From positions 47,557-111,556 of IMG/VR virus record IMGVR_UViG_3300023174_000090: a stretch of DNA of 64,000 bases; one strand, 5' to 3'. This DNA comes from a virus. This document shows positions 1 through 64,000 of this stretch, in pieces (the stretch's first letter is position 1; every line of letters starts with the position of its first letter). The position numbers and the translations under genes are program-made. The notes beneath the pieces are model-generated. The model was not told where the DNA came from. It did not search any database and was given only the letters and a program-made list of their open reading frames with translations.

Positions 1-319
1 ACAGTTTTACAATGCCTTGGAACACGTAGATCATACATATCAAATAATAAAGGCAGGATATCACCCATATTTTAGATGGTTTGCTGATATAGAAGGATCG
101 GAAAAATATTTAAAAGACATTGTACCCGATCATATGAACAGTAAAATACGATCTGAACAGGATTTTGTTGAAAATTTTATGAAAAATCATGACAGATTTG
201 TATCCAAAAACAATTTTGCAGTTGTATACGGAAAGGGTCCAATAGAAAACACTTATACCGAAGAAGAAGTTGTCAAAAATTTACAAGAAATATGGAAAAA
301 ACACCACTACAAGGAATAG
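1..319 (+). CDS. Glycosyltransferase C-terminal part (cut by window edge)
   Basis: The reading frame is open from base 2, so this is the 3' end of a longer gene whose start lies outside the window. Its first visible residues (QFYNALEHVDHTYQIIKAG) match the segment YINAFEHVDFEYNLVKNG of the GT2 domain of the next gene, followed by a similar W-F-x-D/P-D-hydrophobic pattern, so the two are tandem paralogs. This region holds the acceptor-side acid and His of GT-A enzymes. It overlaps the next gene by 28 nt. The GT2 assignment rests on the paralogy; the catalytic DxD part is not visible. Confidence 0.75.
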   Translation, partial: QFYNALEHVDHTYQIIKAGYHPYFRWFADIEGSEKYLKDIVPDHMNSKIRSEQDFVENFMKNHDRFVSKNNFAVVYGKGPIENTYTEEEVVKNLQEIWKKHHYKE

Positions 320-1773
320 GAGTGGCGATTATTACATACAATCGACCAGAATATTATAAAAAAGTATTAAAAACCATACCCAGACATAGGATAAAATCCC
401 TATTAGTGGTAAATGACGGAGAAAACTCGTATGTTGAGGAAACAGATGCAGATTTTGTTATAAAACATAACGCAAAATTGGGTGTTGCGGTATCAAAAAA
501 TCATGCACTTCATTTTTTAATAGAAAAAATGAAGTGCGAACATTTGTTTTTGATTGAAGATGACATATTGGTATTGGACGAAAATGTATTTGACGAGTAT
601 ATCAAGGCCGCAAATTCTACCGGAATACATCATTTATGTTATGAAAAGGTAAATGGCAATGAAAAAACTTTAAAATTTACACAAGAGCAACCTGATGGAG
701 TAAAAATTGGTTTTTATCATAATCCCCAAGGAGCATTTATGTATATGAATGCAAATTTAATTAAAAAACTTGGATACTTTGATGAAAATTATATAAATGC
801 ATTTGAACATGTGGATTTTGAATATAATTTGGTAAAAAATGGAGTAGCCCCATCATTTTGGTATTTCCCCGATTTACTGGAAAGCAATAAATTTTTAAAA
901 GAAATTGAAGGAAGCTCTGAAAACTCTTCAATAACAAATAAAGAAGGATATAAAGAAAATGTAGAAAAATCTGCTCATTATTTTACAAAAAAATGGGGAC
1001 ATTTTACAAATGCTATAAAAGATGAAGGACAAATTCCATTATTACATTCTTTAATACACCTACAGGCAAATTATTCCAGAAAAAAACTCATAAACAAAGA
1101 CAAACGATTGGCAATTATAATTCCATATAGAGATAGGAGAACTTCTTTGGAGAATTTATTGCCAAATTTAAGAAAATATGTAGAAAAACAAGTAAAGCAT
1201 TTTGATATCTACGTTGTAGAACAAAATGACACTAAATTATTTAATAAAGGATTACTAAACAACATAGGATATATTTTAAATTCCAATTATGACTATTACT
1301 GTTTTCATGACGTTGATTTAATCCCAGAAATGTCGGATTATTCATATCCAACAAGACCAATACACCTTAGTTCACATTGTAGTCAATTTAATTATATTAA
1401 TATACCAGATAAAATAATGGGAGGCGTTATTCTCTTTACAAAAGAACATTTTAAATTGACTAATGGATATCCAAATGACTATATAGGCTGGGGAGGAGAA
1501 GATAACAACTTGTATGCTAGATGTGAAAAGGTGAATATTCCCCCTCTAAAACATTCTTTCGGAAAATATTTCTCTATACCACATGAGCACAGATTATTCA
1601 ACCCCGAAGAAAAGAAAAAGCATTTGGAGAATGGAAAAAAAACAGATGATTTTATCGCTGGAATTACAAATTTACAAGATAATGGATTATCTACCATAAA
1701 TTTAAATGATTTTGAAATTCAAAAAGCAAATTTAAATGATTTTTTTCACATAAAAATAAAACCCAAAATTTGA
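292..1773 (+). CDS. Two-domain glycosyltransferase: GT2-type + beta-1,4-galactosyltransferase-like (GT7)
   Basis: 493 aa with two nucleotide-sugar transferase domains. Residues about 1-260 form a GT2/GT-A domain (AIITYNRPEYY near the N-terminus; LIEDDILV near 88 as the DxD-type metal site; acceptor-side region near 160-175). Residues about 270-480 resemble the catalytic domain of beta-1,4-galactosyltransferases: IIIPYRDRR at 275, FHDVDLIPE near 340 and GWGGEDNNLY near 399, the family WGWGGEDDD signature. A single chain could add two sugars in succession. ATG 292 lies inside the end of the upstream paralog, so translation is probably coupled. Substrate is unknown; decoration of virion or host surface is more likely than DNA glucosylation because neighbouring cluster genes have late-type promoters. 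Confidence 0.85.
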   Translation: MEKTPLQGIGVAIITYNRPEYYKKVLKTIPRHRIKSLLVVNDGENSYVEETDADFVIKHNAKLGVAVSKNHALHFLIEKMKCEHLFLIEDDILVLDENVFDEYIKAANSTGIHHLCYEKVNGNEKTLKFTQEQPDGVKIGFYHNPQGAFMYMNANLIKKLGYFDENYINAFEHVDFEYNLVKNGVAPSFWYFPDLLESNKFLKEIEGSSENSSITNKEGYKENVEKSAHYFTKKWGHFTNAIKDEGQIPLLHSLIHLQANYSRKKLINKDKRLAIIIPYRDRRTSLENLLPNLRKYVEKQVKHFDIYVVEQNDTKLFNKGLLNNIGYILNSNYDYYCFHDVDLIPEMSDYSYPTRPIHLSSHCSQFNYINIPDKIMGGVILFTKEHFKLTNGYPNDYIGWGGEDNNLYARCEKVNIPPLKHSFGKYFSIPHEHRLFNPEEKKKHLENGKKTDDFIAGITNLQDNGLSTINLNDFEIQKANLNDFFHIKIKPKI

Positions 1774-1789
1774 AAAATACAATAAAACA

Positions 1790-1797
1790 TATAAATA
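1790..1797 (+). promoter_or_regulatory. T4-type late promoter element
   Basis: Perfect TATAAATA, 10 nt before the ATG at 1808. It suggests late expression of the downstream glycosyltransferases. Confidence 0.5.
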
Positions 1798-1807
1798 ATT
1801 TATTAAA

Positions 1808-2350
1808 ATGAGTAAAAGACTTTCTATATTAACGCCTACATTAAACAGTAGAAAACAATTGTTTCAGAATTTAGCAAAAGTATTAAAGGCCCAATCAAAC
1901 TCCCAAGTGGAAATGCTGGCACTTTGCGATGATGGAGAACAATCTATAGGCAAGAAAAGAAATGAGCTTGTAGAAGCAGCCAAGGGAGATTATGTCGTGT
2001 TTATAGACGATGATGACATGATTTCTCCGTTTTATGTATTTGGAATTTTAGAGGCAATAAAAAACAATCCGGACTGCTGTGGAATCGAAGGTATAATAAC
2101 AGAAAGACGATCCGGTCCCAAAAAATTTGTTCATTCGTTAAAATATACAGATTGGTTTGAAAAAGATGATGTTTATTACAGATGTCCAAACCATTTAAAC
2201 CCGATTAAAAGAGAGATAGCAATGGATGTAAAATTTCCAGAATTATACTTCGGAGAAGATAAAGACTTTTCACACAAACTTATTGGAAAATTAAAAACTG
2301 AAGTTTTTATAAATGGTCCAATTTATTATTACTATCCATCAATTAGCTAA
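1808..2350 (+). CDS. GT2-family glycosyltransferase
   Basis: 180 aa, a minimal GT-A domain. It begins with the usual beta strand (LSILTPTLNSR), carries SIGKKRNELV and the metal-binding DDDD cluster in FIDDDDMIS (near residue 67), and has an acidic GEDKDF near residue 155 that could supply the catalytic base. It is clearly paralogous to the C-terminal half of the next gene (SIGEKRQSLL, FIDDDDDIS). It is short for GT2 enzymes, so it may work with a partner from the cluster. Donor and acceptor are unknown. Confidence 0.8.
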   Translation: MSKRLSILTPTLNSRKQLFQNLAKVLKAQSNSQVEMLALCDDGEQSIGKKRNELVEAAKGDYVVFIDDDDMISPFYVFGILEAIKNNPDCCGIEGIITERRSGPKKFVHSLKYTDWFEKDDVYYRCPNHLNPIKREIAMDVKFPELYFGEDKDFSHKLIGKLKTEVFINGPIYYYYPSIS

Positions 2351-2352
2351 AC

Positions 2353-3612
2353 ATGAAAAACAATCTAAAATTATTAATTAAATTTCCGACAAGAGGAAGA
2401 CCCGAAAAATTTTTCAATGTATTGAACAAATATATTGAAATGGCGCATGAACACAATTCAATTGCATTTTTAATATCTATGGATGCAGATGATAAATCCA
2501 TGAATAATGATATTATTAAAAATAAATTAAATGATATTCAAAAAACAGTTAAATTGGTATATTTTTATGGAAATAGTAAGACTAAAATAGAAGCTATCAA
2601 TGCTGACATGGGAAACGTATCCGGATGGGACATAGTTTTACTCGCATCTGATGATATGATTCCAATAGTACATGGATATGATTGTATTATAAGAGATCAT
2701 ATGAAAGAATTTTTTAGAAATACTGATGGGTGTTTATGGTATTCGGATGGAGGTCAAAATAATATCTGTACGTTGAGTATTTTAGGAAAAAAATATTATG
2801 ATCGATTTGAATATATTTACAATCCAGAATATAAAAGCTTGTGGTGCGATAATGAGCATACAGATGTAATGACACAATTGGGAAAGGTTTATAAATCCGA
2901 TCAAGTTATTATAGAACATCAACATCCCGTTTATCAAAAAACAAATTATGATGAATTATATGTTAGAAATGAATCATATTTTAACATTGATAGAGAAATT
3001 TATGAAAAAAGAAAAGTTAAAAATTTTGATTTGAATTTAAACTATCCACTTTTATCAATATTAACGCCATCAATTACAAGCAGAATGGACTCGCATTTAA
3101 AAAAATTGATTGAAAAATTGAAAAAACAAATTGGAAATAGTAATGTCGAACATTTAATATTAACGGATAATAGAAAAAGAAGCATAGGAGAAAAAAGACA
3201 GTCATTGTTAGATGTTTCTAATGGAAAATATGTAACATTTATTGATGATGATGATGATATTTCAGATGATTACATAGAATGTGTATTGAATGCAATTGAA
3301 GAAAATGCAGACGTTATAACATTTAAACAAAAATGTTTAATAAATAACAATCCACCATCTATTATAAATTTTTCTCTACAAAATAAAGAAAACGAACCCT
3401 ATCTTCCGGGAATGCTTATAAACAGAATGCCATTTCATGTGTGTATATGGAAGTCTAAAATTGCTAAAAAATATAAATTTCCAAGTACAAGTTACTCAGA
3501 AGATTGGTTTTGGGTGGAACAGTTATTGAAAGAAGTTAAAACCGAATTTCATATAGATAAAGCGATACATAGCTATATCTACGATGAAAATGTAACAACA
3601 ACTCCTTTATGA
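2353..3612 (+). CDS. Two-domain glycosyltransferase
   Basis: 419 aa. Residues about 1-225 form a diverged GT-A-like domain (IKFPTRGRPEKF, SMDADDKS, LLASDDMIPI). Residues about 235-419 are a second GT2 domain (SILTPSITSR, SIGEKRQSLL, FIDDDDDIS, SEDWFWVEQL) homologous to the complete upstream protein at 1808-2350. The arrangement suggests duplication plus fusion inside the cluster. The stop codon overlaps the next start (ATGA), so the two are translationally coupled. Both domains keep an acidic metal site, so both may be active. Confidence 0.8.
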   Translation: MKNNLKLLIKFPTRGRPEKFFNVLNKYIEMAHEHNSIAFLISMDADDKSMNNDIIKNKLNDIQKTVKLVYFYGNSKTKIEAINADMGNVSGWDIVLLASDDMIPIVHGYDCIIRDHMKEFFRNTDGCLWYSDGGQNNICTLSILGKKYYDRFEYIYNPEYKSLWCDNEHTDVMTQLGKVYKSDQVIIEHQHPVYQKTNYDELYVRNESYFNIDREIYEKRKVKNFDLNLNYPLLSILTPSITSRMDSHLKKLIEKLKKQIGNSNVEHLILTDNRKRSIGEKRQSLLDVSNGKYVTFIDDDDDISDDYIECVLNAIEENADVITFKQKCLINNNPPSIINFSLQNKENEPYLPGMLINRMPFHVCIWKSKIAKKYKFPSTSYSEDWFWVEQLLKEVKTEFHIDKAIHSYIYDENVTTTPL

Positions 3613-4286
3613 AATCTTGTATTATTAATTTTGCAAATGGTTATTGGTATGAAAATGGAAAGAATAGATTATTAAACTCTATCAATGCTTTTAAAAAAGA
3701 AACATCAACATATGATTTTTTATCATTTAAAGATTATAGTGATATCGGTTCTCCGCATCATAAAGATTTGAATTATGCTTTTAAATTTTATAGTTTCAAA
3801 AAGGCATTGGAAATGGGATATCAAAATATCCTATGGCTGGACTGTTCCATGTATGCAATAAAAAATATTGATGAATGTTTTGAGCACATTAACAACTGTG
3901 GATATGCAGTTACATGGTCAGAATATAATAATGCACAATGGACAAATGATAGAACACTAGAAGCATTTAATATGACCAGAGATGAGGCGGAAAAAACTAG
4001 ACATATCTATAGCGGATGCTTTGGAATTAGTACAAATTATACAAAATTTCAAGAATTTTATACAATGTATGAAACCCATCTTCCATATTTAAATGGGGCT
4101 TGGAATAACAACAATAAAACAGAATCTTTAGATGAAAGATGTAAGGGACATAGACATGATCAAACCATATTAAGTTTAATATTAAATAAATTAGAAATGG
4201 ACGACACTAATGGAACTTTTTTTGAATATTGGAATTCTTCGGAAAATTATAAACAAAAAACTTGCTTTATAGCGAGAGGTATGTGA
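3609..4286 (+). CDS. Putative glycosyltransferase, GT-A-like
   Basis: 225 aa. LWLDCSMYAI near residue 76 sits where GT-A enzymes carry their metal-binding acid. A conserved-looking IYSGCFGIST follows, and GHRHDQTILSLI near 177 is a pattern recurring in phage and capsule glycosyltransferase-like proteins. No canonical DxD is seen, so the fold assignment is by pattern only. It overlaps the previous gene by 4 nt and lies between a GT2 gene and an FkbM methyltransferase, supporting a role in the same glycan pathway. Confidence 0.6.
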   Translation: MKSCIINFANGYWYENGKNRLLNSINAFKKETSTYDFLSFKDYSDIGSPHHKDLNYAFKFYSFKKALEMGYQNILWLDCSMYAIKNIDECFEHINNCGYAVTWSEYNNAQWTNDRTLEAFNMTRDEAEKTRHIYSGCFGISTNYTKFQEFYTMYETHLPYLNGAWNNNNKTESLDERCKGHRHDQTILSLILNKLEMDDTNGTFFEYWNSSENYKQKTCFIARGM

Positions 4287-4288
4287 TA

Positions 4289-4295
4289 ATAAATA
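4289..4295 (+). promoter_or_regulatory. Late-type promoter element
   Basis: ATAAATA, 8 nt before the ATG at 4304, in the short gap after the preceding glycosyltransferase. Confidence 0.4.
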
Positions 4296-4303
4296 TCTAA
4301 ATT

Positions 4304-4918
4304 ATGTATAGTCAAAACAACGAAGATAAAATTTTCCTAGAATATTTTAAAGATAAACCCGAAGGAACACTCCTAGAAATAGGAGCATATGATACCACAA
4401 CATTTTCAAACTCAAGAGCCTTGATAGAAAAAAATTGGACTGCGTATTTGGTGGATGCATCTCCTTTTTGTATAACCAAATTATTTGAATCGTATAAGCA
4501 AAATAAAAAGGTAAACTTAATACAATCTCTTATCATGACAGAGAAAAGCGAATCCTTACATTGTTTTTATGACTGTCCATTTTCAGCAGTTTCATCTATT
4601 TCAAAAGAGCATACTAAAAAATATCATAAAAATGACCCTGACATAGAAAATAAAATTAAAGAAATTTACTTAAAAAGTTTAACTTTGAATGAATTGTTGA
4701 GTTTTGTTTTACAACAACAAAATGGTTTAGATTTTCTATCAATAGACGTCGAGGGATTTTCGGCAGATTTGGCAGTATCTATGGATTTGGACATTGTGAA
4801 ACCCGATTGCATCTGCATTGAACATGATTCCAAGCAAAATATTTTAATTGATAAATTTGGTGCTTTTTATAACGTAGTTCATAAAAACGGAGAAAATATT
4901 ATTTTTACTAAAAAATAA
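4304..4918 (+). CDS. FkbM-family methyltransferase
   Basis: 204 aa Rossmann-type SAM-dependent methyltransferase of the FkbM type. YSQNNEDKIFLEYF and the SAM loop LEIGAYDTTTFSNS are near residues 3-37, AYLVDASP is the second beta strand with its acidic ribose-binding region, and LSIDVEGFSADL near 145 is the family's characteristic D-V-E-G motif. Such enzymes O-methylate sugars or glycolipids, which fits the glycosyltransferases upstream. Its stop overlaps the ATG of the gp46 gene by one base (TAATG). Confidence 0.8.
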   Translation: MYSQNNEDKIFLEYFKDKPEGTLLEIGAYDTTTFSNSRALIEKNWTAYLVDASPFCITKLFESYKQNKKVNLIQSLIMTEKSESLHCFYDCPFSAVSSISKEHTKKYHKNDPDIENKIKEIYLKSLTLNELLSFVLQQQNGLDFLSIDVEGFSADLAVSMDLDIVKPDCICIEHDSKQNILIDKFGAFYNVVHKNGENIIFTKK

Positions 4919-6717
4919 TGAAAGATATTTTATTTGAAAAAATAAAAATCAAAAATTTTCTATCAATAAAGGATGAAGTTGTTTTTGATATCAAGTCTGG
5001 ATTAAATCTCATAACAGGAGAAAACAGAGATTCTGAAAGTAGAAACGGAGTTGGAAAGAGTTCTCTTATAGAATCGCTCTACTGGTGTTTATTCGGAAAC
5101 ACCATTAGAGACATTAAAAATGATAAAATAATACACAATCAATCTGATAAGAATTGTTGCGTTACCTTAGATTTTTCTATTAAAAATTTGGATATTAATA
5201 AAAAATATTCAATAAAAAGAACATTAGAACCTTCTAAAATTCAAATTTTAGAAGATGAAAAGGACATAACACTTTCAACTATTCCTAAGAATGATGAATT
5301 TATAAAGCAACTTTTAGGAGCCAATGAAGAAGTGTTTCAAAATGCTGTTATAATGACAGCAAACAACACTATTCCATTCATGGCACAGAAGAAGATAGAC
5401 AAAAGAAAGTTTATCGAGGGAATATTGAACATGGAAGTATTTGGGGAAATGTTATTAAAGGTTCGTTCGGATTTTAATGACTTAAAAAAGAAAAATGATA
5501 TTACTTCCACTATTTTAAACGAAAAGAATAAAAATATAATTCTTTATAATAATCAAATTCAAAAAAATAAAGAATTAAATAATACAAAAATACAAAATTT
5601 AAATCTAAAAATAGAAGAAAACAATAAAAAAATTAAAATATATTCTGATATTGATTCTATCAACGATAGAATAACAAAAAATAAAGAATCTATAGATAAA
5701 TTATTCGAAACAAATAATAAATCAGATGCGGGAATTGATAAAATTGAGGATATTTTATCCAAAAAAAATAAAAATAAAATAGAAATAGATTTTGAAATAA
5801 AGGAATTAAATTCTAAATTAAAATCTATAGACAAAACACCAGATGTTTGCCCTACTTGTAAACGAAAATACGACAAACAAGAAAATTCTCCGTGTATAGA
5901 TGTCGATTCGATTAAAAATGAATTAGATTCTAAAAAAATAATATCAAAACAATATGAAAGTGAATTGTTTGAATTGAATGATAAAAAAAGAAAACTAAAA
6001 GAAATTATAACATCAAATTTGAATAAGATTAACGCATTGAAAGATGAAATTAATAAATTAAACTTAAATTTGAGTGACGTTAAAAATTTGGAGGATAAAA
6101 ACGAGGAAATCTTAGTTCAAATTAAAGAAATTGAGAACATAGAAGATCCTTTATTGGAAAATATTCAAAAAACGGAAGAAGAAATACAAAATATATCCGA
6201 AGAATTGGAACAAATTCAAAAAAATTTACTGATTTTGGATAATTGCAAGTTTGTTCTCTCGGAAGAAGGGGTAAAATCATTTATAGTTAAAAAAATGATT
6301 TCAGTATTAAATTCTCAGTTGAATTTTTATCTTAAAACATTAAATGCACCATGTATTTGCACGTTTGATGAATCTTTCGAAGAAACCATAACAAACAATC
6401 AAGGAAAAGAGTGTTCATATTTCAATTTCAGTGGTGGGGAGAGAAAAAGAATCGATATTGCAGTTCTTTTTATGTTCCAAGATATCTTAAAATTACAAAC
6501 AGGAATCCATTTTAATCTCAGTATGTATGATGAGCTATTAGACTCTGCTTTAGATTCTAGCGGAACATCAAAAATAATGGAAATTTTGAAAGAAAGAAGT
6601 AATAATTCTTCAGAATCTATATACATCGTATCTCATAATAAATCCACGCAGGTAAATGGATTTGATAATATCATTATGTTAGAAAAGAAAGATGGCAAAA
6701 CAACTATAGCTTCTTGA
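4918..6717 (+). CDS. 46: gp46/SbcC/Rad50-like recombination ATPase
   Basis: 599 aa, close to T4 gp46 (about 560). Walker A lies in GENRDSESRNGVGKSS (34-49). Long coiled-coil arms surround a zinc hook CPTC (311-314). The ABC signature FSGGERKR is at 504-511 and Walker B follows in SMYDELLD (near 537). In T4 this ATPase pairs with the gp47 nuclease to process DNA ends for recombination-dependent replication. The gp47 partner normally sits beside gp46 but is absent here; the flanks are a methyltransferase and a glycosyltransferase. It is therefore encoded elsewhere or replaced. Confidence 0.93.
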   Translation: MKDILFEKIKIKNFLSIKDEVVFDIKSGLNLITGENRDSESRNGVGKSSLIESLYWCLFGNTIRDIKNDKIIHNQSDKNCCVTLDFSIKNLDINKKYSIKRTLEPSKIQILEDEKDITLSTIPKNDEFIKQLLGANEEVFQNAVIMTANNTIPFMAQKKIDKRKFIEGILNMEVFGEMLLKVRSDFNDLKKKNDITSTILNEKNKNIILYNNQIQKNKELNNTKIQNLNLKIEENNKKIKIYSDIDSINDRITKNKESIDKLFETNNKSDAGIDKIEDILSKKNKNKIEIDFEIKELNSKLKSIDKTPDVCPTCKRKYDKQENSPCIDVDSIKNELDSKKIISKQYESELFELNDKKRKLKEIITSNLNKINALKDEINKLNLNLSDVKNLEDKNEEILVQIKEIENIEDPLLENIQKTEEEIQNISEELEQIQKNLLILDNCKFVLSEEGVKSFIVKKMISVLNSQLNFYLKTLNAPCICTFDESFEETITNNQGKECSYFNFSGGERKRIDIAVLFMFQDILKLQTGIHFNLSMYDELLDSALDSSGTSKIMEILKERSNNSSESIYIVSHNKSTQVNGFDNIIMLEKKDGKTTIAS

Positions 6718-6742
6718 TTTTTAACATAAAGAGTGTTAATAT
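6714..6742 (+). promoter_or_regulatory. Sigma70-like promoter, leaderless geometry
   Basis: TTGATT, 17 nt spacer, TAATAT with an extended -10 TG. The -10 ends 7 nt before ATG 6750, so the predicted transcription start coincides with the start codon. Confidence 0.7.
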
Positions 6743-6749
6743 ATAGTAT

Positions 6750-8051
6750 ATGGTAAAACTGAAGTCTGAAAATATTCAAAATTCATCTGGAATTGTTTTT
6801 GAATATGAAACACATCAATTAGGAATTCCCAATCCCCCATCAAACATGCCTGTTGGCATGCCCAAATACTCATATGTGGGGGTAAAACCCGTACAAGTCC
6901 CCACAATACCTCCAGTAGAGATGCCAGAAGCATCTCTTCCTAGAGCAATAAATTATTATGCCGACTATGGTGGATGTGGGTTCTGGCGAATGATATGGCC
7001 AGAAATGTGTTTAAACGCCTATCAGAAGGCAGTTATTTCCGGTTTGACCTGCATGGTATTAGATTTGAGATTTTATCAGAATATTAAAACTATTAGAATG
7101 CAAAGACAGGCAACACCTGTTCAAAATGCATTTATCAAACAATTACACGGCGCAAAATCAAAATATAATTACAGATTGCTATATGAGGTCGATGATATTG
7201 TCTTTAAAGACGATATTCCTGACTATAACAGATGTAAAGAGGCATTTTGTGATGAAAATATTGTAAAAAGCATAACCGAAATCATGTCCATGATGGATGA
7301 AATCACTGTTACATGTGATTTCATGAAACAATATTATATTAATAAGACTGGAAATAAAAAAATAACAGTTATTCCCAACTATGCTCCGAAATTTTGGCTT
7401 GATAGGTTCTATGATAAGAAAAGACTCATGGAATCTTTCGAGAAAAACAAAAAACAACCGAGAATCTTGTATGCAGGATCTGGAACACATATCGACGTTG
7501 CAAATAAAACGGGAATGAAAGATGACTTTCATCATGTTGTTGAAGAAATCATCAAAGCCAGAAAAAAATTTAAATTTGTATGGAAGGGATGCTATCCACT
7601 AGCAATAAAACCATTCATTCAAAATGGAGAAATGGAATACCTAGATTGGTCTGCTCTCATGGATTTACCAGAAGCAATTTTCAATGCAAATTGTAACGCA
7701 ACTTTCGCTCCTCTTATGAACAATACTTTTAATAAATCAAAAAGTGACATTAAAATTATCGAGTCTGGAGCGTTTGGAATGCCCGGAACGTATCAAGACC
7801 TATGTACATACGCAGAAGCCGAATTTAAATTTGAAAGTGGAAAGGATTTGATATCTCAACTCGAATATATAACATCGGATTATGACAGATATGCAAAATT
7901 ATCCGAAAATTCCAGAAACTTTACAGAAACGAGATGGTTGGAAAATCATTTAGACAAGTACATGGGATTGTATACTACAGAATGGGGTTCCGCTGAAAGA
8001 AATAGACTCTATCCGGATATAATTAGACTCAATCCTGATCAAAAGATTTGA
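6750..8051 (+). CDS. GT-B-type (GT4-like) glycosyltransferase
   Basis: 433 aa. Residues about 28-62 form a Pro/Met/Val-rich segment (NMPVGMP, VQVPTIPPVEMP) before the catalytic part. LLYEVDDIVF (near 148), TVIPNYAP (near 205), ILYAGSGTHID (near 233) and FAPLMNNTFNKSKSDIK followed by IIESGAFGMP (near 310-335) correspond to the two lobes and the nucleotide-sugar site of GT-B enzymes. Unlike the cluster at 1-4918 it has a sigma70-like promoter and sits between gp46 and the polymerase, so it may act earlier. Whether it modifies DNA, a host polysaccharide or a virion protein cannot be told. Confidence 0.75.
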   Translation: MVKLKSENIQNSSGIVFEYETHQLGIPNPPSNMPVGMPKYSYVGVKPVQVPTIPPVEMPEASLPRAINYYADYGGCGFWRMIWPEMCLNAYQKAVISGLTCMVLDLRFYQNIKTIRMQRQATPVQNAFIKQLHGAKSKYNYRLLYEVDDIVFKDDIPDYNRCKEAFCDENIVKSITEIMSMMDEITVTCDFMKQYYINKTGNKKITVIPNYAPKFWLDRFYDKKRLMESFEKNKKQPRILYAGSGTHIDVANKTGMKDDFHHVVEEIIKARKKFKFVWKGCYPLAIKPFIQNGEMEYLDWSALMDLPEAIFNANCNATFAPLMNNTFNKSKSDIKIIESGAFGMPGTYQDLCTYAEAEFKFESGKDLISQLEYITSDYDRYAKLSENSRNFTETRWLENHLDKYMGLYTTEWGSAERNRLYPDIIRLNPDQKI

Positions 8052-8075
8052 CACTTTTCCTGCAAGTGCTAATAT
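8048..8075 (+). promoter_or_regulatory. Sigma70-like promoter, leaderless geometry
   Basis: Consensus TTGACA, 16 nt spacer, extended -10 TGCTAATAT; 6 nt from the -10 end to ATG 8082. The upstream stop codon lies inside the -35. Confidence 0.75.
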
Positions 8076-8081
8076 AGGGGC

Positions 8082-10646
8082 ATGGGATGGAGAAATATTT
8101 TTTATGATGGTAAAGAAGAATGCATACATTTGTGGACTTGGAATGAATTTGGAAAAAGAATTAAAGTAAAATCCAGTTACAATCCCTATTTGTATGTAGA
8201 AACTCAAAATGCGGATGACGCTACCTCTATTTTTAATACAAAACTTAAAAAACTTACATTTAAAAATCAATTTGAGAGAAGCAAGTATGTAAACGAAACG
8301 CCAATTAAGCGTTTATTTCATAATATATCCTGTGAACAGGATTTTTTATTAACTTATTATAAAGATTCCTCGAATGATCCCGATTTTGGTAATTTTCCAT
8401 TAAAAATTTATCTGTTTGACATCGAAACAGACTCTCGAGGAGCATTTCCTGTCCCAGAAAAGGCGGAAGATCCTATAAATTTGATCACCATTTATGATAC
8501 GATAGAAAAGGTATTTCACACTTGGGGATTGAAACCATATAACCCCAAAGATTCTAATGTCTATTATCATTATTGCACAAGTGAAATTCAACTTATAGAA
8601 GAATTTTTAAAATTTTGGGAGGACGATCCTCCTGATATGTTTGTGGGATGGAATTCAAATGATTTTGATATTCCATATATCATGAATAGAATAATAAATC
8701 TACTCGGAGAAGAAGATGCTCGACGATTATCACCTGTTAAAAAAATTTATTTTAGAGAGAACATAGGAGTAAACAAGTTCGGAAAACAGGTTAACAAGTG
8801 GTATATTAGAGGAATTAGCCTGATCGACTACATGGAGGTATATAAAACCTTTTCTAGAAATGAAAAAGAATCCTATTCTCTGAATTACATATCACAACAT
8901 GAATTAGGGGAAACAAAAACCAATATTGGAACTACAACACTCGCACAGCTGGCAGACAGTGATTGGGATTTATTTGTAGATTACAATATTCAAGATGTTA
9001 GACTTCTCGTTAAACTCGAAGAAACCTTAAAGTTCCTTAAATTGGTTAAAATTCTATCATATAAGGGATTTATTCCATTCGAACAATCGCTTGGAAAGGT
9101 TTCAATGATTACAGGCGCAATTTCAAATCAAGCTTCCAGAGAAAACCTTATTATTCCAACATTTAAAAATGATAATCTGGAAACAGATTATATAGGAGGG
9201 TATGTACACGATCCAGAACGAGGACTTAGCGTTGATGTTATTAGTTATGACGCAAATAGTCTATATCCCAATACAATTATTACATTAAATGTTTCTCCGG
9301 AAACAAAAATTGGAAAAGTAATTTCCAAAGAAAATTCTGAATATGTATTAAAATTAACAACTGGAAAAACAGTTTCATTAAAAGAGGAAGTTTTTAATAA
9401 ACTTTTGATAAAAGAACAATTATCCCTATCCAAACATAACATTTTATATAGTCAAAAATTTAAAGGAGTCATTCCCAAATTTATTGATACTCTATATTCA
9501 GAGCGAGTTGATGCCAAGGATAGAATGTTGGAACTTTCTAAAAAACTCCATACCTTTAAGAATAAGGAAGAAATACAAGAGCAAATTTCCGATTTGGATA
9601 CCATTCAATACACTTATAAAATTTTATTGAATTCAATTTATGGAGTTTTCGGACAGAAATACTCTCCATTTTATGATGTGGATCATGCCGCTAGTATTAC
9701 ACTAACCGGACAGGCTGTTGTTAAGCAAGCTGCTGAAATTATCTCCAAATACGCAATAGATATTGGAGTGGAGTGTACAAAAGAAGATATATATAGATAT
9801 GGCGATACGGATAGTATTTATATATCTATAAATAAAATTCTTAAAAATAATAGAATTGATTTGATTTGTGATAATAAAATTACAGATGGTGCAAAAAAAT
9901 TAATAAATGATATTGGTCAATTGTTAAACACCAATATTAAGGATTGGGCCGAGGAAGAATTGAAATCAACAGATCCTCGATTCATCTTTAAACAAGAATC
10001 TACGTGCGATGTTGCAGTTTTCATGGAAAAGAAGAGATATATTTTACATATTATCGAATCAGAAGGATTAGCTCCTAAAAATCCATTTAAATATGTGGGT
10101 GTCGAAGTTGTGCGTTCTTCGTTCTCAGAACCTACCAAGAAGCTAATTAAAGATGTTATTGAATCCGCTATTCTTTCCAAAGATAAACAACAGTCTGATA
10201 AAATTCTTAAAAACGCATACGAAAAATTTTGCAAAATGCCTATAGAAGATATTTCTTTTAGAACTAAAATTACAGACATTAAAAAACAAATTAATAAAAT
10301 TAGGGATGGAAAAATTGGCTTAGGAACTCCGGTTCACGCAAAAGGTGCTATTTATTTCAATCAAATGCTTGCACATTTGAATTTGGAAGCCAAATATGAA
10401 TCAATATCAAATGGAATAAAAATTAAATGGTTTTATCCCTCAAAAAACACATTCAACTATAATGCAATGTCCTTTATAGATGAATTTCCTACAGAATTTA
10501 CCGATTTGTTTAAAATAAATTTTGAAAAAATGTTCGATAAAAGCGTAACCCCTCCTGTTGAGAGATTATATGATTGTTTGGGGTGGCAACTTCCACAAGT
10601 TACGCAAGAAACAGTAACCGATTTGATTGACTTATTTGGAAATTAA
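8082..10646 (+). CDS. 43: DNA polymerase, family B (T4 gp43-like)
   Basis: 854 aa replicative polymerase with proofreading exonuclease (T4 gp43 is 898 aa). Exo I is LFDIETD (111-117), Exo II VGWNSNDFDIPYI (about 188-200) and Exo III YNIQDVRLL (about 301). Polymerase motif A is DANSLYPNTI (about 390), motif B KILLNSIYGVFG (about 513), motif C YGDTDSIY (about 573), with the KKRY thumb motif near 650. All catalytic acids are present. The C-terminal tail DLIDLFGN resembles the short hydrophobic clamp-binding tail of T4-type polymerases. The ATG directly follows a strong promoter, leaving no leader for a ribosome-binding site. Confidence 0.97.
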   Translation: MGWRNIFYDGKEECIHLWTWNEFGKRIKVKSSYNPYLYVETQNADDATSIFNTKLKKLTFKNQFERSKYVNETPIKRLFHNISCEQDFLLTYYKDSSNDPDFGNFPLKIYLFDIETDSRGAFPVPEKAEDPINLITIYDTIEKVFHTWGLKPYNPKDSNVYYHYCTSEIQLIEEFLKFWEDDPPDMFVGWNSNDFDIPYIMNRIINLLGEEDARRLSPVKKIYFRENIGVNKFGKQVNKWYIRGISLIDYMEVYKTFSRNEKESYSLNYISQHELGETKTNIGTTTLAQLADSDWDLFVDYNIQDVRLLVKLEETLKFLKLVKILSYKGFIPFEQSLGKVSMITGAISNQASRENLIIPTFKNDNLETDYIGGYVHDPERGLSVDVISYDANSLYPNTIITLNVSPETKIGKVISKENSEYVLKLTTGKTVSLKEEVFNKLLIKEQLSLSKHNILYSQKFKGVIPKFIDTLYSERVDAKDRMLELSKKLHTFKNKEEIQEQISDLDTIQYTYKILLNSIYGVFGQKYSPFYDVDHAASITLTGQAVVKQAAEIISKYAIDIGVECTKEDIYRYGDTDSIYISINKILKNNRIDLICDNKITDGAKKLINDIGQLLNTNIKDWAEEELKSTDPRFIFKQESTCDVAVFMEKKRYILHIIESEGLAPKNPFKYVGVEVVRSSFSEPTKKLIKDVIESAILSKDKQQSDKILKNAYEKFCKMPIEDISFRTKITDIKKQINKIRDGKIGLGTPVHAKGAIYFNQMLAHLNLEAKYESISNGIKIKWFYPSKNTFNYNAMSFIDEFPTEFTDLFKINFEKMFDKSVTPPVERLYDCLGWQLPQVTQETVTDLIDLFGN

Positions 10647-10654
10647 TTTAAAAT
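10627..10654 (+). promoter_or_regulatory. Sigma70-like promoter, leaderless geometry
   Basis: TTGACT, 16 nt spacer, TAAAAT; 7 nt from the -10 end to ATG 10662. The -35 lies in the last codons of the polymerase gene. Confidence 0.6.
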
Positions 10655-10661
10655 ATTAAAT

Positions 10662-11315
10662 ATGGAAGTAAAACTAACAAGCATAACACAACCACTAATC
10701 GAGGGTTTGGTAAGTCCGGAAGATTTGATAAGCTATACAGCAAGAGTATCAAATCCTTCGAATCAATTAAATACTGAAACTGCTCCTAAATTATTGAAAT
10801 ATTTGATACAACATAAACATTGGTCTCCATTTGAGCACGTATCATTGACATTTCAGATTGTAACTTCTAGAGCCATAGCCGCACAGATTCTTCGACATAG
10901 GAGCTTTTGTTTTCAGGAATTCAGTCAAAGATATTCAACTAATACTGAACTGGAATCATTTGATGTAAGACAACAGGCGTTAAAAAATAGACAATCTAGT
11001 TCTGAACAATTAGAACTCTCCGAAGATAATATTACGCTTCTTAAAGATTATTTGACAACAGGTGTTAAACTCTATGAAGATCTTATAGAAAAGGGAGCAG
11101 CTAAAGAGTGCGCTAGAATGTTCTTGCCACTGTGTACACAAACAACCTTATTTATGACAGGAACCCTCAGAAGTTGGATACATTACGTGGAAGTTAGAAC
11201 AGATGAAACAACACAGTTAGAACATAGAGAGATTGCCTTGGCTATTAAAGAGGGATTGATTTCTATATTTCCAAATGTTACAGAAGCCTTAGAGTGGACA
11301 GTTGACAAAAACTAA
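10662..11315 (+). CDS. thyX: Flavin-dependent thymidylate synthase ThyX
   Basis: 217 aa. It makes dTMP from dUMP using FAD, NADPH and methylene-tetrahydrofolate. The ThyX signature RHRSFCFQEFSQRY is at 78-91, with the essential Ser at 88 and Arg at 90. W-S-P-F-E-H (54-59) and RSWIHYVEVR with a following E-H-R-E-I-A near the C-terminus are also typical. T4 uses the unrelated Td enzyme, so this is a non-orthologous replacement. With NrdAB, dUTPase and dNMP kinase it completes a thymidine nucleotide route. Confidence 0.95.
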   Translation: MEVKLTSITQPLIEGLVSPEDLISYTARVSNPSNQLNTETAPKLLKYLIQHKHWSPFEHVSLTFQIVTSRAIAAQILRHRSFCFQEFSQRYSTNTELESFDVRQQALKNRQSSSEQLELSEDNITLLKDYLTTGVKLYEDLIEKGAAKECARMFLPLCTQTTLFMTGTLRSWIHYVEVRTDETTQLEHREIALAIKEGLISIFPNVTEALEWTVDKN

Positions 11316-11329
11316 TTGTGTGTTAAATT
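11302..11329 (+). promoter_or_regulatory. Sigma70-like promoter
   Basis: TTGACA, 16 nt spacer, TGTTAAATT (extended -10); 10 nt to ATG 11340. The -35 is inside the thyX 3' end and the spacer holds the thyX stop. Confidence 0.65.
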
Positions 11330-11339
11330 ATATACGAAT

Positions 11340-11726
11340 ATGGAAACACAAAATCTCATAACAATCCTAGACAATGTCGGCAGAACAATTTTAGGCGAAG
11401 TAAACGCAGAACTTACAAATGATAGCGTTCTAGTTATCAAAAATGCAGTTGTTTTGCATGTAAAAGAACATGATGGTGGAAGAGTATCGATTCAACTACT
11501 TCCTATCTTCTTTAGAGAATTCTTTGCAGACAAAACATCTGATTACAATATTTTCTACAAAAAGACTAATATTTCAGAAACAGATATTACAGCATATGAT
11601 TTTAGATTGTTGGGTCAATACGGTCAAATGTTTAATAAGTCCAATACGTTTGTTGCACCAACTCCACAAGCAAATCAAGGAGAAGCTCAAAATAAACCAT
11701 CTGTGATCAATTTATTTGACGAATAA
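11340..11726 (+). CDS. Conserved phage protein of unknown function
   Basis: 128 aa from ATG 11340. An in-frame TTG 24 nt upstream lies in the promoter and is rejected. The N-terminal part (TILDNVGRTILGEV, NAVVLHVKE, VSIQLLPIFFREFF) looks like an RNA-binding Sm-like or small beta-barrel domain, followed by a polar tail rich in Gln and Asn ending SVINLFDE. It lies alone between two promoters and is followed by a terminator. Function is not recognised. Confidence 0.7.
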   Translation: METQNLITILDNVGRTILGEVNAELTNDSVLVIKNAVVLHVKEHDGGRVSIQLLPIFFREFFADKTSDYNIFYKKTNISETDITAYDFRLLGQYGQMFNKSNTFVAPTPQANQGEAQNKPSVINLFDE

Positions 11727-11750
11727 GGAAAAAAGACACAGTAAAAACAA

Positions 11751-11786
11751 AAAATCCCGAAAGTTGTTTGACTTTTGGGATTTTTT
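11751..11786 (+). terminator. Intrinsic terminator
   Basis: Stem arms 11751-11764 and 11771-11784 (14 bp with one G-U pair), loop TGTTTG, and a T-run forming the 3' end of the stem. It closes the 11340-11726 transcript. The -35 of the uvsX promoter lies inside its loop and second arm. Confidence 0.85.
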
Positions 11787-11796
11787 ATTGTATTAT
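11768..11796 (+). promoter_or_regulatory. Sigma70-like promoter of uvsX, nested in a terminator
   Basis: TTGACT in the terminator loop and arm, 17 nt spacer, TATTAT just after the T-run; 12 nt to ATG 11809, with no Shine-Dalgarno sequence. Confidence 0.7.
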
Positions 11797-11808
11797 TAAA
11801 TTCTAATT

Positions 11809-12900
11809 ATGGCTAAGAAAAAAACAGAAGACGAACAACTAAAATCCGGTGATATTTCAGATGCTTTTAAAATTTTGGATGATTTAAATCCAGATGCACA
11901 GTTTTTGGACGAAAACACATTATCCACGGTAAATGAATGGGTAGACACGGGATCGATGGCATTGAATGCTATTATTTCCGGATCTTTATATGGCGGAATC
12001 CCCATGGGAAGAATTATCGGCTTCGCAGGACCAACTTCTTGCGGAAAAACCTTAATGGTAAATAAAATTATGGCAAATGCACAAAAAAAGGGAATGCATG
12101 TTGTCTATTTTGACACTGAAAATGCACTTGATAAAGATACCGCACAATCTTTAGGATGTGATCCATCAAAAATCAAACACTGTCCGATAGAAATCATCGA
12201 AGAATGTAGAAATCAAATTGTTAAATTTTTAAAATCTGTTGTAGATAATGGATTGCAGGGTAAAATTCTACTTGCAATTGATTCTTTGGGCAACCTGATC
12301 TCTTCAAGAGAAGCCAAAATAATCGAGGATGGAAAGGATTCTGCCGACATGGGAGCAAGAGCAGTCAGCTTAAAAAGCATGCTTAGGGCAATCACCCACG
12401 CAGCCGCAAAAGCAAACTGTCCTGTAATTTTTACCAATCACACTTATGATAATCCCGGAGCATTGTATCCAACGCTTGTTAAAAGCCAATCTGGAGGCTC
12501 TGGACCGCTCTATATGTCGTCTGTACTCGTTCAGATGGCAACAAAGCAGGAGAGAGTTGGTAAATCGGATAACAAAAACGCATCCGATGAAACAACACCA
12601 CTTTCTAAAGACGTAAATGGACTTACAATGCGAGCACTCACAACAAAAAATCGATTCGTACCACCATTTTTGGAAGTCGAAATGTATTTAAATTTCAGAA
12701 CCGGACTTTCTAAATATTCTGGACTCTTGGAAATGGCAGAAGGATATGGAGTAATTTCAAAACAAGGACATCGCTATGTTTTAGGTGAAGAGGTTTTGGG
12801 ATTTTACAAAGATTTCAAAGATAATAACGAAATTTGGGCTAGAATTCTACCTCTATTGGAAGAAAAATTAAAATCTGAGCTTAAATTTAAAAAAGAATAA
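11809..12900 (+). CDS. uvsX: UvsX/RecA-like recombinase
   Basis: 363 aa, near the length of T4 UvsX (about 390). Walker A is GPTSCGKT (74-81), VVYFDTENALD is near 98-108 with the catalytic Glu, and Walker B is ILLAIDSLGN (153-162). VIFTNHTYDNP and a Gly/Ser-rich SQSGGSGPLYMSS are the switch and DNA-loop region. It catalyses strand exchange on gp32-coated ssDNA and starts recombination-dependent replication. The end is Lys/Glu-rich (EEKLKSELKFKKE). It lies next to the gp41 helicase gene, as expected for a replication-recombination block. Confidence 0.95.
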   Translation: MAKKKTEDEQLKSGDISDAFKILDDLNPDAQFLDENTLSTVNEWVDTGSMALNAIISGSLYGGIPMGRIIGFAGPTSCGKTLMVNKIMANAQKKGMHVVYFDTENALDKDTAQSLGCDPSKIKHCPIEIIEECRNQIVKFLKSVVDNGLQGKILLAIDSLGNLISSREAKIIEDGKDSADMGARAVSLKSMLRAITHAAAKANCPVIFTNHTYDNPGALYPTLVKSQSGGSGPLYMSSVLVQMATKQERVGKSDNKNASDETTPLSKDVNGLTMRALTTKNRFVPPFLEVEMYLNFRTGLSKYSGLLEMAEGYGVISKQGHRYVLGEEVLGFYKDFKDNNEIWARILPLLEEKLKSELKFKKE

Positions 12901-12907
12901 AAAAGTA

Positions 12908-12936
12908 TTGATCTATTCTTCTGGACCATGTATAGT
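12908..12936 (+). promoter_or_regulatory. Sigma70-like promoter, leaderless geometry
   Basis: TTGATC, 17 nt spacer, TATAGT; 6 nt to ATG 12943. An upstream in-frame ATG at 12928 would overlap the -10, which argues for the 12943 start. Confidence 0.7.
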
Positions 12937-12942
12937 CCTTAT

Positions 12943-14325
12943 ATGAATAATACAATATCTATGGATTTTGATCTCTTTGAGAGAGTCTTAATATACAACT
13001 CTCTCATTGATCAAAACTATTTAGAAACTATTGTAGAACATATCAAGCCTTCATATTTCAAAAATAAAGAAATACGAACTGTTGTCGAGTGTTTATTAAA
13101 ATTTTACCATAATTTTGGTAAAATTCCTAATAATACTGAGTTAAAAACTCATATGACCGTCGATGAAGAGCGACAAGCACTTAAATCAGTAGCATTGGGG
13201 TTCAATCAAATTGATAAAACATATGATAAGGAAGTTTTATTAAAAAATACTGAAAGATTTATTAGGGAAAAGGCGGTTTTAAATACCGTTGTCAAAACAT
13301 CCGTTGATGTAAACTCCGGAACATTCAATACTGCTCAGATTTTGGCAGATTTTGAAAAGGCTTGTAATATTTCTTTGGTTGAAAGTTTGGGATTGGATTA
13401 TTTCAATTCTATCGATAAACATTGCGATGACCTTTTAAAGGTTTCTAAGACTCTTTCAACTGGATGGAAGTGGTTGGATGATAAAATTGGAGGAGGTTTT
13501 CTAGCAGAGGGCAAGGCTCTTTATGTTTTTTATGGAGTTACCAATGTAGGCAAATCCATATTTTTAGGAAACGTTGCATCCAATATTTTAAACCAAGACA
13601 AAACGGTGCTTCTAATCTCATTGGAGATGTCTGAGCAGGTATATGCTACTCGAATGAGTTCAAACTTGTCACAAATTGCAATGGCAGATTTGTCTACTAA
13701 TATTAACCCCCTCAAAAAAGAGTTGGGAATATATAAAACAAATCATAAAAATTCTAAATTAATTATTAAAGAATTTCCCCCACAATCAATCACGCCAAAT
13801 CAGATTAAAGTATATATTGAAAGATTGGTTAGAAAGGGAATATCTCCAGATGTTATAGTGATTGACTATTTAAATCTAATTGCGGCTCCTGAAAGGGGAA
13901 AGAATTCATATGAATCTATTAAAGCAGTCACAGAACAAATTAGAGCATTGTCATATCATTTTAATTGTCCAGTAGTCAGCGCAACTCAAACAAACAGAAG
14001 TGCGTATGGAGAAGCTAACCCCGGACTGGAAACAATGAGCGAATCTATGGGATTGGCGCATACAGCAGATGCACAATTTTCAATCTGGAGCGAGGAGGGC
14101 GACATTGAATTAGGACAAATACATCTGGGAGTGAATAAAAATAGATTTGGTCCTATTGGAGCACATACTACCTTGGAAATTGACTACCCAACATTAACCC
14201 TTCGAGATTCTAGCAACGCTACAGTCGAATTGACGAATAAATTAAACAATAAAATATCATCCTCTATAACTTCTTCTAGTCTATCCGATACGTTTGATCT
14301 AATAGAGGGGTTGGATATTGATTGA
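12943..14325 (+). CDS. 41: Replicative DNA helicase (T4 gp41/DnaB-like)
   Basis: 460 aa from ATG 12943 (T4 gp41 is 475 aa). The N-terminal helical domain spans about 1-150. The RecA-like domain starts at STGWKWLDDKIGGGF and carries Walker A GVTNVGKS (198-205), LISLEMSEQVYATRM, Walker B DVIVIDYLNLI (about 304-314) and sensor SATQTNRSA (near 348). It unwinds the fork as a hexamer on the lagging strand. The C-terminal tail is Ser/Thr-rich. A longer form from ATG 12928 is possible only if transcription starts further upstream. Confidence 0.95.
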   Translation: MNNTISMDFDLFERVLIYNSLIDQNYLETIVEHIKPSYFKNKEIRTVVECLLKFYHNFGKIPNNTELKTHMTVDEERQALKSVALGFNQIDKTYDKEVLLKNTERFIREKAVLNTVVKTSVDVNSGTFNTAQILADFEKACNISLVESLGLDYFNSIDKHCDDLLKVSKTLSTGWKWLDDKIGGGFLAEGKALYVFYGVTNVGKSIFLGNVASNILNQDKTVLLISLEMSEQVYATRMSSNLSQIAMADLSTNINPLKKELGIYKTNHKNSKLIIKEFPPQSITPNQIKVYIERLVRKGISPDVIVIDYLNLIAAPERGKNSYESIKAVTEQIRALSYHFNCPVVSATQTNRSAYGEANPGLETMSESMGLAHTADAQFSIWSEEGDIELGQIHLGVNKNRFGPIGAHTTLEIDYPTLTLRDSSNATVELTNKLNNKISSSITSSSLSDTFDLIEGLDID

Positions 14326-14336
14326 TTTTTAAGTTA

Positions 14337-14363
14337 TTACAAATAAATATGCTTTTATATAGT
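14337..14363 (+). promoter_or_regulatory. Candidate sigma70-like promoter
   Basis: TTACAA, 15 nt spacer (short), TATAGT; 6 nt to ATG 14370, the same geometry as the stronger promoters. Confidence 0.45.
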
Positions 14364-14369
14364 ATATTT

Positions 14370-14672
14370 ATGATAATAACTTCAACTCAACAAATAGAGG
14401 AAATGATAAATCCTTCAAATGCATTAGATATGACAGAATTTGAAGATACAACTTTAAAACTTGGTTCTTTTGTATGCATTGCAAAGAAAAAAAAGTTTAA
14501 TTTTTTAAATTTTTTAAAATTAATACTAGAAGATGAAAAAACACAAAAAATATATTTTAATTTATTGGGAGAAACCAATATTCAACTTATTATTAGAGCA
14601 TATTTAAATAGTACGCCAAACGTATATAAAAAGATTTTTAGATCAAAATTTAACCATAAAAATAAAAATTGA
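14370..14672 (+). CDS. Hypothetical protein in replication cluster
   Basis: 100 aa from ATG 14370; the frame is open upstream to TTG 14322, but the promoter-like element lies in that extension. The N-terminal half is acidic (EEMINPSNALDMTEFED), followed by a Lys-rich patch (AKKKKFN) and a basic C-terminus. It lies between gp41 and a possible helicase loader. Function is not recognised. Confidence 0.6.
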   Translation: MIITSTQQIEEMINPSNALDMTEFEDTTLKLGSFVCIAKKKKFNFLNFLKLILEDEKTQKIYFNLLGETNIQLIIRAYLNSTPNVYKKIFRSKFNHKNKN

Positions 14673-15328
14673 ATACAAAATTAACTGAAACAGAAAAAAA
14701 AATTTACAATACACATTTGAAATATTCCAGAAATGGACAGGCATACACGCCTAGAAAAGATTTCTCCGGTCTGGATGCTTCTACTATACTGTTTTTAAAA
14801 AAAATAAATATATTCTTCGGGAAATTTGAACATATTTCTTGCGAAGATTACTTTAAAGCCCCTCTATTGCTTCATCCGGATGAAAAATATCCACATTTGG
14901 GATATTTTATAACAAGACCCGCAATTAAAACATACTCATTGGCAATGAAAAAGCTTGAAGATGAGTCGCCTGAAAATCAAATAGAAAAAATAAAAGAAAG
15001 TATTAGATTTATAACAATGTTCTGCCTTCAAAATAGGATCAATATAGATCAGTATTTGGATCATAGAACATTCAACATGCCCACTTGGATGCAACACTAC
15101 AGAGAACATACCGTAAATCCATATGCACTGATAGGAGTTGGAAGTTTAGATAGATTTTTAATGCTACAAGAAGATGAGAAGGCATTATGGGCTGGAAATT
15201 TTTTTGAAAAATATGATACTTTTCGTATAAGGTTTTACAATTCAAAGAAAACAAAAGAACTTGTAACTGAAGCCTACTCCCGAATGAAAATTTTTTTAAA
15301 AAAAGAGTTGCAATTTAAAACTACTTGA
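14669..15328 (+). CDS. Conserved protein upstream of gp32; possible gp59-like helicase loader
   Basis: 219 aa, helix-rich. A TTG start (TTGA overlapping the previous stop) is the only start compatible with the full conserved N-terminus (YSRNGQAYTPRKDFSGLD). Other recognisable stretches are FKAPLLLHPDEKYP, RPAIKTYSLAMKKL and MPTWMQHYREHTVNPY. Length and position just before gp32 equal those of T4 gp59 (217 aa), which loads gp41 on gp32-covered forks. Sequence similarity to gp59 cannot be shown by eye, so the role is inferred from context. Confidence 0.6.
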   Translation: MNTKLTETEKKIYNTHLKYSRNGQAYTPRKDFSGLDASTILFLKKINIFFGKFEHISCEDYFKAPLLLHPDEKYPHLGYFITRPAIKTYSLAMKKLEDESPENQIEKIKESIRFITMFCLQNRINIDQYLDHRTFNMPTWMQHYREHTVNPYALIGVGSLDRFLMLQEDEKALWAGNFFEKYDTFRIRFYNSKKTKELVTEAYSRMKIFLKKELQFKTT

Positions 15329-15336
15329 TGTAATAT
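15308..15336 (+). promoter_or_regulatory. Sigma70-like promoter of gp32
   Basis: TTGCAA, 17 nt spacer, TAATAT; 20 nt to ATG 15357, so a leader of about 13 nt without a Shine-Dalgarno sequence. Confidence 0.6.
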
Positions 15337-15356
15337 TATAGCCTAATCTAACAAAT

Positions 15357-16205
15357 ATGAAATATTCAAACAATCTATTCGAATCTATTAAAGATGCGTT
15401 CAACAAAAAAACAAATGGAGAAAATGCAGCTTATAAGGATTTTTTGAAGCTTGAAGCAGGAAATACCTATGTGGTTCGCCTTGTTCCAAACATCAAGAAC
15501 CCTGATAGAACTATTTTCCATTATTTTCACCACATTTGGAAGAGCATTCATAATGGACAATACGTTTCCGTATTGTGTCCTAACACTTACGGGGAAAGCT
15601 GCCCGATTGATGAGTATCGTTCCAAAATCTACGCAACCAAAAACGAATCTTTGATTGAAAAGACAAAGCCCCTGAAGAGAAACGAGAATTGGCTTTGCAA
15701 TGCTTACGTCATCAAAGACCCCACAAACCCTGAAAACCAAGGAGCACTGAAGGTTCTGCGCTTTGGAAAACAACTTTTCGAAGTTATCTCCTCTGCAATT
15801 AGCGGCGACGATTCTGAAGAGTTTGGTGCAAAGATTTTTGACCTCTCTGAAAACGGTTGCAGCCTTAGAATCAAGGTAGAAACCAATGAAGGCGGTTATC
15901 CTAAGTACACCGCATCTCGATTTATGACTCCGTGCGCTGTTGAGGGATTGGAGAACTTGGAAGAAGTGTACGAGGCGGCAAAAGAACTTGACGCCGTTTT
16001 CGAGAGCAAGTCGAAAAAGGAAATCCAAGATCTTCTTAACCTGCATTTCTTGGGCAAAGATCGAGAAGAAGAAAAGAACACTGTAGTTGAGAAGGAAGAG
16101 GAAATCGATGTTCCGATTACATCTCAAACAGAGACATATATCGAGCGAGATGCCACTATTTCAGATAGTGACGATAAAATTCAAGATATTTTGAAGGATC
16201 TGTAA
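15357..16205 (+). CDS. 32: Single-stranded DNA-binding protein (T4 gp32-like)
   Basis: 282 aa (T4 gp32 is 301). The OB-fold core is recognisable from NAYVIKDPTNPENQG and LRFGKQLFEVI, which align with T4 gp32. In the zinc region (His 58/59, Cys 74, Cys 82) the fourth T4 ligand Cys is replaced by Asp 85 (SCPIDEY). The tail is acidic and ends KIQDILKDL, like the protein-interaction tail of T4 (LDDLLNDL). The gene uses more G/C-ending codons than its neighbours, as expected for a very abundant protein. It coats ssDNA and coordinates UvsX, helicase loading and polymerase. Confidence 0.93.
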   Translation: MKYSNNLFESIKDAFNKKTNGENAAYKDFLKLEAGNTYVVRLVPNIKNPDRTIFHYFHHIWKSIHNGQYVSVLCPNTYGESCPIDEYRSKIYATKNESLIEKTKPLKRNENWLCNAYVIKDPTNPENQGALKVLRFGKQLFEVISSAISGDDSEEFGAKIFDLSENGCSLRIKVETNEGGYPKYTASRFMTPCAVEGLENLEEVYEAAKELDAVFESKSKKEIQDLLNLHFLGKDREEEKNTVVEKEEEIDVPITSQTETYIERDATISDSDDKIQDILKDL

Positions 16206-16209
16206 TTAA

Positions 16210-16692
16210 ATGAATAAAGAAGACGCATATGAAGCAGCACTGTTGGCGAAAATGGTCGGTTCACACCTTATGGGTGTGGATCGACTAACTTCAGAGAGAA
16301 CCAGTAATCCTGCAAATAAAATTAATATAGAAAATTTTATCGCTCCTCTCATTGGGAAACAATCACAACCTTCTAATTTTATTGACCCTAATAGTGTATC
16401 TCCTGATATGCTGAAGGCATATGAAAATGTAAACCAGATTGCACTTCAAACTATTCCAGACCCTATTCAAAATTTTACAAGTGCTCCTGCAAATTTTGAA
16501 ATTCCAAAAATTGAAAACATTTCAAATCAAAATATGGGTTCAAATGTTAAAATTTCTTCAAAAAATAAAGAAAATACTAAGGAATTTTTTGTAGATAAAA
16601 AAGATATAACACAGATGAAAACTTCATTAAAAAATATTGAAAAAATTCTTTCCAATATGTATAATTTAATGAAAACCAATGCTGATGTATAA
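16210..16692 (+). CDS. Hypothetical protein between gp32 and clamp
   Basis: 160 aa. Helical N-terminus (MNKEDAYEAALLAKMVGSHLMG), Pro/Asn-rich middle, and a C-terminal segment with heptad-like spacing (ITQMKTSLKNIEKILSNMYNLM) that could form a coiled coil. It starts 4 nt after gp32 and overlaps the clamp gene start, so it is probably co-translated with both. Function is not recognised. Confidence 0.7.
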   Translation: MNKEDAYEAALLAKMVGSHLMGVDRLTSERTSNPANKINIENFIAPLIGKQSQPSNFIDPNSVSPDMLKAYENVNQIALQTIPDPIQNFTSAPANFEIPKIENISNQNMGSNVKISSKNKENTKEFFVDKKDITQMKTSLKNIEKILSNMYNLMKTNADV

Positions 16693-17434
16693 ATCTTTAA
16701 AAATTTCTAAAAACAACTTAGAACGGATATTAAAACCTGTCAATAAAATGGCAGAATCTTGTGTCCTTAAAACAGATTCTAGTGGAATCTTTACGATATG
16801 TTCTTCTGCTGATAATACTGTCATTCTATATGCACGAATGAAAGTTGATAGCATTGATACCCAAGAAAGAATCAATGTTATCAATATAAAACGACTGCTT
16901 ACAGGACTTCAGTGTTTGGATGATGATAATTTTTTATTGGAAAAATGTGAAAACAATATTAAATGTTCCTCCGAAAGCAGCGATGGAGATAAAACACATT
17001 TTAAATATCATTTGGTCGATGATTCTGTAATCAGAGAATCTGTTTTTAATATTAAAAAAATTGCAAGTTTAGATTTTGATTCTGAATTTGTAATACCCGC
17101 TAATAAAATTAGACAAATTATGTCTGGATATGCATTTACTTCTGATACTCAAAAAATATACTTTTATTCCAACGAACAACAGGAAGTTTTTGCGGATATT
17201 AATGATGCAACTAATCAAAACATAGACAACATAACTTTTAAAGTTAGCGCGGATTTGAAGGGCAATCATATTAAAGATGCCACTCCAATTAATATAGAAA
17301 TTTTCAAGAATTTAGCAGGGTGTAGGAATGATATAAAAGTAAAAATAAACAACCAATTCAAAGTATTTGTTTTTCAAAATAACGACGATGATAATGTTGA
17401 ACTTAAATATATCGTATCTGCTCTTGTAAAATAA
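16685..17434 (+). CDS. 45: Sliding clamp (T4 gp45-like)
   Basis: 249 aa from ATG 16685 (ATG 16679 is in frame two codons upstream); T4 gp45 is 228 aa. The pattern fits a two-domain clamp: an N-terminal helix (SKNNLERILKPVNKM), a strand-rich body with FNIKKIASLDFDSEFVIPANK midway, and a C-terminal ELKYIVSALVK typical of gp45. Clamps tether polymerase and, in T4, activate late promoters. It overlaps the upstream gene. Clamp-loader genes 44 and 62, adjacent in T4, are not in this window. Confidence 0.8.
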   Translation: MYKSLKISKNNLERILKPVNKMAESCVLKTDSSGIFTICSSADNTVILYARMKVDSIDTQERINVINIKRLLTGLQCLDDDNFLLEKCENNIKCSSESSDGDKTHFKYHLVDDSVIRESVFNIKKIASLDFDSEFVIPANKIRQIMSGYAFTSDTQKIYFYSNEQQEVFADINDATNQNIDNITFKVSADLKGNHIKDATPINIEIFKNLAGCRNDIKVKINNQFKVFVFQNNDDDNVELKYIVSALVK

Positions 17435-17462
17435 AAAAAACCAATAAATAAAAATAAAATAT

Positions 17463-17786
17463 ATGTCAAAAAATAAAGTAACAACCTGTAGCTACTTCAT
17501 TAAACGTCTTCGTGATAGTGGATATGTAGCAGATAAACTATTCAGCGATTATTCACACGCAGATCCTAGAAGCTGGACCGCAATTATCGATCCCTTGTAT
17601 TCTTCTATTTTTGTAACCTGTTACAATAATCACAATGATTTGGGTGAAGAGTATTTTGAAATTTATGATGGAGGACAGTATATTCCCGATGGATTCAAAA
17701 TAAAAACAAGTTCAATCGAGGTAATTGTTGAGTATCTTGTAAAATTCAATATTAATCACAAAGCCTCAACATATGTCGGAGCCTAA
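17463..17786 (+). CDS. Conserved T4-superfamily hypothetical protein
   Basis: 107 aa. The conserved-looking core CSYFIKRLRDSGYV, DPRSWTAIIDP and FEIYDGGQYIP followed by KIKTSSIEVIVEYL is a pattern I recognise from small T4-like (including cyanophage) proteins of unknown function. It follows the clamp gene after a short A-rich gap and overlaps the next gene by 14 nt. Confidence 0.75.
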   Translation: MSKNKVTTCSYFIKRLRDSGYVADKLFSDYSHADPRSWTAIIDPLYSSIFVTCYNNHNDLGEEYFEIYDGGQYIPDGFKIKTSSIEVIVEYLVKFNINHKASTYVGA

Positions 17787-18177
17787 GAAAAGAACAAGAA
17801 AGAAGAAAGAGAAGGAGCTTATAGTTCCTTCTCTTTCTTGCGTACCAGTAAATCAACACGCATTGGATGATGTTAGGAAAGTTGTTTTTGATTCTATTAA
17901 TAATTCTGAATTGCAAAAGGCATTGGATAATTTCCTTAAAAAAGGAATTCGAGAAAACAATATAGTTGTAAGGGATTTGACAATACTCAAAAATGCTATT
18001 ACAGAGTATTTAAATTCTTTTATTCTTCTGGGGTATAATTTGGAAGATCAGAGAGTCATAATTCAACATTTCGGAAACGCAAAAGATCGAGATGCTATTA
18101 TGGAATTTTTGAAAACAGTTTTTATAAAACAGCAGCAAGAGAATTTTTTAGATTTTGAAGGAGAAGATTATGAGTAG
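17773..18177 (+). CDS. Small basic/acidic protein; possible clamp-binding factor
   Basis: 134 aa. It opens with a highly basic stretch (KKRTRKKKEKE), continues as a helical domain, and ends in a hydrophobic-acidic tail ENFLDFEGEDYE. Such tails bind the sliding clamp in the T4 late-transcription factors gp33 and gp55. The position just after the clamp is suggestive, but the body does not resemble gp33 by eye. The C-terminus overlaps the next ATG by 8 nt. Confidence 0.65.
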   Translation: MSEPKKRTRKKKEKELIVPSLSCVPVNQHALDDVRKVVFDSINNSELQKALDNFLKKGIRENNIVVRDLTILKNAITEYLNSFILLGYNLEDQRVIIQHFGNAKDRDAIMEFLKTVFIKQQQENFLDFEGEDYE

Positions 18178-18907
18178 TTTTATTAATACCAGTTTATTCC
18201 CATCCATAACAGCAACCAGTGGATTTAGAGATTGGTTGGAAGAGGTTGTTAAATATGCCGATGTTGAAGATTTCGATCCGATACTAAAACCTCATAAAAC
18301 ACCAAATGGATATGTAAATGACGATGGAACACCATATCAAGAATTTGATTATAATCAATTACTTCCAGATTTCGAAACATTAAGCGGAATAGGAGATGCT
18401 AGATTTTCTTTGGGTCATATAGTTTCTAGTGTTTTTGATAAGTTTCAAGCTAAAATTGAATTATACACAGAAATTGCACAAGCGGGAGGCTGTCAAATAA
18501 TTGATGAGTTTATATGTGACGAGACTGGTATTCCAATTAAGAAAAGTTCATATAATTGTCCAGAAAATATAATAGTATCACCAATAGAACCGATTGAAGT
18601 TGTAAATTTTGTAACTTCAATATATGCACAAAAAGTAGAAGAGGACATTGTAGCCTTTCATGCATTTATAACACAATCATATGCGAATATAGGATATGCT
18701 GTGGATTTAGTATATGTTTCGGAACTTCCATATTTTATTTTTGTTAAAGTGACTAAGGGAAGTAGTAGAGAATATATACGATATTATTATAATGACAGGG
18801 AAAGATTATCACAGATTTTTAATAAACCATTAACAGCCGAACCTATTAACACCGATATTGTAGCCGCAACCACAAACCAAATTCCGGTGTATAATAAAAA
18901 TATTTAA
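18170..18907 (+). CDS. Hypothetical protein, last gene of plus-strand replication block
   Basis: 245 aa from ATG 18170, preceded by GGAG 8 nt upstream inside the previous gene, one of the few plausible Shine-Dalgarno sites here. Sequence: SSFINTSLFPSITATSGFRDWLEEVV, then mixed alpha/beta with no recognised motif. It ends tail-to-tail with the spike gene, overlapping it by 4 nt. The T4-like context suggests a virion or assembly role, but nothing in the sequence proves it. Confidence 0.7.
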   Translation: MSSFINTSLFPSITATSGFRDWLEEVVKYADVEDFDPILKPHKTPNGYVNDDGTPYQEFDYNQLLPDFETLSGIGDARFSLGHIVSSVFDKFQAKIELYTEIAQAGGCQIIDEFICDETGIPIKKSSYNCPENIIVSPIEPIEVVNFVTSIYAQKVEEDIVAFHAFITQSYANIGYAVDLVYVSELPYFIFVKVTKGSSREYIRYYYNDRERLSQIFNKPLTAEPINTDIVAATTNQIPVYNKNI

Positions 18908-20925
18908 GGCGGACATTCTTCTGTAGGCAATGCAGAAAGTGAGATGTTTGTGTTTGGTATAGTGTTTGGTATAGTGTTTGTACCTGTAATTCCATACATA
19001 ACGCTAAACACCGGAGCGGGATTTAGCGTTCCATCCGGACTTCTTGTTATAGGATATTTTATATAATTACCTCCATTAAAAGGATCTAATGGATTTAATT
19101 TATAATTTTCATTTCTTTTTTTAGTGTAAAGACTTCCGCCACCACAGCCTCCGGGTTTTGATCTAGGACCGGGAGACAACCCATCTCCCATTGCAGGATT
19201 CGGTGTTGGTATGGGACTTCCAGCGGTTCTTTCTTGTCCCCACGCCTTTCTATTATGCCAATAACTACCCTTCGGTAGTGTCACTTCATGTGAATGATCG
19301 CCGCCTACCGTCATATGAGTGTGCTTCCAGTTAAAAATCCATCCACTACACGGACCTGTTGTACCCCAACCAGCAAAAACTCCCGTTGGATATGGTTCAA
19401 CAACCATAGATTGCATTATCGCATCAACAATTTCAACAGTTAAAGAAAATATTCCTGTCATAGAAGTAGCATAACCGGGTTTTAAATATCTCAACGCAAT
19501 ATCTTTTGCTAAGTTTTTATTTGATAAAACCGCCGCTGGTGTGTTCCAAACCGCTCCTTCCGCTTTCATTTTAGATGAACATGAAACAGTGGACTCGGAA
19601 CGCATAGAAGGAACAATTAAAAATGGAGTAGATACTGCACCGTCTGTTGTTACTTGTCCTTTAAAAGCGGCATCCCCCCTAACATTAAATGAACCATTAA
19701 CTAAAGTATTTTGTGATTGAATAGACAGTCCACTATCTCCACTTTGATCGTCTGCATCTATAATAATATTTTTTCCTTTTATTGTTGTAACATTTCCGGA
19801 ACCAAAAACCGCTTCACCTTGATTTGCATTAAGTATTAAATCTCCGGACATTATATTAAATCTTCCGGTAGTTTGCATATCAATTCCGGGAGATCCTGCA
19901 TTTACTGTAAAGTTATTTGATACATCAAACATCACGCTTCCATGGGTTCTTTGCGGAGGTGTAAAAGTTATTTTCGGAGCACTACCTCTACTCCCAAGTG
20001 CCAGAGTACTTCCATTTCCATTTTTTCCGGGTTCAAAATAAAATGCAAATACATGATGTCCATTCTCCGAATATGCAGGGGCATTATTTTTTTTCAATCC
20101 AAATCTAAAAAGAACGTCTCCTTTATATACCTTACCTTCATTGCCTCCTGTTCCTAATTGTTCTGAATATTTTGATATATCTTTTTCGTTTTGTTTTATA
20201 GCATCTGTTACCGCTTTATCAGCAGCCTTCATGGCAGTTACGGGAGATTCTACCATTCCAGATTTACAAGCAGGACTACCACATCCAGCACTTCCAGTTA
20301 ATGCAATATTCTTTTTTTGACTTAGAATCGGAGATACCAATGTTCCAACCAATCGATGAATCGTATCAAAAGGAAAGCAAAAAAACGGACCTAATATTTT
20401 TCTTATAAAATCAAAAAAACTATCAACCAAAGCACTCTTATTATCAACCAAGTGAGTAACATTACACACCGGACATTGTGTGGGCTGTCCTTTTTGTTTT
20501 AAAGCTCGAAGTCTTGCTTCTTGAATTTTTTCCGTAATCTCTTGAAGCTTCTTTGCAGCTTCCATTTCCTTATCATCCTGATTCCCTTTTGATATTTTAT
20601 AATTCCCCTTAACTATCAAAGTTTTATTACCCGCAACAACCTCTTGACTATCCCCCTTAACGCTAACATTCATGTGCTTGGAAGCACCTAATGTTAAATT
20701 TTCAGCAGCATTTACTAAAATATGTCCTCCGGAAGATATTCTTATTTTAGATTGAGCGGTTTCATTATTGGATAATTCTATATAAGAGTTATCTTGTACC
20801 AAATTTGATTTATTAGGATTAAAACTGTTTAAAACAGCAAAAACAAGTCCTCCTATTGCTGTAAATAGACCATGATTTTCTAGTTTATATCCTTTATCTA
20901 ATCTTGGATTCGGTAAATTAGCCAT
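18904..20925 (-). CDS. Baseplate central spike protein with HxH tip motifs
   Basis: 673 aa. Short-period beta repeats (HILVNAAENLTLGASKH; MNVSVKGDSQEVVAGN) near 68-110 and again at 335-420 resemble gp5/VgrG beta-helical spikes. A predicted coiled coil covers about 118-146. A Cys cluster (CPVC 151-154 with H158, C215, C220) may bind zinc. Near the C-terminus HTH (535-537) and HSH (544-546) resemble the metal-binding HxH found in membrane-piercing spike tips. Pro/Gly-rich segments follow. It lies directly downstream of the hub-lysozyme gene, consistent with the cell-puncturing device. Confidence 0.75.
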   Translation of the reverse strand: MANLPNPRLDKGYKLENHGLFTAIGGLVFAVLNSFNPNKSNLVQDNSYIELSNNETAQSKIRISSGGHILVNAAENLTLGASKHMNVSVKGDSQEVVAGNKTLIVKGNYKISKGNQDDKEMEAAKKLQEITEKIQEARLRALKQKGQPTQCPVCNVTHLVDNKSALVDSFFDFIRKILGPFFCFPFDTIHRLVGTLVSPILSQKKNIALTGSAGCGSPACKSGMVESPVTAMKAADKAVTDAIKQNEKDISKYSEQLGTGGNEGKVYKGDVLFRFGLKKNNAPAYSENGHHVFAFYFEPGKNGNGSTLALGSRGSAPKITFTPPQRTHGSVMFDVSNNFTVNAGSPGIDMQTTGRFNIMSGDLILNANQGEAVFGSGNVTTIKGKNIIIDADDQSGDSGLSIQSQNTLVNGSFNVRGDAAFKGQVTTDGAVSTPFLIVPSMRSESTVSCSSKMKAEGAVWNTPAAVLSNKNLAKDIALRYLKPGYATSMTGIFSLTVEIVDAIMQSMVVEPYPTGVFAGWGTTGPCSGWIFNWKHTHMTVGGDHSHEVTLPKGSYWHNRKAWGQERTAGSPIPTPNPAMGDGLSPGPRSKPGGCGGGSLYTKKRNENYKLNPLDPFNGGNYIKYPITRSPDGTLNPAPVFSVMYGITGTNTIPNTIPNTNISLSALPTEECPP

Positions 20926-20930
20926 ATGTT

Positions 20931-20937
20931 TATTTAT
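20931..20937 (-). promoter_or_regulatory. Late-type promoter element
   Basis: ATAAATA on the minus strand, 5 nt before ATG 20925, within the end of the upstream hub gene region. Confidence 0.45.
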
Positions 20938-20943
20938 TAGATA

Positions 20944-22194
20944 TCAAGCAGATTCAACTATGGATGCAAAATATACTGGACGCTGTATATCGCCTCCATG
21001 AAAAAACACCCACACCTTTGCAGATTCATTTGGAATGGAAAATATACCATTCGGAGATCCCCTTGCAGAGGTAAATACATCTTTACCAATTGAAAGTGCT
21101 AAGATTGCACTTAAATCATCATTTTTTACTATTTTGGGAGCAGCTTGGGAGTCTTCTGATTGATCCGTAGATGCCACAGTTGTATTAGCACCGGAAAGAT
21201 AATCTTCATAAGAATAAGATTCCGTGGAAGCCATTTTTTTTGCTAATAATTGTTGTTGATTTCTTGATAAATCTTTTTCTTGCTTCTTACCCTGAACTAC
21301 TTCTGTAATGTTTGCTATAGGACCGAATCCCGCACTTAATCTAGCGATTCCAGAACCATATTTATTTGCAGAGGGATATTTATTAGTAAAAATAAGATTC
21401 TCCGCATATTTTATTGCAACCTTAGTGTTAACTTCGGGATCTGCCCATGCTCCTGAACTAAGATCTTTTGCTGTTAATGTGCTGTTTTCCTTTCCTAATT
21501 GATAGAGTCCTACTGATGTTGCACTATCAAAGGAAACTGCTTTACCTTCCCTATTAGAGGTGTTAGAGGGATTGAGAGTAGTTTCCACAACCGCCAATCT
21601 GGCTAAAAAATGTGCAACCTCCTCCCTCGAACTACTATAAATTCCATATGTTTCTCTCTCTTTAGCGGAAAGAGGCATTCCGACGAGTTTACTTCCCTCC
21701 AATAATCTATACACCCTTTCATATTGAGCTTTAAATACGGGATTCATATTAGAAGTATTAATAGTTCCTCCATAAGAAAGTGAAAGTGGTTGTTCTGCAT
21801 TTCCATCACTCGTTAACAAAGCTGTAGAATTTGCAATAGTATCGGATTCTGTTGAACTTACCGTTCCTCCACCCGAGAATCCAGTAAATGTGGGATTTGT
21901 ATTATTTACAGCAATATTTCCACTGCTAGAATTTGATGTTACAGACGTTGCTCCTCCGAATATGGGAACAGCAGCCTCTGCCCACGGTAAAATTTGTTTT
22001 AATTTATTCAATACACCCAAACTAGCCAATTCTGTAGTATTTCTAAATTGAATATCGGATAAATTTTCTCTATTATTCCAATCTTTAAATAAAGTAGTTG
22101 ATAAATGAGGAATAAACACCTGAACTCTTCCCCTGTTCTCTGGATCATTTGTATTAACGACCATTCCTAAGTGATTTCCTACTACTAATTCCAT
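20944..22194 (-). CDS. 5: Baseplate hub with inserted muramidase/transglycosylase (gp5-like)
   Basis: 416 aa. Residues 1-80 form the first part of a gp5-type OB fold (GMVVNTNDPENRGRVQVFIP; LPWAEAAVPIFGG) and 380-414 its last strands (SPNGIFSIP; KVWVFFHGGDIQRPVYFASI). Between them lie a Ser/Thr/Gly-rich linker and a lytic-transglycosylase-like domain at about 185-300 with Glu 204 in LAVVETTLNPS and SVGLYQLG (227-234). It would cut peptidoglycan during tail penetration. T4 gp5 instead carries its T4-lysozyme-type domain after the OB fold. Gene order hub-spike supports the role. Confidence 0.85.
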   Translation of the reverse strand: MELVVGNHLGMVVNTNDPENRGRVQVFIPHLSTTLFKDWNNRENLSDIQFRNTTELASLGVLNKLKQILPWAEAAVPIFGGATSVTSNSSSGNIAVNNTNPTFTGFSGGGTVSSTESDTIANSTALLTSDGNAEQPLSLSYGGTINTSNMNPVFKAQYERVYRLLEGSKLVGMPLSAKERETYGIYSSSREEVAHFLARLAVVETTLNPSNTSNREGKAVSFDSATSVGLYQLGKENSTLTAKDLSSGAWADPEVNTKVAIKYAENLIFTNKYPSANKYGSGIARLSAGFGPIANITEVVQGKKQEKDLSRNQQQLLAKKMASTESYSYEDYLSGANTTVASTDQSEDSQAAPKIVKNDDLSAILALSIGKDVFTSARGSPNGIFSIPNESAKVWVFFHGGDIQRPVYFASIVESA

Positions 22195-22203
22195 AATTTA
22201 TTA

Positions 22204-23571
22204 TTATTCGGGCTTTTGATATACGGAAAATTTTTCTATAGTAGTTCCAACCCACCCAAAAGGATTTAAACTGATATTTAATGGGGGTAAATTTCCCGAT
22301 ATTCCTGAAATACTATACGGATATGGATTTATTGTGTCATTTATATTAATTCCATATCCTCCGTTTCTGTACCATTCACTTCTATTGCCAACAGTTCCTG
22401 CTGTTGCTAATACATCCCCTATCGGTCCTAATGATGCACCCAATCCATATCGTTGAACAATAGTATTTGCAATTGCAAGAGCCTCATTATTAGAAGAAAC
22501 TCCAAATCCTATGTGTTGCACCAACTTTCCAAGCAATGCTTGGGGTAAATTTCCGACATATCTTATAAAATCTGTAACTTGTTTTGCTTCATTTGGAAAA
22601 AGAGTAGCCAAACCATTCAAAGGATCATATGCAAAATTAACCCCAAACGATGCATAATTCACAACAGTTTGAATAGCATTCAAAGTTTGAAAAAGATTAT
22701 CAGATCCCTTGAATAATTGTGCAAAAAATCCAACATCATCCAATATTGTTTGAACTGCTTCTAAAATTAAACATATAAGACTCAAGGGTATGATACTTTC
22801 AATAACGCTTATCAAATATTGTTGAACCATTCTGTATATATTATTCAACCATACGTATAATTGTTTTATTGCTAACACCATTCCTTGATATATTTCCACA
22901 ATTGCTTGATAAAATGCTGTAACTGCTCCCGTAATAAACCACATTGCTTGTGATAACCCCCCAAAAGAATCAGAAGGAAGAGACAAATATGATCTAGTGC
23001 GTATAACATTACATATATTTTCAATTTCATCAACCATTCCGGGGTGTATCGAATTTAACAAGTCTGCACCCAAACAAGGAGCATTAACACCGGGACCTGT
23101 CATAATATTAAAATTATTATGTGCAGAAAATCTTGTAAAAGATCCATTAGAACCAATATCTTTCAATTCATCTTTACGTCCTGCGGGAGTATTTTTTAAA
23201 AGTTCTTCAAATTTATTCGATTTAATATAAGTTATAAATTCTTTATATAAATCTGGAGTTATTGTAACCGAATCTGATCCAATATAATCAAATTTTGTGT
23301 AAATCGCATCATATCCTTCAATCAATATGTATAAATAAGCAGCATATTTGTTTTCATTGGGCATTACACTATGTTTTATCTTGTAAAGAACTCCATTAAA
23401 ATCAAAAGCAAGTCCCGTTTTAACTTCCATAGTAGCTATTGATATAGATTCTGCACTATTTTGTAAAACATTGTTGACAGAAACTCTAATAGCAGATAAA
23501 CCACCCGTCACAGAAGATGCGGTTTTCTTTATACTGGCTGCTAACGGATTTTTTGGTATTGCTTTTTCCAT
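22204..23571 (-). CDS. Hub-associated protein with hydrophobic helices
   Basis: 455 aa, not recognised. Residues about 205-330 contain several long hydrophobic or amphipathic segments (MWFITGAVTAFYQAIVEIY; YLISVIESIIPLSLICLIL). The flanks are polar, with a Gly/Asn/Pro-rich C-terminus. It starts the three-gene minus run with hub and spike, so a role in the central baseplate or a membrane-interacting tail component is plausible. It is headed away from the dNMP kinase gene. Confidence 0.65.
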   Translation of the reverse strand: MEKAIPKNPLAASIKKTASSVTGGLSAIRVSVNNVLQNSAESISIATMEVKTGLAFDFNGVLYKIKHSVMPNENKYAAYLYILIEGYDAIYTKFDYIGSDSVTITPDLYKEFITYIKSNKFEELLKNTPAGRKDELKDIGSNGSFTRFSAHNNFNIMTGPGVNAPCLGADLLNSIHPGMVDEIENICNVIRTRSYLSLPSDSFGGLSQAMWFITGAVTAFYQAIVEIYQGMVLAIKQLYVWLNNIYRMVQQYLISVIESIIPLSLICLILEAVQTILDDVGFFAQLFKGSDNLFQTLNAIQTVVNYASFGVNFAYDPLNGLATLFPNEAKQVTDFIRYVGNLPQALLGKLVQHIGFGVSSNNEALAIANTIVQRYGLGASLGPIGDVLATAGTVGNRSEWYRNGGYGININDTINPYPYSISGISGNLPPLNISLNPFGWVGTTIEKFSVYQKPE

Positions 23572-23587
23572 AATTAAATGATATAAT
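23559..23587 (+). promoter_or_regulatory. Sigma70-like promoter of dNMP kinase gene
   Basis: TTGCTT, 17 nt spacer, perfect TATAAT; 9 nt to ATG 23597. It overlaps the start of the divergent hub-associated gene. Confidence 0.65.
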
Positions 23588-23596
23588 CTGTATTCG

Positions 23597-24211
23597 ATGT
23601 CTAAATCTATAATCTATCCTCCAATTGGAATTTCAGGCTCCGCTTTATCAGGAAAAGATTCTTTATGTACATATATTATTTATATTCTCGATCTATATTA
23701 CAATATAAAGGCTAAAAGATGTTCAATTGCAGGAGATAAAATAAAAAACGACCTGAAGGAGATGTTATTTTCAAAAATAGGAGCAGAAATTGACCTAAAC
23801 GACCCGATACAGAAGGAAAAAGTTCGTCCATTGATGGTTGAATATGGAAGATATATGAGAAATCGCACAATGGGTAGATATTTTATAGAAAATATAGACA
23901 ATTCCCTCTTCGGAAAGGGATATATTCCCATAATTCCCGACATTCGATATGCAGAATTCGAAAAAGATGAAATTTTTTGGCTTAAAACTGAAAAAAAAGG
24001 ACTTTTAATCTTTATTGATAGGGAAAATAACCCACCCGCAAACGAATTTGAAGAAAAAAACAATATTATTTTAAAAAAAGAGGCAAATATTGTAATAAAT
24101 GCTCCAAATCTCTTTTCAACTGAAAAATATTTAGATTTTATGGAAGATTATGTATATGATATTATCACCACTTACCTACGGGACATCTCTCCGCTTTTAG
24201 ATAAGTCTTAA
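23597..24211 (+). CDS. Deoxynucleoside monophosphate kinase
   Basis: 204 aa. P-loop GISGSALSGKDSLC at about 12-25 has the G-x-S-G-K-D form of phage dNMP kinases (T4 gp1 type). VRPLMVEYGRYMRNR and DIRYAEFEKDEI are further family-like features for base and phosphate binding. It converts dNMPs to dNDPs, feeding replication together with ThyX, NrdAB and dUTPase. It is a lone plus-strand gene inside the minus-strand structural block, with its own sigma70-type promoter, and its 3' end overlaps the opposite gene by 47 nt. Confidence 0.85.
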   Translation: MSKSIIYPPIGISGSALSGKDSLCTYIIYILDLYYNIKAKRCSIAGDKIKNDLKEMLFSKIGAEIDLNDPIQKEKVRPLMVEYGRYMRNRTMGRYFIENIDNSLFGKGYIPIIPDIRYAEFEKDEIFWLKTEKKGLLIFIDRENNPPANEFEEKNNIILKKEANIVINAPNLFSTEKYLDFMEDYVYDIITTYLRDISPLLDKS

Positions 24212-24476
24212 TTGCCATATTACATCCACATTTTGAGCATCTTTGACTCTCTTTAATAAAGAATTCACATCCATTACATATGGATAATCTGCGATTTGCT
24301 TCTTCCTGAGAGATGTTTAAAGAATTTCCACTCGCTACGCTTGCAACATTTCTAACAACACTACCTGCCAAGTTCTTAGCCATTGTAAAATTTGATGGAA
24401 GTTGTTGTTTTGTGCTCGATTGTAACTTTTTGATACGATCACTTTGTAAGCTTTTTATTAAAGAATTTCTATCCAT
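24165..24476 (-). CDS. Zinc-ribbon protein, conserved in phage baseplate clusters
   Basis: 103 aa. The C-terminal zinc-binding segment CNGC-(x9)-CSKCGC-(x12)-C (about 68-100), ending CPVGKW, is a pattern found in small phage proteins near hub genes. The N-terminal half is helical and basic. Preceded by a GATAAATA late element. It overlaps the 3' end of the dNMP kinase gene. Role unknown; assembly or structural is likely from position. Confidence 0.75.
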   Translation of the reverse strand: MDRNSLIKSLQSDRIKKLQSSTKQQLPSNFTMAKNLAGSVVRNVASVASGNSLNISQEEANRRLSICNGCEFFIKESQRCSKCGCNMAIKTYLKAERCPVGKW

Positions 24477-24478
24477 AC

Positions 24479-26194
24479 TTAATATTTATCTGTTTTGACG
24501 TCCCAATGTTTGTTAAATGTATCTAATTTAGAACAAATAACATCTGTCGTATATGTTTCTCTTGTAAATCGATGCTTTACATTTAAAATCATCCATTGTC
24601 CTAAAAATCTATCATCAAATACATTATTATTTCCACTAGAAGAATCTTTATCTACAAACAAAAACCTTCCGGGACTTCTATTTGTAAGTCCCAAAGTCCT
24701 AAAATAAAGAGCTTGTCCCAATAAACACAACGATCTTAACATGTGAATTTGAGAATTTCTTGTAGAAAAGAATTTTCTAACATTATGAATGTTATTTGTT
24801 AATAATCCACTACTTTTTGTTTTATTAATATTCATTAATATTTCCGCATTATTATTTTTAGATTTAAAACTATACAAACCTTCTTTAGCAAACTCTTTTA
24901 TCTTATTGTAAGCATCTTCTATTGTATTTTCTTTAAAAAATATGTTAAATTGATTGGATTCGAAATCATAATTATGAGAAGGAGTATTAGCAAGATTCAA
25001 ATCATCAACAGGTAACATTGGAACAAATTTATAATCAAGTATTTTAGATGCAATTCCGGAACTAAAGTTTTTGATAGTCCCTTCCTGTGTCAAATCTGCC
25101 CTTGGAAAATATGGAGGTAAATCAGAATTGCCCATCGTATCTGTAACACTTATATGTTCAACTTGTTGTTTGCTCGAATCTTGTATTAATGTCTTTAGAG
25201 AAGTTAAATAAAATTTTTTCCCACCCTCAACATCATGCCTATCCAATTCTAAAAATACCGGACCTCCGTTTTCTGATTCAAAATCATTCATTACATAATT
25301 TAAATCGCCAATTGCCGATTCATTTGTGGGCGATGTATATAATATCATACCATCATTTCCAGCTACACCCTTATCCCAACGGTCATTATCAAAATTATCA
25401 AAGCGAGTTTTTTCATAAATAATCGAGGATTTTTCATTAAAAGAAGAACCATTTAAAATAGCAGCTTGAGTTCGTTCTACCCCAACTTCTATATAAGGTT
25501 TTTCTGATTTCGGAGAATCAAATTGTTTAGAACTGAAGTTAGGATCCGAATCATTAGATGCTGCTGCTTTTATGATAGATTGTATAGCATCGCTTATTGG
25601 CATGGACCTTTGAGTATCTGATGCATCTATATTTCCCTGATTAGGACCGTATAATGCAGTGGACCATTCTAATTTACGCTCACTCATTATTTGGTATCGT
25701 TCTTCTTGAAAATAAAATTTACGTCTTTTTATTTCAGAATTATCAGTTTTTAAATCCTCTATATCATATATAATCAATTCAAAAGACATTTCCCAATATT
25801 CTTTAGGAAGTTCTATATCTTTTACAATAGGAAATATTTTTAAATAAACTTTGTTTCTGCCATCACTTCTAAATGCAAAAGGGGAATCTATTTTATAAGT
25901 TGGATTTTTTTTATTCGTGGATAATGGATACGACCCTCTTTCAAAAAACTCAAAATCATTAACTAAAACTACGTATCCCTTAGTGTTCCAACTTTCTAAT
26001 GTTTCTTCGATAACCAATTCCTCTATAAAAAAGAACGGAATTTTTATAGGTTTAAAATTATCTAATTGATTATCCATCCAAGTTTCAATATAAAACAATT
26101 GATTTCCAATCTGAACGGTAAATGCTTCATCTGTTATTGCTATAATATCTGAAGGAGCCTCCCTGTTTATATTGGATACTTGTGTAAGATTCAT
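24479..26194 (-). CDS. Baseplate hub protein, gp27-like candidate
   Basis: 571 aa from ATG 26194; a TTG at 26206 would overlap the upstream gene and is less likely. Mostly beta-rich N-terminal half. The C-terminal region (LGQALYFRTLGLTNRSPGRF, then FLGQWMILNVKHRFTRETY) matches the usual end of hub proteins that form the pseudo-hexameric ring between spike and tube. It lies one gene from the tube-like protein at 26200-26799. T4 gp27 is 391 aa, so this version is enlarged. Identification is by pattern and position. Confidence 0.6.
   Translation of the reverse strand: MNLTQVSNINREAPSDIIAITDEAFTVQIGNQLFYIETWMDNQLDNFKPIKIPFFFIEELVIEETLESWNTKGYVVLVNDFEFFERGSYPLSTNKKNPTYKIDSPFAFRSDGRNKVYLKIFPIVKDIELPKEYWEMSFELIIYDIEDLKTDNSEIKRRKFYFQEERYQIMSERKLEWSTALYGPNQGNIDASDTQRSMPISDAIQSIIKAAASNDSDPNFSSKQFDSPKSEKPYIEVGVERTQAAILNGSSFNEKSSIIYEKTRFDNFDNDRWDKGVAGNDGMILYTSPTNESAIGDLNYVMNDFESENGGPVFLELDRHDVEGGKKFYLTSLKTLIQDSSKQQVEHISVTDTMGNSDLPPYFPRADLTQEGTIKNFSSGIASKILDYKFVPMLPVDDLNLANTPSHNYDFESNQFNIFFKENTIEDAYNKIKEFAKEGLYSFKSKNNNAEILMNINKTKSSGLLTNNIHNVRKFFSTRNSQIHMLRSLCLLGQALYFRTLGLTNRSPGRFLFVDKDSSSGNNNVFDDRFLGQWMILNVKHRFTRETYTTDVICSKLDTFNKHWDVKTDKY
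24483..24489 (-). promoter_or_regulatory. Late-type promoter element
   Basis: GATAAATA context on the minus strand, 6 nt before ATG 24476. Confidence 0.5.
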
Positions 26195-26199
26195 ATACG

Positions 26200-26799
26200 T
26201 TAACAATTAGTCGAATTTACATCAGATAATAAATCTACACTTAATCTACTAAAAATAAAAGTTGCAGTACATATAATTTCTGAACCGGATTGGAAAGAAA
26301 AATCTATAGGACTGAGACTTGTTATAAATGCATTTTCATATTTAAATTCAATTACTTTATTATTAAATTCATCCAATCCAAAAACACTAAATGTTGCCAT
26401 ATAATCTGACATTGGATTTTTTAATATTAATTCTTTTTGGGTAACAACTGCCGCTGCCGCAACATCGCTTGTACTATTTTGGTTATCATTGAATAGATTC
26501 AACCATTTCCATAATATCCAATAATTTTGATATCCATTATCTATTAAAAATTTTAAAGACAATGCTTCATATGCAGGTCTCGAAAAACTAGAGGTATTAT
26601 AAACCTGACCCCCAAAAGAAATGGCTTTTTCTGGTATTTTTATATTCGGAACAGGAGAACCAAATGTAGTGAATTGTATTTTATTTGCACTATAAGAATC
26701 CTGCATTACCAAATCTGAGGTTTTTTTTAAATTTTTAGGCAAGTCCATGACAAATAAAAATTTATCATTTCTAGATCTGTTTAAAATTGTTTGATTCAT
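26200..26799 (-). CDS. Tube-fold protein of baseplate/tail (gp19/gp54-like)
   Basis: 199 aa. FTTFGSPVPNIKIPEKAI and the following hydrophobic/aromatic LSLKFLIDNGYQNYWILWKW are typical of tail-tube-fold proteins, with a C-terminal strand IICTATFIFSRL. It probably forms a ring of the tube near the baseplate rather than the main tube, which is encoded at 34952-35521. It lies 5 nt from the hub gene. Confidence 0.6.
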   Translation of the reverse strand: MNQTILNRSRNDKFLFVMDLPKNLKKTSDLVMQDSYSANKIQFTTFGSPVPNIKIPEKAISFGGQVYNTSSFSRPAYEALSLKFLIDNGYQNYWILWKWLNLFNDNQNSTSDVAAAAVVTQKELILKNPMSDYMATFSVFGLDEFNNKVIEFKYENAFITSLSPIDFSFQSGSEIICTATFIFSRLSVDLLSDVNSTNC

Positions 26800-26802
26800 A
26801 TA

Positions 26803-28656
26803 TTAAAATAATACAATTGGCTTATATTCTTCTGTAGGAGCTGTTGATTTGGATTTGTCGAAAGCATCTTTCTCATTTGTATGTGCCTGTAGAAGCCACA
26901 TATATAACTTATCTCTGTCTTCCGAATATAAATCAAATCCCGTTTCAATATCCATACCACCAACATGTGAATACGGAGTATTTATAGAAGGCTTTCTTAC
27001 AATAGTAGATCCTCCTCCTATTAACAACTTACTATTTTTAATTAATTCACTATTATCAGTTATTGGTAAAATTTTTAACGGTCTTCCTTGATCATCTAAA
27101 TCTTGAACTATAAAATATTTTCCAACCAAAGTTGGATCGAGTATAAATAATGCCCATATGAGACCAAAAACTCTATCATCTAAATCCTTTTCAGATTTTT
27201 TTGAAAAAGTATAATTCGGAAGTTTAATAAAATTATCAATTTCTAATACGGTATCAATATCATTTAATTTTACACATTTTAAACTATTAATCCAATATCT
27301 AAAATTTGTTATACCTTTATATCTGGTATTTGTGTGATTGTGAATTCCAAATCTGTGAGTGTTGTTATAGTGTTTACTAAATCCTTCAAAATGATAAGAT
27401 ACAACATTTTCATAATTATGCGTTTGGCATAAAACATCTAAAATTTGCTGTCCATTGTTATTATTTTCAACAAGAATAGGAGGTCTTCCCCAATCTTCTA
27501 AAACGCCCATTAGACGAGTTCCAAAATGAAAAGGATTTATATTATTAGAAGCAAAAATAGCTACTTGTTGTATGTTCTGTAAATCAGAAACATCAAGTAT
27601 CTGAGCAACTGAATTTGTTCTTCCGATTCCTTCTCCCACATCAACACCTATTACATAATAACTTTTAGGATCTGGAAATTTAAAAATTTTATATGCACCT
27701 TCATCCAAAACTAAAACAGGTTCTGGACAATTTTGTTTTAACTGATTTAAATATTCCTCATCAACAACACTTTTATTCGGATCGTGAAATTTATTACCAT
27801 ATTCTTGATCAAAATCTTCTTTCGATCCCATTAATGAAATGGTATCCTCTTTCCATTTATCGTCTCTTCCGGGGACATCCCACCAATTTACAACTTCTAA
27901 ATTCCAACCACTATTAGGTTTTTGGGCATCTTCATATAGTTCATAGAATTTATTATCCTTTCCGTTTGGAGTGGATATAACAACTATCTGAGATTTTTTC
28001 ATAGAAGAAATAATTGGAATTGCAGATCTCCAAAGCTCCTTCATCAAGTCATTAGGACAATGTGCCATTTCATCTATGATTAGAAGATTACTTGTAGTTC
28101 CTCTAGGACCGGATGTTGAGGTTGTACTAATAGTTATTGCAGAGTCATTTCCAAGTATAAAACCATCCTTTCTCCAAGATTTTATAGGAGGTTTTAAATA
28201 TATAGGAAGTTGCTCATACGACATCTTAATTCTAGCAAATATTTCTTTGGCAGTTGCCTCTTTATTAGCAACTATTGTTATTCTTTTATCTGATTGAAAA
28301 CATACCAACCATAAAGCATATATGGTTATGGTAGTGGTTTTGCCCGATTGACGTGAACTTAAAATAACGTTAAATCGTTCATTTTTAAATGATTTTAAAA
28401 GACGTTTTTGATATTTATATAATTCTATTTTTTTCTTCCCATCTTCTGTTATTATATAAAAATAATTTTCCGCAAAATGTAAAATACTTTTAACACATGT
28501 TTTCAATTCGGACTTCATATCTTCAGTCCATTTGAAAAGTGCATCTTTTCTTAAAATATTTTCATTCCCTTGGTAGAATTTTCCATCGACTAATATTTCA
28601 TCAATATCTATATCATCTACAGAATTTTCTTCTTTTTTTACTTTTTTTCTGGGCAT
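26803..28656 (-). CDS. 17: Terminase large subunit (gp17-like)
   Basis: 617 aa packaging motor (T4 gp17 is 610). ATPase: Walker A SRQSGKTT (101-108), Walker B LLIIDEMAHC (191-200; D195, E196), coupling motif VVISTPNGKDN (225-235). Nuclease (RNase H fold): GVDVGEG with Asp 339, ILVENNNNGQQ with Glu 397 and a late DDRVFGLIW. All expected catalytic acids are present. It cuts and translocates concatemeric DNA into proheads. No small terminase gene is apparent beside it. An upstream CTAAATA late element and GATAGG lie just before its ATG. Confidence 0.95.
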   Translation of the reverse strand: MPRKKVKKEENSVDDIDIDEILVDGKFYQGNENILRKDALFKWTEDMKSELKTCVKSILHFAENYFYIITEDGKKKIELYKYQKRLLKSFKNERFNVILSSRQSGKTTTITIYALWLVCFQSDKRITIVANKEATAKEIFARIKMSYEQLPIYLKPPIKSWRKDGFILGNDSAITISTTSTSGPRGTTSNLLIIDEMAHCPNDLMKELWRSAIPIISSMKKSQIVVISTPNGKDNKFYELYEDAQKPNSGWNLEVVNWWDVPGRDDKWKEDTISLMGSKEDFDQEYGNKFHDPNKSVVDEEYLNQLKQNCPEPVLVLDEGAYKIFKFPDPKSYYVIGVDVGEGIGRTNSVAQILDVSDLQNIQQVAIFASNNINPFHFGTRLMGVLEDWGRPPILVENNNNGQQILDVLCQTHNYENVVSYHFEGFSKHYNNTHRFGIHNHTNTRYKGITNFRYWINSLKCVKLNDIDTVLEIDNFIKLPNYTFSKKSEKDLDDRVFGLIWALFILDPTLVGKYFIVQDLDDQGRPLKILPITDNSELIKNSKLLIGGGSTIVRKPSINTPYSHVGGMDIETGFDLYSEDRDKLYMWLLQAHTNEKDAFDKSKSTAPTEEYKPIVLF

Positions 28657-28658
28657 AC

Positions 28659-29015
28659 CTATCTATTTAGTTGGTTTTTTAATTCCGAAAGTACATAAGA
28701 AACCAATTGAGATTTTAATATTTTCAATTCTTTACCCGCCTCTGGCATTATTACAGGATTTTTAATATTATTATATGTACAAATTAACCACCAAAGTTCC
28801 ATTGTGTTATAATTTTTAAAAGATATTAGAGGCCATGTATCATTTTCCTTAACATAATATGAGATTTCTGCATTTGAATTATTAGACGGAAAAACATTTA
28901 TAGATCTTAATAAATTATAAAATCTAAAATTATTATCATCTTCATAGACATTTAAAAAATTTTCATATCTATATAAAGATAAGTTAGGGAGATCTGTAAT
29001 CGAGTTTTGTTTCAT
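28659..29015 (-). CDS. 53: Baseplate wedge protein gp53-like (LysM fold)
   Basis: 118 aa, shorter than T4 gp53 (196). N-terminal YRYENFLNVYEDDN, then a LysM-like domain (YYVKENDTWPLISFKNYN; LWWLICTYNNIKNP; GKELKIL), the usual pattern of phage gp53/LysM baseplate proteins. It lies 4 nt from the upstream tube-cap gene and just before the terminase, within the late block. Confidence 0.75.
   Translation of the reverse strand: MKQNSITDLPNLSLYRYENFLNVYEDDNNFRFYNLLRSINVFPSNNSNAEISYYVKENDTWPLISFKNYNTMELWWLICTYNNIKNPVIMPEAGKELKILKSQLVSYVLSELKNQLNR
28664..28670 (-). promoter_or_regulatory. Weak late-type promoter element
   Basis: CTAAATA on the minus strand, 7 nt before ATG 28656. Confidence 0.35.
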
Positions 29016-29019
29016 AACA

Positions 29020-29961
29020 TTATTCAGGAGTTGGAGGTATAATTACCTTTACTTTATTTGAATCTGAAAAAGAACCCGATAAAATATTTACACTATCCTC
29101 CATTAACGATTCTAATGTAATTTCTATTTTATATGCTTCCGGTATTAAACACGCTTTTCCGTCTCCAATATCTACGGATCGAGTAGTTCCTATCGACTTT
29201 ACATCAAGAGATGACATATATGCAGCAGGCATGTATAGTCCTTTAAAATTAAGACCTTCTGCAAGATAAAGACTCGGAGCGATATGAGTCAAAAAACTAG
29301 TTTTAGTTTTTACGTTTTGAAGTTGTAACAGTTGACATAAATAAAAATTATCTTTAGTGTTTTTTAAGCTAACAGTATTGTATAGTGGAAATGATATTGA
29401 TATGGACCTTTTACTAGTGTTTCCGAAAAAACTAGGAGGCTCAAATCCAAATCCGGTAGAAAACATAGATGCAACATCCTTTCCCTTTTCGATATATCCC
29501 CCGAAAAAGGGTATGTTAGAAAGCTCAACGGGTTTCCAAGTGTTTTTTATATTTCCAGTAACACTGGCAGCATTTCCCACAAAATATGGAAAGTTATATA
29601 TAAAGCCAGTTTCCATACCCGTATATAACTGTTGATATGGATCCATACCCGCAGTGCTATCGGTAATAGGAGCATCATATATGCTACCAACACTTGAAAC
29701 ATTTTTTAAATATTCCCAAACGTTACTAAGATTTTGCAGCCATTTTCCTTTGGTAAGTTTATATTCTGTCAATTGTATTGATGGAACTTCACTATTAATT
29801 TCAGTATTATTTGATTGTATATTTCTCCACGAAAAATTATTCACAACATCAATAGGATTACTACCCACTCCGATAGTATTAACAACAGGATATTTATACG
29901 ACAAACTTCCTGATGTTGAATCTGCATCATTTAAAATAAACAAAGGACTTGTATATGCCAT
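29020..29961 (-). CDS. Baseplate tail-tube cap, gp48/gp54-like
   Basis: 313 aa. The C-terminal half has SISISFPLYNTVSLKNTKDN, LNFKGLYMPAAYMSSL and IPEAYKIEITLESLM, which match the conserved part of T4 gp48/gp54 proteins that nucleate the tail tube on the baseplate. The N-terminal half is specific to this phage. It sits between tape measure and gp53, as expected for tail-initiation genes. Confidence 0.7.
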   Translation of the reverse strand: MAYTSPLFILNDADSTSGSLSYKYPVVNTIGVGSNPIDVVNNFSWRNIQSNNTEINSEVPSIQLTEYKLTKGKWLQNLSNVWEYLKNVSSVGSIYDAPITDSTAGMDPYQQLYTGMETGFIYNFPYFVGNAASVTGNIKNTWKPVELSNIPFFGGYIEKGKDVASMFSTGFGFEPPSFFGNTSKRSISISFPLYNTVSLKNTKDNFYLCQLLQLQNVKTKTSFLTHIAPSLYLAEGLNFKGLYMPAAYMSSLDVKSIGTTRSVDIGDGKACLIPEAYKIEITLESLMEDSVNILSGSFSDSNKVKVIIPPTPE

Positions 29962-29966
29962 ATATA

Positions 29967-29973
29967 TATTTAT
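29967..29973 (-). promoter_or_regulatory. Late-type promoter element
   Basis: CATAAATA context on the minus strand, 5 nt before ATG 29961. Confidence 0.5.
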
Positions 29974-32165
29974 GGTTTATATGGCTGTCTAGCCATATTT
30001 CCAGTTTGAATTTTTCGATACGATTCTATCGGATCTCCTCCCCCACCACCGGAAGACCCCCCGACAATAACTGATGACGCTCCTCTAGACTCTTGTAATT
30101 TAAATATAGAATCAGCCGAAAGGTCCACAACTGGAGGCGTAGAAGCAGGAGTTGCCCTCGGAGCAACAATTACAGGAACAGGAGGAGGAGTTGGTGCAGC
30201 GGTAGGTTGGAGCGGAATAAATCTCCTCTGAGGAGCATCGGACGCAGGAGACGAGGACGGAGCAGGTATAACTGAAGCAGTAGCTGATTTTCCACCAACA
30301 GAAGGCGTAGCAGGCGGCTGTGGAGTGACAGACGGCTGTGGCGTAGCAGACGGCATAGCCGATTGCGGAGAAGAACTTGAACTACTTTGCAGGGGAGAGT
30401 TATTATTTTCCGAAGCAATTCTCTGAGATTCCGCCGCATTCTTATCTCGCATGAATTGTTCATGTCTCTTTGCTTCATAATTTTCCAACCAGACACTACC
30501 CGCCAGCCCCACTCCAGTACCAATCGCAGTTCCGACTGGACCTCCTATAAGGGTTCCCACTATGCCACCAATCCAAGGCAAAATAGCAGAAACAAACCTC
30601 AGAAACGCTCCTAATATATCTCCTTCGATTATTCTAGCAATTGCTTGATATGCACCATATGCAAATTGCAAGGGAACCGCTATTCTACCCAACCAACCAG
30701 CAATACGCATACCAAATTGTCCCAAAGCAGTAGATCCTTTTGTTAAAAAACCGCCAATCAATGGAAGTTTAGTTAAAAAACTACCAATCGATCCAAAAAA
30801 TCCTTTAATTTTTCCAAAAATTGTTCCAATAGATCCCGATACTGATTTTGCAGCATTCAATAATTTCGGTGGTATAATTTTATTTAAAAACGAACGTACC
30901 TTATTTGCGTTTGCTAATGCGGCCTTATTAATTTTTAAAACGTCTCTATATACTTTTCCCAAGGGACGTTTAATTGTTAAAAGAGATACCATAAATACAT
31001 TTTTTATCAAGTCTTGCATCTTTGGACTATCAAGTCCCGTCATTATTTGCAATCCTTTAGCCGCCTTTTCAACCTCCGTCTTATATCCAAAAAAACCAGC
31101 CATCTTATCAATCGCCCACCCCAGTTTATCTCCAAATAATGCGAATGCTAATGTAGCTCCCGATATCATCGGAAGATAACGCATTAAAGTAGGTAGTCCA
31201 CTTCTCGCCAGCCATCCCGCTAACAATCCCACACCTGCCAATTCCGCGCCAGAAGCCTGTGTAGGTTTTTTTCGTATTCTTTCTAAACTATCTCTACTCT
31301 CTTCGTTTGTTAATAAAATTTTTCGTAATAAAATACTTTGATCTTTACTATCTAAATTTAAAGATTTTAATATTTTAACAGCAGAAGTTTCATCTAAAGT
31401 TATCGATCTTTCTCCAGATTTTCGTAATAATTCTATACTATTTGGACTCAATTCTTGTTTTTTATCTACAAATTTCTGAAATATTTCATTCAATTGTTCT
31501 TTTTTTATTCCAGTAATTTTAGATAATGACTCGATTTTCTCCTCATCAAATTTAAATTTTGATTCGTTTGATCGTATTAAAGAATCAAGTTTATCTAAAA
31601 TATTGGGACCGAAATAATCCAATCCAACAGGAGATGTTGTAGTTAATTTATTTGGTATGTTTTGTATCTTTTCTTTTAATTTACTAACAATATCAGACAA
31701 TCCCGTATTTTCCAAACTTACAGAAATTTTATCTGCCATTTGCTGTGGATTCGTAGTCGAATTTGTAGTCGAATTTGTATTAATATTATTTGAAATTTCG
31801 GATAGTTTAGAATTTGTTTCCTCTTCTATTTTTGAAAAATTTTCCTTAATATTATTAGAAATCTCTATAGCCTTTTCTAAAATTTCTTTTCTTAATACTC
31901 CAAGGGGGGATCCCTCAACAGTTTCTCGGGGAATTCCTAAAACATCAGATACTATTTTAGAATAATCTACTTCAGATAATGATTGTTTCATCTTATCTGA
32001 TGATTTTTTAGCAGAATCTTCAATATCCTGCTGAATCGCTTTGATGTTTTGTTTATGTTCCGGATTTAATCCCAAAAAAACTTCTAAAAGTTTATTTGAA
32101 TCTAATGAACCTATTACAGGTATTCCATTTTCTTTTAAAAATCGATTTAAATCATCAAATGACAT
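29970..32165 (-). CDS. Tail tape measure protein
   Basis: 731 aa. N-terminal about 270 residues are helical and charged; 285-345 and 460-560 contain hydrophobic segments with many Gly/Ala (GVGLLAGWLARSGLP; GGIVGTLIGGPVGTAIGTG), and the last about 150 residues are Pro/Ser/Ala-rich. This composition, the position after chaperone-like genes and before the tube cap, and being the longest protein in the tail module all indicate the tape measure. The start codon lies within a perfect 14-bp inverted repeat. Confidence 0.8.
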   Translation of the reverse strand: MSFDDLNRFLKENGIPVIGSLDSNKLLEVFLGLNPEHKQNIKAIQQDIEDSAKKSSDKMKQSLSEVDYSKIVSDVLGIPRETVEGSPLGVLRKEILEKAIEISNNIKENFSKIEEETNSKLSEISNNINTNSTTNSTTNPQQMADKISVSLENTGLSDIVSKLKEKIQNIPNKLTTTSPVGLDYFGPNILDKLDSLIRSNESKFKFDEEKIESLSKITGIKKEQLNEIFQKFVDKKQELSPNSIELLRKSGERSITLDETSAVKILKSLNLDSKDQSILLRKILLTNEESRDSLERIRKKPTQASGAELAGVGLLAGWLARSGLPTLMRYLPMISGATLAFALFGDKLGWAIDKMAGFFGYKTEVEKAAKGLQIMTGLDSPKMQDLIKNVFMVSLLTIKRPLGKVYRDVLKINKAALANANKVRSFLNKIIPPKLLNAAKSVSGSIGTIFGKIKGFFGSIGSFLTKLPLIGGFLTKGSTALGQFGMRIAGWLGRIAVPLQFAYGAYQAIARIIEGDILGAFLRFVSAILPWIGGIVGTLIGGPVGTAIGTGVGLAGSVWLENYEAKRHEQFMRDKNAAESQRIASENNNSPLQSSSSSSPQSAMPSATPQPSVTPQPPATPSVGGKSATASVIPAPSSSPASDAPQRRFIPLQPTAAPTPPPVPVIVAPRATPASTPPVVDLSADSIFKLQESRGASSVIVGGSSGGGGGDPIESYRKIQTGNMARQPYKP

Positions 32166-32192
32166 ATATAATACTTAATATATATGTCATTT
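32157..32192. repeat. Perfect 14-bp inverted repeat over tape-measure start
   Basis: Arms 32157-32170 and 32179-32192 are exact reverse complements with an 8-nt loop. The minus-strand ATG (32165-32163) is inside one arm. A T-run follows on the plus strand. Confidence 0.85.
32172..32178 (-). promoter_or_regulatory. Variant late-type promoter element
   Basis: TTAAGTA on the minus strand in the loop of the inverted repeat, 6 nt before ATG 32165. Confidence 0.35.
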
Positions 32193-32208
32193 TTTTATAT
32201 TTATGAAA

Positions 32209-33015
32209 TTAATTTGATATAAAAATCAAACTATCTGCTTCTAAAATTTTAGTATATTCTAAATAAGAAACTTCCGACACCGCATTTATTTCGTTTTTAA
32301 TATTCATTATACTTTGCAATATATTTTGTATTAAAGTTGCAGGAAGTTTTTCCACAATTTGAATCTTCTGTGGAATATGTAATGAATCGTAATTAATATC
32401 ATTATCATTTATATGTATGGATTTAATATATTTTGCAGTTTCTCCTATAAATGCATCTGTTATAAGATTTTTTATATCATCTACATTATTTTCTTTTCTT
32501 TCTTTATTATAAATATAGGAATCAAAATCGCCCTCCGCATAAAATTTTGGTATACTTAAAATAACATTGACTGAAATTTCATTTTTAGCATACGTAACAT
32601 TTTTATTTTCAGGATGTTTAAATGATTTATATTTATCTAAAATAGAAAGTATGTTAATATCAGATTGAATTTTAGGATCTTCAGAAAAAATAACATTTAT
32701 TGTTTCTGAAATTTGACTCCTTATGTGAAAAGCTATAGAATTTTTATCTATAATAGTAAGAGTTTTAAGCACTTCCGCATCCTCTTCACAATTAGAGGAT
32801 AAAATTTCATAAAATATTTTAGAAAATGTTGATTTGGAAACAGAAGAGTCAATTGCAGACTCTATAATAGTTTTTTGTTGTTTGGCGTTTATTTCTTGAA
32901 ATCGAATAGTACGCTCCAAAGAAGGAACCCATGCATCCACATAAAAATTTTCTTTTGCTATTTTATTTAATTTATTTAAAGCGTCTGTAAAATTTAAAAT
33001 ATTATTTTCGTTCAT
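32209..33015 (-). CDS. Baseplate hub/assembly protein, gp26-like
   Basis: 268 aa from ATG 33015; an upstream ATG at 33042 would overlap the previous gene. FYVDAWVPSLERTIRFQEI followed by NAKQQKTIIESAID (about 25-60) is the typical opening of T4 gp26/gp51-type baseplate hub assembly proteins. The rest is helical. It pairs with the upstream gene, which has a similar opening, and both precede the tape measure, the usual place of tail assembly chaperones. Confidence 0.65.
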   Translation of the reverse strand: MNENNILNFTDALNKLNKIAKENFYVDAWVPSLERTIRFQEINAKQQKTIIESAIDSSVSKSTFSKIFYEILSSNCEEDAEVLKTLTIIDKNSIAFHIRSQISETINVIFSEDPKIQSDINILSILDKYKSFKHPENKNVTYAKNEISVNVILSIPKFYAEGDFDSYIYNKERKENNVDDIKNLITDAFIGETAKYIKSIHINDNDINYDSLHIPQKIQIVEKLPATLIQNILQSIMNIKNEINAVSEVSYLEYTKILEADSLIFISN

Positions 33016-33020
33016 GCAAT

Positions 33021-33028
33021 AATTTATA
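33021..33028 (-). promoter_or_regulatory. Late-type promoter element
   Basis: TATAAATT on the minus strand, 5 nt before ATG 33015; supports that start over the upstream ATG. Confidence 0.45.
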
Positions 33029-33031
33029 CAA

Positions 33032-33955
33032 TTATCCACCATATTCAAGCATTAAATCTTGTAAATTCGTTGATTGAGAAGTTGACTCTTGAGCATTTTG
33101 ATTTCTATATTCCATTTCTTCTTCTATGAATGAAAAGAAAACCCTTCTATCGGATATTGATAAATTATCTACATATTGGGGATTTATATTTTTAGATGCC
33201 AACATATAATATTCTTGATATATATTTCTCAAATCGCCAAAACTAAATAATAATCGCAAAAAATAAGGTATTGAACTATTAAAAAAATTTAATTTTAAAG
33301 AATCTAATCTAGATATTTTAAAAAAATTTATATCGCTTGTGGATTTTAACATATCGTATATAGAAGCTTCTATTTTGGATTTCAAAGTTACTGGAAACTT
33401 TTCATACAAATTATTTTTTTCATTGGAATTTAATTGTGAAAATTCAATAAGAGAATTTTCAACATATAATTTACTTATAAACTCATAAAATGGATAATCA
33501 TACAATTTTTTATCTGTATTAAAATAGAGTCCATCGGATTTAAAATTTGGTATATCTAATTTACATTCAATGTTTTTATAAGATATTTTTTCTTTAAAAA
33601 TTGAATTAAAATGTTGATATATTGATATCATAAGATTATTTAAATTTAATGTTATTGTTATATTTTTATTATTTTCATTTAATATTAACTTTAATTCATC
33701 TCCAATACTAATATTACGTATTTTTATTGCATAAAGAAAAAACTCTATTAAATTTATATCTTTTAAATCTTCTTTATTTTCTGTGCAGTTTTCTAATATT
33801 TTTTTTAATATTCTATAAAATTCTGCATGATTTTCTTCATTTTCTGAAGGAAATATAATATTTGTTTTTGATAATATAAGCTGCTCTTTTGTATTAAATT
33901 CTCTATAATAGAGAACTTTTTTAGAAAATGGCATCTCCGAAGAATAAACGTACAT
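33032..33955 (-). CDS. Tail assembly protein, gp26/gp51-like paralog
   Basis: 307 aa. The opening KKVLYYREFNTKEQLILSK resembles the conserved start of gp26/gp51-type proteins (target-binding then K-E-Q). The body is Asn/Lys/Ile-rich and helical, with NLQDLMLEYGG at the end. Probably a chaperone or transient hub component acting with the next gene on the tape measure. No close motif allows a firmer call. Confidence 0.55.
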   Translation of the reverse strand: MYVYSSEMPFSKKVLYYREFNTKEQLILSKTNIIFPSENEENHAEFYRILKKILENCTENKEDLKDINLIEFFLYAIKIRNISIGDELKLILNENNKNITITLNLNNLMISIYQHFNSIFKEKISYKNIECKLDIPNFKSDGLYFNTDKKLYDYPFYEFISKLYVENSLIEFSQLNSNEKNNLYEKFPVTLKSKIEASIYDMLKSTSDINFFKISRLDSLKLNFFNSSIPYFLRLLFSFGDLRNIYQEYYMLASKNINPQYVDNLSISDRRVFFSFIEEEMEYRNQNAQESTSQSTNLQDLMLEYGG

Positions 33956-33961
33956 TATTTT

Positions 33962-33968
33962 TATTTAT
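33962..33968 (-). promoter_or_regulatory. Late-type promoter element
   Basis: CATAAATA context on the minus strand, 6 nt before ATG 33955. Confidence 0.5.
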
Positions 33969-34924
33969 GGTTTTAATTTAAATGGTAGTTTACTTATATT
34001 AAATTTTGATCTTGTAACCCCACCAATTGTCGTTTGTTCTAAATTTCCATATTCAATATTCATAGTTGTCGTTACTTGACCATTATTTTTTTGTCTATTT
34101 TCATTAATAGAAAATCCTGTAACACCAACATCATTACTTGTTTTATTTTGTAAAAAATTTGTATCAGCATTTAAAAAAGAAGAATCTCCGGATTTTTCGT
34201 TGGATTGTGCAGCTAATATACAATATGAATCATAAACAAAAGAGACTCTATATTTCTGTACAGAAGTATCGATATTGTATGATAAAGAAGAACCCTCCAC
34301 AGTAATAGGTGCTACATTAAAAAATCTTATTATTTTTCTATTTATTTGATTAATTCCCGATCCGTTCTTACCATAAAAAAGAATATCTAATTTAGGCAAT
34401 TTAATATTTTTTGTAGCATCTGATCGAGTTACAAATCCATAGTGTCCGGTCAAAATCATCCATTGTCTAATAAATAAATCAACAAACGAAAGATTTGTTT
34501 CTAAAAATGAAACAGTAAATTTTTGATAATTTCCTCTACCTTTTGAAGTTACTGGTGCTTGGAAAGCACCAAATTGTAATCCCTCATTAGAGGCGTCTAT
34601 AGTATCACTAGGCAATGACACATCAGACGCAAATGCACAAAATGGATATATATCATGAGGGTTTGTATTTGATTTACTTGCGAATATTTCTATTATTTTT
34701 TTACTGACTTCCCACGAATCTGCACCACCTATCATTTCCAAATTCTTTAAAGTTGTTAAAAAATTAGATTTTAATAGCGGTAAATCATTTATCTCAATAT
34801 ATATACACCATTGAGTAGATGCGGGTATTGAGGTGGGCCATCTACTCAATATATCGAGATACATTGGTATTGGACCATTTAGATTCTCATATCCAAAAGG
34901 AACCGCTTTTGCGTTTTCAGCCAT
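33965..34924 (-). CDS. Second tail-tube-fold protein
   Basis: 319 aa. FVDLFIRQWMILTGHYGFV and the strand pattern around it (KLDILFYGKNG; IIRFFNVAPITVEGSSLSY) resemble tube-fold proteins such as gp19 or gp54. It follows the main tube gene directly. The N-terminus (FGYENLNGPIPMYLDILSR) and the C-terminal about 80 residues are extra. It may form the tube-baseplate junction or the tail terminator ring. Confidence 0.55.
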   Translation of the reverse strand: MAENAKAVPFGYENLNGPIPMYLDILSRWPTSIPASTQWCIYIEINDLPLLKSNFLTTLKNLEMIGGADSWEVSKKIIEIFASKSNTNPHDIYPFCAFASDVSLPSDTIDASNEGLQFGAFQAPVTSKGRGNYQKFTVSFLETNLSFVDLFIRQWMILTGHYGFVTRSDATKNIKLPKLDILFYGKNGSGINQINRKIIRFFNVAPITVEGSSLSYNIDTSVQKYRVSFVYDSYCILAAQSNEKSGDSSFLNADTNFLQNKTSNDVGVTGFSINENRQKNNGQVTTTMNIEYGNLEQTTIGGVTRSKFNISKLPFKLKP

Positions 34925-34930
34925 ATCAAA

Positions 34931-34937
34931 TACTTAT
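34931..34937 (-). promoter_or_regulatory. Variant late-type promoter element
   Basis: ATAAGTA on the minus strand, 6 nt before ATG 34924. Confidence 0.4.
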
Positions 34938-34951
34938 TCGTTTGATATGTT

Positions 34952-35521
34952 TTAAGGTTTTGCTATAAGAGGAGACGTTTCGGGTTGTACCCAGAATTGA
35001 TACGCAAGAGTTACCTGTTGAGTAACAATTTCACCAGCAGCAGTTACATCTAAATTGTATGTTCCTACCTTAGTACAATAGGCTCCCATTAAGTTATAAA
35101 CTCTTATAGGGGTTCCATCCTTACCCATTAAAGCAATGCCAATTTGACCCAAATCTCTTAAATTATACGCACCTGTAGATGTTGCATCATCAAACGTAGC
35201 TCTCGTCCATAATTCAAGTTTTTTTCTAATAGATAAATCTTGAGGCATTCTGAACGTAACGTTCCATGCATTACTTCCGGGATAACTTGCGGTTCCGGGG
35301 ACATTAAACTGAAGACCCATAAAAGGAACTTGCACATTTTTAATCTCTCTATCCGGAAGAGAAGTAGTTGTTATATAAACTAATTCTTCTCTATCAAATA
35401 CTATATCCGAAGCTCCGGACGAAATATAGAGAACTCTGAAAAGATTTGTTCTAGCAAAATCCTTTGACAAGGCAGCTTCGAAGAAGTTATTGATATCTTG
35501 ATGTTGAAATAAGTTTGGCAT
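34952..35521 (-). CDS. 19: Tail tube protein (gp19-like)
   Basis: 189 aa (T4 gp19 is 163). Recognisable gp19 features are the N-terminal F-F-x-A-x-S-K-D-F-A-R segment, ITTTSLPDREIKNVQVPFMG, WNVTFRMPQDLSIRKKLELW and VYNLMGAYCTKVGTYNLD. It forms the inner tube through which DNA passes. It directly follows the sheath gene, the conserved gp18-gp19 order. Confidence 0.9.
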   Translation of the reverse strand: MPNLFQHQDINNFFEAALSKDFARTNLFRVLYISSGASDIVFDREELVYITTTSLPDREIKNVQVPFMGLQFNVPGTASYPGSNAWNVTFRMPQDLSIRKKLELWTRATFDDATSTGAYNLRDLGQIGIALMGKDGTPIRVYNLMGAYCTKVGTYNLDVTAAGEIVTQQVTLAYQFWVQPETSPLIAKP

Positions 35522-35526
35522 ATTAA

Positions 35527-35533
35527 TATTTAT
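35527..35533 (-). promoter_or_regulatory. Late-type promoter element
   Basis: GATAAATA context on the minus strand, 5 nt before ATG 35521. Confidence 0.5.
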
Positions 35534-35535
35534 CC

Positions 35536-37728
35536 TTAGCTAATAAGTTCGTCGAAATTAACACCTGTTCTAGTGGCTATGAAATCTGCCAATATGAATT
35601 CAGCAGTTCTAACGGGCTGAATGTATACGGAAAGTCTCATTTCATTATTGTCTATAACATCCGGTGTATTGTTTCTTTCGTCGCATACAATTCTATAATC
35701 ATACAAACCATCATTATTTCTGGCCTGATTGAATACAGGGGCAAGAGCGTTAACTAATCGTGTTCTTGTTGTGAATGTATTTGGTTCAAATACAAAATAC
35801 TTTAAAAGATTTTCTGTAGTTTTTTCTAATGTTAAGAACAATCTTCTAACATTAATTCTATCAAATGCGGATGGTTTTGTGAAAAGTGTCTTTTGTCCAA
35901 AGATTACGTATCCATCACCGGGGAAAAACGCTATAGGATTGACATTAATTCTATATAGTAAATCACGTTGTTTTTGCGTTGGATTTATTGCAAGATCAGA
36001 TACGTTTGTTAACACGCCTCTAGTAAATCCAGCAGGAGAAGTCCAAGGGAATGCAACGCGAGAAGTTTGCGCGAAAACAGCGGCAGCATATGCAGACGCA
36101 GGAATCCAGACTTGCTTATCGGAGCTTAAATCAGTAGTTTTTACCCAATTTCCATATGTAGTCGAATAGCTGGAAACGTTAGATGCGAACAGGTTTTTGA
36201 GAGGCCAGTACACATCTTTAGCAAAAACATAATCACTATTTTTAGTAACTTTAGAATTCGATCCTTGAATGAAAATATACCTAAGAGGATCTGCAATGAA
36301 AACGTGATCCTTTCTAGTAATATCAGCAAATGATACAAATTGTGAAGCAATATCTTGATAGTCTGAAACAATTCCACCAATAGGATCATTTGTTTGCTCT
36401 TTTAAATCTGTAACTGAAACATTAAAGGTTTCATCAAATATTTTGGGCGTATATGTGCCCCCTTCTTCATGTTCCCATTTCTTTTTAGCACCCACCCAAA
36501 TAGTTCCTAAACCAGCTTCGGCGGTAACATCCAAGTCAATATCTAAATTATTAATGTTATTGAGAATTCTCTGAAGTTTGAGAGGGACATTTCCAACATC
36601 ACCAGCAATTGTATCGGTATCGGAAACATAAACTCCTTCTGAGAATAGATTTTTGGATCCAGCATTTAATCTCACGGTTCTTGCGGGAAGTCCATTACTA
36701 GCCAACCAAGTTCCTCGTTGAGATACAAAAGGATTTGTTAAAACTTTTACAGATGATGAATTTTTATCAACTATAGAATCCAAGAAGAAAGAGACAGGAG
36801 GACCGCCGTTTCTATCATTTTGAGTACGTTTTGCATATAAAGATCCGGTATACCCTTCAGTTGGAATAGCATCTAATACTACAGTATCTTGAGCGTAAAT
36901 GGATGTTCTAACTTTAAACACCATGAGAGTAAGACAATCATTATAAAATGATGTTCCGAAATCAAAATCTCTCGGAAATTGCTCAACAATTTCCGAAATA
37001 CTTGTACCAGCAGCCGAAAATGCTTGTGTTAATGAGAAATTAAAACGAGATGAAGGAACAACACTAAATGTTTGATAATTTCCATTAACTATGTCAGAAG
37101 CTGCTTTAATTCCTGTTATGGATACAAAATCACTTGCAGGATTGTTTTCTGAATTATCAGCAATAGCAACATAATATCCTTCATACAAATTGTTAATAGT
37201 GGATTTTTTCGTATCAACAACCACTAAACCGCCTTTTGTTTGTAAATCCTCAAAGCTTAATATTTCATCATCTACGTAAGAACTTGCCCATGTAACATTA
37301 TTTTCTGTTAAGTCGAGATATTCTTGATCGGTGAGCAATATAGATTTAGGAGGTCTGATTTCAAATGCTGTAGAATCTCCATATTCAGTTTCGTTGCCAC
37401 TAATTGGATACACTAATGCAGTATATTGATTTGAAAATCCTTCACCCGCACCTGAACCATATGGCATTCTAGTAACCAAAAGATTTGTAGGAGATTGAGT
37501 TAAAAGTTGTCTAGCGGAGTGATAAAGATATCTTTCAGCTGAATTGGTTGGACTTCCGAAAATGCTTTCAAATTCGGAAATACTTCCTACATTAATAATT
37601 TCATCAGTCGGACCCTCTGCTGCGAATCCTGTAATAAAAGTGTTCGTAACGCCAACGGGTCTTGCAATTAAGCTAAGATCTACTTCATTAATTTGTACAC
37701 CGGGAGATGCTATTGTTCTAGTTGCCAT
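35536..37728 (-). CDS. 18: Contractile tail sheath protein (gp18-like)
   Basis: 730 aa (T4 gp18 is 659). N-terminus RTIASPGVQINEVDLSLIAR, GVTNTFITGFAAEGPTDEI and the C-terminal VNARR-like stretch (RINVRRLFLTLEKTTENLLK; YFVFEPNTFTTRTRLVN) are hallmarks of myophage sheath proteins. Contraction drives the tube through the envelope. It starts the minus-strand tail operon, divergent from 37814. The leader is longer than at neighbouring genes and holds GGTAAATA. Confidence 0.95.
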   Translation of the reverse strand: MATRTIASPGVQINEVDLSLIARPVGVTNTFITGFAAEGPTDEIINVGSISEFESIFGSPTNSAERYLYHSARQLLTQSPTNLLVTRMPYGSGAGEGFSNQYTALVYPISGNETEYGDSTAFEIRPPKSILLTDQEYLDLTENNVTWASSYVDDEILSFEDLQTKGGLVVVDTKKSTINNLYEGYYVAIADNSENNPASDFVSITGIKAASDIVNGNYQTFSVVPSSRFNFSLTQAFSAAGTSISEIVEQFPRDFDFGTSFYNDCLTLMVFKVRTSIYAQDTVVLDAIPTEGYTGSLYAKRTQNDRNGGPPVSFFLDSIVDKNSSSVKVLTNPFVSQRGTWLASNGLPARTVRLNAGSKNLFSEGVYVSDTDTIAGDVGNVPLKLQRILNNINNLDIDLDVTAEAGLGTIWVGAKKKWEHEEGGTYTPKIFDETFNVSVTDLKEQTNDPIGGIVSDYQDIASQFVSFADITRKDHVFIADPLRYIFIQGSNSKVTKNSDYVFAKDVYWPLKNLFASNVSSYSTTYGNWVKTTDLSSDKQVWIPASAYAAAVFAQTSRVAFPWTSPAGFTRGVLTNVSDLAINPTQKQRDLLYRINVNPIAFFPGDGYVIFGQKTLFTKPSAFDRINVRRLFLTLEKTTENLLKYFVFEPNTFTTRTRLVNALAPVFNQARNNDGLYDYRIVCDERNNTPDVIDNNEMRLSVYIQPVRTAEFILADFIATRTGVNFDELIS

Positions 37729-37741
37729 AATTTATAATAAC

Positions 37742-37748
37742 TATTTAC
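37742..37748 (-). promoter_or_regulatory. Candidate late-type promoter element
   Basis: GTAAATA on the minus strand, 13 nt before ATG 37728; the same spacing as at the acidic protein gene (41540). A second TATAAATT abuts the ATG. Confidence 0.4.
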
Positions 37749-37813
37749 CTTTTCACGTTATCCATTTTAAATATTTTTATTATAAATTTCAAATTATATT
37801 GTAATTATATAGT

Positions 37814-38236
37814 ATGAACGTATTTGATTATATTATTAAAAAATCCACAAATCACATAAAAGAAAACGCCACAAACACTTCCGTACAAAGAGCAGCAGAC
37901 GCAATAGAGAAGGCATTGAAAACCAGCGCAAATGTAAAAGCAGATCCGATTGCAAAGGATATATCCAAAACATTATTTAATACAGATGTGCAATCCGGTG
38001 AAAATCATTTGGGAAATGCTCTTAAAAAAATACAAGAGAATCCGGAAAATCCTAATTTATCAGATGTGGAATTAAAAAGCTTTTTAGATGTAGCTACAAA
38101 ACTCAATCCAGAAAAAAAGGAAGAAACCAAACCGGAAGGATCCACATATAAAACACAAACAACAACTACACAATCCGATCAAAAAACATCGCAACAACCA
38201 AATTCAACACAATATAACCCTTTAAATCAGCAGTAG
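37814..38236 (+). CDS. Hypothetical protein, hydrophilic
   Basis: 140 aa. Helical N-terminal two-thirds (KSTNHIKENATNTSVQRAAD; DAIEKALKTS) and a Thr/Gln/Ser-rich low-complexity tail. Divergent from the sheath gene, it opens a small plus-strand group embedded in the late block. Not recognised; it may be a virion or internal protein. Confidence 0.6.
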   Translation: MNVFDYIIKKSTNHIKENATNTSVQRAADAIEKALKTSANVKADPIAKDISKTLFNTDVQSGENHLGNALKKIQENPENPNLSDVELKSFLDVATKLNPEKKEETKPEGSTYKTQTTTTQSDQKTSQQPNSTQYNPLNQQ

Positions 38237-38241
38237 TGATT

Positions 38242-38248
38242 GTAAATA
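38242..38248 (+). promoter_or_regulatory. Candidate late-type promoter element
   Basis: GTAAATA, 9 nt before ATG 38258. Confidence 0.3.
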
Positions 38249-38257
38249 ATTTAACAA

Positions 38258-38440
38258 ATGAATATTAATCCATCATATAATACTGTATCAAATAGACCAA
38301 TTGCATGTACCTTTTGTGGTGCTCATGTAAACGGACAAGTAAATCAAGTTAAAAATTCCAACACCCAAGAAGTCGAAAACATATGTAAATGGGTGTGCTC
38401 TCGGTGTGGAAACTTGGTAAAAGTCGGAAAAGTTTTATGA
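38258..38440 (+). CDS. Small zinc-ribbon protein
   Basis: 60 aa with two CxxC pairs, CTFC (18-21) and CSRC (48-51), forming a probable zinc ribbon. The stop overlaps the next start (ATGA). It could be a nucleic-acid or protein-binding adaptor; no closer family is evident. Confidence 0.7.
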   Translation: MNINPSYNTVSNRPIACTFCGAHVNGQVNQVKNSNTQEVENICKWVCSRCGNLVKVGKVL

Positions 38441-38883
38441 ATTTTAAGGAAACAATAGAAGAATCCTTAGATGGAGTATGGAATAATAGACAATATGGAG
38501 GTGCTAGTGAACTTCCTAGAAAAGATTATCAACCATACAGTTCTAGCAATGGGTATTCATTTCCTTATCAAAATGGAGCACCTCCAATATTCCCCCCGAC
38601 AACGCCACCACCAGATAATACACCATCACTTCCATGGCCTTTAGGAACGGTTACTGATGATTTAGCAGATGGTTTTGTATATACTTTAGCAGCATTTAAT
38701 AAAATGAAAATGTGTTTAAATGAAAATCCTTCGCTAAACTTTAAACAAAAAATTGCTATTAAAAAACTAATGAAGGCATGCGGAAAGGCTATTTATTTAA
38801 CAAGAAAAGTGGGAGAAAACATAGTTGCAGTTGCGAATTTAGCAGAAAATCCACCATCTCAAGTAGAAAGTAAAATATTTTAA
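38437..38883 (+). CDS. Hypothetical protein with Pro-rich middle
   Basis: 148 aa from ATG 38437 (4-nt overlap with the zinc-ribbon gene). N-terminal MNFKETIEESLDGVWNN, a Pro-rich stretch (PPIFPPTTPPPDNTPS) and a helical C-terminal half (GFVYTLAAFNKMKMCL). The opening resembles other virion-associated proteins of this phage that begin with a short amphipathic segment. Not recognised. Confidence 0.65.
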   Translation: MNFKETIEESLDGVWNNRQYGGASELPRKDYQPYSSSNGYSFPYQNGAPPIFPPTTPPPDNTPSLPWPLGTVTDDLADGFVYTLAAFNKMKMCLNENPSLNFKQKIAIKKLMKACGKAIYLTRKVGENIVAVANLAENPPSQVESKIF

Positions 38884-38891
38884 TTTTATAC

Positions 38892-38920
38892 TTTACATTT
38901 AAAACAATATATACTATTAT
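38892..38920 (+). promoter_or_regulatory. Sigma70-like promoter
   Basis: TTTACA, 17 nt spacer, TATTAT; 9 nt to ATG 38930. The -10 lies inside a 9-bp inverted repeat (38905-38926). Confidence 0.6.
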
Positions 38921-38926
38921 ATATTG
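38905..38926. repeat. Perfect 9-bp inverted repeat over a -10 box
   Basis: CAATATATA at 38905-38913 and TATATATTG at 38918-38926, 4-nt loop. It covers the promoter -10 and ends 3 nt before ATG 38930; possible operator. Confidence 0.75.
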
Positions 38927-38929
38927 CGT

Positions 38930-39364
38930 ATGATAATTAATAAAAACACAAAATTGCTTTTAAAATCTACAGCAATTGTTATTGTAACATCTACTTTAGC
39001 TTCATTATCCATTTGGATGTTTGGGGGAAATTTTTTAGCCAGTTTACTACTGTTTGTTAGTATTCAATATATTCTTTTCGGATTTATCGGAACTATTATA
39101 AACAACTATTTTCAGAATGTTACGAAACAAAAAGAGATTGATAAGCTAGAACAATTGTCCAGTATTCTTGAATGTGCATATTGTAAAACTCACAATATAA
39201 TAACTTTCCTTCCGGACGAAAATGAAAGAGTGGAATTTATTTGCGATGCTTGCAACAAGAAAAACTTTGTTAACATAAATTTCACCGTTGCCAGAATCAC
39301 AGAACCCGTAATTCTAAACAATCCGAACGGACCTTCCCTTTTAAATGCAAAAAATGAAAACTAA
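38930..39364 (+). CDS. Membrane protein with zinc ribbon
   Basis: 144 aa from ATG 38930. Two hydrophobic segments (about 10-33 and 36-58: AIVIVTSTLASLSIWMF; FLASLLLFVSIQYILFGFIG) form a probable membrane hairpin. A cytoplasmic zinc ribbon follows (CAYC near 83, CDAC near 105). A TTG 6 nt upstream is in frame but falls inside the inverted repeat. Function unknown. Confidence 0.7.
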   Translation: MIINKNTKLLLKSTAIVIVTSTLASLSIWMFGGNFLASLLLFVSIQYILFGFIGTIINNYFQNVTKQKEIDKLEQLSSILECAYCKTHNIITFLPDENERVEFICDACNKKNFVNINFTVARITEPVILNNPNGPSLLNAKNEN

Positions 39365-39629
39365 AAATACTATTGAATGGTGGGAAAAAACTCACAATGA
39401 AGCATCTATGTTATCTAAGTGGATGGCATTGTACGAGGCGGTTAATATCATATCCGATAAAGCAGAAGAACGAGGAGTATCACCGGAAAAAATTGTTTAT
39501 AAGCCAAAAGCTATAAAAGATTACATATCCTCCACAGAGGATATCATTCTTAATAAAATCTTGAGAAGCGATTATGGAATAGATGTTTGTTATTCCGAAG
39601 ATGATAATTTTGATGTGAATATTATTTAA
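39345..39629 (+). CDS. Hypothetical small helical protein
   Basis: 94 aa (ATG 39354 is an alternative start). IEWWEKTHNEASMLSKWMALYEAV is amphipathic, followed by charged helices. It overlaps the previous gene and ends tail-to-tail (4 nt overlap) with the neck-like gene. Not recognised. Confidence 0.6.
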   Translation: MQKMKTKNTIEWWEKTHNEASMLSKWMALYEAVNIISDKAEERGVSPEKIVYKPKAIKDYISSTEDIILNKILRSDYGIDVCYSEDDNFDVNII

Positions 39630-40255
39630 AAATTTCCATATACGGAAGTATTATCACAAGGATTATCTTCTTCGTAATTAAAATTGTTTAAACTTACTTC
39701 GTTGGCTTTATTGTTATCATTTAGAGGATTATTGCCAACTCCGGGTCCGGGGCTTCCAATTTCATTGCTATAATCATATCTCTTACCTTTGAAAAACCAA
39801 ACATAGTGTCCTGCTATTGCATTCCCTTGAAATTCATCTATAACTTCTGTTAATTGATAAACAGTCGGTCCTCTTTTGGGATAATTTAAACGATCTATTC
39901 CAAATTCAGTAAGCATCATAAGATCTCCCGCCTTCGGTTCTGAAGACAATCCATAAATTGTAGTAAAATGATCTGGATGTATAACACCAGACATATCAGA
40001 ATCTGCTATTATGCCGAATTTAGAAAGTAATAGAGCATCGTTGTTTAAATTTAATAATACAACTAAAGGATTTCCGGTTGAAAATCCCGCAGTAGTTTCT
40101 TCTCCGTATAAGAAATTTGATGCAGATATCGTTGTTGTATTTGTATAATACGTAACTTCTTGTCCGAAAATATTAATCTGTTCTTTCCACCAATATTTAA
40201 AGTTTAACCTCTCCGCATAATTGGTTTGTTTGTTTAAATATCTTAAAGATTCCAT
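39626..40255 (-). CDS. Neck protein, gp14-like candidate
   Basis: 209 aa. FKYWWKEQINIFGQEVTYYTN near the N-terminus resembles the E-x-I-x-I-x-G-x-x-V/M-Y-Y start of gp14-like neck proteins. LLLSKFGIIADSDMSGVI, EPKAGDLMML and VYQLTEVIDEFQGN give the expected beta-rich body. T4 gp14 is 256 aa and closes the head-tail joint. gp13 is not apparent nearby. Assignment is by pattern, moderately sure. Confidence 0.55.
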   Translation of the reverse strand: MESLRYLNKQTNYAERLNFKYWWKEQINIFGQEVTYYTNTTTISASNFLYGEETTAGFSTGNPLVVLLNLNNDALLLSKFGIIADSDMSGVIHPDHFTTIYGLSSEPKAGDLMMLTEFGIDRLNYPKRGPTVYQLTEVIDEFQGNAIAGHYVWFFKGKRYDYSNEIGSPGPGVGNNPLNDNNKANEVSLNNFNYEEDNPCDNTSVYGNF

Positions 40256-40257
40256 AA

Positions 40258-40602
40258 TTATTTTCTAGATAGCTTAAATTTTTTCGAATTGAAATCATAT
40301 GATAATGATATACCAGTTCTATTTAAAGATTTTTTATAGTTTTTATCTGGGGTGTGTTTTATTCTATAAGTTTTTGCTAACCTAATTCCATCCGCATTGC
40401 TTATATTCCAATTACCTTTTTTGTCGTTTTTTACTATTCTGTTAACCAAAGGATCCTCTTTCATTCCATCCACACCATAGCATCTAGCTACTTGATTTTG
40501 ATGTTTTCTATCTATAGATCTGATTGGATTTTGATGATGAGTTCTTGTATTAGGAGTGAATCTTTCCTTAGAAGCATCAAAAAATTTTTTAAAAGTTTCC
40601 AT
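40258..40602 (-). CDS. Small basic protein
   Basis: 114 aa, strongly basic (many Lys, Arg and His). METFKKFFDASKERF is an amphipathic start shared in style with other virion proteins here. A perfect TATAAATA precedes it and a strong terminator isolates it from the gene upstream. Not recognised; late structural or DNA-binding protein is plausible. Confidence 0.6.
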   Translation of the reverse strand: METFKKFFDASKERFTPNTRTHHQNPIRSIDRKHQNQVARCYGVDGMKEDPLVNRIVKNDKKGNWNISNADGIRLAKTYRIKHTPDKNYKKSLNRTGISLSYDFNSKKFKLSRK

Positions 40603-40611
40603 TGTTATTAA

Positions 40612-40619
40612 TATTTATA
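40612..40619 (-). promoter_or_regulatory. T4-type late promoter element
   Basis: Perfect TATAAATA on the minus strand, 9 nt before ATG 40602 and just downstream of a terminator. Confidence 0.6.
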
Positions 40620-40629
40620 TCTAGAAACG

Positions 40630-40659
40630 AAAAAATCCGGTATTTCCACCGGATTTTTT
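40630..40659. terminator. Bidirectional intrinsic terminator
   Basis: Perfect 11-bp stem (arms 40630-40640 and 40649-40659), loop TATTTCCA, T-runs at both ends. It ends the minus-strand transcript from 41540 and insulates the late promoter at 40612-40619. Confidence 0.9.
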
Positions 40660-40688
40660 CTTGTTTTTTTGATTATCGATTTGTATGA

Positions 40689-41540
40689 TTACTGATCGAA
40701 AAGTCCCTTATTAACTTTAACGCCTCCAACATTTTGTTTGGATTTATTTGTAAGAGTATTTGGATCACACTTGAAGGGTTCTGGTTTACCAGAGAATTTC
40801 TTACCCTTTACAACTTGAGCCTTTTTCTTGGAAACAGGAACAGCACCATTCACTTTATTTGACTTGCTATCCAATTTCTTTTTAAGCTTTTCTTGATCTA
40901 CAATGGCATGACCTTCAATTTCAGCATCGACAGATTCTTTAGAAAGAGGAGTTTCATCATCTTCCTCGTCGTATATATCAGTTTCATCGCCAGAAAATTC
41001 ATCGGTTTCCATGTCTTCATCAGAATCCATGTCCATATCTTCAGATTCTTCCGAATCACTTCCTAAATATGTTTCTAATGCAGCAACAGCAGATTTGAGA
41101 TGATCTAAAACAGCTTCCAAACCTTCAGGTTCTTCTGAAAGTTCGTCTTCCATATCATCTAATGAGTCGCCATCTTCATCAGATAGTTCAGCATCAAAAT
41201 CCAAATCATCACCTTCGGAGTCTTCAATTTCACCGGAGAAATCCAAGGTGTCGCCCTCTTCATCACCGAAAGCTTCTTCAGCTACAATCTTGTTGAAAAG
41301 CAGATCGAATGGGTTTTTAGATTCGCTCTTAACAGATTTAGGAAGAGCGTCTGAATCAAATTCAGAATGTGGACCTTTAGTAGGTTTTTCTAAGTTTTTT
41401 ATTGCTTCTGGACCAGAATCTTTAGAGAGTTTCTTGGCCTTTTCAGCACCATCAAGTTCTCCTGTGTTGTCAGCAGCAACAGAGGAATTTTTCTTCGTTT
41501 CTTCGTTTAATACCGATAGATATGATTTCATGAATGACAT
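40689..41540 (-). CDS. Very acidic protein; candidate prohead core/internal protein
   Basis: 283 aa. N-terminus MSFMKSYLSVLNEETKK, then a long Asp/Glu/Ser-rich stretch (about 90-205, for example GDEEGDTLDFSGEIEDSEG) and a basic C-terminal third (KLKKKLDSKSNK; KKKAQVVKGKKFSG). Codons are less AT-biased than average and the gene is flanked by a GTAAATA element and a strong terminator, suggesting high late expression. Acidic proteins of this kind form the prohead core or are processed internal proteins; no gp22/gp67 signature could be confirmed. Confidence 0.65.
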   Translation of the reverse strand: MSFMKSYLSVLNEETKKNSSVAADNTGELDGAEKAKKLSKDSGPEAIKNLEKPTKGPHSEFDSDALPKSVKSESKNPFDLLFNKIVAEEAFGDEEGDTLDFSGEIEDSEGDDLDFDAELSDEDGDSLDDMEDELSEEPEGLEAVLDHLKSAVAALETYLGSDSEESEDMDMDSDEDMETDEFSGDETDIYDEEDDETPLSKESVDAEIEGHAIVDQEKLKKKLDSKSNKVNGAVPVSKKKAQVVKGKKFSGKPEPFKCDPNTLTNKSKQNVGGVKVNKGLFDQ

Positions 41541-41553
41541 ATGTTTGTAAAAA

Positions 41554-41560
41554 TATTTAC
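41554..41560 (-). promoter_or_regulatory. Candidate late-type promoter element
   Basis: GTAAATA on the minus strand, 13 nt before ATG 41540; AAGGAG lies further upstream, too far for a ribosome-binding site. Confidence 0.35.
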
Positions 41561-41591
41561 TCCTTAGAAGTTACAATTCAATATATTTTTT

Positions 41592-42200
41592 TTACTCATA
41601 ATGAGGTTTTTCTTTTAATTGTTGAGATCCACTTTCCTTTTCAATAAAGATTTTTAATTTTCCATCTATTCCATTGATATGTTTATCATATAATCTGTTG
41701 GCAGCAGACTCTGCTTGTTCTTCATCATTAACTTGAATAGATTGTAATGGAGTATATTCAGTATACCACCAACCACCTTCTTCATGCCCTCCAAATTCCT
41801 TAACAATATCATATGCTGTTACGTATGCAGGAAAAGAAACCCCTTCATCTTCAGAATCTGCCATAAAGTCTATCATTATTACTTCTTGGCGTTCTGTATC
41901 ACTTTCCTTAACATTTGGATATCCCTGTCCATGTGGCATATTAGTAGAGCCTCTGGATAAGTCTTCATCATATTCTTCGGTTGCGATAACTTTATCTGAT
42001 GTTATTTTATTTCCAGATTTCTTGGCACTTTTTTTAACACCTTTTACAATCTCTTCCTCCTCTTTAGGTCCGAGGTGTTTTTTCTTTGCAACTGATTTTG
42101 CAACAGCCCAAGGATTGACCTTTTTTTTCGCTTCATTTATAGCGTTTTTATAAACTTCCTCATAAGCATTTTCTAGTAAAATTTGATCGTTCGTTCGCAT
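41592..42200 (-). CDS. Hypothetical virion-associated protein
   Basis: 202 aa from ATG 42200 (start one base after the upstream stop; ATG 42221 is in frame but overlaps). MRTNDQILLENAYEEVYKNA resembles the openings of many T4-like small proteins. VNPWAVAKSVAKKKHLG and a Lys-rich segment follow, then an alpha/beta C-terminal part (VIMIDFMADSEDEGVSFPAY; YDIVKEFGGHEEGGWWYTEY). Function unknown. Confidence 0.6.
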   Translation of the reverse strand: MRTNDQILLENAYEEVYKNAINEAKKKVNPWAVAKSVAKKKHLGPKEEEEIVKGVKKSAKKSGNKITSDKVIATEEYDEDLSRGSTNMPHGQGYPNVKESDTERQEVIMIDFMADSEDEGVSFPAYVTAYDIVKEFGGHEEGGWWYTEYTPLQSIQVNDEEQAESAANRLYDKHINGIDGKLKIFIEKESGSQQLKEKPHYE

Positions 42201-42201
42201 A

Positions 42202-43014
42202 TTAAATATATTTAGTGTCATTTAATATCAAATTACACTCCTTTTTAACATCAATACATTTTAAAATTTCATATGTAGAATTTATTTGATTAGGAAACCA
42301 TACGATATAACAATCATCTACTTTAAAATTTGTATTTTTTTCAAAAAGAAGAGAATACATGTTTAATTGTAAACTATATTTGTTAAATTCACATTTATCC
42401 AAATGATCAACGGGGCGAAGCATTTTCTCTCCATAAGAATTTTTCTTATCTATTTTTTTATTTGTTTTATAATCAAATATTACAAATTTTTTTGTTTTTT
42501 TATTGTAAGAAATATTATCTATAGTCCCTCCGATCATGAATTCTTTGTCTCCTATAACAAATTCAGATTTTATGAGAATGTGGTCTTGTTTCCACCAATC
42601 ATAAAAGTCTCTAAAACTTTTTATTATGATAGCCATTTCATTATAATATTCATTAATATCATACCTAGTATGCTTTTTATTGAATTCTTCAAAAGAAGAT
42701 TTGTCTATAGGCATTAATTTTCTTTCCAAGAAATTTTCAATATGTAAATGAAATTCAGAACCTTTATGACAAGAATATTCTTTCGCATCATTCCATTCAT
42801 TTAATAGCTGATATACATCTATTCCTCTTTTTTTGGCTATATTAGGAGCAATTTTATCAGAATTGAAAGGTTTTTCATATTTCGAAAGCAATCCAGATAC
42901 GGATATCTTAGCAGATTCTCCTGCAATTTTATATGAATGATCCTTATCAAAGAAGAAGACATCGGAAAATGCTTCTTGAATTTCTATTAATGTATCAAAA
43001 TTGGGAGTTAACAT
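42202..43014 (-). CDS. PD-(D/E)XK nuclease (RecB/Cas4-like)
   Basis: 270 aa. Motifs in order: KGSEFHLHIENFLE (near 88, helix with Glu), GGTIDNI (Asp near 164), FVIFDYKTNKKI (D-x-K near 178-180) and SLQLNMYSLLFE (the Q-x-x-x-Y helix near 215). This is the RecB-type exonuclease core. Its start overlaps the end of the AAA+ ATPase gene by 7 nt, so the two are likely produced together from the promoter at 44256-44284. Role in recombination, DNA end processing or inter-phage/host conflict is open. Confidence 0.8.
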   Translation of the reverse strand: MLTPNFDTLIEIQEAFSDVFFFDKDHSYKIAGESAKISVSGLLSKYEKPFNSDKIAPNIAKKRGIDVYQLLNEWNDAKEYSCHKGSEFHLHIENFLERKLMPIDKSSFEEFNKKHTRYDINEYYNEMAIIIKSFRDFYDWWKQDHILIKSEFVIGDKEFMIGGTIDNISYNKKTKKFVIFDYKTNKKIDKKNSYGEKMLRPVDHLDKCEFNKYSLQLNMYSLLFEKNTNFKVDDCYIVWFPNQINSTYEILKCIDVKKECNLILNDTKYI

Positions 43015-44249
43015 GATCCGAATCCTATTACTTTATTTTTTTTCATTTTTTTATCGATAAAATCTACCTTTGTTTGAAGATTATATATATCTGCAAGAGA
43101 CATATCAGATTTTATTTCATTTTCTATAAAATCTTCCGGATAATTTAAGCTGTTTGCAAGTAATTTGGCGTTTTCTTGATTGAGATTTTTAAATTCGTAA
43201 TCAATTTGAAGTCTTCCTTTTCGCATGAGAGCTTCATCAATATCATGTTTTGAACAATTATATGTTAAAATTATAGAAGTCTTCATAATATCACTCATAA
43301 TACCATCTGAGAGATTGAGAAGAGATGATACTGAAGAACTATTACCACCATCTTCTCGTTTCAAGATGATTTTTTCCGCATCTTCCAAAATTAAAACAGA
43401 ATTTGGCTTTCGCAACAAGTTTGAAAGACTGTTTGGATCCGTTGAAAAATATTCCAACATACTAGTTGGAATATAAATGAAATCCTTATCAATAGTATTT
43501 GCCAAATACTTAATATATGTAGTCTTACCAGTACCGGGAGAGCCATGAAACATATATAACCCATTACTTTTAGTATTGAGTCTATCTATAATAGTATCAT
43601 TAATATCCAAAAATTCCGAACCATAATTTAATTGCAGATCAATATTGGTATTAACTTCCAAATTAATCGGTTCAAAATCATATTCTCCATAGGGATTTCT
43701 TATAAAAATATGAACTCTTCCTCGTTTTTTATTCAAAATAAATGGTTTAAAATCTTCAAATGGAAATTTTTGAACAAAAACAGGAGCAACAAATAATATC
43801 GAAAAGATTTTTTCAATATTTTTATTATATCCCTTTTCCTCCAAATCTTCATCATCTGGTGTTTGATGCAATACCACAGGTGCTTGACTTAAACTGGTTG
43901 ATGCAATATTTTCATTGTCATCTGGTTGATTTTTCATCGAAATTCTAATATAGATGTCCTTATATGAAAACCAAAAACTGCCACCACGAATCCCATCTAT
44001 TGGGTTTTGAGTTATAAGATTTAATTTTCCAACGGATGTATATGAAATAAGTTGTGCATTCTTAAACAGAAACAGAAGAGCATCAATAGTAAATTCATCA
44101 TCGGAATAAAAATAGCCACCCGCAGTTTTGTATTGCTTTTCTATATACTTCCTAATAGGAAATTCATTGTCTGTTATGCTATTATAGAAAGATTCTTTGA
44201 AATTGAAAATTTCTGAATTTTTTTGATTTAATGTTGGTATTTCAAACAT
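43008..44249 (-). CDS. AAA+ ATPase (BCS1-like)
   Basis: 413 aa. Residues 1-200 form a non-AAA N-terminal domain without recognised motifs. The AAA module follows: Walker A GSPGTGKT (236-243), Walker B SVLILEDAE (284-292; the usual second acid is Ala), sensor ILTYN near 327 and RKGRLQIDYEF near 345 as the arginine-finger/second-region motif. This is the BCS1/proteasome-ATPase group, not a clamp loader. It is translationally linked to a PD-(D/E)XK nuclease and expressed from a sigma70-type promoter. Confidence 0.85.
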   Translation of the reverse strand: MFEIPTLNQKNSEIFNFKESFYNSITDNEFPIRKYIEKQYKTAGGYFYSDDEFTIDALLFLFKNAQLISYTSVGKLNLITQNPIDGIRGGSFWFSYKDIYIRISMKNQPDDNENIASTSLSQAPVVLHQTPDDEDLEEKGYNKNIEKIFSILFVAPVFVQKFPFEDFKPFILNKKRGRVHIFIRNPYGEYDFEPINLEVNTNIDLQLNYGSEFLDINDTIIDRLNTKSNGLYMFHGSPGTGKTTYIKYLANTIDKDFIYIPTSMLEYFSTDPNSLSNLLRKPNSVLILEDAEKIILKREDGGNSSSVSSLLNLSDGIMSDIMKTSIILTYNCSKHDIDEALMRKGRLQIDYEFKNLNQENAKLLANSLNYPEDFIENEIKSDMSLADIYNLQTKVDFIDKKMKKNKVIGFGSC

Positions 44250-44255
44250 AAAAAT

Positions 44256-44284
44256 AGTATATCCTACTAAAAATAGAATATCAA
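44256..44284 (-). promoter_or_regulatory. Sigma70-like promoter of AAA+/nuclease pair, leaderless geometry
   Basis: Minus strand: TTGATA (44284-44279), 17 nt spacer, TATACT (44261-44256), 6 nt to ATG 44249. Confidence 0.7.
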
Positions 44285-44308
44285 GATTTTTTTTATATAA
44301 GTATTATA

Positions 44309-44692
44309 GTGAAAAAACTTAATAAATCACAAATTCATGATTTATATGAAAAGTGTATAAAACTTTTACAAAGAAAGCCTCCAGAGTTTTTAATTTTTCA
44401 AAAACTTGAAAACCTTTGTGGAGTATGTGTTTATGAAGATGATTTGATAATATTAGATCCGAGAAGAGATTTAATAAAAACAGCATATCATGAATGTGTA
44501 CATTATATTCATCCAGAATGGAGCGAATCACAAGTATTATATGCAGAAAGTAGACTTATGAATGTAATTTCAAATTTAGAAACTGCAAGATTTTTAAAGA
44601 TTCTTTCAAGTAAAATATATAAAGCAGAATTGATTAAAAATTTGGAGGACAGAAAAAACTTTGACGTATCCAAATTAAAAAACAATAAGTAA
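44309..44692 (+). CDS. HExxH zinc-protease-like protein
   Basis: 127 aa, GTG start. HECVH at 61-65 fits the HExxH zincin motif in an amphipathic helix (TAYHECVHYIHPEWS) with a candidate third ligand Glu 80 (YAESR), a common arrangement in small phage metallopeptidase-like proteins. An N-terminal helical part and ILDPRRDLI precede it. No prohead-protease signature is present. It is divergent from the AAA+ gene and 9 nt upstream of the virion protein gene. Confidence 0.7.
   Translation: MKKLNKSQIHDLYEKCIKLLQRKPPEFLIFQKLENLCGVCVYEDDLIILDPRRDLIKTAYHECVHYIHPEWSESQVLYAESRLMNVISNLETARFLKILSSKIYKAELIKNLEDRKNFDVSKLKNNK
44685..44691 (+). promoter_or_regulatory. Variant late-type promoter element
   Basis: ATAAGTA, 10 nt before ATG 44702. 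Confidence 0.35.
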
Positions 44693-44701
44693 TATAATAT
44701 A

Positions 44702-46816
44702 ATGAGTTATAATTTAACCAATCAAATATCCACCGCTCCCCTAAACTGCAACGTGGGATATAACAATTCGTGGATAAAAGTTGAAAACAATGCAGATAGA
44801 GAGCTATTTGCACAAGCATCCTATATAACTAACTTTTCCGATATAAATATTAGCTTATCTGCTAGTGATTTAGATATAGGATCTGTACACATACAAGACC
44901 CTGATACAGGACTAAAAGCAGATGTTGTTCCAGTCGGCATCGGAGTTGGAGCATTGAGGGTAGTAGGTGAAGATTTGAAATCAATCAAAGATGATGTCAC
45001 CATAGGTGATAAATTGGGAAATTTTACATCTGTTTATGCTCCCTTAAGCGCACTTAAAGTTTATAATACAAATCCAGTATCTTCTATAGAGGTAACAAAT
45101 ATTGTATCCGTAAACACATCTAATACCTTTCCGATATCCGGATCTATTACAGTTTTAAATCCTGTAACTGCTGTTAATATTTTAAATCCTGTTACATCAA
45201 TGAATGTGACTGTTGTTAATCCTGCCTCTGCTACTGCTTTAACTTCTTATGCTGATGGTTATCAATTAGATCAATCAGGAAGACTTAGAGTGGCATCAAT
45301 TGGTGAGCAATGGTGGTATACATCATCGGTTGATAAAGATGGTGATTTAAGATTTCAAGAAGCATTTACTGGTAATGGGCAAAGTATTTTTGTACAAAAT
45401 TATGCAGCAACTCTTATGACATCTGGTTCTGCTTCTAATGGAAGTGGTATTAGAATTAGTCGTAGAAGATTTCATGTTAGACCCGGTGTTGGATTGCAGT
45501 GGTTTAGTACGTGGAATTGGGATGGTAATGATGCAGGCGTTGTAAAAAGGTGTGGCTGGAACACAGCATTTAATGGAATGTTTTTTGAATTATCCGGTGG
45601 GGATATGAATGTTGTAGTTCGTAGAAGATTACCAGACGGGACATTAAACGAATCCAGAGTCCCTCGCAGTCAATTCAATGGAGATAAATTAGATGGATTG
45701 GGAGTATCGGGAGAAAATTGGAATCTTCCAGCCCTCTCCGCTTATACGACCAATACTTTAACACCAACGGTAACCGCAGTAGCAGTTCAAAATGCCTTAT
45801 CAGCCTTTAATGTTAGATATAAAACCACAACATCAGCTTCCGCAAGTGCATTTCAGATAGGATCAAAAGTAACAGTTCAAGGATTATTACCGATTACATT
45901 TAATGGTTGTGCTGTGGTCAAGGCATATGACACAGTAAACAACACTATAGATTTAACATATGCATTTAATCCGGGAACCTATATCTCCGGTGTAACAACT
46001 GGGTCTATTATTCAAAATGCTTTTCATGGAACTCATACATATTTCTTTGATATATTCGGGGGAAGAACAAACCGAGTAAGATTTGGTAAAGTAACAGATA
46101 ATGGAGAAATCATACTTCATATATTTAAATTTGATGGTCAATTTGGAGGTCCGTTTTCAAGTGCTCCATCTATGCCAATGAGGAAAGAAATTTATAATAC
46201 TCAAAATGTTAACCTTCAACCATCATTATCTCTCTTCGGTGCAGCTTTAAATATTGAAGCTGAAGCTGTTTTGAATCCTTGTTTTGCTACAGCGCATAAT
46301 AATAACTATCTCTTATTAGATTATAATACACCATCGGGTGGCGATCTTAAAGAATATCCTTTACTTGGTGTTGGATTAAGAGTGGGTGAACCGTATCAAA
46401 GAGGAGACTTACAAATTCAAAGCATTAATATGATTGACATTAGAAATATTGGCGGTTCAAATAATGGTGGTGCTATTTTCTGGAGATTGTTATTAAACCC
46501 CGTTTTATCAGGTTCGATACCAACACCTACTAATGTTGGCAAGTGTTCTAGGCACTGGGAATATACAGTAGCAGATCATACTACAAATGGTGTGAATTTA
46601 TCAGCAGGGGCAGCATCTCAAGGTATTGAACTTATGGCTGGCTATGTTGCATCAGTAGGAACTATAGATGTTAGAACGTCTTTAAATTTTTTAAATTTAG
46701 GTAGTAATATTGATTATTCAGATGCAGATAAAGTAGTATTAATGGTAAAACAATTATCTCCAGCAGCAAATGATGCTCAGGTAGTTGCGTCAATGAATAT
46801 AATTGAAGCTATTTAG
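44702..46816 (+). CDS. Large virion structural protein (fiber/decoration candidate)
   Basis: 704 aa. Beta-rich, Ser/Thr/Asn/Val-rich N-terminal third with repeated SITVLNPVTAVNILNPVT units (about 148-175). Centre: RISRRRFHVRPGVGLQWFS, FHGTHTYFFDIFGGRTNRVR. C-terminus: jelly-roll-like strands. No signal peptide. Composition and the late-type element suggest a virion protein; the repeat style fits a fiber or receptor-binding stem. It is the only large unassigned structural gene on this strand. Confidence 0.6.
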   Translation: MSYNLTNQISTAPLNCNVGYNNSWIKVENNADRELFAQASYITNFSDINISLSASDLDIGSVHIQDPDTGLKADVVPVGIGVGALRVVGEDLKSIKDDVTIGDKLGNFTSVYAPLSALKVYNTNPVSSIEVTNIVSVNTSNTFPISGSITVLNPVTAVNILNPVTSMNVTVVNPASATALTSYADGYQLDQSGRLRVASIGEQWWYTSSVDKDGDLRFQEAFTGNGQSIFVQNYAATLMTSGSASNGSGIRISRRRFHVRPGVGLQWFSTWNWDGNDAGVVKRCGWNTAFNGMFFELSGGDMNVVVRRRLPDGTLNESRVPRSQFNGDKLDGLGVSGENWNLPALSAYTTNTLTPTVTAVAVQNALSAFNVRYKTTTSASASAFQIGSKVTVQGLLPITFNGCAVVKAYDTVNNTIDLTYAFNPGTYISGVTTGSIIQNAFHGTHTYFFDIFGGRTNRVRFGKVTDNGEIILHIFKFDGQFGGPFSSAPSMPMRKEIYNTQNVNLQPSLSLFGAALNIEAEAVLNPCFATAHNNNYLLLDYNTPSGGDLKEYPLLGVGLRVGEPYQRGDLQIQSINMIDIRNIGGSNNGGAIFWRLLLNPVLSGSIPTPTNVGKCSRHWEYTVADHTTNGVNLSAGAASQGIELMAGYVASVGTIDVRTSLNFLNLGSNIDYSDADKVVLMVKQLSPAANDAQVVASMNIIEAI

Positions 46817-46912
46817 AAATATAAAATTACAATTAAAAAGAAGTCAGCAGATAGAATAAAATAAGCAATAGCTATCGCGCAGATAAAAATATATTTTCGG
46901 TGTAAAAAAAGA

Positions 46913-46940
46913 TTGCCATACCATGGAAATATAGTATAAT
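46913..46940 (+). promoter_or_regulatory. Sigma70-like promoter of nrdB
   Basis: TTGCCA, 16 nt spacer, perfect TATAAT. ATG 46969 follows after 28 nt without a Shine-Dalgarno site. Just downstream lies ATAGT-TGAC-ACTAT (46939-46952), a small dyad that could be an operator. The 152-nt gap 46817-46968 holds nothing else visible. Confidence 0.7.
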
Positions 46941-46968
46941 AGTTGACACTATTTATTAAATATATTGT

Positions 46969-47940
46969 ATGATATTCGAAGAACAAATCTCGCGCAAACC
47001 AAACAACTACCCTTGGACAGAAAAATTTATTGAAGCCATTTATGCTGGGTTTTGGACAGATAAAGAGTTTTCTTTTTCTTCTGATATTCAACAATTTAAA
47101 GTAAATTTAACCGATAAAGAACGCGAAATAATTATTAGAACATTGTCTGCTATCGGACAAATTGAGATCAGCGTCAAAACTTTTTGGGCAAAACTTGGGG
47201 AAAATCTACCGCATCCTTCTTTGTCAGACTTGGGTTATGCAATGGCAAATACAGAAGTAATCCATAATAATGCATATGAAAGACTGATTACTGTGTTAGG
47301 AATGGAAAATGTATTCGAAGAAAATCTAAAATTAGATTGGATTGAAGGAAGAGTAAAATATCTTAAAAAATATACACACAAATATTACAAAGATTCCAAG
47401 AAACAATATCTTTATGCTTTGATTCTTTTTACATTGTTTGTTGAAAACGTTTCATTGTTTTCTCAATTTTATGTTATCAACTGGTTCGCACGTTTTAAAA
47501 ATGTTCTTAAAGACACTGATCAACAAGTAAAATATACAAGAAACGAAGAACTTCTTCATGGTTTAATTGGTTCTAAAATCGTTAACACTATTAGAGAAGA
47601 ATATCCAGAATTGTTCGATAAAGAATTAGAAGAAAAAATTCTTAATGAGGCACAAGAAGCATTTAAAGCTGAATCTAAAATTGTGGACTGGATGATCAAT
47701 GGTATAAAAGAAAATGGTTTAGATGCTGATACTGTAAAAGAATTTATTAAAAATCGAATCAATATTTCGTTGGAACAAATCGGATACCCAAAAGTTTTTG
47801 ATATTGACAAAAATATTATTTCCTCTACAATGTGGTTCGAGGAAGAATTATTGGGTACTAACATGACAGATTTTTTCCATTCAAAACCAACTGGATATCA
47901 AAAGTTTACACAATCATTTTCAGAAGACGATTTATTTTAA
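46969..47940 (+). CDS. nrdB: Ribonucleotide reductase small subunit (R2)
   Basis: 323 aa. The metal-site carboxylates and histidines are visible: Glu 66 (QIEISVKTFW), Glu 96 and His 99 (NTEVIHNNAY), Glu 159 (LFVENVSLF), Glu 194 and His 197 (EELLHG). Tyr 103, four residues after His 99, matches the radical tyrosine. It is thus a normal tyrosyl-radical class I R2, of the type with PHPSLSDLGYAM and QIE motifs, quite different from T4 NrdB. It supplies the radical to NrdA, encoded 475 nt downstream past a ParB-like gene. Confidence 0.95.
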   Translation: MIFEEQISRKPNNYPWTEKFIEAIYAGFWTDKEFSFSSDIQQFKVNLTDKEREIIIRTLSAIGQIEISVKTFWAKLGENLPHPSLSDLGYAMANTEVIHNNAYERLITVLGMENVFEENLKLDWIEGRVKYLKKYTHKYYKDSKKQYLYALILFTLFVENVSLFSQFYVINWFARFKNVLKDTDQQVKYTRNEELLHGLIGSKIVNTIREEYPELFDKELEEKILNEAQEAFKAESKIVDWMINGIKENGLDADTVKEFIKNRINISLEQIGYPKVFDIDKNIISSTMWFEEELLGTNMTDFFHSKPTGYQKFTQSFSEDDLF

Positions 47941-47943
47941 GGT

Positions 47944-48408
47944 ATGAAATTTGATACATTAGTTAAAAATTTAATAGAATCAGTGGATACAGAACATAAG
48001 GTTGGTGGTGAACATTGGGCAAAAATGGGAGATGATGAAGGTAATACCAACTATGTTTATGTTAAAGATATTTTAGATGCCGCAGACAAAACTATAAAAA
48101 CTAAAATAGTTAAAACGGATAAATTTAATAAACCAGTAATAGCCAAACCGAAAAATGTTAAAAAATACGCAGATGATATGAAGAATGGTAATTGGGATTG
48201 GGAAAAATCTGGCCCGATTTATGGTGATTTGTGGGAAGGTAAATATGGGGCTTTTGACGGAAACCATAGATTAGCTGCTGCGATTGAAGCTGGTTTAGAA
48301 GAAGTTCCATTCAAAAACGTTGGAGATATAATAAGCAAGGCAATTTCAAATAAAAAAAGAAACAAAGAAACAATTATCGGTGGTGTTAAAATAAGAGTTA
48401 AAATATAA
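47944..48408 (+). CDS. ParB/sulfiredoxin-like domain protein between nrdB and nrdA
   Basis: 154 aa. FDGNHRLAAAIEAGLEEVPF at about 104-123 is the signature (G-N-H-R-x-x-A) of ParB-like nucleotide-binding domains; VIAKPKNVKKYADDMKNGNW corresponds to the preceding helix. N-terminus MKFDTLVKNLIESVD. Such domains bind CTP or act as nucleases or kinases; which applies is not evident. It starts 3 nt after nrdB and ends 6 nt before nrdA, so it is co-transcribed with ribonucleotide reductase. Confidence 0.75.
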   Translation: MKFDTLVKNLIESVDTEHKVGGEHWAKMGDDEGNTNYVYVKDILDAADKTIKTKIVKTDKFNKPVIAKPKNVKKYADDMKNGNWDWEKSGPIYGDLWEGKYGAFDGNHRLAAAIEAGLEEVPFKNVGDIISKAISNKKRNKETIIGGVKIRVKI

Positions 48409-48414
48409 AATTAT

Positions 48415-50064
48415 ATGACAAACAAATACGAATGGCTAAACAAAGACTCACGAAAATTTCTCGAAAGAGGTTATTTGTTAGAGGGAGAAACAGCAGAACA
48501 AAGAATTAGAGATATCGCAGAAACAGCAGAAAGATATCTAAACTTAAAAGGATTTGCTGATAAATTCGAAGACTATATGGCAAAAGGTTTCTACTCTTTG
48601 TCTAGCCCAATCTGGAGCAATCTTGGAAGAACAAGAGGTCTTCCTATTAGTTGTTTTGGATCATATATACCGGATACAATGGAAGGTATTATGAATAAAG
48701 TTTCAGAAGTTGCCATGATGACTAAACATGGTGGTGGAACTTCTGCTTATTTTGGTAAATTGAGAGGAAGGGGAACTCCTATCGCATCTGGTGGTGAATC
48801 TACTGGTTCTGTGCATTTCATGGAACTATTCGATAAGTTAATGAATGTCGTTTCTCAAGGAAGCGTTAGAAGAGGATCGTTCGCGTCATATCTTTCAATC
48901 GATCATCCAGACATTGAAGAATTTTTAAAAATTAAGTCAGAAGGAAACCCAATTCAAAACCTTTCTATTGGTGTTTGCGTATCCGACGAATGGATGAAAT
49001 CGATGATTTCTGGTGATAAAGAAAAAAGAAAACTATGGGGAGATGTTATTAAAAAAAGATTTGAAAGTGGATACCCTTATATTTCATTTACAGATACATT
49101 GAATAATAATGCACCACAAGTCTATAAAGATAAAGGTCTTAAAATATATGCTCAAAATTTGTGTAATGAAATAGCACTTTCAACATCAGAAGACGAATCT
49201 TTTGTTTGTGATCTTTCATCTCTTAATCTAGAGAAATGGGAAGAATGGAAAGATACTGATGCTGTTGAAACATTAGTTTATTTTTTGGATGCCGTGATGA
49301 CAGAGTTTATCAATAAAACTGAAAATATAGAGTTCATGCAAGCACCTAGAAAATTCGCTATCAATCAGAGAGCATTAGGTGTTGGTGTGTTAGGTTGGCA
49401 TTCTTTATTGCAATCTAAAATGGTAGGGTTTGAATCGTTTGATGCTAAAATATTGAATAACCAAATATGGAAATTTATAAGAGAAAAATCTGATTCGGCT
49501 TCTGAACAATTAGCAAAAGAATATGGTGAACCTCCATTGTTGGAAGGATATGGTAGAAGAAATACAACAACTCTTGCTGTTGCACCAACCACTTCATCGA
49601 GTTTTATTTTGGGTCAAGTATCTCCAAGTATAGAACCAGTGGAATCTTGTTATTATGTCAAAGATCTTGCTAAAGGTAAATTTTCATACAAAAATCCTTA
49701 TCTTAAAAAATTATTAAAACAAAAGGATAAAAACGATGATGATACATGGAAATCAATTCTGTTGCACGGAGGAAGCGTTCAACACTTGGATTTTTTAACA
49801 CAAGAAGAAAAAGACGTATTTAAAACGTTCGGGGAAATATCACAAAAAGAAATTATTATTCAAGCAGCACAACGACAAAAATATATTGATCAAGGACAAT
49901 CTTTAAATATTATGGTTAGTTCCGATACAAAGGCTAAAGAAATAAATGAACTAATGATATTTGCATGGGAACAAGGTATTAAAGGTTTATACTATCAAAG
50001 AAGCGGAAATGCTGCTCAGAATCTTGCACGAAATATTTTGAGTTGTAAATCATGTGAATCTTAA
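48415..50064 (+). CDS. nrdA: Ribonucleotide reductase large subunit (R1)
   Basis: 549 aa. Redox Cys 80 (LPISCFGSY) and Cys 265 (SFVCDLSSLNL), the active-site NLCNE (248-252, thiyl Cys 250), and the C-terminal shuttle pair CKSC (544-547). No N-terminal ATP-cone is present (E. coli NrdA is 761 aa), so dATP activity feedback is probably absent, as suits a phage. NTTTLAVAPTTSSS is the phosphate-binding loop. Forms the active complex with NrdB. No glutaredoxin or thioredoxin gene is visible in the window. Confidence 0.95.
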   Translation: MTNKYEWLNKDSRKFLERGYLLEGETAEQRIRDIAETAERYLNLKGFADKFEDYMAKGFYSLSSPIWSNLGRTRGLPISCFGSYIPDTMEGIMNKVSEVAMMTKHGGGTSAYFGKLRGRGTPIASGGESTGSVHFMELFDKLMNVVSQGSVRRGSFASYLSIDHPDIEEFLKIKSEGNPIQNLSIGVCVSDEWMKSMISGDKEKRKLWGDVIKKRFESGYPYISFTDTLNNNAPQVYKDKGLKIYAQNLCNEIALSTSEDESFVCDLSSLNLEKWEEWKDTDAVETLVYFLDAVMTEFINKTENIEFMQAPRKFAINQRALGVGVLGWHSLLQSKMVGFESFDAKILNNQIWKFIREKSDSASEQLAKEYGEPPLLEGYGRRNTTTLAVAPTTSSSFILGQVSPSIEPVESCYYVKDLAKGKFSYKNPYLKKLLKQKDKNDDDTWKSILLHGGSVQHLDFLTQEEKDVFKTFGEISQKEIIIQAAQRQKYIDQGQSLNIMVSSDTKAKEINELMIFAWEQGIKGLYYQRSGNAAQNLARNILSCKSCES

Positions 50065-50065
50065 T

Positions 50066-50485
50066 ATGAAAATAAAACTACTAGCGACGAACGCTAAAGC
50101 TCCGGTTAGAGCTAATGATTGTGCGGCGGGATATGACCTATTCTCCCTATACAATTATACTCTTTATCCACATCAAAGAGTATTAGTTCAAACTGGAATT
50201 GCAATGGAAATACCAGATGGGTATTATGGAAGAATAGCACCTCGTTCGGGTCTTGCGATGAAAAAAGGAATTGATATTATGGCGGGAGTTATTGATTCGG
50301 ATTATCGCGGAGAACTTGGAGTTTTACTTTTAAATACAGATCCAGAAAAAGTGTTTTATATAGAATCGGGAGATAAAATTGCTCAGATTGTTTTTGAAAA
50401 ATATTATACTTTTGATATTGAAGTCTCTGATGAAATATCAAAAACAGCTAGAGGAGACGGAGGATTCGGATCAACAGGCAATTAA
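50066..50485 (+). CDS. dut: dUTPase
   Basis: 139 aa from ATG 50066, one base after the nrdA stop. All five trimeric dUTPase motifs are seen: AAGYDLFS, PRSGLAMKKG, GVIDSDYRGELGVLL, GDKIAQIVFEKY and the C-terminal RGDGGFGSTG. It hydrolyses dUTP to dUMP, preventing uracil incorporation and feeding ThyX. It closes the nucleotide operon. Confidence 0.96.
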   Translation: MKIKLLATNAKAPVRANDCAAGYDLFSLYNYTLYPHQRVLVQTGIAMEIPDGYYGRIAPRSGLAMKKGIDIMAGVIDSDYRGELGVLLLNTDPEKVFYIESGDKIAQIVFEKYYTFDIEVSDEISKTARGDGGFGSTGN

Positions 50486-50740
50486 TCAATAAGAATCACC
50501 AGAATCTGAAGAATTTAAACAATCCTGAGCCAAAAAAACATCGGAGCAAAGAGAAGGAGTAATTGATACTAATAACTCCTTTCCACTTGCAAATGATAAA
50601 TCATACAAAAACCTATAATTAAGAGGTTTATAATTACGAGTTAATGTTGCTAATAAAGAATTGTCTAAATTATAATAGATGTTATAACTTAAATATGTTG
50701 CATATTGAACATTTATTGAACCAAAACTTGGAAATCTCAT
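50486..50740 (-). CDS. Possible minus-strand small protein
   Basis: 84 aa, occupying a 291-nt gap otherwise without genes and ending exactly at the dut stop. Composition is protein-like (aromatic-rich beta-type N-terminus, acidic Ser/Asp tail), but there is no recognised family and no late element at the usual distance. It could be a real single minus gene or chance. Confidence 0.4.
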   Translation of the reverse strand: MRFPSFGSINVQYATYLSYNIYYNLDNSLLATLTRNYKPLNYRFLYDLSFASGKELLVSITPSLCSDVFLAQDCLNSSDSGDSY

Positions 50741-50741
50741 A

Positions 50742-50769
50742 TTGATTATTTTTTAAAATATTTTATAAT
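50742..50769 (+). promoter_or_regulatory. Sigma70-like promoter, leaderless geometry
   Basis: TTGATT, 16 nt spacer, perfect TATAAT; 7 nt to ATG 50777. Confidence 0.75.
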
Positions 50770-50776
50770 ACTTACA

Positions 50777-51124
50777 ATGAAAATAAAATTACCAGAAACT
50801 ATACATGAACTTGGTCTAATTACGTTTAAAGAACCTATGTATATTGACCTATATCATGTAGATCGTCATAATCATCTAGCTTATTTTGAATGGGATTTTG
50901 GAATGGAATGTAAAGTATTTTTGGATTCTTGGATGTTGGAAAGTAGAGTACCAAAAGGAATTAAAAATAAAGTTTTAATGCAAATTCAGTATGATCTTGG
51001 TCATGCGTTTTTTCATTATGAGGGAGATCCAAACTATATGTATTATCATTGGGCATTAAAGGCATGGCTAAAGGATAGAGTTGATTTGGATGAAAATTTT
51101 GGACAAGATTCATACTACAAATAA
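50777..51124 (+). CDS. Hypothetical early protein
   Basis: 115 aa, rich in aromatic and His residues (YHVDRHNHLAYFEWDF; GHAFFHYEGDPNYMYYHW). First gene of the early block, with a near-consensus promoter. Not recognised. Confidence 0.7.
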   Translation: MKIKLPETIHELGLITFKEPMYIDLYHVDRHNHLAYFEWDFGMECKVFLDSWMLESRVPKGIKNKVLMQIQYDLGHAFFHYEGDPNYMYYHWALKAWLKDRVDLDENFGQDSYYK

Positions 51125-51127
51125 TTG

Positions 51128-51156
51128 TTGACATTTTATCATTTCTACATTAATAT
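51128..51156 (+). promoter_or_regulatory. Sigma70-like promoter, leaderless geometry
   Basis: TTGACA, 17 nt spacer, TAATAT; 7 nt to ATG 51164. Confidence 0.8.
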
Positions 51157-51163
51157 TTAATAA

Positions 51164-51811
51164 ATGAAAAAGAAAACTAAACCATCTAAAAAAGTAGCAA
51201 TAGAATTTGATGAAAAGCATCTTGGCACTCTCGCAACAGCATTAGAAGTTTATTCTCGTCTTCGTTCTGGACAGATTAAATTTGCTATGGATGCTGCATA
51301 TTGGGATAAAGAATTAACATATCAAGATGGAGAAGTTCTTGAAAGCATGGTGAGAACTATCGTTTTTCATAAAGAAGAACAATTGATGAAACATAGAAAT
51401 GCTTATTATGGTGTTGGTTGCGAAAAAATGAAAGACGGCACAGTTGCATGGGAAATTAAAAAGACTATCGATCAATATTTACATTACCAAAGAAATAATG
51501 GTTATAGAAGTATTTGTAATGTTTCTGGTGATGGGGCTTTTCAAATTTCTGATGTTCCTATTCCAAAAATCATAGAACCCTCTCGTATGTTATCGGAATT
51601 TGCTTATTGGAAACCACAAAAAGAATTTAGGATTCCGCAAAGATATCAAGAACGTGTGGATAAAGCAATGAAAAGTAAAGACTTTACTTTAGTTTGGCAA
51701 ATAGTAGACAAGGCATTTAAGAATACCTTGCCAAAAGGTTCTAGTTCTAGTGTACAAGAAGTTGCTGGAACTTACTATGTAGTAATTACAGAACCATACA
51801 AAATGGATTGA
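51164..51811 (+). CDS. Conserved phage hypothetical protein
   Basis: 215 aa. KKKTKPSKKVAIEFDEKH is a basic start; LGTLATALEVYSRLRSGQIK is a conserved-looking helix seen in small early phage proteins; the middle (HYQRNNGYRSICNVSGDGA) and C-terminus are mixed alpha/beta. Own strong promoter. Function unknown. Confidence 0.7.
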   Translation: MKKKTKPSKKVAIEFDEKHLGTLATALEVYSRLRSGQIKFAMDAAYWDKELTYQDGEVLESMVRTIVFHKEEQLMKHRNAYYGVGCEKMKDGTVAWEIKKTIDQYLHYQRNNGYRSICNVSGDGAFQISDVPIPKIIEPSRMLSEFAYWKPQKEFRIPQRYQERVDKAMKSKDFTLVWQIVDKAFKNTLPKGSSSSVQEVAGTYYVVITEPYKMD

Positions 51812-51813
51812 TT

Positions 51814-52101
51814 ATGGAAAATATTATTGAAGAAATCACACAACTAACAGAAGAATGGTATTTTTTGATAGGAAAAGATCATCATAAAGATCGTGATTGT
51901 CATTGGTACGTAGAAACTAAATGGAGTTATGGACATCCTCCTATCTATACAGTTCAACATCACGGTTATATTCTTGATAGAATCGAAGAAGAATTTGCTT
52001 CATATGAAAAAGCATTGACTGTTTTAAGAGACACTTTAAAAGAAAAAATAGAAGAAGAAAAGAAATATCAAAAAGAAGAAAACGAAGAAAATGGATGGTA
52101 A
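51814..52101 (+). CDS. Hypothetical early protein
   Basis: 95 aa from ATG 51814, 2 nt after the upstream stop. N-terminal half with His/Trp-rich HHKDRDCHWYVETKW, C-terminal half a Glu/Lys-rich helix with coiled-coil character. Overlaps the next gene by 11 nt. Not recognised. Confidence 0.65.
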   Translation: MENIIEEITQLTEEWYFLIGKDHHKDRDCHWYVETKWSYGHPPIYTVQHHGYILDRIEEEFASYEKALTVLRDTLKEKIEEEKKYQKEENEENGW

Positions 52102-52357
52102 TAAATTTTACAGAATTAAAAAAGTTCAAAGAGATAAAAAAGAAATGTATTTCCCGCAAAAGAAAGGAACTTTTGGTTGGAGAAATGTTTATTATGATTT
52201 ATCATTTGAAACACTTCAAGGTGCTACAGGTTTTTTAGATGACTATACAACACCTGTTAGCAAAACAACAACATACATAGAATACAATAATCCAGACGCT
52301 AAATTAAAGCTTGACGTTTGGAGTAAATTCCTTCATATTTTTTGTGCTGACGTATGA
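52091..52357 (+). CDS. Hypothetical early protein
   Basis: 88 aa, basic N-terminus and aromatic-rich body (FGWRNVYYDLSFETLQ). Overlaps both neighbours (11 nt upstream, 4 nt ATGA downstream). Not recognised. Confidence 0.6.
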   Translation: MDGNKFYRIKKVQRDKKEMYFPQKKGTFGWRNVYYDLSFETLQGATGFLDDYTTPVSKTTTYIEYNNPDAKLKLDVWSKFLHIFCADV

Positions 52358-53055
52358 AAACATTAAACAAAGACAAACCAATTTTATTTTTAGGAGATCA
52401 TCATGGAGAATGGTCATATCTTTTAGATATTTTAGATACTAAAAAAATAAGTGATTGTTATTTAATTAGTGTTGGAGATTCTGGAATTGGATTTACAGAT
52501 AAAGAAAATCAAGAAAAAAATAATCATTGGCTCAATGAAGAGTTTAAAGAACGAAATATTATCTTTATGGCTATTAGAGGTAATCATGATGATCCTATTT
52601 ATTATCAAGGACTTAACAGAGTTTTATTAAGTAATTTTGAACTAATTGAAGATTATACCTTGATGGAATATGGTGATAAAAAAATTCAATTCATTGGCGG
52701 TGCTACTTCAATCGATAGAACATCAAGAAGAGAAGATATTTCTTACTGGGAGGAAGAGGTTATTAATTTCAATAAAGATAAATGCAAAGAAGTAGATATT
52801 CTCGTAACTCATACTGCTCCTTCTTGGTGCTTTCCGCAACAGTTTAATGAAACGGTCTATGGCTGGGCAAACGAGGATGCTTATTTACTAGAAGACCTCA
52901 CAGAAGAAAGAGCAATAATGGATGAAATTTGTAAGCTATGTAAACCAAGACTTCATCTTTATGGTCATTTTCATAGCTCTTGGACCGAAAGAGTAAATGG
53001 ATGTGTACATAAATTGTTAGATATTAACGAAATTTGGAGTAGCATCGAGTTATGA
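52354..53055 (+). CDS. Calcineurin-like metallophosphoesterase
   Basis: 233 aa. Metal-site motifs: FLGDHHGEW (11-19), SVGDSGIGF (near 42), RGNHDDP (70-76), VTHTAPSWC (near 151) and LYGHFHSSW (near 207). The first aspartate (G-D-x-H), GNHD, and the two late His motifs give the expected two-metal centre. Substrate unknown; RNA/DNA ends or nucleotides are possible given the nearby RNA ligase. It is not a gp47 homologue: too short, and lacking the capping domain. Confidence 0.85.
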   Translation: MKTLNKDKPILFLGDHHGEWSYLLDILDTKKISDCYLISVGDSGIGFTDKENQEKNNHWLNEEFKERNIIFMAIRGNHDDPIYYQGLNRVLLSNFELIEDYTLMEYGDKKIQFIGGATSIDRTSRREDISYWEEEVINFNKDKCKEVDILVTHTAPSWCFPQQFNETVYGWANEDAYLLEDLTEERAIMDEICKLCKPRLHLYGHFHSSWTERVNGCVHKLLDINEIWSSIEL

Positions 53056-53285
53056 TTTTTAAAACGATAAGTAGTATAGTGAAAGAAATAGTCGTAACTG
53101 CTGAATTTTCTTTTTATAATTCCTCTTTATACAGAGAATTTTTAGAAGAAAGGGAAGAAGTCTTGAAACACAAATGGTTAGAGAGTGAAAAGAAAGGCTA
53201 TGATATTGGTTATAGTACTGCTTTAATTGATTGGATTTTAAAACATAGGACTAATTGGAGAAATTATCGAAGAAATGAAAAATAG
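53052..53285 (+). CDS. Small conserved phage protein
   Basis: 77 aa. The C-terminal half LKHKWLESEKKGYDIGYSTA and the following LIDWILKHRTNWRNYR is a pattern (HKW-x-S-E, D-I/V-G, DWI-x-HR) I recognise from small phage proteins without known function. Coupled by ATGA to the phosphoesterase. Confidence 0.7.
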   Translation: MIFKTISSIVKEIVVTAEFSFYNSSLYREFLEEREEVLKHKWLESEKKGYDIGYSTALIDWILKHRTNWRNYRRNEK

Positions 53286-53364
53286 AACAAAAAACATTTT
53301 AGCAGCAATAACATTTCTTCTAGCATCAATACTGTATTACTGGTTGATGGTTGTTTTAAAATAG
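53275..53364 (+). CDS. Very small membrane protein
   Basis: 29 aa: MKNRTKNI then a hydrophobic helix AAITFLLASILYYWLMVVL. A single membrane segment with positive N-terminus. It overlaps the previous gene by 11 nt. Short, but the composition is not expected by chance in this AT-rich DNA. Confidence 0.5.
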   Translation: MKNRTKNILAAITFLLASILYYWLMVVLK

Positions 53365-53373
53365 TATTATTAG

Positions 53374-54459
53374 ATGAAAGTTAGTCTTCCTATAGAAGAA
53401 GGGTGTTTTAATATCACTCCAGATGAATTCTGCGGATTGTATTGCTGGCTGATAACACCGGAAATTGATGCGAAATGGAATAAAAATAACCTTTTTTATA
53501 GATCTTTAATTGTTGATAGAGAAGGAAATGTATTGTCTTCTGGTTGGCCTAAGTTTTTTAATTATGGAGAGAAACCAGAATGTTATCCAAATCCCGAACA
53601 ATACAATGATTGGAAATATGAAGAGAAAAAGGATGGTTCCCTTTTAATCGCTGATTTTGTAAATGATCAATTTTCTATGAGAACTAGGGGAACAGTAAGT
53701 TATGTTACTCAAAAAAACGCAAAGGATTTTGAATTACTAACTCAAAAGTATCCAACTATAGTCGAGTTCTTAAAAGAAAATCAACATCTTAGTTTATTGT
53801 TTGAGATCGTAACTCCTAATAATGTAATAGTTATTAGATCACCACAGATAGAATTTTATCTCTTGGGTGCGATCAATAAAAATAGTATGGAAATTGTTTC
53901 TTCTTCTGATTTATTAGAAATATGGAGACGGATCGGACCACTTCCTGTACCCCAACTTTATAATTTTTTAGATACCAATGATCTTTCCAAAATTGCTGAA
54001 AATATAAAATATTGGAAAGGTAAAGAGGGTATTGTTGTCTCTTATAACAATGGACAAAATAGAATCAAATTAAAATCGGACTGGTATAAATGGCTACATC
54101 GAATAAAATCTCAACTAAGTTCCGTCAAGAACCTTATTGATTATTATATAGAAAAAGAAATGCCTCACTATGAAGCCTTTTACGAGACAATCGAAACTGA
54201 ATTTGATTTTGAGATTGCGATTCAATTAAAAAAAGAAATAGAAAACATTTGTGAATCGGGAGAAAAATCAAAAAAATACATTGATCACATTTTGGAAGTA
54301 GTGCATGATATAAGAAAAGTTGAAACAAGAAAAGAACAAGCACTAATGATTAAAAGAAATTTTAAAGAAAATTCTTCATTTGTATTTTCTATTTTAGATG
54401 GTAAAATAATAACAAAAGAACAGTGGGCGAAACTTATAAATCAAAATTATGAAAGTTAA
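53374..54459 (+). CDS. RNA ligase (T4 Rnl1-like)
   Basis: 361 aa ATP-dependent RNA ligase. Nucleotidyl-transfer motif I KKDGS with Lys 85 as the adenylylated residue; upstream FYRSLIVDREGNVLSSGWPK; motif III LLFEIVTP (near 141), motif IV EGIVVSY (near 228), motif V RIKLKSDWY (near 240). T4 Rnl1 is 374 aa and repairs tRNA cut by host anticodon nucleases. No T4 Pnkp homologue is visible, but two phosphoesterases are close by. Overlaps the next gene by 11 nt. Confidence 0.9.
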   Translation: MKVSLPIEEGCFNITPDEFCGLYCWLITPEIDAKWNKNNLFYRSLIVDREGNVLSSGWPKFFNYGEKPECYPNPEQYNDWKYEEKKDGSLLIADFVNDQFSMRTRGTVSYVTQKNAKDFELLTQKYPTIVEFLKENQHLSLLFEIVTPNNVIVIRSPQIEFYLLGAINKNSMEIVSSSDLLEIWRRIGPLPVPQLYNFLDTNDLSKIAENIKYWKGKEGIVVSYNNGQNRIKLKSDWYKWLHRIKSQLSSVKNLIDYYIEKEMPHYEAFYETIETEFDFEIAIQLKKEIENICESGEKSKKYIDHILEVVHDIRKVETRKEQALMIKRNFKENSSFVFSILDGKIITKEQWAKLINQNYES

Positions 54460-54661
54460 AGAACTAATTGAAGTATTACAAAAACTAGATCCAGAAACAC
54501 TCGTACTCGTAGATGGTTACGAAGGTGGGTATGCTGTTCCGATTGGTACAAAACAAATAGAAGTATGTGGTCCATTTGAAAGAGAATGGTACTATGGAGA
54601 ATACGACGATTGTAAAGAAGAAGAATTATTTAAAACCAAAGCGATCATCATATCGAGATAA
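54449..54661 (+). CDS. Small conserved phage/bacterial protein
   Basis: 70 aa. The opening VKELIEVLQKLDPETLVLVDG with YEGGY is the common core of a widespread small family of unknown function. Overlaps the RNA ligase gene. Confidence 0.75.
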   Translation: MKVKELIEVLQKLDPETLVLVDGYEGGYAVPIGTKQIEVCGPFEREWYYGEYDDCKEEELFKTKAIIISR

Positions 54662-54670
54662 TTATTTAAT

Positions 54671-55057
54671 ATGAAAATAAAAAACACACTACTAGCACTA
54701 ATTGGAGCCTGTTCAATGTCATGCTCCACGACTCCAACAAACTCAGAATCTTGGATGACAAATCAAAAAAATGCCTGTCTTCCCACAGCAATTGCTTTTC
54801 GAGAAGGCTTGCAAAAATATGATGTTTGGTCCGAAGTTCTTAGGTATGAATGGATTGACAAAAAGACTCTAAAACAAAATGGTCATGCAATTGTGGTATA
54901 TATGTACCCAAAAGGACAGAATAAACTCTGGACATATGACTTTTGGGGTAGTTATAGAGTTCGCGCATTTAAGGACAATCCTTTACAAATTGCTAAAGAA
55001 GCAGTTAGAGTTAGATATGAGGATAGAGACGTTTATTTTGCAGAATTTATAAAGTAA
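54671..55057 (+). CDS. Predicted lipoprotein with possible Cys-His-Asp triad
   Basis: 128 aa. Signal peptide MKIKNTLLALIGAC with a lipobox-like LIGAC (Cys 14) or SMSC (Cys 18). The mature part has NACLPTAIAF (Cys 36), NGHAIVVYMY (His 72) and WTYDFWGS (Asp 90), the order and spacing seen in papain-like/transglutaminase-like folds. It would be an envelope-anchored enzyme made early. Superinfection exclusion or envelope modification is a guess. It is the only gene of this kind in the window. Confidence 0.7.
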   Translation: MKIKNTLLALIGACSMSCSTTPTNSESWMTNQKNACLPTAIAFREGLQKYDVWSEVLRYEWIDKKTLKQNGHAIVVYMYPKGQNKLWTYDFWGSYRVRAFKDNPLQIAKEAVRVRYEDRDVYFAEFIK

Positions 55058-55333
55058 ATGTATTTTAATTTATCATTAAGAAACTTTTGCAAACCAAGAA
55101 AAGACTTTGAAAAGTATTTTTCTTATTACAAGCAACTTTCTAAATATAAAAACTTAGAGTTCGAAACATGTTATTCGGGATACAACATTTTTCAATTTGA
55201 ATTAGATTTTTGTCCAATTGCAAAAGATCATGGCGGTTTGAATATAAATTTAAATTTTTTGGGATTTGAAGCTGGCTTGAGAATTTATGATTCCAGACAT
55301 TGGGATTATAAAAATTGGTGTTGGGAAGAATAG
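55058..55333 (+). CDS. Small conserved phage protein
   Basis: 91 aa. FCPIAKDHGGLNINLNFLGF and IYDSRHWDYKNWCWEE is a pattern recurring in small phage proteins (D-H-x-G-x-x-x-x-x-x-x-L-G; D-x-R-H-W-D). Function unknown. Its ATG follows the previous stop directly. Confidence 0.7.
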   Translation: MYFNLSLRNFCKPRKDFEKYFSYYKQLSKYKNLEFETCYSGYNIFQFELDFCPIAKDHGGLNINLNFLGFEAGLRIYDSRHWDYKNWCWEE

Positions 55334-55335
55334 TC

Positions 55336-55363
55336 TTGACATTATAATAAAATATATTAATAT
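55336..55363 (+). promoter_or_regulatory. Sigma70-like promoter, leaderless geometry
   Basis: TTGACA, 16 nt spacer, TAATAT; 8 nt to ATG 55372. An in-frame TTG at 55363 is the last -10 base and is rejected as a start. Confidence 0.75.
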
Positions 55364-55371
55364 TGGGCTAT

Positions 55372-55881
55372 ATGAAACACGAAACAGAACTTGAATTTGT
55401 TAAAAAGTATCCGAAAATTCTAAGAGATTACAGAGGAGATCCAATGCAAACATGCATGGCGTTTGGAATTGAAACAGATGAGGGTTGGAATGATCTTCTA
55501 GACAAATGTATGGAGAAACTTCAATACTTTTGTGATATTTGTTCGAAGAATGGTACAGAGATACAAGTTGTTGCTAATCAAATTAAATCAAAATTTGCTA
55601 CGCTCCGTTTTTATTATAGTGGAGAGGGAGGAACAAAGATAGAATGGGACATTATTGATGACATTATTAATCAAGCAGAAGCAGAGTCCGCCAGAACATG
55701 CGAGATGTCAGGTAAACATGGAGAAGCGTGTAAAAAAGGTGGATGGTATATGACGCTATCTTATGAAGAAGCAAGAAAGCTAGGTTATGTAGCTTGTAAT
55801 GAATCAACCGAAGCATACTGGAAAGAAAAAGACGCAAAGGGAGAAAAAAATGACGACCACGATGAACCAGAAACAACTTGA
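55372..55881 (+). CDS. Conserved phage protein with late Cys residues
   Basis: 169 aa. WNDLLDKCMEKLQYFCDIC, NQIKSKFATLRFYYSG and TCEMSGKHGEACKKGGWYMT form a familiar phage family of unknown role, in which the C-terminal Cys/His residues may bind zinc. Tail acidic. Overlaps the next gene by 32 nt. Confidence 0.75.
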   Translation: MKHETELEFVKKYPKILRDYRGDPMQTCMAFGIETDEGWNDLLDKCMEKLQYFCDICSKNGTEIQVVANQIKSKFATLRFYYSGEGGTKIEWDIIDDIINQAEAESARTCEMSGKHGEACKKGGWYMTLSYEEARKLGYVACNESTEAYWKEKDAKGEKNDDHDEPETT

Positions 55882-56215
55882 AGAGTTTGCATTCTATGAA
55901 AGCGGACTGTCTGCTGATGGATGCTTACAAAAACTTGATCCATATACAAGAGAAGCAATTGAAAGATATGGTAAGATTCTTGTAGAAAAACAAAAAGAAA
56001 ACTTTATAGAAGGCTTTCAAGGAAGTTGTTATTGCTGCGAACCAGTAGGAATTCTAAATCAACAGTTAGAGGAAATTGCAAGAAAGCTTTATGGAGTTGT
56101 ATTACACTTACAAGCAATATCTAGTGATAAACCTATAGCAGTAATTGGAGATAGTCTCTATCAAGAAGCAGTAAATGCTATTAAAATGTATGAAGAATAT
56201 AATGCCAATTCTTGA
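55850..56215 (+). CDS. Hypothetical early protein
   Basis: 121 aa from ATG 55850, chosen because GGGAG lies 7 nt upstream (one of few Shine-Dalgarno-like sites) and longer forms would overlap the neighbour fully. Helical, with CYCCEP mid-way. Overlaps the next gene by 14 nt. Not recognised. Confidence 0.65.
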   Translation: MTTTMNQKQLEEFAFYESGLSADGCLQKLDPYTREAIERYGKILVEKQKENFIEGFQGSCYCCEPVGILNQQLEEIARKLYGVVLHLQAISSDKPIAVIGDSLYQEAVNAIKMYEEYNANS

Positions 56216-56363
56216 AAAAATCCTATTCCTTTTAGTTATTCTTGTATTGATACTATCGGCTTTTGTTTTTAGTTATTATATACAAGACCAAAGTAAATTA
56301 GACATGCAAGAACTGGAACAAATTGTAGAAAAAGAAATTATTCAATATCATGGAAAACACTAA
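56202..56363 (+). CDS. Small membrane protein
   Basis: 53 aa. One N-terminal membrane helix (KILFLLVILVLILSAFVFSY), then a charged helix (QDQSKLDMQELEQIVEKEI). Overlaps both neighbours. Possibly spanin- or inhibitor-like, but nothing specific. Confidence 0.6.
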   Translation: MPILEKILFLLVILVLILSAFVFSYYIQDQSKLDMQELEQIVEKEIIQYHGKH

Positions 56364-56619
56364 ATATTTATTTGAAGAAGTAACTGGCTGTACTGCATTT
56401 AATTTTTATGTAAATGATCAGCCTCTTTCTGAGATATCTTTAGAAAAACAAGAAGAAATATTAGATTATCTTTTTGTTAAGGTAAAAAAAGGTATTAAAG
56501 AAAATTCTATATCCTTTCAAAATGTTGTGCAATTGTTTCAATATGATGATTATGAACATGATCCAGAACCCTGTGAATCTTGTTATGATACGATTTCAAC
56601 AACGACTTGGAAAATATGA
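56350..56619 (+). CDS. Hypothetical early protein
   Basis: 89 aa, acidic, with a C-terminal EPCESCYDT pair of Cys. Overlaps the previous gene by 14 nt and the SET gene by 4 nt (ATGA). Not recognised. Confidence 0.6.
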   Translation: MENTKYLFEEVTGCTAFNFYVNDQPLSEISLEKQEEILDYLFVKVKKGIKENSISFQNVVQLFQYDDYEHDPEPCESCYDTISTTTWKI

Positions 56620-57014
56620 TTATAATAGAAGAAGATAACGCACTAGATGCATATGTTAAAGAATCCTCAATAGAGGGATATGGTTTATTTGCATCTAAAG
56701 ATTTCAAAAAAGGAGAACTCATCGTAGACTATAATTTGTTTCCGGAAAATTGGTATAAAATGAAATACGTTGATTTATCCGAAGAACAGATTATAAAAAA
56801 TTGGTATGTTATGATCGATAACAAAAATTGTATTACCAATGATAAATTTTCTAAATTTTCATATATAAATCATTCCAGAAATCCAAATTGTTTTTGGAGT
56901 ATTAATAAAAGAATTATAACTGCTGATAGAGATATTCAAAAAGATGAAGAACTCTTTATCGATTATCGTTTAGAACCTAGACCAAACAGAGTAGAATTTC
57001 CAGATTGGATTTAA
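56616..57014 (+). CDS. SET-domain protein (lysine methyltransferase-like)
   Basis: 132 aa from ATG 56616, almost only a SET domain. GYGLFASKDFKKGE (21-34) is the N-SET loop, YINHSRNPNC (83-92) the N-H-S-x-x-P-N-C core for SAM and lysine-channel binding, and DEELFIDY (110-117) the closing motif with the catalytic Tyr. Pre- and post-SET Cys clusters are absent, as in minimal viral and bacterial SET proteins. Possible targets are host histone-like or ribosomal proteins, or phage proteins. Confidence 0.88.
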   Translation: MIIIEEDNALDAYVKESSIEGYGLFASKDFKKGELIVDYNLFPENWYKMKYVDLSEEQIIKNWYVMIDNKNCITNDKFSKFSYINHSRNPNCFWSINKRIITADRDIQKDEELFIDYRLEPRPNRVEFPDWI

Positions 57015-57016
57015 TT

Positions 57017-57679
57017 ATGATTCTTGCTCTTTCTGATTTACATTTAGGTAGCCCAATTTGCCAAGCAAGTTTGACTTTACATTTACTTGAAAACGAAACT
57101 TATGATACTCTAGTAATTTGTGGAGATTTGTTAGATAGTTATAATATTCACAGACTTTGCAAAATACAGTGGAAAGTTCTTTCAGCTTTAAGAAAAATTT
57201 CAAAAAATAAAAAATGCATTTTTATTAAAGGAAATCATGATAAAGATTTGGAAACAATTTCGGCTCTTCTTGGGTTTGAATTTGTTGATGAATATTCACA
57301 AACAATTAACCATAAAAGAATACTTTTTACTCATGGTGACAAGTTTGATTTTTTTATTACCGCTAGACCGTTTTTAACCGAACTTGCTTCTGGTATATAC
57401 TATATTTTACAAAAACTAGATAAGAAACAAAAACTCACCAGAAAACTTAAAACCAAGATTAAAACATGGCACGGAGCAGCACATGATTTAACTGTCCGTA
57501 TTGCTCAGTATTGCTACAATAACCAGTATGATGCAGTTTGTTTTGGTCATACGCACGTTCCTAAACAATACTATGTAGGTGGAGTAGAATGCGTAAATTT
57601 AGGTTCTCAGTGTGAATTACCGATTACCTATGCTATGATTGATGATAGTGGTAAAATAGAATTAAAAAATTACGAGTAA
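57017..57679 (+). CDS. LpxH-like metallophosphoesterase
   Basis: 220 aa from ATG 57017. ALSDLHLGSP (4-13), VICGDLLDSY (near 35), IKGNHDKDL (near 71), LFTHGDKFD (near 100) and CFGHTHVPK (near 177) form the calcineurin-like site in the arrangement of UDP-2,3-diacylglucosamine pyrophosphatase LpxH and relatives (C-terminal N-L-G-S). Substrate could be a lipid A precursor or another pyrophosphate. Second phosphoesterase in 5 kb. Confidence 0.8.
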   Translation: MILALSDLHLGSPICQASLTLHLLENETYDTLVICGDLLDSYNIHRLCKIQWKVLSALRKISKNKKCIFIKGNHDKDLETISALLGFEFVDEYSQTINHKRILFTHGDKFDFFITARPFLTELASGIYYILQKLDKKQKLTRKLKTKIKTWHGAAHDLTVRIAQYCYNNQYDAVCFGHTHVPKQYYVGGVECVNLGSQCELPITYAMIDDSGKIELKNYE

Positions 57680-57697
57680 GAAAACCCATATAATTAA

Positions 57698-57704
57698 ATA
57701 AGTA
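57698..57704 (+). promoter_or_regulatory. Variant late-type promoter element
   Basis: ATAAGTA, 9 nt before ATG 57714. Confidence 0.35.
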
Positions 57705-57713
57705 TATATTATT

Positions 57714-58313
57714 ATGCCAACAGAAAATTTGTTATTAAAAGTCGATGGAAAACTTAAAGTCAATGGAAAAGTAAGAGTCTTAAATACTAATTCATCAGAA
57801 GAGGTTATCAATTATAATTTTAGAGGTGATTTCACTGGCATACAATACAATCTTAATGATGCGGTTGTTTCACTTGGTAGGAATTTCGAAACAAACATGA
57901 ATTCACGCTCTTTATATCTGTATAAAAATATAACATGCGCGGTTGGATCATCACCATATTCATCTGCATATGCTCATTGTTGGGAATTAATCGCAAATTT
58001 ACCAGATTTTAATCCAGCTGATCCTCTTGCTGATTTACCGGATAATGAAGCGGGTGTAAAAATTGATGGTTGGTATATTGATGGAGTTCCGGTTGGCGGA
58101 CAATCTTGGAGAGTAATGAATCCAACTTCTAATATTAACGGTAGACCCGCTTATACATATGGGGATGAAACCGTATTATGGAATGGTTCAAATTGGGAAT
58201 ATAATAATAGTGGATACGGAACACTATCAACCGGAACCGGAAATGCCCCTTATCCTTGGCAAGCAACTTGGGCAAATGGATTCACTTCGGAAAAAAGTGT
58301 AATCAGAAGTTAA
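57714..58313 (+). CDS. Putative virion/tail-fiber-type protein
   Basis: 199 aa, beta-rich, Asn/Gly/Tyr-rich. LLLKVDGKLKVNGKVRVLNT, then ELIANLPDFNPADPLADLP and a Gly/Asn/Trp-rich end (WNGSNWEYNNSGYG). The composition is structural and the preceding element is late-type, unlike the early genes around it. Which virion part it forms is unknown. Confidence 0.55.
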   Translation: MPTENLLLKVDGKLKVNGKVRVLNTNSSEEVINYNFRGDFTGIQYNLNDAVVSLGRNFETNMNSRSLYLYKNITCAVGSSPYSSAYAHCWELIANLPDFNPADPLADLPDNEAGVKIDGWYIDGVPVGGQSWRVMNPTSNINGRPAYTYGDETVLWNGSNWEYNNSGYGTLSTGTGNAPYPWQATWANGFTSEKSVIRS

Positions 58314-58321
58314 AATTTTTC

Positions 58322-58349
58322 TTGACTAAATTGAAAAATAGTTCATAAT
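58322..58349 (+). promoter_or_regulatory. Candidate sigma70-like promoter
   Basis: TTGACT, 16 nt spacer, CATAAT; its -10 lies in the left arm of the inverted repeat that ends in ATG 58362. Confidence 0.45.
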
Positions 58350-58364
58350 CTACTATAGATTATG
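58344..58364. repeat. Perfect 9-bp inverted repeat ending in a start codon
   Basis: CATAATCTA (58344-58352), 3-nt loop CTA, TAGATTATG (58356-58364); the last three bases are the ATG of the next gene. Operator or start-occluding hairpin. Confidence 0.8.
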
Positions 58365-58640
58365 TTAACAGAAAATAATAAATTCGAAGAATATAGATAC
58401 GCTATTCGTCACAAACCTACTCAAAAATGGGTTAAATTTAAAAATGATGATTTAGAATTAACCGTAACTACAATAAAACTGGTAAATTTTAAAGATTGTT
58501 TAATTTCTTCAGCAACTAAAGACATTTTAGAAACATTTTTAAAAGTGAGCGCATTTAACAACACTCCTAATTATGGTAAAGAAAACTTTTTAGAATTTGA
58601 GATTGTAAAAGTTCTAACAACATATACAATAGAATCATGA
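58362..58640 (+). CDS. Hypothetical early protein
   Basis: 92 aa; EYRYAIRHKPTQKWVKF resembles small phage proteins that begin with a strand plus basic loop. Start codon is part of an inverted repeat. Coupled by ATGA to the next gene. Not recognised. Confidence 0.65.
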   Translation: MLTENNKFEEYRYAIRHKPTQKWVKFKNDDLELTVTTIKLVNFKDCLISSATKDILETFLKVSAFNNTPNYGKENFLEFEIVKVLTTYTIES

Positions 58641-58903
58641 GTGATTATACACAACCATACACACCAGAAGGAAGACATCCAGAAGACGCAATTTATGAGG
58701 TTAAAGAGTTCGTCAAAAAACTCCAAGACGTTCAAGAAGATTATTTTCAAAGATTGTCTAAAGGATTAAAATTAACCCAAGAAGGAGAAGAATATCTTTT
58801 CGATTACATTTACAATGTAAACAACGATGACCAAGAAATTGATGACTTTGCTCATTATGTGCAAACTCTTGGAAAGAGTTATAGAAATTTTATTAAAAAA
58901 TAA
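58637..58903 (+). CDS. Hypothetical early protein
   Basis: 88 aa, acidic and helical (AIYEVKEFVKKLQDVQEDYF; GEEYLFDYIYNVNNDDQEID). Not recognised. Confidence 0.65.
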   Translation: MSDYTQPYTPEGRHPEDAIYEVKEFVKKLQDVQEDYFQRLSKGLKLTQEGEEYLFDYIYNVNNDDQEIDDFAHYVQTLGKSYRNFIKK

Positions 58904-58904
58904 T

Positions 58905-59090
58905 ATGAAAGAAAAAATTGACCCAATGCTGATATTTATGGCAATTATGTTTAGTTGTATTCTTGGCACACTTTGCTATATGTCTAAATTAGAAAGAGAA
59001 GACAAAAACAAAAGAGCAGAGCTTGTTAAAGAAGCTATTGAAAAAAACTGGACACCAGATCAAATCCGAGTTATAATAGAATCAAGATGA
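58905..59090 (+). CDS. Small membrane protein
   Basis: 61 aa from ATG 58905, one base after the previous stop. One membrane helix (PMLIFMAIMFSCILGTLCYM) and a charged C-terminus (KNWTPDQIRVII). ATGA overlap with the YopX-like gene. Confidence 0.6.
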   Translation: MKEKIDPMLIFMAIMFSCILGTLCYMSKLEREDKNKRAELVKEAIEKNWTPDQIRVIIESR

Positions 59091-59467
59091 GAACTATAAA
59101 GTTTCGTTTCTGGAGTCCACAAGGAAAAGCATTTGTACAACAATACAAATATAACGGACTTGTTGATGAATTGTTTGATGAGAGAGAATGGAGGATTTTA
59201 GTTCCTTCTCAATATACAGGAATGAAAGATTGCGAAGAAAAAGAAATTTGGGAGGGAGATATTATTGAGTTTGAAAGACCTTTAACGAACAGAGATTCTA
59301 AAAAATATATTGCAATTGTATCCTATGAGGATGCGGCTTATTCGATTAGGTCTAAAGAAACTGAAGGAACACTTACATATGGTTTGCTACATGATCTTTC
59401 TAATGCCATTTATGATTGGAAGGTTAAGGTAATTGGAAATAAATTCGCTAATACAGAATTATTATGA
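59087..59467 (+). CDS. YopX-family protein
   Basis: 126 aa. IKFRFWSPQGKAF at the N-terminus, QYTGMKDCEEKEIWEGDI in the middle and KVIGNKFANTELL at the end are the three conserved blocks of YopX, a phage-enriched family of unknown function. One of three members here (with 62931-63305 and 63498-63989). Confidence 0.85.
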   Translation: MRTIKFRFWSPQGKAFVQQYKYNGLVDELFDEREWRILVPSQYTGMKDCEEKEIWEGDIIEFERPLTNRDSKKYIAIVSYEDAAYSIRSKETEGTLTYGLLHDLSNAIYDWKVKVIGNKFANTELL

Positions 59468-59745
59468 ATACATTTTACGAAAGAATTCATGACGGGGAAT
59501 TTTTTGTTTACAGTGAAGAAAGCAAAAAATTCTATTTATCAGCGATGAAAAAGTTTAAAGACAAAGGACATTTGGTTAGTGAGTATACGGAAGAAACTTT
59601 GGATAAACTTGTAAGGTCAGGTTCTTTTAAAAAACATACTAAAAACCCTGTTGTTATAGCTCAACATGATGTCATTACAGATATTATTCTTGAGAACAAA
59701 AAACTCAAAGAAGAGATAGCACAACTTAAAAAAGAAATAAACTAA
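59464..59745 (+). CDS. Hypothetical protein with C-terminal coiled coil
   Basis: 93 aa. FYERIHDGEFFVYSEESKKF and a leucine-spaced ILENKKLKEEIAQLKKEIN coiled coil. ATGA overlap with the YopX-like gene; next gene follows its stop directly. Not recognised. Confidence 0.65.
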   Translation: MNTFYERIHDGEFFVYSEESKKFYLSAMKKFKDKGHLVSEYTEETLDKLVRSGSFKKHTKNPVVIAQHDVITDIILENKKLKEEIAQLKKEIN

Positions 59746-60267
59746 ATGAATACAGAAATAGAAACACTAACAAGCGTAGTAACAAAAGAACTAGATAGAA
59801 TTAAATCTAATATGGTTCAAGACGAAGTTGATAAGAACGATTTGAATTGTATAACGGATGCAATCGAATGGTTACAGATCATAAAAGAGATCGATATTGA
59901 ATACAAAAACACAAAAGGAACTGGACCTAATCCAGACAGAATAGAAGATCTTTACAATCAAAGAAATATCCATTATAATTTTGATTGCGAAATTATTAAC
60001 AATGCTTCGGGTTATATCATAGCACCTGTATTTACATATAAAACTAAAGTAGAAGCTGCCACATGTATTATTTTCAATTCCTTGCAAGAAATGAAGGATT
60101 TTTTAAAAGATAAAAAATATCTATTGTATATGGTTATAGTTTCTATTAAAGCTCATATGGTCGAGACTGCTGATAATGGGATGTTCATTATAATTCCAAA
60201 TAGACCATTGTACGGAACTCCAGAAATAAAATATACTTTTAGAGGACACATTTTAAATGATACCTAG
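59746..60267 (+). CDS. Hypothetical early protein
   Basis: 173 aa. Helical N-terminal half (IETLTSVVTKELDRIKSNM), a central YIIAPVFTYKTKVEAATC, and a C-terminal alpha/beta part. Overlaps the next gene by 11 nt. Not recognised. Confidence 0.65.
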   Translation: MNTEIETLTSVVTKELDRIKSNMVQDEVDKNDLNCITDAIEWLQIIKEIDIEYKNTKGTGPNPDRIEDLYNQRNIHYNFDCEIINNASGYIIAPVFTYKTKVEAATCIIFNSLQEMKDFLKDKKYLLYMVIVSIKAHMVETADNGMFIIIPNRPLYGTPEIKYTFRGHILNDT

Positions 60268-60487
60268 AAAATACGCAACATACCAAAACACCAAAGTTGG
60301 AGACAAGATTAAGTTTAGAGAATCTACCAAACATTGGTTTCTCAATAGAGAAGAGAATGCAAAGAAGCTAGTATCTGGACAAGTTTATACAGTAAAAAAA
60401 ATTAGCGTTGCTTCTTCTTCAACTGGTGTTATACTAGAAGAAACAAACGAAGAAGTAGAACTAACTTGGTTTGATATTATAGAATGA
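60257..60487 (+). CDS. Small SH3/KOW-like protein
   Basis: 76 aa. KVGDKIKFRE, KLVSGQVYTVKKI and GVILEETNEEVELTWFDI give the strand order of small beta-barrel proteins common in phages. Basic; may bind nucleic acid or a host protein. ATGA overlap with the next gene. Confidence 0.65.
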   Translation: MIPRKYATYQNTKVGDKIKFRESTKHWFLNREENAKKLVSGQVYTVKKISVASSSTGVILEETNEEVELTWFDIIE

Positions 60488-60819
60488 ATGAATATACGCC
60501 AGATAAATGGTTAGTTGTTAAAATTGAAGGAGGAAAATTTCCTTTGACCTATAAAGTATTTGCTTGTTGGTATGGAGGTTATTTAAATGAAGACTCTTGG
60601 AAGCTGAATAGCGGAATTACAAAAGTCACAAAAGAAGACGGATACTATTTGTTTGAAGGTTATTCTGGTTCTGTTTATTCTTGTAGCGAAAAACGCTATG
60701 GTGCTACTATATATGGTCACGGAGTTTTACAGGACATTATCAACAAATCCAAAGAAGCTGGAGTAAACGTAGAAATAATGCCAGAAGATACAAATTGGCT
60801 TGACTTGTCCTACGAATAA
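60484..60819 (+). CDS. Hypothetical early protein
   Basis: 111 aa, beta-rich: KWLVVKIEGGKFPLTYKVFA, WKLNSGITKV, GYSGSVYSCSEKRYG. A sigma70-like promoter for the next unit starts in its last codons. Familiar in style from phage early proteins; function unknown. Confidence 0.65.
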   Translation: MNEYTPDKWLVVKIEGGKFPLTYKVFACWYGGYLNEDSWKLNSGITKVTKEDGYYLFEGYSGSVYSCSEKRYGATIYGHGVLQDIINKSKEAGVNVEIMPEDTNWLDLSYE

Positions 60820-60828
60820 TTCTATATT
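60800..60828 (+). promoter_or_regulatory. Sigma70-like promoter
   Basis: TTGACT, 17 nt spacer, TATATT; 6 nt to ATG 60835 (a 12-codon ORF) and 37 nt to the gene at 60866. Confidence 0.65.
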
Positions 60829-60834
60829 GATTAC

Positions 60835-60873
60835 ATGAAGGACAAAATAGAAGAGGATAATTTATATGTGTGA
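60835..60873 (+). CDS. Possible leader peptide / upstream ORF
   Basis: 12 codons, MKDKIEEDNLYV, starting at the predicted transcription start and ending 5 nt inside the next gene, whose ATG is at 60866. It also carries the AGAGG that could serve as Shine-Dalgarno for that gene. Possibly translationally coupled. Confidence 0.35.
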   Translation: MKDKIEEDNLYV

Positions 60874-61117
60874 TTGTTGTAATGCTAACAAATATTGGAA
60901 AATTTTTAGTAAAAACGGTAAACTAAAGGAAGTACACTGGGGAGATGATCGATATTTCTTCAAAGTAAAAGATAAAGATTTTGTTGTAAAATATCATTCT
61001 AAAAATGTTATTAAGATATATAAAATAATAAAATGCACCGAATGTACCGATCTTTTGTATTATAGCTGGATACCTACAAAAGAAAAATCAATAGCTAAGT
61101 TAGCCTACCTAAAATAA
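60866..61117 (+). CDS. Hypothetical early protein with Cys pairs
   Basis: 83 aa. CDCC at residues 2-5 and CTECTDL near 65 could bind a metal; the body is Lys-rich and beta-like. Preceded by GAAGAGGAT. Not recognised. Confidence 0.65.
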   Translation: MCDCCNANKYWKIFSKNGKLKEVHWGDDRYFFKVKDKDFVVKYHSKNVIKIYKIIKCTECTDLLYYSWIPTKEKSIAKLAYLK

Positions 61118-61141
61118 GGGGTTATACTCACAAAGTAATTT

Positions 61142-61408
61142 ATGAAAATTTCGAAAGTTAGTTTAGGTGGAGAGAACAGCCGTAGACGTACGAGTGGCAC
61201 ACGTTCGAGTCGTGTACTTTCGACCATCTTTAAAAAATTACAAAAGTTAGATAGAGAGATTTCAAGACTTCAAAATAAAATAAATCCTTTTGGTGCTTAT
61301 AGTTTTGATTTTGGAAAGCATAGAAACAAGAAACTCGAAGAACAAATTAAAAAACTTGACATGCAGAGAAAAGAAGTTAGACTTGAGAGAAAGAAGTATG
61401 GTAATTAA
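61142..61408 (+). CDS. Small basic coiled-coil protein
   Basis: 88 aa: Arg/Ser-rich start (SRRRTSGTRSSRVLSTIFKK), then a charged helix. Its last codons (KLDMQRKEVRLERKKY) lie in a 48-bp segment duplicated at 61593-61640. Overlaps the next gene by 11 nt. Not recognised. Confidence 0.65.
   Translation: MKISKVSLGGENSRRRTSGTRSSRVLSTIFKKLQKLDREISRLQNKINPFGAYSFDFGKHRNKKLEEQIKKLDMQRKEVRLERKKYGN
61351..61398 (+). repeat. Direct repeat copy 1
   Basis: 48 bp, about 44 identical to 61593-61640. Codes for the end of the 61142-61408 gene and ends at the ATG of the next. Confidence 0.8.
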
Positions 61409-61601
61409 AAAAAGAAAACCACGGACAAAAAGTTATGATCTCGGTTTTGATGGAGCGCATATTAACGGAAAACCAATAATGCATGATTCTCCAGCAATAG
61501 AAAAATTGGATTTTCGTTTTAAAAATAAACTATGTCTTGGGTGTGGAAAAAAAGAGTGTCAATGTAAAAGTAAGAACAACAAAAGAAGTTTAAAAACTTG
61601 A
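61398..61601 (+). CDS. Small basic Cys-rich protein
   Basis: 67 aa from ATG 61398. VIKKRKPRTKSYDLGFDG, then CLGCGKKECQCKSK, a CxxC-(x4)-CxC cluster that may bind zinc. Strongly basic. Longer frames upstream are a shadow of the overlapping gene. Confidence 0.6.
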   Translation: MVIKKRKPRTKSYDLGFDGAHINGKPIMHDSPAIEKLDFRFKNKLCLGCGKKECQCKSKNNKRSLKT

Positions 61602-61640
61602 CTTGAAGAGAAAAGAAGTTAGACTTGAAAGAAAGAAATA
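61593..61640 (+). repeat. Direct repeat copy 2
   Basis: 48-bp copy of 61351-61398. Read in the parental frame it would give KLDLKRKEVRLERKKY, so it is a duplicated 3' gene end left between genes. A shorter piece (AACTTGACTTGAGAGGAGAAA) recurs at 62036-62056. Confidence 0.75.
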
Positions 61641-61646
61641 CAAATT

Positions 61647-62048
61647 ATGAAAATAGAAAAAGAATATTATGAAATTATAAAAGAAAAGTGGAAACCTTTT
61701 CTTGTTGGTGTACCCACTGACGAGCAATTTGATTGTTCGTTTATTCTTAATACATTAGAAAACTTTATGTTTTGGGAGAAGATTGACGAAAGCACATTTC
61801 TTTCTTTCTTAGAAAAAATCCTTAGTATTTTCGGAAATGTTAATACAGAAGATCATTATGAAGAAGTTTTAGATATTTTGGAAGAATCAGAATTCATCAA
61901 AAATAAATTCAACAGAGAAAATTCAGAAGACAAACATTCTAATTTTTTACTTGCTCTATGCGGAGATTTCGATACGGTTCAAGAATATTTTGTGTTTTTA
62001 GAAAAAAGTAGACAAGATACATTAAAAAAAATTAAGAACTTGACTTGA
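61647..62048 (+). CDS. Hypothetical early protein
   Basis: 133 aa, acidic and helical (ILNTLENFMFWEKIDESTFL; YEEVLDILEESEFI). It lies between two copies of the repeat piece. Not recognised. Confidence 0.65.
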   Translation: MKIEKEYYEIIKEKWKPFLVGVPTDEQFDCSFILNTLENFMFWEKIDESTFLSFLEKILSIFGNVNTEDHYEEVLDILEESEFIKNKFNRENSEDKHSNFLLALCGDFDTVQEYFVFLEKSRQDTLKKIKNLT

Positions 62049-62058
62049 GAGGAGAAAT

Positions 62059-62304
62059 ATGAAAATTAAAATTAATACCATAAAAATTGATCACGAAAAT
62101 CATTATGATTTTTCATTAAAGATATATGAATTTATTAAAAATAAAGTAGAAAATAAAAAGGATTGTGAAAAAAACACTTTCACTGCAATTCCTAAAACGA
62201 AGAAACCTTATTTTTGGCAATTCAACAAAAAGAAAAAATATAAACAAGAATGCGATTTGATTTTTGAAGATTTACAAAAGATATTAAAGACAGAGAAGAA
62301 ATAA
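62059..62304 (+). CDS. Hypothetical small basic protein
   Basis: 81 aa, Lys-rich; AGAGGAG lies 4 nt before the ATG, a good Shine-Dalgarno site by distance and sequence, unusual here. Not recognised. Confidence 0.6.
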   Translation: MKIKINTIKIDHENHYDFSLKIYEFIKNKVENKKDCEKNTFTAIPKTKKPYFWQFNKKKKYKQECDLIFEDLQKILKTEKK

Positions 62305-62309
62305 AAACA

Positions 62310-62501
62310 ATGAAACTATACATAATAAAAGTAAACGGAAAGCTTATAAAAGCTGTCCATGAAGATTGGAATTGGGAAGAAGCACAAGAAAATTTAAAAA
62401 AGATATATGGAGAAGATGCTGATGTAGAGCTAGTTTCTAGTATGTCTGAAGAACTTTTCGAAGATCTTACGAAATTTAAACTCGAAGAATATGAAAAATA
62501 A
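62310..62501 (+). CDS. Hypothetical small acidic protein
   Basis: 63 aa. LYIIKVNGKLIKAVHEDWNW, then an acidic alpha/beta end. Overlaps the next gene by 11 nt. Not recognised. Confidence 0.6.
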   Translation: MKLYIIKVNGKLIKAVHEDWNWEEAQENLKKIYGEDADVELVSSMSEELFEDLTKFKLEEYEK

Positions 62502-62700
62502 AATTACAGTAAGTCTATACGCTAAAAAGTACGGCGAAAACGAACTAGCTAAAATGATTCTTAATAAAGAATTTGGTTTTGAATTTTCGATTGAAAGCGA
62601 TACGGAAAGAAGTCGGAGAATTCTTTCCCTTGAAGAAGCACTATCTTTAAAAGATAGTTTAGAAACAGCTTTTAGTGATTACAAAAAATATAATTTATAA
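62491..62700 (+). CDS. Hypothetical small protein
   Basis: 69 aa. ITVSLYAKKYGENELAKMIL and a C-terminal helix (LSLEEALSLKDSLETAF). Not recognised; ends 7 nt before the tRNA-like element. Confidence 0.6.
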   Translation: MKNKITVSLYAKKYGENELAKMILNKEFGFEFSIESDTERSRRILSLEEALSLKDSLETAFSDYKKYNL

Positions 62701-62707
62701 AATTAGT

Positions 62708-62786
62708 GAGCGAGTAACGGAAATGATCAACCGTTTGGTAAGATACCGATAATCGGACGCAGGTTCAAATCCTGCCTTGCTCACCA
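62708..62786 (+). tRNA. tRNA-like element, anticodon not assignable
   Basis: 79 nt. A 7-bp acceptor stem (62708-62714 with 62776-62782, one G-U), discriminator A, encoded CCA (62784-62786), and a perfect T arm (GCAGG/CCTGC with TTCAAAT loop). The middle does not fit a normal cloverleaf: ATC/GAT could be a short D stem with a GG-containing loop, but then CCGAT-A-ATCGG leaves a one-base anticodon loop and 9 extra nt sit after the acceptor stem. An alternative hairpin AACGG/CCGTT forms from the extra bases. A T-run follows. Pseudogene, unusual tRNA or tRNA mimic. Confidence 0.5.
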
Positions 62787-62812
62787 ACTTTTTTGGATAC
62801 GGAAATTAAAAC

Positions 62813-62929
62813 ATGAAACTATCTAACTATTTTTGGGAACCAATTAAAATTGAACACGGAGTTCCTAATTGGAAGATTGAAGAAATGAAAAACAAGAGAC
62901 AATTGTTCTCTTTAGCAGACTTTGAATAA
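62813..62929 (+). CDS. Very small protein
   Basis: 38 aa: MKLSNYFWEPIKIEHGVPNW and so on, ending SLADFE. It fills the gap between tRNA-like element and YopX gene, one base before the latter's ATG. The W-x-P and W-K residues are protein-like; no family. Confidence 0.5.
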   Translation: MKLSNYFWEPIKIEHGVPNWKIEEMKNKRQLFSLADFE

Positions 62930-62930
62930 T

Positions 62931-63305
62931 ATGACTAACAGAACACTTAAATTCCGCGCTTGGGATAAACTAGCAAAACAATTCACCTATCCAGATAAAG
63001 GATATCAGGGTCACTTCATTCTTACTTTGAATGGAAAATTTCAAAACCTTCAGAATGGTTCTGGTGGTGATGAATATGTTGTCCAGCAATGGACTGGATT
63101 TGTTGATCGTAACGGAAAAGACATATATGAAGGAGACATTTTTTCACAAGAATTTGATCCAATTATCTTTCTTGATGGAAAATTTATGACCAATTTACGT
63201 GGAGCAAGATTATTTGACTTAGAAGAATTTTGGGAGGATGGTCAAGAACCTGAAGTAATTGGAAACGTCTTCGAAAATAGTGAACTTTTAAATAATGAAA
63301 ATTAA
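62931..63305 (+). CDS. YopX-family protein
   Basis: 124 aa from ATG 62931. LKFRAWDKLAKQF, QWTGFVDRNGKDIYEGDIF and EVIGNVFENSELL are textbook YopX blocks. Second of three members; closer to the consensus than the 59087 copy. Overlaps the next gene by 11 nt. Confidence 0.88.
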   Translation: MTNRTLKFRAWDKLAKQFTYPDKGYQGHFILTLNGKFQNLQNGSGGDEYVVQQWTGFVDRNGKDIYEGDIFSQEFDPIIFLDGKFMTNLRGARLFDLEEFWEDGQEPEVIGNVFENSELLNNEN

Positions 63306-63501
63306 CATTGAAAATTACCAAGTATTATCTGAAGACTTTACTAAGCATATTTGCGTTGTAGTTTTAAATCATTATATTGAACTTGAAAAACAAATTATTG
63401 ATGACAATAAAGATAATAGTGATGTAATAATAAGGTCTAAAAAAAACTTAAAACACTTGAAAGAATCAAAAAATTATATACAATCATTTTATAAACAATG
63501 A
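63295..63501 (+). CDS. Hypothetical small protein
   Basis: 68 aa, helical, Lys/Asn-rich. Overlaps both neighbours (11 nt; ATGA), lying between two YopX-like genes. Not recognised. Confidence 0.6.
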   Translation: MKINIENYQVLSEDFTKHICVVVLNHYIELEKQIIDDNKDNSDVIIRSKKNLKHLKESKNYIQSFYKQ

Positions 63502-63989
63502 ATAAAACAATGAGTAATATATCAAAAACACAAAGAGTATGGGCAAAGATTGATAAGCGTTTCTTAGTTTTAAGAACCGAATTTGTTCCTAATGATACGA
63601 TTGTAATATATGAGCGAGGAGGAGCTAAAGCTCTTTATTATGAACCTGATAGCACATATCTATATGATAATTTAGTTATTCAATGGGGTAGTGGAGTGAA
63701 TGATTCTAAAGGCAAGGAAATTCTTGAAGGAGATATTGTTAGAATTGTTCCTGATGGAAATATATACAAAAGCTATTGCGGACAAATAATTTTGTCTACT
63801 AAAGATAGTTTTATGATTAAATCTGAGCAAGGAAACATCGAACCACTACTTGATTCTAAAAATCTTGAAATTATTGGAAACATTTTTCAATTGCCTTGTA
63901 ATCCAGATCACAATGGAGAATGTTTGGTTTGTGATTGTTGGTTGAGCGATTGTGAATTTATTAAAGAGAATAATGATCAAGACATATAA
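63498..63989 (+). CDS. YopX-like protein with Cys-rich tail
   Basis: 163 aa (ATG 63510 is an alternative start). The N-terminal block is degenerate, but WGSGVNDSKGKEILEGDIV and LEIIGNIFQ match YopX. An extra C-terminal tail has six Cys/His (CNPDHNGECLVCDCWLSDC), a potential metal site, absent from the other two copies. Confidence 0.75.
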   Translation: MNKTMSNISKTQRVWAKIDKRFLVLRTEFVPNDTIVIYERGGAKALYYEPDSTYLYDNLVIQWGSGVNDSKGKEILEGDIVRIVPDGNIYKSYCGQIILSTKDSFMIKSEQGNIEPLLDSKNLEIIGNIFQLPCNPDHNGECLVCDCWLSDCEFIKENNDQDI

Positions 63990-64000
63990 ATTCACATTTA

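Follow-up and report, generated by a model that had tools for sequence, protein, structure and literature searches.

The window analysed here, 64,000 nt in length, extends from base 47557 to base 111556 of a virus contig of 111,556 bases (record G000), whose GC content is ~31%. Judged by its proteins, the phage is a distant, deep-branching T4-like myovirus. The record encodes T4-like virion proteins (sheath, tube, terminase, major capsid protein, protease and scaffold) and T4-like replication and recombination proteins (UvsX, gp41, SbcC, SbcD, gp32, primase and a T4-type DNA polymerase). Identity to cultured phages is < 30% for the tail tube, ~35% for the capsid and, over part of the protein, at most ~42% for the sheath. 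Viral metagenomes contain many members of the phage family (56 sheath loci and 594 confirmed capsid stretches). Genome contigs scanned with the sheath for a host yielded no relative, and ribosomal protein bS21 was not detected in G000.

Many genes of the window are preceded by a short element related to the T4 late promoter. Its sites, with distances counted from the last A of TAA[A/G]TA to the ATG in the sequence read directly, are as follows.

20931-20937, minus strand: ATAAATA, 5 nt before ATG 20925 (673-aa gene of the late cluster)
24483-24489, minus strand: ATAAATA, 6 nt before ATG 24476
28664-28670, minus strand: CTAAATA, weaker, 7 nt before ATG 28656 (large terminase gp17)
29967-29973, minus strand: ATAAATA, 5 nt before ATG 29961; TAA doubles as the stop codon of gene 29970-32165 upstream
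32172-32178, minus strand: TTAAGTA, 6 nt before ATG 32165 (tape-measure-like gene)
33021-33027, minus strand: ATAAATT, a weak near-match (TATAAATT only), 5 nt before ATG 33015
33962-33968, minus strand: ATAAATA, 6 nt before ATG 33955; TAA is the stop codon of gene 33965-34924
34931-34937, minus strand: ATAAGTA, 6 nt before ATG 34924
35527-35533, minus strand: ATAAATA, 5 nt before ATG 35521 (tail tube gp19)
37742-37748, minus strand: GTAAATA, 13 nt before ATG 37728 (tail sheath gp18), predicted leader ~8 nt
40612-40619, minus strand: perfect TATAAATA, 9 nt before ATG 40602
41554-41560, minus strand: GTAAATA, 13 nt before ATG 41540
1790-1797, plus strand: perfect TATAAATA, 10 nt before ATG 1808 (glycosyltransferase gene)
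44685-44691, plus strand: ATAAGTA, 10 nt before ATG 44702 (virion structural protein)

The initial annotation had described an ATAAATA-like motif 5-7 nt before nine minus-strand starts; eight of these carry NTAA[A/G]TA at that distance and the ninth, 33015, has just the weak TAAATT. The perfect TATAAATA that it reported 9-10 nt before 40602 and 1808 was read at 9 and 10 nt respectively. Five starts in the same minus-strand cluster (22194, 23571, 26206, 26799 and 29015) have no motif match, so the proposal that each gene has its own late promoter does not hold. The gene at 1808, a glycosyltransferase gene, is no obvious virion gene.

In the window, the perfect TATAAATA as such shows no enrichment (12 observed, 14.4 expected) and was rejected as the consensus, yet the position of the motif relative to gene starts is enriched. 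Between 18904 and 37728 on the minus strand, NTAARTA lies 4-8 nt before 8 of the 14 used starts versus 5 of 402 other ATGs (Fisher p = 1.7e-10). In the complete record, RTAARTA lies 3-16 nt before the start of 27 of 123 genes, versus 4.3 expected from dinucleotide shuffles. An unbiased expectation-maximisation search, seeded with the most enriched 6-mers and run on 255 non-redundant regions upstream of genes in relatives, returned RTAARTAWWA ([A/G]TAA[A/G]TATTA), with a core-to-ATG distance that peaks at 5-7 nt and a smaller second group at ~11-13 nt. A weight matrix built from the relatives only and applied to G000 gives 23 genes a score of at least 8 bits (3.4 in shuffles). The G000 consensus is [A/G]TAA[A/G]TA, the position that corresponds to -13 in T4 having no fixed base. 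Over G000 and four relatives (92-212 kb), which are related genomes whose pooled counts are not independent, enrichment is 4.5- to 7.5-fold and the spacing has its mode at 5-7 nt, a tail to ~16 nt and almost nothing below 4 nt; 'nearly constant', as the spacing had been called, is too strong. About one-third to one-half of virion genes lack a motif immediately before the start, and in many the distance is 8-16 nt. For so short a sequence in an AT-rich genome, single sites are uncertain.

The element is specific to one class of genes. With late and early classes assigned by homology alone and carried to the relatives by BLAST, it precedes 27 of 45 virion genes versus 1 of 61 replication and metabolism (early) genes in the five genomes; the pooled p value of 3e-12 is too small because orthologues were counted as independent. 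Within G000 alone the figures are 7 of 10 late and 0 of 15 early genes (p = 0.00025). Sigma70-type promoters have the opposite distribution: there are 67 strong matches (5.6 expected), and of the 181 late-motif genes just 5 have a sigma70-type -35/-10 pair. The distance from the end of the sigma70-type -10 box to the ATG has its mode at 6-7 nt, as in two examples from the window.

8048-8075, plus strand: sigma70-type promoter TTGACA-16-TAATAT, -10 end 6 nt before ATG 8082 (DNA polymerase), the early-class counterpart
44256-44284, minus strand: sigma70-type promoter TTGATA-17-TATACT, -10 end 6 nt before ATG 44249 (AAA ATPase)

Since the -10 box mostly lies this close to the ATG, the mRNAs of early genes with their own promoter are likewise predicted to be leaderless. 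A Shine-Dalgarno (SD)-like motif is found in 1 of 170 late-motif genes, and SD sequences show no clear enrichment in G000 overall (9 versus 5.7).

A gene for a gp55 late sigma homologue is located at 44576-45226 of the G000 record, 2.3 kb before the start of the window (phrog_234, E = 1.1e-27). The genome therefore does not lack a gp55-like gene, an absence that had been named as evidence against late promoters. Homologues were found in 12 of 17 records (G000 and 11 of 16 related records). Alignment reveals that G000 gp55 shares a sigma2-like core with T4 and Syn9 gp55, and the gene order around it (uvsY-like, uvsW, 55, 47) is of the T4 type and the same in Syn9. The C-terminal clamp-binding motif of T4 gp55 is absent from the G000 protein, which ends in NNKNIQKYE (T4: SLDFLYEAND). 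Syn9 gp55 likewise has no such motif, which is therefore not defining for the wider family. A gp44-type clamp loader is encoded at 8463-9389 of the record (E = 2e-78). The sliding clamp and a candidate for gp33 lie in the window.

16679-17434, plus strand: gp45-like sliding clamp, PCNA fold (Foldseek E ~2e-10, TM ~0.7; modest model, pLDDT 65)
14370-14672, plus strand: gp33 candidate by synteny, a conserved helical protein of 100 aa that occupies the place of gp33 in the T4 order 33-59-32

The ORF at 40689-41540 was considered as the clamp and rejected, its sequence being acidic and of low complexity. The initial annotation had called for a search of the full genome for gp55 and gp33 homologues; gp55 is present as described above, and a phrog_254 profile search of G000 for gp33 gave no match. 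The gp33 candidate precedes a gp59-sized ORF that is followed by gp32, and its structure model has no Foldseek match to anything solved. A search of small ORFs for a DNA-polymerase-like C-terminal clamp motif as a marker of gp33 gave nothing conclusive.

The T4 late box is 8 bp long with its first base at -13 and thus spans -13 to -6 (PMC2988020). When 5 nt separate that last A, at -6, from the start codon, +1 coincides with the first base of the AUG. A distance floor of 4-5 nt and a mode of 5-7 nt are what would be expected if the mRNA must contain its AUG; a motif 8-16 nt away would give a leader of 3-11 nt instead of a leaderless mRNA. We infer that RTAARTA is a late promoter corresponding to the T4 TATAAATA from -12 to -6, that host RNA polymerase recognizes it when equipped with a gp55-type sigma factor encoded by the phage, probably with the assistance of the sliding clamp, and that, with the promoter so close to the gene, transcription starts at the A of the AUG or a few bases away. 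Most mRNAs from these promoters would then be leaderless, or have a very short leader without an SD, and would be translated as such. Many late genes would have their own promoter, with the remainder served by read-through from upstream, and the early genes would use the same geometry with sigma70-type promoters. We put the probability that gp55-type late promoters give leaderless or near-leaderless mRNAs for many, but not all, late genes at about 0.83.

The initial annotation had favoured a T4-type late promoter and had offered, as an alternative, an AT-rich translation signal: an unstructured or ribosome-binding stretch before the AUG of the mRNA, with no promoter. Genomes of low GC content often have AT-rich leaders, and both the preferred distance of the motif from start codons and the missing SD of the genes that carry it would suit such a signal. 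Early genes need translation equally, however, and a single one of 61 has the motif; at the same place they carry -35/-10 promoters. The presence of the motif on virion rather than early genes argues against a general translation signal, and so do the gp55 gene and the position of the same box in T4 and most relatives, 17-40 nt upstream and beyond the SD. We regard a translation signal as very unlikely, its general form being rejected by the class specificity, and the T4-type promoter as supported by that specificity together with the gp55 homologue. Another origin, chance in a compact genome where upstream TAA stop codons and AT-rich sequence precede the next ATG, would fit the two window sites whose TAA is an upstream stop (29961 and 33955). 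Over five genomes, however, only 13 of 187 motif matches coincide with a detected upstream stop, the motif is in ~6-fold excess over shuffles and the early genes of the same genomes do not have it; this explanation is largely refuted and barely credible.

It is also conceivable that the late promoters are real and the transcripts start elsewhere, at downstream starts or with long leaders that are processed, so that the mRNAs are not truly leaderless. The range of motif distances (4 to 16 nt), the long structured leader of gp23 and the late genes without a motif are in accordance with this. The floor at 4-5 nt and the spacing of exactly 5 nt in Pelagibacter phage HTVC008M are, on the other hand, what a start at the AUG predicts, and genes that carry the motif almost never have an SD; we consider such displaced starts unlikely.

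The gene for the major capsid protein (gp23), presumably the most expressed late gene, is organized differently. It has no late motif near its ATG. Its leader contains a hairpin of the form GKTG-N-RG...CY-N'-GA, ~25-40 nt before the ATG, in which N' is the complement of N in every one of the 27 leaders that show the pattern (A-T in 10, G-C in 9 and T-A in 8), although the search favoured complementary matches and the sequences are related. Many gp23 leaders have an AGGAG-like sequence. Rfam gave no match for the leader, and RNAalifold on a plain MAFFT alignment of it predicted no structure, whereas pattern-based pairing did show the hairpin. In several relatives the late motif lies directly before the hairpin, which would place the hairpin at the 5' end of the mRNA.

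G000 shares with T4 the core element, the lack of a -35 box, the restriction to virion genes, a gp55-type sigma factor, a PCNA-type clamp and a gp44-type loader. In T4, however, the boxes lie mostly 24-28 nt before the ATG with an SD between, whereas the G000 mode is 5-7 nt with no SD; moreover, the T at -13 is not conserved in G000, its gp55 has no C-terminal clamp-binding motif and its gp33 is a candidate only. By the same method, the late box lies mainly 17-40 nt upstream and the SD is enriched in T4, Syn9, Melnitz, phiM12 and DLP6; Cr30 has too few motif matches to judge. Late promoters of T4-like cyanophages have the sequence NATAAATA in S-PM2 and Syn9 (PMC2984593). The relaxed first base, a gp55 without the T4 C-terminal motif and the uvsW-55-47 order are common to these cyanophages and G000, but the Syn9 boxes are 15-39 nt or more upstream.

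The spacing has a parallel in HTVC008M, where seven genes have the box at exactly 5 nt before the ATG and none at 4, 6 or 7; six of the seven have no SD by the scan used. Unlike G000, HTVC008M follows a mixed strategy in which other late genes have a distant box and an SD, and SDs are enriched genome-wide (45 versus 10), which is not clearly so in G000. Mosig and P-HM2 have one gene each with the box at 5 nt. Leaderless mRNAs are known in bacteria and some phages, for example lambda cI. They resemble the mRNAs predicted here in the 5' AUG and the missing SD, but they are usually single genes, whereas here most motif-bearing early and late genes are predicted to be leaderless. The literature searched, to which the Syn9 start-site study did not belong, holds no description of leaderless late transcription in T4-like phages, which may nevertheless have been known earlier.

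The T4 late system is the textbook case of replication-coupled transcription, and its late mRNAs are leadered and SD-bearing. The system in G000 would be a variant of it, unlike T4 and most cultured relatives in the closeness of the box to the AUG. A 2020 study reported that late promoters were not predictable in pelagimyophages (PMC7029224), and a box so near the AUG may explain this. The spacing also provides a rule by which the start codons of such genomes, and their late genes, could be located, and in HTVC008M the leaderless reading is testable in culture. We suggest tentatively, at somewhat less than even odds, that in this uncultured T4-like clade most promoter-proximal genes, early and late, are leaderless and that the major capsid gene alone keeps a structured, often SD-bearing leader; translation of capsid mRNAs would then be initiated by a route different from that of the others, and the phage could regulate the two separately. 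If the box has moved in this way throughout a large clade of environmental phages, and partly also in a SAR11 phage in culture, the position of the promoter alone would have switched the mode of translation initiation.

In the whole record (G000:44576-45226) and its relatives, the gp55 homologues are extended at the N-terminus by a long acidic stretch, and the C-terminal clamp-binding motif of the T4 late sigma is missing from them; a clamp-motif-like DL[FI][DE]L[FL] forms the C-terminal end of most of the DNA polymerases, unlike these gp55 homologues. The position of the co-activator gp33, ahead of gp59/gp32, is occupied by a strongly conserved, helical protein of 100 aa (window 14370-14672, N-terminus MIITS[ST]QQ), for which a gp33 role is putative. 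A palindromic stretch, GTAAATATTTATGGTAAATATTC, holds both late motifs of a divergent gene pair (G000:9394-10538).

In many relatives (loci L136-L208), the major capsid gene (gp23) has a conserved hairpin in its 5' leader, GKTG-N-RG...CY-N'-GA, whose N and N' positions covary (A-T, G-C, T-A). A search of Rfam gave no match for this hairpin, which is a candidate for a new structured leader RNA.

L009:4485-4545 (record 4485-4545), gp23 leader

In L009 an HNH homing-endonuclease-like gene lies immediately 3' of the major capsid gene (6125-7573; phrog_3339, E=4e-116).

A homologue of ribosomal protein bS21 is encoded by one relative (G005:70324-70455, locus L305) and, by annotation, by the pelagiphages HTVC008M and Mosig; none was detected in G000. 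A tRNA-like sequence called by ARAGORN at window 61152-61226, whose anticodon would have four bases (gacg), is probably spurious.

In the cultured Pelagibacter phage HTVC008M (NC_020484; loci L296 and L298), TAAATA lies exactly 5 nt upstream of the ATG of seven genes, mostly without a Shine-Dalgarno sequence, alongside other genes that have distant boxes and a Shine-Dalgarno sequence; its late programme would thus be mixed, leaderless and leadered. Across the clade, sigma70-type promoters number 67 matches versus 5.6 expected, and in most cases 6-7 nt separate the -10 box from the ATG downstream of it. Examples in the window are:

8082, early gene with a close sigma70-type promoter
44249, the same
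50777, the same
51164, the same

From this spacing, the early mRNAs of the clade are likewise predicted to be leaderless.
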